From NCBI GenBank assembly GCA_946482565.1, contig CAMLSB010000026.1, positions 1-16,495 of the forward strand: 16,495 bases of DNA, in the 5' to 3' direction. The notes under the pieces were generated by a model, which saw only the letters and a program-made list of their open reading frames with translations, searched no databases and was not told where the DNA came from. Every line of letters begins with the position of its first letter. Position 1 is the first letter of the stretch. This DNA comes from an uncultured Lysobacteraceae bacterium (lineage in GTDB: Bacteria > Pseudomonadota > Gammaproteobacteria > Xanthomonadales > Xanthomonadaceae). Positions 1 through 16,495 of the stretch are shown here, piece by piece. A program made the translations under genes and the position numbers.

Positions 1-161
1 TCGGGCGCGTCCGCACCTGCAAGCTCGGGCCGCGCCGGCTCGAGGAAGAAGCCGCGTGGATCGCACGGCACCACCAACTCTGGAGCGCGCGCTTCGACGC
101 TCTGGACTCGATCGTCGAAGACCTCAAACGCCAGGAGAAGGAAGATGGCCAACGCAAGTAG
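1..161 (+). CDS. ArsR-family regulator, C-terminal fragment (5' end outside window)
   Basis: The reading frame is open from the left edge (first full codon at 3) to TAG at 159-161 and encodes about 52 residues. The visible part starts with GRVRTCKLG, the end of a winged-helix wing, and continues into an amphipathic helix with EEEAAWIARHHQLW and FDALDSIVEDL. That is the usual C-terminus of the ArsR-type repressors that sit directly in front of SRPBCC/AHSA1 genes. Its last 17 bases overlap the start of the SRPBCC gene, so the two are translationally coupled, which supports the regulator reading. The DNA-binding helices are not visible and no metal-binding cysteine pattern can be judged. The single Cys in CKLG is probably not a sensor. 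Confidence 0.75.
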   Translation, partial: GRVRTCKLGPRRLEEEAAWIARHHQLWSARFDALDSIVEDLKRQEKEDGQRK

Positions 162-645
162 TGCCTCCGCGCTGAACCCCACGAACGTGGAACGCAAATC
201 CGATCGCGAATTCGTCGCGACCCGCGCGTTCAACGCTTCCGCCCGCCTGGTCTACGAGGCCTGGTTCAACCCCGAGCTGTTCCGCAAGTGGTGGGTGCCG
301 GAAGGCGCGGGCATGACGCTCGAGTCCTGCGAAATGGACGTGCGCACGGGCGGCAAGTACCGCCTCGTGTTCCGCCATCCCGCGTTCGACGAGCCGATGG
401 CGTTTTACGGCCGCTACATCGACGTGGTGCCGGGCCAGCGCATCGTGTGGACGAACGAGGAAAGCGGCGACGACCAGGGCGCCGTGACCACGGTGACCTT
501 CGAGGAACGCGACGGCAAGACGCTGGTCAGCTACAGCGAGCTCTACCCGACGGCAGCGGCCTGCGACGAAGCCCTCGCCGGTTCGGCCGAAGGCCTGCCC
601 GGCCAGTTCGCGCAGCTCGACGCGCTGCTCGCCACCGGCTGGTAA
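145..645 (+). CDS. SRPBCC/AHSA1-family protein
   Basis: This is a 166-residue soluble protein of the START-like SRPBCC fold (COG3832, AHSA1 type). The family hallmarks are in order: REFVATRAFNASARLVYEAWF near residues 21-41, then KWWVPEG, a GGKYRLVFR strand, EPMAFYGRYIDVVPGQRIVWTNE, and VTTVTFEERDGKT followed by a long C-terminal helix with QFAQLDALLA. The family binds hydrophobic ligands in a deep cavity; members paired with ArsR-type regulators are mostly uncharacterised. The ATG at 145 overlaps the end of the upstream regulator gene. The overlap indicates a two-gene unit in which the regulator probably responds to the same small molecule. No catalytic function can be assigned. Confidence 0.9.
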   Translation: MANASSASALNPTNVERKSDREFVATRAFNASARLVYEAWFNPELFRKWWVPEGAGMTLESCEMDVRTGGKYRLVFRHPAFDEPMAFYGRYIDVVPGQRIVWTNEESGDDQGAVTTVTFEERDGKTLVSYSELYPTAAACDEALAGSAEGLPGQFAQLDALLATGW

Positions 646-657
646 TTCCACGGGGTT

Positions 658-703
658 GCCCGGTTCCAGCGGCGCCTGCGTTCCCTGCGGAACCGGGCGC
701 CGC
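658..703 (+). other. Two overlapping, mutually exclusive hairpins downstream of the SRPBCC gene
   Basis: A perfect 10-bp inverted repeat pairs 658-667 (GCCCGGTTCC) with 689-698 (GGAACCGGGC). A second perfect 8-bp repeat pairs 669-676 (GCGGCGCC) with 696-703 (GGCGCCGC). They share 696-698, so both stems cannot form at once. The element begins 13 bases after the SRPBCC stop and ends before the arsR -35 box. No T tract follows, so it is not a standard intrinsic terminator. The simplest reading is a 3'-UTR hairpin or Rho-linked end of the SRPBCC message. Confidence 0.5.
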
Positions 704-712
704 ACCGGCGTG

Positions 713-742
713 TTGACATTATTTCCATAATTCTGGAATTAT
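713..742 (+). promoter_or_regulatory. sigma70-type promoter of the ars operon
   Basis: A perfect -35 box TTGACA lies at 713-718. The best -10 candidate is AATTAT at 737-742, which matches TATAAT at four of six positions with an 18-bp spacer. Initiation about seven bases downstream would fall at about 749, which is the A of the arsR ATG. This AT-rich patch stands out sharply from its GC-rich surroundings. The -10 box and transcription start lie inside the inverted repeat described separately, as expected for an autorepressed promoter. Confidence 0.7.
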
Positions 743-755
743 TGAATTATGGAAA
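722..755 (+). promoter_or_regulatory. Probable ArsR operator, perfect inverted repeat across the arsR start codon
   Basis: The left arm at 722-733 (TTTCCATAATTC) and the right arm at 744-755 (GAATTATGGAAA) are exact 12-base reverse complements separated by 10 bases. The repeat covers the spacer, the -10 box, the predicted start site and the first two codons of arsR (ATG at 749). ArsR-family dimers bind such palindromes over their own promoters. Binding here would block RNA polymerase directly. That it is the ArsR site is inferred from position and symmetry. Confidence 0.75.
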
Positions 756-1099
756 CCCGCCAAGCCCTCGCCGCCCTCGGCGCACTGAGCCACGAATCCC
801 GTCTCGCCGCGTTCCGCGCCTTGGTGCAGGCCGGCCCCGATGGCTTGTCCGTCGGCGATCTCCGCGAGCGCCTGGCGCTGCCCCCGGCCACGCTCACCGC
901 CCACCTCAACGTGCTGCGCGCCGCCGGCCTGGTCACGGACGAGCGCGAGGGCCGCGTCATCCGCGTGCGCGCCGACTATCCGCGCATGAACGCCCTGCTC
1001 GGCTACCTCACCGAGAACTGTTGCGCCGGCGCCACCGATTGCGGGCCGGCCGTTTCCTGCGCCCCGCGCACTTCGCGAAAGAAGGACACCGCCCGATGA
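749..1099 (+). CDS. arsR: Arsenic-responsive repressor ArsR (C-terminal cysteine type)
   Basis: This 116-residue protein has an N-terminal winged-helix domain: ALGALSHESRLAAFRAL at 9-24, LSVGDLRERLALPPATLTAHLNVLRAAGLV at 33-62, and the wing REGRVIRVR at 66-74. The classical CxC sensor of helix 3 is absent. Instead the C-terminus carries Cys91, Cys92, Cys98 and Cys104. A Cys-Cys pair followed six residues later by another Cys matches my recollection of the As(III) site of Acidithiobacillus ferrooxidans ArsR (Cys95/96/102), so trivalent arsenic sensing is likely. No good ribosome-binding site precedes ATG 749 and the predicted transcription start coincides with it, so translation may be leaderless. 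The stop overlaps the arsI start (ATGA at 1096-1099). Confidence 0.9.
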   Translation: METRQALAALGALSHESRLAAFRALVQAGPDGLSVGDLRERLALPPATLTAHLNVLRAAGLVTDEREGRVIRVRADYPRMNALLGYLTENCCAGATDCGPAVSCAPRTSRKKDTAR

Positions 1100-1590
1100 A
1101 TCGCTTCCACGTACACCTCAACGTCGCCGACCTGCCGGCGAGCGTCCGCTTCTACGCCGAGCTGTTCGGCGCGCAGCCGACCGTGCTCAAGCACGACTAC
1201 GCGAAGTGGATGCTCGAGGATCCGCGCGTCAACTTCGCGATCTCGAACACCGGCCGCGCGCCGGGCGTCGACCACCTCGGCATCCAGGCCGACAGCGGCG
1301 ACGCGCTCGCCGCGATCGGCGTGCGTCTCGACGCCGCCGGTGGCACCGTCGTGCCGGAAGAAGCGACGGTCTGCTGCTACGCGCAGTCCGACAAGCTGTG
1401 GACCGAGGATCCGCAGGGCACGCGCTGGGAGACCTTCCATACCTTCGGCGAGGCCACGACGTATCACGCGGCCGGCGCGGCGTGCGCCACCGACGGCACG
1501 TCGTGCAGCCCGGACATTGCCAGCGTGAAGCCGAAGATCGACAAAGGCACGCGCGCGTCCTGCTGCGCGCCGCAGTCGGGCTGCTGCTGA
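1096..1590 (+). CDS. arsI: ArsI-type C-As lyase (glyoxalase/VOC fold, CadI-like)
   Basis: This 164-residue cytoplasmic protein belongs to the vicinal-oxygen-chelate superfamily and carries ArsI hallmarks. It opens with MNRFHVHLNVADLPASVRFY. GVDHLGIQ contains His60, followed by TVCCYAQSDKLW with the vicinal pair Cys93-Cys94 and DPQGTRWETF with Glu112. ArsI is a Fe(II)-dependent dioxygenase that cleaves the carbon-arsenic bond of methylarsenite and trivalent aromatic arsenicals. The Cys pair binds the arsenical, and N-terminal His, central His and Glu form the metal site. The C-terminal tail is unusually cysteine-rich, with Cys130, Cys137, Cys156-157 and Cys163-164, the last two being the final residues. 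The older family name is cadmium-induced CadI; the ars context favours ArsI. The start overlaps the arsR stop. Confidence 0.88.
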   Translation: MNRFHVHLNVADLPASVRFYAELFGAQPTVLKHDYAKWMLEDPRVNFAISNTGRAPGVDHLGIQADSGDALAAIGVRLDAAGGTVVPEEATVCCYAQSDKLWTEDPQGTRWETFHTFGEATTYHAAGAACATDGTSCSPDIASVKPKIDKGTRASCCAPQSGCC

Positions 1591-1612
1591 TCCTGCGTTC
1601 CCGGAGCCGGAC

Positions 1613-1996
1613 ATGAAGCGCGTGCTGTTCGTGTGCATCGAGAATTCCAACCGCAGCCAGATGGCCGAGGCCTTCGCGCGCATGCACGGCGGCGGCGCCA
1701 TCGAGGCGATGAGCGCGGGCTCGCGACCGTCGGGGCGGATCAATCCGAAGGCCGTGCGCTTCATGGGCGAACTGGGCTACGACCTGTCGACGCATGCGTC
1801 GAAATCGCTCGCCGACGTCACCGGCGAATTCGACGCGGTGGTCACGATGGGTTGCGGCGACGATTGCCCGTGGGTGCCTGCGAAGCGTCGCGAGGACTGG
1901 GCGCTGCCCGATCCGAAGGACCTGGACGACGACGGCTACCGCGCCGTGCGCGACGAGATCGCGCGGCGCGTGCAGGCGCTGCTGGCGTCCCTGTGA
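1613..1996 (+). CDS. arsC: Arsenate reductase, low-molecular-weight phosphatase type
   Basis: This 127-residue protein has the LMW protein-tyrosine-phosphatase fold used by thioredoxin- or mycothiol-linked arsenate reductases. The P-loop is C8-IENSN-R14-S followed by QMAEAFAR, the arsenate reductase version of CX5R. The general-acid loop is LPDPKD with Asp100. Cys81 and Cys85 in MGCGDDCPWVPAKRREDW are candidate relay cysteines; their spacing is shorter than the Cys82/Cys89 pair of the Staphylococcus pI258 enzyme. It should reduce arsenate to arsenite. A GGAG ribosome-binding site lies six bases before ATG 1613. The stop overlaps the GTG start of the channel gene (GTGA at 1993-1996), so the two are coupled. 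Confidence 0.9.
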   Translation: MKRVLFVCIENSNRSQMAEAFARMHGGGAIEAMSAGSRPSGRINPKAVRFMGELGYDLSTHASKSLADVTGEFDAVVTMGCGDDCPWVPAKRREDWALPDPKDLDDDGYRAVRDEIARRVQALLASL

Positions 1997-2724
1997 GCGG
2001 CGCCACGGACGAAGCGGCCGGCGTCGGTGTCGGCGCCGCGGCGCCGTTGCGGCAGCGGCTGCTCGCCGAGTTCCTCGGCACGGCGCTGCTGCTGGCGGCG
2101 GTCGTCGGCTCCGGGATCATGGGCGTCGCGCTGTCGCGCGGGAACGACGGCGTCGCACTGCTTGCCAACGCGGGCGCGACGGCGGCGATCCTGTTCGTGC
2201 TGATCGTCGTGCTCGGCCCGGTCTCCGGCGCGCACTTCAATCCGGTGGTCACGCTGGCGGCCCGCTTCGACCGCGGCCTCGGCAATCGCGAGGCGGCGGC
2301 CTACATCGCCCTCCAGCTGATCGGAGCGGTGGCCGGGGTGCTGCTCGCGCATGCGATGTTCGGCCAGGCGCTCTGGCAGCCCGGCGAGCACGCGCGCACC
2401 GGTCTCGGGCAATGGCTCAGCGAGGCGGTGGCGACGTTCGGCCTCGTCCTGGTGATCCAGCTCGGCGCACGCTGCAAGCCCGAGGCGGTCGCCGCGCTGG
2501 TCGCGGCCTACATCTTCGCTGCGTACTGGTTCACGGCAAGCACGTCGTTCGCGAACCCCGCGGTCACGCTGGCGCGCGCGCTCACCGCAAGCTTCTCCGG
2601 GATCCGGCCCGGCGACGTGCTGGCGTTCGTCCTCGCGCAGGGCCTGGGTGCGGCCGGCGGCTGGGCGACCGCTCGCGGCCTGGTGCCGGCTGGCCGACGG
2701 CGCGTGCGCAGTTCACGGGGCTAG
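1993..2724 (+). CDS. aqpS: AqpS-like aquaglyceroporin (MIP family)
   Basis: The GTG start overlaps the arsC stop and gives 243 residues, a normal MIP length with about six membrane spans and two half-helices. The first signature is SGAHFNPVVTLAARF, with NPV at 84-86 instead of NPA. The second is SFANPAVTLARALT, with NPA at 188-190. Val191 occupies the position where most aquaporins have the selectivity-filter Arg, and I recall this substitution in the ars-linked AqpS group. In Sinorhizobium, AqpS together with ArsC gives resistance by letting arsenite run downhill out of the cell. The lack of a pump gene here fits that mechanism. The stop TAG shares the palindrome CTAG (2721-2724) with the stop of the convergent lipoprotein gene, leaving no space for a terminator. 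Confidence 0.87.
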   Translation: MSGATDEAAGVGVGAAAPLRQRLLAEFLGTALLLAAVVGSGIMGVALSRGNDGVALLANAGATAAILFVLIVVLGPVSGAHFNPVVTLAARFDRGLGNREAAAYIALQLIGAVAGVLLAHAMFGQALWQPGEHARTGLGQWLSEAVATFGLVLVIQLGARCKPEAVAALVAAYIFAAYWFTASTSFANPAVTLARALTASFSGIRPGDVLAFVLAQGLGAAGGWATARGLVPAGRRRVRSSRG

Positions 2725-3806
2725 TCGGCCCTCGCCATGGAAGCGGGTTCTCCGATCCCGAAGTGGGCGAATGCCTGCTCCCGGGTCATCGGCTCGAGCC
2801 GGTCGATCGCTTCCTGCACGATCTCGCCGCGCGAGCGCCGCATCCCGGGCCGATACCACCGCGAGAGCGCGGCGTCCGCACCGATGTGGTTGGACACCTC
2901 GTCTTCCTTGCGGAATGCCGACATCGGGGCCACGACGACCTGCGCCACTTCCACCGCCCACGAGGCGAACCTCGACGCGCCCGGAATGGCCGTGAGCGGA
3001 TTGCTCAAGGTCGCCATGACGTGCTTCAGGTCGAGCCATCCCGCGCGCCTGGTATAGACGTAGCGCTGCCCCTCCGGCAGATGCCGGCCAGTCTTGCCCA
3101 CGAGCCGGTCGTGCCAGTCCGATGCGGCCAGCGCGGCATCGATCGAACCGGCGATCGAGGCAGGCTCCGCATATTCCTCCAGGTTGCCGAGGTCCGACCA
3201 ACTCGGCCGCTCCGCATCGTCCTTGCCCGGCGAGGATGCGGTCGCGCACGAATGTCCCTGCACGATGCGGATCCCCGCGGGCGTGCGTCCCCCGTCGATG
3301 GCGCTCATGCCGCACTCCGGCAGGAAGTAGGTCGTCTCGCCCGTCGAACGCGCGATGCCGGTGGTGCGGTCCTCGATCGCGGGATCGCCACCGACCGGTT
3401 CGAAGGCAGGATCCTGGCCCAGGAACAGGCGCAGCGAGAATTTATTCGCCCCTCCCGCCGAGACCTCGAACTGCTGCTGCACGAGCGGACGCGACTCCGG
3501 GTGCTTCGCGTAGCCGATGGCCAGCACGTGCTTGCCCGGCGCGAGGAAAAGCGTGGACTTGCCCTTCGGCGGAAGCATCGCCACCGCATGGCCGTCGACG
3601 ACGAGCATGGTCCGCATCTTCAGCCCCACGTGGCCGCCTTCGCGCACGATGCTCACCGGGAGCGGCCTGTCCGGCGCCGGCGCGAACAGCTCCGGCGCCA
3701 TCACCTGGGCGGGCTCGATCTCGCGCGCGTCCGTGAAAGGCACGTGCCGGGTCGTGGTGGCGCATGCGGAAAGGGCCAGCAGGACGGGAACCAGCAATCT
3801 CTTCAT
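2721..3806 (-). CDS. Uncharacterised lipoprotein, 361 aa
   Basis: The start at 3806 gives MKRLLVPVLLALSAC, a textbook type II signal peptide with lipobox LSAC and lipidated Cys15. Ala at +2 suggests outer-membrane sorting. Residues about 48-130 (PVSIVREGG, MLVVDGHAV, LFLAPGKHVLAIGY, FEVSAGGANKFSLR) look like a small beta domain of the DUF2846/PEGA kind. The C-terminal half contains YTRRAGWLDLKHV and RKEDEVSNHIGADAALSRW, faintly reminiscent of DUF4056 proteins, but I cannot place it firmly. The start overlaps the flippase stop by four bases (ATGA), making it the last gene of the leftward lipid operon. A periplasmic or outer-membrane role in handling the operon's product is an inference. No function is assigned. 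Confidence 0.85.
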   Translation of the reverse strand: MKRLLVPVLLALSACATTTRHVPFTDAREIEPAQVMAPELFAPAPDRPLPVSIVREGGHVGLKMRTMLVVDGHAVAMLPPKGKSTLFLAPGKHVLAIGYAKHPESRPLVQQQFEVSAGGANKFSLRLFLGQDPAFEPVGGDPAIEDRTTGIARSTGETTYFLPECGMSAIDGGRTPAGIRIVQGHSCATASSPGKDDAERPSWSDLGNLEEYAEPASIAGSIDAALAASDWHDRLVGKTGRHLPEGQRYVYTRRAGWLDLKHVMATLSNPLTAIPGASRFASWAVEVAQVVVAPMSAFRKEDEVSNHIGADAALSRWYRPGMRRSRGEIVQEAIDRLEPMTREQAFAHFGIGEPASMARAD

Positions 3807-4840
3807 CGGAGCGACGCCTCGGCTTCGGGGGATGGGGCAATGGACCAATCGATGCCGCCGGGCTGGTCGCCGGGCCGCGAGCGGATCCGCGATGGGCGCC
3901 TCGCGAACACCAGCAGCGATGCGCCGAGCATCGCGAGGAAGTTGGCCAGCCACAGCAGCGAGAACGCGAGCGCCTGCGCATCGCTCGCACCGAGCGTGGC
4001 CAGCGCCCAGATGAGCGCGGCCTCGCGCGTGCCGAAGCCGGCGACGCTCAGCGGCAGCGATGCGATCGTCGTGCTCGTGGCGATCGCGGCATAGAGCAGG
4101 AAGGGGTTGACGTTGATGGCGACCGCGCGCGCGAGCAGCATGACCTGAAGGACCGCGACAGCCTGCGAGGCGACCGACAACGCGAGCGCCATCGCCATCG
4201 TGCCTGCGGTCGCGGGCGGGAGCGGATCGCCGCCGGCATCGGCGGCGGATTCCTGCCCGAATCGCCGCAGCAGCCTGTGCACCAGGAACTCGACGGCGGA
4301 CAGCATCCAGCGCGGACGCAGCGAAACGGCCAGCAACGCCAGTCCGAGCACGAACAGGCCCGCCCGGATGAGCGCCAGTCCCGGCACGTGCCCGGCCAGG
4401 CCGGCCACGGCGCCGAACGTCGCGACCAGCAGGAGCGTCGGCGCGAGGTCGAAGGCCCGGTCCAGGGCAACACTGTAGGCGGCAGCGGCGAATCCCCGCG
4501 TGCGGTCGCGGATCCACCAGACGCGGGCGACCTCGCCCAGCTTCGCCGGGCTCACCAGGCCGAGGAAGAAACTGGCGCCATACACATCGAGCAGTTCGCG
4601 CCACGCGAGCCGCCGGCCCAGCGAACCCAGGATCAGGTTCCAGCGCCATGCCCGGATCGCGATCATGCAGAACGTCAACAGGATCGCGCCCAGCGCGGGC
4701 AGCACGCGGATGCTGGCCAGGTGCGCCGGGAACCGGCCGGCGAGTTCCAGGCGGCTGCACGCGAACCAGGCGACCGCCACGCCGAGCGCGAGGCGCCATG
4801 CGCCGGAACGCAAGCCGATCCTCGCGCGCTCATGCAGCAT
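3803..4840 (-). CDS. UPF0104 / LPG-synthase-TM-type membrane protein (putative lipid flippase)
   Basis: This 345-residue polytopic membrane protein has about eight hydrophobic segments. It has two hallmarks of the PF03706 fold: GLVSPAKLGEVARVWW (SPAKLGE at 97-103) and LPLSVAGFGTREAAL (AGFGTRE at 267-273). The fold is known from the flippase half of MprF and from other lipid or isoprenoid-phosphate translocators. There is no catalytic GNAT-like lysyltransferase half, so this is the transport module alone. ATG 4840 was chosen because it gives MLHERARIG before the first span and overlaps the PAP2 stop by 11 bases. The C-terminus overlaps the next gene by four bases. The neighbours CdsA and PAP2 point to translocation of a phospholipid or lipid-phosphate across the inner membrane. 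Confidence 0.85.
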   Translation of the reverse strand: MLHERARIGLRSGAWRLALGVAVAWFACSRLELAGRFPAHLASIRVLPALGAILLTFCMIAIRAWRWNLILGSLGRRLAWRELLDVYGASFFLGLVSPAKLGEVARVWWIRDRTRGFAAAAYSVALDRAFDLAPTLLLVATFGAVAGLAGHVPGLALIRAGLFVLGLALLAVSLRPRWMLSAVEFLVHRLLRRFGQESAADAGGDPLPPATAGTMAMALALSVASQAVAVLQVMLLARAVAINVNPFLLYAAIATSTTIASLPLSVAGFGTREAALIWALATLGASDAQALAFSLLWLANFLAMLGASLLVFARRPSRIRSRPGDQPGGIDWSIAPSPEAEASLR

Positions 4841-5558
4841 CCAGCCGCTCCTCCATCGTCCTGCACGCAATGAGGCCGCCGGCCATCCCGACGTAGGCGC
4901 CGGCGACGATGTCGGCGACGAAATGCGTATTGGTGAGCAGCAGGCAGGCGATCGTGCAGGCGGCCGCGGCCGCGATCGGCGCGCGCGCGCGCGGATACAG
5001 CCTGCACAGCGGCAGCGCGAGCACGAGGACGATGATCGTCGTCCCCGAAGGGAAGGCCTGGAACGCCTTGATCCCGCCGCCGAACGCATGGAACGCGCTA
5101 TTGCCGTCGTTGAGGTATCCATGGCTCCGGAGCGCGCAGTCCAGCTTCGACGCCGGGCCTGGATCGGCGACGTCGCGCGGCCACGCGCGCCCGAACATGC
5201 GCTTGAGCATGTCCTTCACCGCCGCGCACGCCAGCAAGCCGGCGCAGAGCACGAACCACGCACGCTCCTGCGGACCCGCGAGGCGACCGAGCCGGCGCAG
5301 GGCATAGGCGAAGACGAACAAGCCGGCGAGGGGCAACGCAACGATCGGCATGCTCATTGGCCACAGCATCCACGCGTGCGAGTCCAGCCCTTGCGCATGG
5401 ATCCAGCGGGCGACGGGAAGGTCCACCCAACGGATGCAGGCGAGGCTGAGCAGGGCCGCGAGCGGCGCCCCCCAGGCGATCATCCGCGCCGAGCGGCGCC
5501 ATGCGCGGTGCTGGCGATCGCTGGCGGCGGGATGCTGGTGAGCTTGCATGTCGGACAT
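4830..5558 (-). CDS. PAP2-superfamily membrane phosphatase with altered motif 2
   Basis: This 242-residue integral membrane protein has five or six spans. Motif 1 is LKRMFGRAWPRD, with Lys119 but Trp126-Pro127 where most family members have Arg-Pro; I recall a PAP2 subgroup with GR-T-WP. Motif 2 is AFPSGTT at 168-174, so the usual PSGH histidine is Thr173. Motif 3 is NTHFVADIVAGAYVG, keeping the nucleophile His212 and Asp216. PAP2 enzymes dephosphorylate phosphatidate, phosphatidylglycerophosphate or isoprenyl diphosphates, and some transfer the phosphate instead. Loss of the acid His raises doubt about normal phosphatase turnover. ATG 5558 was chosen; an in-frame Met at 5549 is an alternative. 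It lies 18 bases after cdsA. Confidence 0.85.
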   Translation of the reverse strand: MSDMQAHQHPAASDRQHRAWRRSARMIAWGAPLAALLSLACIRWVDLPVARWIHAQGLDSHAWMLWPMSMPIVALPLAGLFVFAYALRRLGRLAGPQERAWFVLCAGLLACAAVKDMLKRMFGRAWPRDVADPGPASKLDCALRSHGYLNDGNSAFHAFGGGIKAFQAFPSGTTIIVLVLALPLCRLYPRARAPIAAAAACTIACLLLTNTHFVADIVAGAYVGMAGGLIACRTMEERLDAA

Positions 5559-5576
5559 GGCGCCTGGCCCTCGGGT

Positions 5577-6452
5577 TCAATGGAGGAAAAGCTGGATCGC
5601 CGCGAACACCGGCAGCGCGGCGAGCATCGAATCCATGCGGTCGACGGCACCGCCATGGCCGGGCAACAGCGCGCCGCTGTCCTTGACCTTTGCGTGCCGC
5701 TTCATGAGGCTGGCCACCAGGTCGCCGGCGACACCGGACGCGAGGGCCACCATCGCCGCCGCGAACACGTGTACCGGCCGGTCGAGCGCCGGGCCCAGCG
5801 CGAACAGGACGAAGCCCGCGGTCGCCGCGGTGAGCGAAAAGGCGACCAGCAACACGCCCCAGTTCTTGTACGGGTTCACCTGCGGCGCGAGCAGCCGCCC
5901 GGCCGGCAACATCACCGCGTGCCGGCCCAGGAGGTAGCACAGCGAATCCAGCAGGCACACCAGCCCGATCATGAGCAGCAGCAGGAGCCTGCCGTTCGCC
6001 CTGCCGGCGAACCAGGCGATCGCGGCCACCATGGACAGCGCGAGCAGGATCCCGATCGCGGCCTTGGCGACGACGACCGGGATGGCCGCCCGCTCGCCGA
6101 GCCGTGCGTTCCCGAGCCATGCGGGCGCCAGTGCCCACCATCCCGCGCACGCGAAGATCCAGCCATGCCGCCAGCCGCCCGCATCGCCGCAGGTGGCGAT
6201 GGCGACGCAGGCGAATGCGGCCAGCAGCAACGACCGCAGCGGACGCGAGGCGATCCCGCTCAATGCCAGCCACTCCCACAGCACCAGCAGCGCGAGCACG
6301 CCCGCGCCGAGCGCGAGGCCCGCGGGGCGGAGCCACGACACCAGCGCGATCGCGGCCGGGACCAGGATCGCGCTCGTCGCCAGGCGCGGCGCAAGATCAC
6401 GGCCGAAACCGCCGGTGACGGGCCTGGCGGTACTGCACTCCCCTACGTCCAT
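5577..6452 (-). CDS. CDP-diglyceride synthetase-type phosphatidate cytidylyltransferase (CdsA family)
   Basis: From ATG 6452 the protein has 291 residues and about eight membrane spans. Residues 248-274 hold the family signature: SLMKR, KVKDSG, LLPGHGG and DRMDS, with only one signature position (Ala after HGG) off the consensus. CdsA makes CDP-diacylglycerol from phosphatidate and CTP, the activated donor for phospholipid head-group attachment. The housekeeping cdsA normally sits between uppS and dxr in proteobacteria. Here it lies between a tiny membrane protein gene and PAP2, so it is probably a second, pathway-specific copy. The start overlaps the stop of the upstream small gene by 10 bases. 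Substrate identity is inferred from family only. Confidence 0.88.
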
Positions 6453-6574
6453 GACACCGACCAGCGAAGGAACGCGACGGTGCCTGCCACCACGATGAGG
6501 GCGAACACGATGCAGCCGAAGATGTCGAGCAGGTCGCGCGATTTCGGGCTCAACGCAGGAACCCCCGCGCACAT
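6443..6574 (-). CDS. Small single-span membrane protein between metX and cdsA
   Basis: Translation from ATG 6574 gives 43 residues. A TTG at 6553 that overlaps the metX stop (TTGA) would give 36 residues, starting before [11 protein letters not shown]. Both share a hydrophobic segment [18 protein letters not shown] flanked by Arg/Lys on one side and RWSVSWT at the end, consistent with one transmembrane helix. The metX gene ends at 6550 and cdsA starts at 6452, so the ORF exactly fills the gap with overlaps at both ends, the pattern of a real operon gene. I do not recognise a family. It may be a small subunit or regulator for the CdsA-like enzyme. Confidence 0.6.
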
Positions 6575-7629
6575 GCCTCGATCGCCGCCGACTCGACGAG
6601 GAAACCATCGTGGCCGTACGTCGAATCGATCAGCGCCATCCGCGCCCCGGGAATCGCCCGCGCGATCGCTTCCTGTTCGGCGGGCGGGAACAGGATGTCG
6701 CTCCGGATTCCCGCCACGAGCACGCGCGAGCGGATCCGCGCCAGCGCCGCCGCCGCCGATCCACGACCGCGACCGACGTCGTGGCTGTCCATCGCCTTCG
6801 TCAGCGTCCAGTAACTCCACGGATCGAAGCGGTTCGCGAGCTTGCGGCCCTGGTGGCGGAGGTAGCCGCTGGCCGCGAATCCGTCGCACAACGGCAGCGG
6901 GTCGGACTGCGTGCTGCGGAAAGCCTCGTAGCCACGGTAAGTGAGCATCGCGATGGCGCGCGCCGCTTCCAGGCCGGCCAGACCGTCACGGCACGCATCG
7001 CCGCCCAGCGTGCTATCGGCTTCCAGCGCCATGCGCTGCGCTTCGTTGCACGCGATGCCCCAGGGGGAATGACGCGCGTTCGTCGCCAGCAGCACGAGGT
7101 TGTCGAACCGGTCGGGTTCCGCGCACGCCCACTCGAGCGCCTGCTGGCCCCCCATGGATCCGCCGATGCCCAGGCGCACGCGCTCCACGCCGAGGTGCAT
7201 GAGCAGCACACGGTGTGCCGCGACGATGTCACGCATGGTGATGGCGGGGAATCGCCGGCCATACCGTTGCCCGGTGGCGGGATCGATGCTTGCAGGCGAC
7301 GACGTGCCGCAGCACGAACCCAGCATGTTGGCGCAGACGATGAAATCGCGCTCCGGATCGAGCAGCCGCCCGGGGCCGGCCAAGCCGGACCACCATTCCT
7401 GGACACGCGAGCTGCCGGTCAGCGCATGGAAGACCCAGACCGCGTTGTCCCGGGCCGGCGACAGCCTGCCCGCAGTCGTGTAGGCGATCCGCAGCTGCCG
7501 CAGCGATCCACCGCCCTCGAGCACGAACGCGTCGTCCAGCTCGAGCGTGCGCGTTTGCCAGGCGGCCGTATCGTCGCTCCCGCGAAGTGTCGCGGGCGGA
7601 CGCGGAAGCGTCGATGCTTCCGCGTTCAC
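6550..7629 (-). CDS. metX: MetX-family homoserine O-acyltransferase (Bacteroidota-like variant)
   Basis: The GTG start at 7629 overlaps the upstream stop (GTGA) and gives 359 residues, normal for MetX. The alpha/beta-hydrolase triad is visible: Ser158 in [14 protein letters not shown], Asp311 in [10 protein letters not shown], and His340 in STYGHDGF. The oxyanion region is VFHALTGSS. The family O-acylates homoserine (acetyl- or succinyl-CoA) as the first committed step to methionine; some members acylate serine or natural products. The wording [30 protein letters not shown] and [13 protein letters not shown] matches what I recall of Bacteroidota MetX better than the gammaproteobacterial type. 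No metB/metY/metZ partner is nearby, so a role in the lipid locus is possible. Confidence 0.85.
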
Positions 7630-8621
7630 GCGCTTGCCCCGGCGCGCATCCGCGCCTTCCCGGCGAGGTAATCGGCCGCGTGCGTGCGCTTGGCCGCGGG
7701 CTGGGTTCCGGACGGACGCTCCACCCGCGTCTGCTGTTCCCCGAGCACGCGCAGCAGCGACAGCTGGTTCGCCACCGCTTCGGAAAAAGGCCTCGCCAGC
7801 GCGGCGCACAGCGCCAGCGCACGCGGCGGCAGCGAAAGGATCCGCACACGCCTGCCCAGGATGCGCGAATACAGCGTCGCCACGTCGCGCCAGGACAGCT
7901 GTTCCGGGCCCGTGACGTACAGGACTCGCCGGGAGGCGCGCGCGTCGCCGATCGAAGACACCAGGCATTCGGCGACGTCCCGCACCGCCACGAACGCGTG
8001 GCGGCGGTCGGCCGGTCCGGGAACGACGGCCACGCCCCAGCGCTCGATGGTCTGGCCGAAAAGCGCGCGCAACGCAGCGGTGGCGCCCCGCGCCCGCGAG
8101 AGCGTGGCGGCGGGCTCGCCGAGGAGCGGGATCCTGCTGCCCATGAGCGCGAAATAGTCGTCCATGAACGGCGTGCTGCGCACCACCGTGTAGTCCAGCG
8201 AGGAGGCCTCCAGCATCTCCTCGCAGGCTGCCTTCATGCGCAGCGTGGGCACCGTCGCGAGGTAATCGCGGGTGTACGGCATCGCGATGGAGACGAACAG
8301 CAACCGCGGTACGGCCGCGGCCGTTGCGGCATCGACCAGGTTGCGGTAACCCTCGCCCTCGTCGCGGTCGAAGCTGTAGCGGCCGCGCGGGAACACGACG
8401 GTCGCGGTGGCGATGACGGCGTCGATGCCGTCGCACGCCGATGCCAGGCTCGCCGCGTCGCGCAGGTCGCCGAAAGCGAGCTCGATGCCGTCGCCGTGCA
8501 GGTGCGCATGCCGCGAGCCCGGGCGCACGAGCGCGCGCACGCGATGGCCCGCGGCGATGGCGACGCGGATCACGTCCGTGCCGAGCTGGCCGGTGGCACC
8601 GACCACGAGGATGCTTGTCAT
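7626..8621 (-). CDS. NAD(P)-binding protein, atypical SDR / NmrA-like
   Basis: This 331-residue cytoplasmic protein has an N-terminal Rossmann fold: MTSILVVGATGQLGTDVIR with the GATGQLG glycine motif at 8-14, then RALVRPGSR, a typical NADP-phosphate-binding end of strand 2, and FGDLRD. The YxxxK catalytic pair of classical SDRs is not in a clear place, as usual for the NmrA/atypical SDR group. The C-terminal half (HAFVAVRDVAECL, VLYVTGPEQLSWRDVATLYSRILGR) follows the family pattern for redox-sensing or isomerase/reductase members. ATG 8621 is preceded by AGGGAAGG at eight bases. The stop overlaps the metX start by four bases. The substrate is not predictable from sequence. Confidence 0.85.
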   Translation of the reverse strand: MTSILVVGATGQLGTDVIRVAIAAGHRVRALVRPGSRHAHLHGDGIELAFGDLRDAASLASACDGIDAVIATATVVFPRGRYSFDRDEGEGYRNLVDAATAAAVPRLLFVSIAMPYTRDYLATVPTLRMKAACEEMLEASSLDYTVVRSTPFMDDYFALMGSRIPLLGEPAATLSRARGATAALRALFGQTIERWGVAVVPGPADRRHAFVAVRDVAECLVSSIGDARASRRVLYVTGPEQLSWRDVATLYSRILGRRVRILSLPPRALALCAALARPFSEAVANQLSLLRVLGEQQTRVERPSGTQPAAKRTHAADYLAGKARMRAGASA

Positions 8622-8653
8622 TTCGTTCGCCTTCCCTGGCGTCGTCGAAGGCG

Positions 8654-10588
8654 CTAACCGCCGGCGAGGAATGCGACGCCGGGGCGCGGCGCGGCGGATG
8701 CCCCGCGCGTCGGCCAGCCCACGCGCAGCAGTGCCACCGGCGTCTCGCCCTCGGCGGCGCCGAACATCCGCAGCACCCCGGCCCGGCCTTCGTCGAAACC
8801 GAGCGGGAAGTCCAGCGGCTGGCACGCCACCCCGCGCCGGGTGAATTGCATCCAGGTGCGCATCAGCGTCCTGCCACCGTCCAGGCAGGCCTGCGCGCCA
8901 GCCGAATCCGCGGTGACCAGCACGAAGCCGCCGCTGCGCGCGATGCAGCGCGCAGCATTCGCGGCCATCGCATGCCCGAGCCCGAGCCGCCCCACGACCT
9001 TGCGCAGCGGCGCGCTGGCCCTCAGCAGCCGGAGCGCGAGCGCTTCGGCCCGACCCAGCGCGAGGCCCCGCGGCGTCATGCCCGAACCCGACGCCCGCTC
9101 CTCGCGTTCGCCGAAGCGCAGGTGATCCAGCAGTTCGGCCAGGTAGTCGTCGCGCCGGAACAGCCGCAGCGCGCCTTGCGCCGTGAGCGCGCGCAGCGTC
9201 TTCCGGCACGGTTGCGCGAAGCGGACGTGCGTGCCCGGCAGCGCGGCGCCGGCCAGGCACGCGCTCGCGAGCGCGTCGGCCACGTGCACGCGCTGGTACG
9301 GATGCCGGTTCGTGGCACGCCGGTGCAACAGGCCCAGGTTGCGCGCGAACCGCGCTTCGTGCAGGCCGCGCACGTGCAGCGTGCCGACGGCGCCGTCGCG
9401 CCCGTGATCCGGGAGCGGGGCGAACTCGACGTCGGCGATGGACGCCGCCGCCTCGATCGCGCAACCGAGACTGGCCAGCGCACCGCGCCCTTCGGGATCG
9501 GCGCACGGCAGGATGCGCTTCGGCTCGAGCGCGAGCGATACCCGGTCGCCCCGCACGGACAACCGCCAAGGCCGCGCGTTGTGCGGGGACGGAGCCAGCG
9601 CCATCGCGCCGATGGCCTCGCGCACCGCCGGCGGGAGGGCTGCACCGTCGCGCGGCGCGACCTGCGACGCGGCGACGGCCGGTGCAGGCGCGCGTCGCGA
9701 CGTGCGCACCGCTTCCACGAGGCGCATCGGGATGGCCGCGTATGCTCGCAACGCCGGCCACGAAGTCCGCATCGCCATGTGCGTGTCGAACGAGACCACC
9801 TTGGGCACCGGCCGGCCCGCGAGCAGGTCCACCGCGCAGCGGCTGGCCAGCGCGCCCATCGCTTCGACGCAGTACGCGACCTGGGGCCAGGGCCGCTTGC
9901 TGACGAGGCGTTCGCTGATGATCGGCAGGAAGTCGGCCGGGAAATGCCGGTATCCCAGCCACGCCAGGCATTCCGCGAAGCGGTGTTCGCGGTGTGCCTG
10001 CTCGCTCGCCTTGCCGTGGAAGGGCCTCGAGCCCGGCCGGCGGTAATCGAAGACGTAGAGCACGGCCTTGCCGCCGAAATCCATGCCCGCCATCACCGGG
10101 ATGCGGTTGGCGCAGGCATGCGCGTGGACCAGGTATTTCTCGAGGGGTGCCGCGCCGGCGTCGATGCCGTCGAACACCAGGTGCACGCCATCGATCGCAT
10201 CCGCGACGTTCTGTTCCGTGATCCCTTCCTCGAGCACGCGCGTCTCGCAGTGGGGGTTGATGGCGCGCGCGCGCGCGCCCAGCACCCTCGCCTTGTTGCT
10301 CCCCACGTCCGACAGGTAGCAGGCCTGCCGGTTGATGTTGGTCAGGTCGAAGTCCTCGGGGTCGGCGAGCACCAGCGAGGCGACGCCGAGGCGGACCAGC
10401 GGTTCCACCGCGCTTCCGCCCACGCTGCCGCAACCGGCGACGAGCACCCGCGCGGATTGCAGCAGGAACTGCTCGCGCGACGAAACGACATCGCGATTGC
10501 GGTCGATCCTCAGCCGTTCCGCGGCCAGGAATTCGTCCGTGCGGCTTTCCCGCCTGCCGGCGGCGAAGGTGTCGGCGATGCTATCCAT
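8654..10588 (-). CDS. ThiF/E1-like adenylyltransferase fused to a nitroreductase-like domain (Rv1355c/MoeY type)
   Basis: This 644-residue protein has two domains. Residues about 20-270 are an E1-like ThiF/MoeB/HesA domain. It has Arg30-NRDV, the nucleotide loop VLVAGCGSVGGSA at 48-60, ADPEDFDLTNINRQ at 75-88, the SNKA lysine (Lys99) and the FDGID acidic motif at 139-143. No CxxC zinc pairs and no obvious catalytic Cys were recognised. Residues about 310-640 resemble the Acg-like nitroreductase group: SPHNARPWRL at 334-343, PCADPEGRGALASLG, then VALLRVGWPTRG near the end. The same order occurs, as I recall, in mycobacterial Rv1355c (MoeY). The first domain should adenylate a carboxylate; the second may bind FMN. 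It starts eight bases inside the GNAT-like gene, so the two are coupled. The substrate is unknown. Confidence 0.85.
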   Translation of the reverse strand: MDSIADTFAAGRRESRTDEFLAAERLRIDRNRDVVSSREQFLLQSARVLVAGCGSVGGSAVEPLVRLGVASLVLADPEDFDLTNINRQACYLSDVGSNKARVLGARARAINPHCETRVLEEGITEQNVADAIDGVHLVFDGIDAGAAPLEKYLVHAHACANRIPVMAGMDFGGKAVLYVFDYRRPGSRPFHGKASEQAHREHRFAECLAWLGYRHFPADFLPIISERLVSKRPWPQVAYCVEAMGALASRCAVDLLAGRPVPKVVSFDTHMAMRTSWPALRAYAAIPMRLVEAVRTSRRAPAPAVAASQVAPRDGAALPPAVREAIGAMALAPSPHNARPWRLSVRGDRVSLALEPKRILPCADPEGRGALASLGCAIEAAASIADVEFAPLPDHGRDGAVGTLHVRGLHEARFARNLGLLHRRATNRHPYQRVHVADALASACLAGAALPGTHVRFAQPCRKTLRALTAQGALRLFRRDDYLAELLDHLRFGEREERASGSGMTPRGLALGRAEALALRLLRASAPLRKVVGRLGLGHAMAANAARCIARSGGFVLVTADSAGAQACLDGGRTLMRTWMQFTRRGVACQPLDFPLGFDEGRAGVLRMFGAAEGETPVALLRVGWPTRGASAAPRPGVAFLAGG

Positions 10589-11498
10589 GGGTCTCCGAGC
10601 GCATGGCGGATCCGGGCGTCGCGCCCGGTGGAGGCGAAGCTGCGCGGCGGGCGTCCGGGACGGCGCGCCCAGCTCCCCGCAGCACCGCCAGGTAGTAGCG
10701 CGCCAGCGCCCGCACGGCTTCCCGGCGCGTGGGGCGCACGACGATCACCATGGCGTCGCCGCGGTCGACGTCGACGTGCTCGCGCCAGTACGCCGCGACT
10801 TCGGGCTCGACGACGCGCGCCAGGTTCTTGCCGCCGTAAAGGCTCTTCCCGTAGCAGCCCCGGATCACCGAGCAATCGCCCGCGAACGGCCTGGCGGGCG
10901 AAAGCTCGCGCGCGACGAACCCGGCGACGCGCAGGCCGCCCGCTTCGTCGCGCGCGCCCGGCGCACCGATGCCGGGGAAGACCGAACGCCTGGAAGCCGC
11001 CTGCGCGAGCCGGTAGACCACGGGATTCTGCGTCCTGAAGGCGCAGGGCGCAGGCAGCAGGAACCGCTTGAAGCACATGAAGATGTACTCGTGGACGAGC
11101 ATCTCCCCTAACGTGTATCCGCCCGCGCCGGAGCGGAGCGCGCGTGGCCGCACGTTGAGCGTGTCCACGTAAAGGACCTTGCGGCGGCCCTTCCGCATCC
11201 AGCGCACGCCGGTCCAGCCCGCGAACGCGCCGTCCAGGTGCAGTGTCCAGAGTTCGTCGACCGTCTCGAAGTAATCGGAACGGCCGTTCCAGTAGTGCGC
11301 GGTGTCGGAGCGGTAGATCGCGTCCGTCACTTGCGAGAACTGCGCGAGCAGGTCGCGCTGCAGGCCGGGGTCCAGGCGACTGGCGGGCTTGCGCAGCCGC
11401 AGGAAGACGAAGCGCCCGCGGCGGATCCGGCGGGCGCCGGCGTGGCGCAGCGCATCGAAAATGAGCAGCGTTTCGCTGCCCGTACGTGCTTCATCCAT
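10581..11498 (-). CDS. GNAT-like acyltransferase of unknown specificity
   Basis: ATG 11498 gives 305 residues. The central part reads like a GNAT acyl-CoA binding core. It has strand LWTLHLDGAFAGWTGVRW, then RKVLYVDTLNVRPRALRSGAGGYTLGEMLVHEY at about 108-140 (motif A position), followed by FRTQNPVVYRLA, a pattern seen in GNAT-like proteins. A LuxI or FeeM signature was not found. The C-terminal tail is Ala/Pro-rich and probably disordered. It overlaps the ThiF-nitroreductase gene by eight bases, which suggests that an acylated compound is handed to the adenylating enzyme. It starts 23 bases past the T tract of an intrinsic terminator, with no clear promoter of its own. Family assignment is moderate and the substrate is unknown. 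Confidence 0.6.
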   Translation of the reverse strand: MDEARTGSETLLIFDALRHAGARRIRRGRFVFLRLRKPASRLDPGLQRDLLAQFSQVTDAIYRSDTAHYWNGRSDYFETVDELWTLHLDGAFAGWTGVRWMRKGRRKVLYVDTLNVRPRALRSGAGGYTLGEMLVHEYIFMCFKRFLLPAPCAFRTQNPVVYRLAQAASRRSVFPGIGAPGARDEAGGLRVAGFVARELSPARPFAGDCSVIRGCYGKSLYGGKNLARVVEPEVAAYWREHVDVDRGDAMVIVVRPTRREAVRALARYYLAVLRGAGRAVPDARRAASPPPGATPGSAMRSETHG

Positions 11499-11521
11499 GA
11501 TTGAGCGCGATGTCCGTATCG

Positions 11522-11547
11522 AAAAAACGCCCCTCGTCCGAGGGGCG
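11522..11547 (-). terminator. Intrinsic terminator after the esterase gene
   Basis: On the minus strand a nine-base stem CGCCCCTCG / CGAGGGGCG (11547-11539 with 11536-11528), with the innermost pair probably open to a four-base loop, is followed directly by six T (11527-11522). It begins 12 bases after the esterase stop and is the only textbook Rho-independent terminator I see in the window. It separates the desaturase-esterase pair from the GNAT/ThiF run, although both read the same way. Confidence 0.88.
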
Positions 11548-11559
11548 GCGTTGCAGGTT

Positions 11560-12510
11560 TCAGGATAGCACGCTGTCCCGGCCGGACGACAAGGCCGCGG
11601 CGCGGGGAGCCAGGTGGCCGGCGAGGAAGGCCGCGGTTTCCGCCAGCGCTGCCCTCGCCTCCGGCACGACGCTCGCGAACGTGGGAAACGCATGCAGTTG
11701 GCCCGGCCATGCGCGCAGCACCGACGGCACGCCGGCCGCCCGCGCGCGCTGCTGCAACCGCCGCGAATCGTCCAGCAGGAGTTCGCCGCTCGCCGCGTGC
11801 AACAGCAGTGGCGGCAAACCCTCCAGGCACGCGAACAACGGCGAAACCCGGGGATCCTGCAGGCTTTCCCGCCCTGCATAAGCGCGGGCCGCAGCGCGGA
11901 GGAAGCCGCGGGTCAGCATGCTTTCGCCGCCGCGACCGTCGCGCGGCGCGTCTCCCGAAAGCGTCAGGTCGACCCATGGGGAGAAGCAGGCGATCGCGGC
12001 GGGCGACGGCGCTCCCAGCGACCGCAATCCGATCGCCGCGGCCAGCGCCAGGTTGCCGCCCGCCGAATCGCCGGCCAGCGCGATCGACTGCGCGGGTACG
12101 CCGGCGGCCAGCAGGCCTTCGTACGCGGATATCGCATCCAGCAGCGCGGCCGGGAACGGATGCGACGGCGCGAGCCGGTACTCGACGAGGAGCACGCGCG
12201 CACCGGACTCGTGCGACAACCGCCATGCGGTGTCGCGATGCGTGCGCGCCGATCCTGCGACGAACGCCCCGCCATGCAGGTACACGATGACCGGCGCGCC
12301 GTGCGGATCGGCGGCGTCGACCCACTGGCACGGCACGCCGCCGACGCTCGCGGGGGCGACGCGGACGTGCCGCGGCAGCGGCAGCAGGGAGGCACCGCGC
12401 TCCAGCGTGCGATCGAGCAGCACCGCCGACTCCGGGAAGCCGAGGCGCGCCATGCGCGCCTGCAGCGCGCAGCGCACGGCGGCCGCGCAGAGCCCGGACT
12501 GCCAGCTCAC
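11560..12510 (-). CDS. HSL-family (family IV) alpha/beta-hydrolase esterase
   Basis: The GTG start at 12510 overlaps the desaturase stop (GTGA) and gives 316 residues, normal for the hormone-sensitive-lipase group. Visible parts are the oxyanion motif YLHGGAF (HGG 79-81), VEYRLAPSHPFPAAL, the nucleophile elbow AGDSAGG with Ser149, the acid in ELLLDDSRRL (Asp247 or Asp248) and His273 in GQLHAFP. Such enzymes hydrolyse short or medium acyl esters in the cytoplasm. Coupled to the desaturase, it may release or trim acyl chains for the lipid pathway, but the family is catalytically broad. Transcription ends at the hairpin just downstream. Confidence 0.9.
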   Translation of the reverse strand: MSWQSGLCAAAVRCALQARMARLGFPESAVLLDRTLERGASLLPLPRHVRVAPASVGGVPCQWVDAADPHGAPVIVYLHGGAFVAGSARTHRDTAWRLSHESGARVLLVEYRLAPSHPFPAALLDAISAYEGLLAAGVPAQSIALAGDSAGGNLALAAAIGLRSLGAPSPAAIACFSPWVDLTLSGDAPRDGRGGESMLTRGFLRAAARAYAGRESLQDPRVSPLFACLEGLPPLLLHAASGELLLDDSRRLQQRARAAGVPSVLRAWPGQLHAFPTFASVVPEARAALAETAAFLAGHLAPRAAALSSGRDSVLS

Positions 12511-13550
12511 GGTTGCTGCGCGACCGGAGCGGACCCGTCGGCATCCAGCCCGAAGCGCTGCTGGAACTGCCGGCGATGGTCGTGATAACCGGAAACGATG
12601 CCGAGCCTGTGCATGAGCCGGATCAGCAGGAACGGCACGTCGATCTGGCCGGGAAGGAAGGCCGTGTTGGCCGAAGCGCGGAACGCATGGTGGTTGTTGT
12701 GCCATTCGCCGGCCAGGTAGCCGTAGATGCGCTGGTTCAGCGCCAGCGACTTGCGGTCGAAGTCCCGGCCGTCCACCTGATTCGGGCGCTCGGGCGTGCC
12801 GTGGCCCCTGAAGTTGAAATCGCGGACCACCACGTGCCACGAGAACTGCGCCGCGAGCCAGGCCATCAGCAACGGCATTCCCCCCGCGAGGCCCCAGACG
12901 ATCCCCCATGACAGGTTGGCGAACACCCAGCGTGCCAGGTAATGCGGGATGTATTCGACGCAACCCCAGCGGCGGAACGAGGCATGGCTGGAGAACGGCA
13001 TCGACAGGTGCGCGAGGCGCGCCTTGAGCGCGGTGAACTGCTGTTCCGTGATGTCGGTGTCGACCTCGAAGTAGGAAGCGGTGTAGTTGCCGAGCCAACC
13101 CAGGTGCGGGCCGTTGGGATCGTCGTCGCCATCGGACCTGGTGTGGTGGACGTGGTGCACGAGCGCGTACGCTTCTTCCCGGTAACCCAGCGGGTTGAGC
13201 CACAGGCACAGCCGCGGATAGATCCTGCTGGAGAACGCGAATGCGCGATGGCTGCAGTACCGGTGGTACCAGACCGTGTTGGTGAAATTGGCGAGCACCG
13301 TGAACATCGCGAGGTACGCCAGCCCCGTTGCGGCATCGAGGTACTCGACGAAGAACAGGACGGCCGGGATCGCCATCAGCAGGTGGCTGCATTCGAAGGC
13401 GGCGTGCAGCGCGCGCCTGCGGTCGGCGAAGAAGTTCAGGGACCGCGCATACTGGCGCAATGCATCCCGGACGGTGACCTGCCGCCTGGTGCCGTCGGGC
13501 CCGCGCACTTCGTAGGCCCGCGGCAACAATTTCACGCACGACTCGACCAC
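12507..13550 (-). CDS. Membrane fatty-acid / acyl-lipid desaturase
   Basis: GTG 13550 was chosen because AGGGAGG (13565-13559) lies eight bases upstream; this gives 347 residues. Three histidine boxes of the di-iron desaturase superfamily are present: HRYCSH at 96-101, HHVHH at 132-136 and HNNHH at 284-288. Hydrophobic spans lie around 52-90 and 205-240, so it should sit in the inner membrane with the boxes in the cytoplasm. The family introduces cis double bonds (often delta-9) into acyl-CoA, acyl-ACP or lipid-bound chains using oxygen and electrons from ferredoxin or rubredoxin. It is the first gene of the leftward run and diverges from hom across a 169-bp gap. The substrate and regioselectivity cannot be read from sequence. 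Confidence 0.9.
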   Translation of the reverse strand: MVESCVKLLPRAYEVRGPDGTRRQVTVRDALRQYARSLNFFADRRRALHAAFECSHLLMAIPAVLFFVEYLDAATGLAYLAMFTVLANFTNTVWYHRYCSHRAFAFSSRIYPRLCLWLNPLGYREEAYALVHHVHHTRSDGDDDPNGPHLGWLGNYTASYFEVDTDITEQQFTALKARLAHLSMPFSSHASFRRWGCVEYIPHYLARWVFANLSWGIVWGLAGGMPLLMAWLAAQFSWHVVVRDFNFRGHGTPERPNQVDGRDFDRKSLALNQRIYGYLAGEWHNNHHAFRASANTAFLPGQIDVPFLLIRLMHRLGIVSGYHDHRRQFQQRFGLDADGSAPVAQQP

Positions 13551-13595
13551 GACGCGCACCTCCCTGTGGCGAAGGGGCGGCACGGTACCACGGAC

Positions 13596-13625
13596 TTGCC
13601 CGGGCGCGTAAGGCGTCGCTAGAAT
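13596..13625 (+). promoter_or_regulatory. sigma70-type promoter for the hom - HAD pair
   Basis: TTGCCC at 13596-13601 and TAGAAT at 13620-13625 are separated by 18 bp on the + strand, in the divergent gap between the desaturase and hom. Initiation near 13632 would leave a leader of about 88 bases before the TTG start. The leader contains a short ATG-TAG frame (13650-13685) and a GC-rich palindrome at about 13690-13699. I saw no equally good promoter on the minus strand for the desaturase. Confidence 0.6.
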
Positions 13626-13719
13626 CGCCGCTCTTGCGCGTCGAGGACGATGCGCCAACCCGGATCGCGCCACCAGGATCCGTAGAAGCCCCGCGCGGGC
13701 GTTGCTCAGGGAAGGCACG

Positions 13720-14847
13720 TTGGACATCGCGGCACAAGGCCATACCGTTTCCGGCGCCGGGCGCCGGGCGCTGCACGCGCGCAGGCTCTTCCTCCTCGGC
13801 AGCGGGGTCGTCGGCAGCGCTTTCGTCGAACACCACCGGCGCCATGGCGCCGCATTGCGGCTGCCGCCGATCGCGGGCATCGCGAATTCGCGGGGCTTCG
13901 CCATGGTGTCCGGCGATCCACTGGAAGCGCTGCAGCGCCTGAACCGCCTGCCGGGCGGGCTCGACGCGAGCTTCGACGCGGTCGCCCTGCATCCGGGCGA
14001 TGTCGTCGTCGATGCCACCGCCTCCTGCGCGCTCGCCGCGCAACACGCGGCATGGCTGGGCAGCGGCGTGGACGTGGTGACCGCGAACAAGATGGGGGCC
14101 GGCGGCAGCCTGGAATCCGCGCGCGCGCTCATGCGCGCCTGCGCGGCCACGGGAGCCGCCTACGGCGACAGCGCGACCGTGGGCGCGGGCCTTCCACTGC
14201 TCGCGACGCTCCGTCGCCTCGTCCGTGGCGGCGACGAGATCCTGCGGATCGAAGGCGTGCTTTCCGGATCGCTCGCGTGGCTTTTCGCCCGGTTCGATGG
14301 GGAAACGCCGTTTTCCGAACTCGTCGCGCTCGCCCAGGCGGCCGGGCTGACCGAACCCGATCCGCGCGTCGACCTGAGCGGCGAGGACGTGGTGCGCAAG
14401 CTGCTGATCCTGGCGCGAGCCGCCGGCATGCCGCTGGAACGCGAGTCATTGACCGTCGAAGGCCTTGTTCCGTCGCCGGGGACGCGGATTCCCGCTGTTG
14501 CGCAAGGCGGTTTCGCCTACCTGGATCCGGACCTCGCCGCGCGGCGCGCGGGCGCTGCCGCCAACGGCGAACAGCTCTGCTACGTCGGCTCGGTGGATGC
14601 CAGCGGCGGCACGGTCGGGCTGCAGCGGCTGCCGCGCGGCCACGCATTGCGTGGCGGCTGCGGGACCGATAACCGTGTCGCGATCTTCAGCAGCCGCTAC
14701 CGGGACCGGCCGCTGGTGATCCAGGGCGCCGGCGCAGGGCCGATGGTGACGGCCGCGGCGCTGCTCGACGATCTCATGGCGCTCCTCGAACGGCCCGTTC
14801 GCGCGTACATTCCCCCCCGGCACGAAAGATCGGTCGCCAATGCCTAA
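13720..14847 (+). CDS. hom: Homoserine dehydrogenase, stand-alone, no aspartokinase or ACT domain
   Basis: TTG 13720 was chosen because GAAGG (13711-13715) precedes it and no ATG lies before the Rossmann motif; it gives 375 residues. The N-terminal NAD(P) fold has LFLLGSGVVGSAF (GxGxxG at 27-32). It continues with VVVDATAS, the catalytic-lysine motif TANKMG (Lys124), TVGAGLPLL, LSGSLAWLF, and DPRVDLSGEDVVRKLLILAR with Asp214, Asp218 and Lys227. It ends with the GAGAGPMVTAAALLDDL cofactor loop. This resembles the dehydrogenase half of ThrA/MetL. It reduces aspartate semialdehyde to homoserine. Without an ACT domain it may escape threonine feedback. The stop overlaps the HAD gene by eight bases, which ties homoserine supply to a phosphatase. 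Confidence 0.9.
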   Translation: MDIAAQGHTVSGAGRRALHARRLFLLGSGVVGSAFVEHHRRHGAALRLPPIAGIANSRGFAMVSGDPLEALQRLNRLPGGLDASFDAVALHPGDVVVDATASCALAAQHAAWLGSGVDVVTANKMGAGGSLESARALMRACAATGAAYGDSATVGAGLPLLATLRRLVRGGDEILRIEGVLSGSLAWLFARFDGETPFSELVALAQAAGLTEPDPRVDLSGEDVVRKLLILARAAGMPLERESLTVEGLVPSPGTRIPAVAQGGFAYLDPDLAARRAGAAANGEQLCYVGSVDASGGTVGLQRLPRGHALRGGCGTDNRVAIFSSRYRDRPLVIQGAGAGPMVTAAALLDDLMALLERPVRAYIPPRHERSVANA

Positions 14848-15481
14848 CCTCGCGCTGTTCGACTTCGACGGCACCATCACCTCGAAGGACACCTTCACCG
14901 CATTCGTGCACTTCGCGATGGGCCCCGCCCGGCTGCTGCTCGGGAAAATCGTGCTGAGTCCGCTGATCGTCGGTTACAAGGCGGGCCTGGTGTCGGGCGC
15001 CGCCATCCGCACGAGCGTGTCGCGGTTCGGATTCGCCGGGCGGCGGGAATCCGCGTTGCGCGAAGCAGGCCTCGCGTTCGGCAGGGAGGTGCTTCCGCAG
15101 GTCGTACGGCCGGCGATGCTCGAGCGGATCCGCTGGCACCAGGCCGAAGGCGACCGCATCGTCGTCGTGTCCGCGTCGCTCGATGTCTACCTCGAGGCAT
15201 GGTGCCGAGAACACGGGCTGGAACTGGTCTGCACGGAACTGGAGTTCCGCGGCGGCCGCAGCACCGGCGGCTACCGCCGTGGCGACTGCAGTGGCGAGCG
15301 CAAGCTCCAGCGGATCCGCGAACGCTACGATCTCGCCCATTACCCGGAGATCTACGCCTACGGCGACACGCGCGAGGACCTGCCGATGCTCGCAGTCGCC
15401 CGCCACAAGTTCTACCGCGGGCGCCCGGTCACCGCGCGCGAGCTGGAAGACGCCTCAGACCACCACGCGCACCAGCACTGA
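14840..15481 (+). CDS. HAD-superfamily subfamily IB phosphatase
   Basis: This 213-residue soluble protein has all HAD motifs: FDFDGTIT with nucleophile Asp8 and acid Asp10, VVSASLD with Ser111, GERKLQRI with Lys155, and YGDTREDLPML with Asp176 and Asp180. The helical cap (residues 17-90) with FVHFAMGPARLLLGKIVLSPL is the IB type, like CicA and SerB relatives. It hydrolyses a phosphate ester; relatives act on phosphoserine or lysophospholipids. Coupled to hom by an eight-base overlap, it may act on a phosphorylated amino acid or a lipid phosphate. The C-terminal DHHAHQH is encoded inside a 27-bp tail-to-tail overlap with the convergent kinase-like gene and may be a by-product of that overlap. 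Confidence 0.9.
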   Translation: MPNLALFDFDGTITSKDTFTAFVHFAMGPARLLLGKIVLSPLIVGYKAGLVSGAAIRTSVSRFGFAGRRESALREAGLAFGREVLPQVVRPAMLERIRWHQAEGDRIVVVSASLDVYLEAWCREHGLELVCTELEFRGGRSTGGYRRGDCSGERKLQRIRERYDLAHYPEIYAYGDTREDLPMLAVARHKFYRGRPVTARELEDASDHHAHQH

Positions 15482-16216
15482 AAGCACCACGGGGCACGCC
15501 GCCGCCAGCAGCAGGTTGTCGAGGCCGCGCGGCGACAGCGCCTCCACTACCGCCGTGACCACGCCGTAGGCCAGCGCGGCCGCGATCGTCGTGACGGAAA
15601 GCCCGTGGTTTCCGGCGAGCATCGCCAACCCGACCGCGAATGCCACCAGCATCACCGTCGAGGAACCGGCGATGGACTTGGTGTTGTGGCGCTTCCACAA
15701 CGGATCCCGGATCCTGAAGGTGTTGCCGGCGCCGAACCGCAATCCCACCGGCTCGGCCAGCCCGTCGGCAAGGGCGACCGTGTAGAACGCGGCGCGCACC
15801 ATGTCCATCGGGAAAAGAAACGTGGACGCCGACAGCGCGAGGTTGAAGCTGACCAGCGGCAGGAAGAAGAAGAACCTGCTGTAGGGCGCGTCCCGCTGCC
15901 GGAGGCTGCCCGACACGATGCCGAAAAGCAGGGGGCGGGAGCTTGCGGCGGACGTCGCGTAGATCACGATCAGGCCGAGTGAACCCACGAGGATCGCCGG
16001 CAGGAGCTGGCGATCCGGCAGGAACGCGAGCAGCGGCAGGGTGATCAGCATGATGCCGACGTGGTTGAGCTTGCGGGAATACCCGTCCGCCCATTGCCAG
16101 CGCCGGCGGAGCGCGGTGGCGACGTTGCCGAGCACGAAGGTGCTGAGCACCAGGTAGGTGGCCACGCGCCACCAGGGAACCTCGTCGAACGCGAGCGTAG
16201 GGGTAGCCAGGAGCAT
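15455..16216 (-). CDS. Dolichol/phytol-kinase-like CTP-dependent membrane enzyme
   Basis: This 253-residue protein has about seven membrane spans. It shows the motif series of the polyprenol kinase / cytidylyltransferase-like family (VTE5, SEC59, archaeal geranylgeraniol kinase): SRKLNHVG (48-54), ALADGLAEPVGLRFG (148-162), NTKSIAGSS (178-186) and VVEALSPRGLDNLLLA (223-238). Members phosphorylate lipid alcohols with CTP; bacterial copies are often annotated as phosphatidate cytidylyltransferase. ATG 16216 precedes the first span directly. It converges on the HAD phosphatase with a 27-bp overlap and has no terminator. With CdsA it makes a second CTP-using lipid enzyme in the locus. Whether it acts as a kinase or a cytidylyltransferase cannot be decided from sequence. 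Confidence 0.8.
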   Translation of the reverse strand: MLLATPTLAFDEVPWWRVATYLVLSTFVLGNVATALRRRWQWADGYSRKLNHVGIMLITLPLLAFLPDRQLLPAILVGSLGLIVIYATSAASSRPLLFGIVSGSLRQRDAPYSRFFFFLPLVSFNLALSASTFLFPMDMVRAAFYTVALADGLAEPVGLRFGAGNTFRIRDPLWKRHNTKSIAGSSTVMLVAFAVGLAMLAGNHGLSVTTIAAALAYGVVTAVVEALSPRGLDNLLLAAACPVVLSVLVRVVV

Positions 16217-16335
16217 CGGGGACCGTCCATGGATTCGACCCGCGCCGGACCGGCGACGGGGCCGCGACTGCCTGCGGCCTGCATAGCTTGAGCGACGCGG
16301 GCGCCGATTTCCAGCACCGCGTCGCGGGCCGGCGC

Positions 16336-16495
16336 CTACCTGCGGGCGCGTTCCTTGCGCAACTGGGCGTCGACGGCCGCGATCGCCGTCATGTTGATCA
16401 CGCGCCGCGGCGTCGAGGCGGTGGTCAGGATGTGCGCCGGCTGGTCCAGGCCCATCAGGATCGGGCCGATGGCGACGCCGTCGGTCATCACCCGG
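16336..16495 (-). CDS. maeB: NADP-dependent malic enzyme, C-terminal fragment (PTA-like domain)
   Basis: The frame is open from the right edge to TAG at 16338-16336 and encodes about 52 residues. It reads VMTDGVAIGPILMGLDQPAHILTT, then TPRRVINMTAIAAVDAQLRKERARR. This is the end of the phosphotransacetylase-like domain of long (about 760 aa) MaeB malic enzymes. Phosphotransacetylase itself has a similar end, but INMTAIAAVDAQ fits MaeB better. The enzyme converts malate to pyruvate with NADP. It is a housekeeping gene and probably marks the right border of the lipid locus. Confidence 0.8.
   Translation of the reverse strand, partial: RVMTDGVAIGPILMGLDQPAHILTTASTPRRVINMTAIAAVDAQLRKERARR

What the first reader, a model, noticed from the sequence alone, without database searches (positions are those of the whole stretch)
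2721..16216. Candidate undescribed lipid-conjugate pathway mixing CTP-lipid enzymes with homoserine enzymes
One stretch holds a CdsA-type enzyme, a dolichol-kinase-like CTP enzyme, PAP2 and HAD-IB phosphatases, a UPF0104 flippase, a desaturase and an esterase. They are interleaved with homoserine dehydrogenase, a MetX acyltransferase, a GNAT-like protein and an E1-nitroreductase fusion. Most neighbours overlap, so co-expression is likely. Family roles suggest acyl-chain tailoring, phosphate activation with CTP, head-group supply and export. I infer a homoserine- or amino-acid-containing lipid. No CDP-alcohol phosphotransferase is seen in the window, so the joining step would lie in the ThiF/GNAT pair or elsewhere.
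Basis: partly seen in the sequence, partly recalled or inferred. Interest (0 to 1): 0.8.

Follow-up and report, generated by a model that had tools for sequence, protein, structure and literature searches.

The report
Conserved lipid cluster with oxazolone-type enzymes
This stretch holds a rare but conserved set of bacterial genes that pairs enzymes known elsewhere for making ring-closed fatty amino acids with a dedicated set of membrane-lipid enzymes, which points to an undescribed amino-acid lipid.

Summary
The named enzyme families are present at 2721-16216, just over half of the minus-strand junctions overlap, and no CDP-alcohol phosphotransferase was hit. Three other genomes (two Luteibacter, one of them named by inference, and one Lysobacterales assembly) each keep orthologues of 10 of the 13 window genes in one 19-22 kb cluster. 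All three clusters also carry a second PlsB (glycerol-3-phosphate acyltransferase) that separates from the ordinary PlsB in a tree. So this looks like a real, dedicated lipid pathway. Homoserine is not its conserved theme: homoserine dehydrogenase is missing from the three related clusters, and the MetX-like protein is a divergent extra copy. The GNAT-fold protein plus ThiF-nitroreductase fusion has the architecture of published oxazolone synthases (TrzAS, TyzACB, OxzAB): N-acylation of an amino acid, ATP-dependent ring closure, flavin-dependent desaturation. Best reading: a glycerolipid pathway built around an oxazolone-type module, making an N-acyl (dehydro)amino-acid lipid. How the two halves join is inferred. 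My paper searches listed nothing on the combination. Verdict: new variant of a known kind.

The parts
2721..3806 (-). predicted lipoprotein with lipobox-like LSAC near its start (361 aa); G237 orthologue matches DUF4056 just above cut-off
   Evidence: (36-38% in G001 and G237; none found in G002)
3803..4840 (-). flippase-like membrane protein, LPG_synthase_TM; TIGR00374 just under cut-off (345 aa)
   Evidence: orthologues in 3 of 3 related clusters
4830..5558 (-). divergent PAP2-fold protein (242 aa); PSGH reads PSG[T/S] and the RP of motif 1 reads WP in 4 of 4 orthologues
5577..6452 (-). CdsA-type CTP:lipid cytidylyltransferase (291 aa), C-terminal signature intact
   Evidence: orthologue beside PAP2 and flippase in G002 only
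6443..6580 (-). possible 45-aa single-TM protein between CdsA and MetX (uncertain)
   Evidence: no family match
6550..7629 (-). MetX/CefG-like alpha/beta-hydrolase acyltransferase (359 aa), triad kept
   Evidence: orthologues in 3 of 3 clusters
7626..8621 (-). NmrA-type SDR reductase (331 aa), next gene after the ThiF-nitroreductase
   Evidence: homologue in the same place beside a GNAT-ThiF-NTR set in L008
8654..10588 (-). TrzS-like fusion: ThiF adenylating/cyclising domain plus nitroreductase-superfamily flavin oxidase (644 aa)
10581..11498 (-). GNAT-fold candidate N-acyltransferase (305 aa), no family match by sequence
11560..12510 (-). hormone-sensitive-lipase-type esterase (316 aa); no orthologue in the three related clusters
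12507..13559 (-). DesA-like fatty-acid desaturase with three histidine boxes (start uncertain, 13559 or 13583)
   Evidence: 63-69% identity in 3 of 3
13702..14847 (+). homoserine dehydrogenase (start uncertain); not in the related clusters
14840..15481 (+). HAD-IB family phosphatase (213 aa)
   Evidence: orthologues in 3 of 3 clusters
15455..16216 (-). dolichol/phytol-kinase-like membrane protein (253 aa)
   Evidence: orthologues in 3 of 3 clusters

Best explanation
A rare, conserved lipid-biosynthesis cluster of Lysobacterales. The GNAT-fold enzyme N-acylates an amino acid. The ThiF domain of the fusion adenylates the carboxylate and closes an oxazolone ring, and its flavin domain desaturates it. 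The NmrA-type reductase and the MetX-like acyltransferase tailor or transfer the product. Dedicated lipid enzymes (PlsB paralogue in the relatives, CdsA in the window and G002, HAD-IB, divergent PAP2, dolichol-kinase-like CTP kinase, desaturase and hydroxylases) build and activate a lipid part, and the flippase-like protein and lipoprotein move it outward. The product is most likely an N-acyl (dehydro)amino-acid-bearing glycero(phospho)lipid. Shown: the gene set, its co-conservation, the private PlsB and extra MetX copies, the folds and key residues. Inferred: the substrates, the order of steps, and that the two halves are joined in one molecule.
Against: The lipid genes are not the same in all copies: CdsA is in the window and G002 only, PlsB is not in the window. 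The GNAT gene adjoins the fusion in the window but lies about 6-8 kb from it in the relatives (places) and is only 35-38% identical there. The fusion scores 160.5 bits against a cut-off of 476 for the Rv1355c family, so its substrate may differ. The GNAT protein has no FeeM or PF13444 match. CdsA scores 96.2 against 385 on the NCBIfam equivalog. The PAP2 protein lacks a catalytic histidine. No metabolite has been seen.
Confidence: 0.5

Rival explanations
1. A free N-acyl oxazolone or N-acyl dehydroamino acid is the end product (signal or antibiotic). The lipid genes only supply special acyl chains or protect and remodel the producer's own membrane.
For: The published TrzAS and TyzACB pathways end at the free oxazolone (OxzAB as told there). 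Secreted N-acyl tyrosine derivatives of Stieleria are reported as antimicrobial (PMC12856293 discussion). PlsB is not in the window, so it is not part of every copy.
Against: A private PlsB, a HAD-IB phosphatase, a CTP-kinase-like protein and a flippase-like protein in 3 of 3 relatives seem more than acyl supply needs.
Confidence: 0.25
2. One reading: Hom supplies homoserine, MetX O-acylates it, CTP-lipid enzymes attach it.
For: Window hom overlaps HAD-IB by 8 bases. All 4 of 4 cluster MetX proteins keep the triad and the four active-site residues named in PMC6937278. The window MetX scores a little better against solved homoserine enzymes than against CefG. The relatives instead carry a weakly dioxygenase-like protein (HilA model, 26.9 bits against a cut-off of 500), which could supply another hydroxy amino acid.
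Against: Hom is in 0 of 3 related clusters. CefG keeps the same T, R, Y and D with a non-homoserine acceptor, so the pocket is not diagnostic. MetX is below equivalog cut-offs.
Confidence: 0.1
3. The ThiF-nitroreductase works on something other than an N-acyl amino acid (for instance another ring closure, or a peptide), and the GNAT protein acylates a different amine.
For: The ThiF domain is close in fold to AclA, ThiF, MoeB, MccB and PaaA alike. Equivalog cut-offs are missed. GNAT substrate unknown.
Against: A ThiF domain fused to an Acg-type flavin oxidase with a nearby acyltransferase is the published pattern of oxazolone pathways. No carrier-protein family was hit in the window; small precursor-peptide genes were not searched for.
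Confidence: 0.1

Closest known systems
TrzAS tryptazolone pathway (Rv1356c-Rv1355c and homologues; PMC12856293)
   Same: Acyltransferase gene beside a fused ThiF-cyclase/flavin-oxidase; ThiF-site aspartates kept; Acg 2ymv as closest flavin-domain structure
   Different: 26-29% identity over about a third to half of the protein to plasmid-borne proteins named Rv1355c family and below the NCBIfam cut-off. It sits inside a cluster with lipid genes, whereas the paper describes trzAS as a gene pair adjacent to predicted cyclic-di-GMP genes in Mtb
TyzACB (M. tuberculosis) and OxzAB (P. rubra) tyrazolone pathways (PMC10404671)
   Same: GNAT/FeeM-type N-acyltransferase, ThiF cyclase, nitroreductase-superfamily desaturase
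   Different: Separate or differently fused enzymes, free oxazolone product; the sections read name no PlsB, CdsA, lipid kinase or flippase set
[quoted passage not shown]
   Same: N-acyl dehydroamino acid chemistry predicted from the same three activities
   Different: The section read names no dedicated glycerolipid enzymes
Ornithine-lipid-type aminolipids (OlsB/OlsA; review PMC11631085, passages read)
   Same: Amino acid N-acylated then carried as a membrane lipid; the relatives hold an FA_hydroxylase whose best NCBIfam model is OlsE, far below its cut-off
   Different: No PF13444 OlsB-type enzyme and no PlsC-type (PF01553) O-acyltransferase hit in the window; ThiF, nitroreductase and CTP enzymes are extra

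Membership tests
TrzS-type oxazolone synthase | ThiF domain with ATP-binding and adenylation residues | tested here: met
   PF00899 E 1.2e-29; G52, G54, G57, D76, R87, K99, D140, D143 invariant in 34 of 34 rows. The roles of R87 and K99, and pairing D143 with E. coli ThiF D130 and TrzS D217, are by recalled motif
TrzS-type oxazolone synthase | fused flavin-dependent oxidase (nitroreductase superfamily) | tested here: met
   Acg 2ymv by profile (E 4.4e-18, positions 312-643 of 650) and by fold (rank 1, E 3.2e-13); PF00881 itself (20.6 vs 23.5) and NF047509 (134.9 vs 199) are below cut-off
TrzS-type oxazolone synthase | NCBIfam Rv1355c family score above cut-off | tested here: not met
   NF005901 160.5 bits vs 476
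TrzS-type oxazolone synthase | residues R540 and Q651 of TrzS Msmeg | tested here: inconclusive
   Q590 is kept in 33 of 34 and R424, R428 in 34 of 34, but the Msmeg sequence was not at hand to map the numbers
TrzS-type oxazolone synthase | makes an oxazolone | not testable with these tools
   needs an enzyme assay
N-acyl amino acid synthase (FeeM/TyzA/TrzA) | GNAT-type fold | tested here: met
N-acyl amino acid synthase (FeeM/TyzA/TrzA) | FeeM or PF13444 sequence match | tested here: not met
   0 Pfam families for the window protein and for the G001 orthologue at E up to 0.1
homoserine O-acetyltransferase MetX | Ser-Asp-His triad and T61, R227, Y234, D351 | tested here: met
   kept in 4 of 4 cluster proteins (residues from PMC6937278); also present in CefG, so not diagnostic
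homoserine O-acetyltransferase MetX | equivalog score | tested here: not met
   TIGR01392 349.5 vs 500, NF001209 321.3 vs 331; note that none of the 7 control genomes that rang was over the TIGR01392 cut-off either
CdsA | CTP_transf_1 domain and C-terminal signature | tested here: met
   PF01148 E 2.9e-33; GDL.ASL.KRHA.V..SG.LLPGHGG..DR.DS largely shared by window and G002 (signature recalled)
CdsA | NCBIfam equivalog score | tested here: not met
   NF008635 96.2 bits vs 385
PAP2 phosphatase | KX6RP, PSGH and SRX5HX3D motifs | tested here: not met
   PSG[T/S] and WP in 4 of 4; motif-3 H and D kept; motif definitions recalled

The most novel reading that the evidence does not exclude
The oxazolone is not the end product but an activated ester. 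The MetX/CefG-like Ser-His-Asp acyltransferase opens the ring with a hydroxyl of a dedicated glycerolipid or phospholipid made by the PlsB, CdsA and kinase set, giving a new class of membrane lipid that carries an N-acyl dehydroamino acid. This would be ring-opening coupling of a small-molecule E1 product to a lipid. In the window the hydroxy-amino-acid supplier would be homoserine dehydrogenase, in the relatives a dioxygenase.
Probability: 0.18. Interest if true: 0.85.

Novelty: new variant of a known kind. Interest (0 to 1): 0.6.

Why it matters
The physiological role of bacterial acyl-oxazolones is called a major unresolved question (PMC12856293, discussion). A cluster that ties an oxazolone-type module to private copies of lipid enzymes and a flippase-like protein gives a direct, testable hint that some of these products are built into or exported through membranes. 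It would also point to an undescribed amino-acid lipid class and to a dolichol-kinase-like family for which no Pfam or NCBIfam model was hit here.

Tried and rejected
Homoserine as the conserved theme: rejected as a general reading after hom was found in 0 of 3 related clusters and elsewhere in those genomes. Defence-system reading of the ThiF domain: of 31 PADLOC families matched, the 25 shown are all E1-E2 models on the ThiF stretch (best 55.9 bits), and the other three proteins scanned matched none; not pursued. Chance neighbourhood of housekeeping lipid genes: rejected, because the cluster PlsB is a second copy and the cluster MetX an extra copy in 3 of 3 genomes. TrzA-type sequence similarity for the GNAT protein: an A3 profile against frames beside distant ThiF-NTR genes gave nothing at E under 0.1. 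In seven of those loci I recognised no acyltransferase neighbour by eye; they were not family-scanned. No conclusion. FeeM did not appear among the fold matches shown; that is inconclusive. Dolichol-kinase-like and GNAT proteins on plasmids: no match. Their profiles against PDB sequences: no match.

Papers: PMC12856293 (outline with abstract, sections 4, 7, 8, passages), PMC10404671 (outline with abstract, sections 5, 11), PMC12479983 (outline with abstract, section 6), PMC6937278, PMC9376091 and PMC11631085 (passages) were seen; all others only as listings. Searches for the combination listed no paper on it; only 8 of 139 papers were listed. The library lacks most subscription papers, and the original OxzAB paper was not seen: what I say of OxzAB comes from PMC10404671 and PMC12856293. 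AclA (9egb) is known here only by its PDB title; a paper search listed nothing on it among 6 of 305 papers shown.

Dropped rows: A1 used 33 of the 69 hits plus the window; A3 used 6 of the 7 hits (the seventh is the window protein) plus three relatives; A4 used 38 of the 84 hits plus the window. In one search the kinase-like list was P0077-P0139 (63 of 84 hits); one of its unmatched rows, P0077, is from a genome that does hold the fusion (G237), so 17 is an undercount. The MetX tree used 8 of the 9 places plus the window, with untrimmed frames. The PlsB tree had two sequences read in the wrong frame and is superseded.
Full report
What is there. The window carries an arsenic-type gene group on the + strand at its left (AHSA1-like 145-645, ArsR-like 749-1099, glyoxalase-like 1096-1590, LMWP/ArsC-like 1613-1996, MIP channel 1984-2724; 'arsenic-type' is my reading) and, by eye, the end of a NADP-malic-enzyme-like frame at 16336-16495 (name recalled). 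Between them lies the finding. On the minus strand, reading away from 13559: DesA-like desaturase, HSL-type esterase, GNAT-fold protein, ThiF-nitroreductase fusion, NmrA-type reductase, MetX-like acyltransferase, a possible 45-aa membrane peptide, CdsA, PAP2-fold protein, flippase-like protein and a predicted lipoprotein. On the + strand: homoserine dehydrogenase and HAD-IB. On the minus strand again: the dolichol-kinase-like protein. From the coordinates, 7 of 10 junctions from lipoprotein to desaturase overlap if the small frame is counted, 5 of 9 if not. From the strands there are at least three transcription units, not one.

Is it conserved? Whole-genome searches at E up to 1e-60 found matches in 3 of 398 genomes of the order, 2 of 233 of the family of G001, 3 of 149 relatives of G237, 2 of 192 relatives of G003, one of these ThiF-only, 2 of 369 of the class, again one ThiF-only, and 0 of 234 of the family of G006. 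These samples overlap, only the best few candidates per genome were scored, and the profile holds proteins of G001 and G002. In G001, G002 and G237 the region was fetched, genes were called with a simple codon-usage script and compared. Each genome has orthologues of 10 of the 13 window genes (the 45-codon frame left out). Common to all three are flippase, PAP2, MetX-like, NmrA, fusion, GNAT, desaturase, HAD-IB and dolichol-kinase-like; the tenth is the lipoprotein in G001 and G237 and CdsA in G002. The ten span about 19 kb in G001 and G237 and about 21.5 kb in G002 (24.5 kb with its PlsB). Fusion-NmrA-MetX and PAP2-flippase keep their order. Homoserine dehydrogenase and the HSL esterase have no counterpart in these three clusters.

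Independent signs of co-occurrence. The dolichol-kinase-like profile rings in the same 3 of 398 genomes as the fusion and in none of the other 395; this profile was built from the window and those three, so only the absences inform. In a family of 9 around G002 it rings in G002 alone. In the protein database, 17 of 29 fusion hits among P0001-P0032 on contigs of 8 kb or more share an exact contig length with a dolichol-kinase-like hit, 0 of 36 more distant fusion hits do, and 17 of 37 kinase-like hits on such contigs pair up the other way; equal length is taken as the same contig. Of six GNAT homologues, P0073-P0076 sit on contigs whose length matches a fusion hit, and P0071 and P0072, on contigs of 2-3 kb, do not. 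Kinase-like hits in Cellvibrio, Acinetobacter pollinis, Nocardiopsis and Rathayibacter had no fusion hit of equal contig length, so the family probably also occurs without this fusion.

The extra genes in the relatives. The three clusters share genes absent from the window: a full PlsB, an SDR, an FA_hydroxylase-family protein, an FA_desaturase-family protein, a protein with weak Fe/2OG-dioxygenase similarity (WelO5, HilA, far below cut-offs), and a 134-aa unknown; G001 and G002 add an alpha/beta hydrolase, G001 and G237 an amidohydrolase. PlsB occurs twice in 3 of 3 genomes. The cluster copies are split from the ordinary copies with support 0.996, and all six keep HRSHXD. MetX-family matches occur three times in 3 of 3 genomes, and one split of support 0.998 parts the four cluster copies (window included) from the five copies elsewhere that were placed in the tree. 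A private PlsB and a private MetX-like enzyme argue for a dedicated lipid pathway.

The homoserine question. The window MetX-like protein keeps the triad and the four active-site residues of mycobacterial MetX, as do the three relatives (residue list from PMC6937278). But the G237 protein's best solved relative is CefG (E 4e-54, against 2.5e-47 for the best homoserine enzyme), which shares the short loop and the same T, R, Y and D. For the window protein the order is reversed by a small margin (1.4e-67 homoserine enzyme, 6.8e-64 CefG). The pocket therefore neither proves nor excludes homoserine. Hom homologues in the three genomes lie away from the cluster. One observation keeps homoserine alive for the window: its hom overlaps the conserved HAD-IB gene by 8 bases.

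How it most likely works. N-acylation of an amino acid (GNAT), ring closure and desaturation (fusion), reduction or other tailoring (NmrA), acyl transfer (MetX-like). In parallel: glycerol acylation (PlsB in relatives), CTP activation (CdsA where present), phosphorylation of a lipid alcohol by CTP (kinase-like, inferred from homologue names and recalled motifs), phosphate removal (HAD-IB), acyl-chain desaturation and hydroxylation, then movement across the membrane (flippase-like, lipoprotein). The divergent PAP2 protein, lacking the PSGH histidine and the motif-1 arginine in 4 of 4 orthologues, may be a transferase rather than a phosphatase. The joining of the two halves is my inference; the TrzS paper reports that methanol and ethanol open these oxazolones, which makes them plausible acyl donors.

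Novelty. Searches of the held paper library listed nothing on this combination. The module is of a known kind; the setting in a dedicated lipid cluster is the new variant. I score interest 0.6: the cluster is real, rare and testable, but the product is unknown.

Noticed in passing
window 145-2724 (+): An arsenic-resistance-like gene group (ArsR-like, glyoxalase-like, ArsC-like LMWP, aquaporin-type MIP) abuts the cluster's left end.
   Followed up: no
window 4830-5558 and orthologues in L087, L089, L092: PAP2-fold protein with PSG[T/S] instead of PSGH and WP instead of RP in 4 of 4 orthologues, motif-3 H and D kept: a divergent subfamily that may not be a phosphatase.
   Followed up: partly
L008 9282-13019: Deltaproteobacterial GNAT, ThiF, nitroreductase and NmrA genes in a row: a four-gene module with the NmrA reductase as fourth member.
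   Followed up: partly
L102/L115 (G002:C4:101437-103515): A MetX-like and a homoserine dehydrogenase match share one 759-aa open frame, apparently a MetX-Hom fusion; its MetX part has the same short loop as the window protein.
   Followed up: no
window 15455-16216; P0116, P0131, P0132, P0135: The dolichol-kinase-like family gave no Pfam or NCBIfam match and has members in Cellvibrio, Acinetobacter, Nocardiopsis and Rathayibacter, with no fusion hit of equal contig length in the lists at hand.
   Followed up: partly
window 6443-6580 (-): A possible 45-aa single-helix membrane peptide overlaps both CdsA and MetX-like genes; no family match.
   Followed up: no
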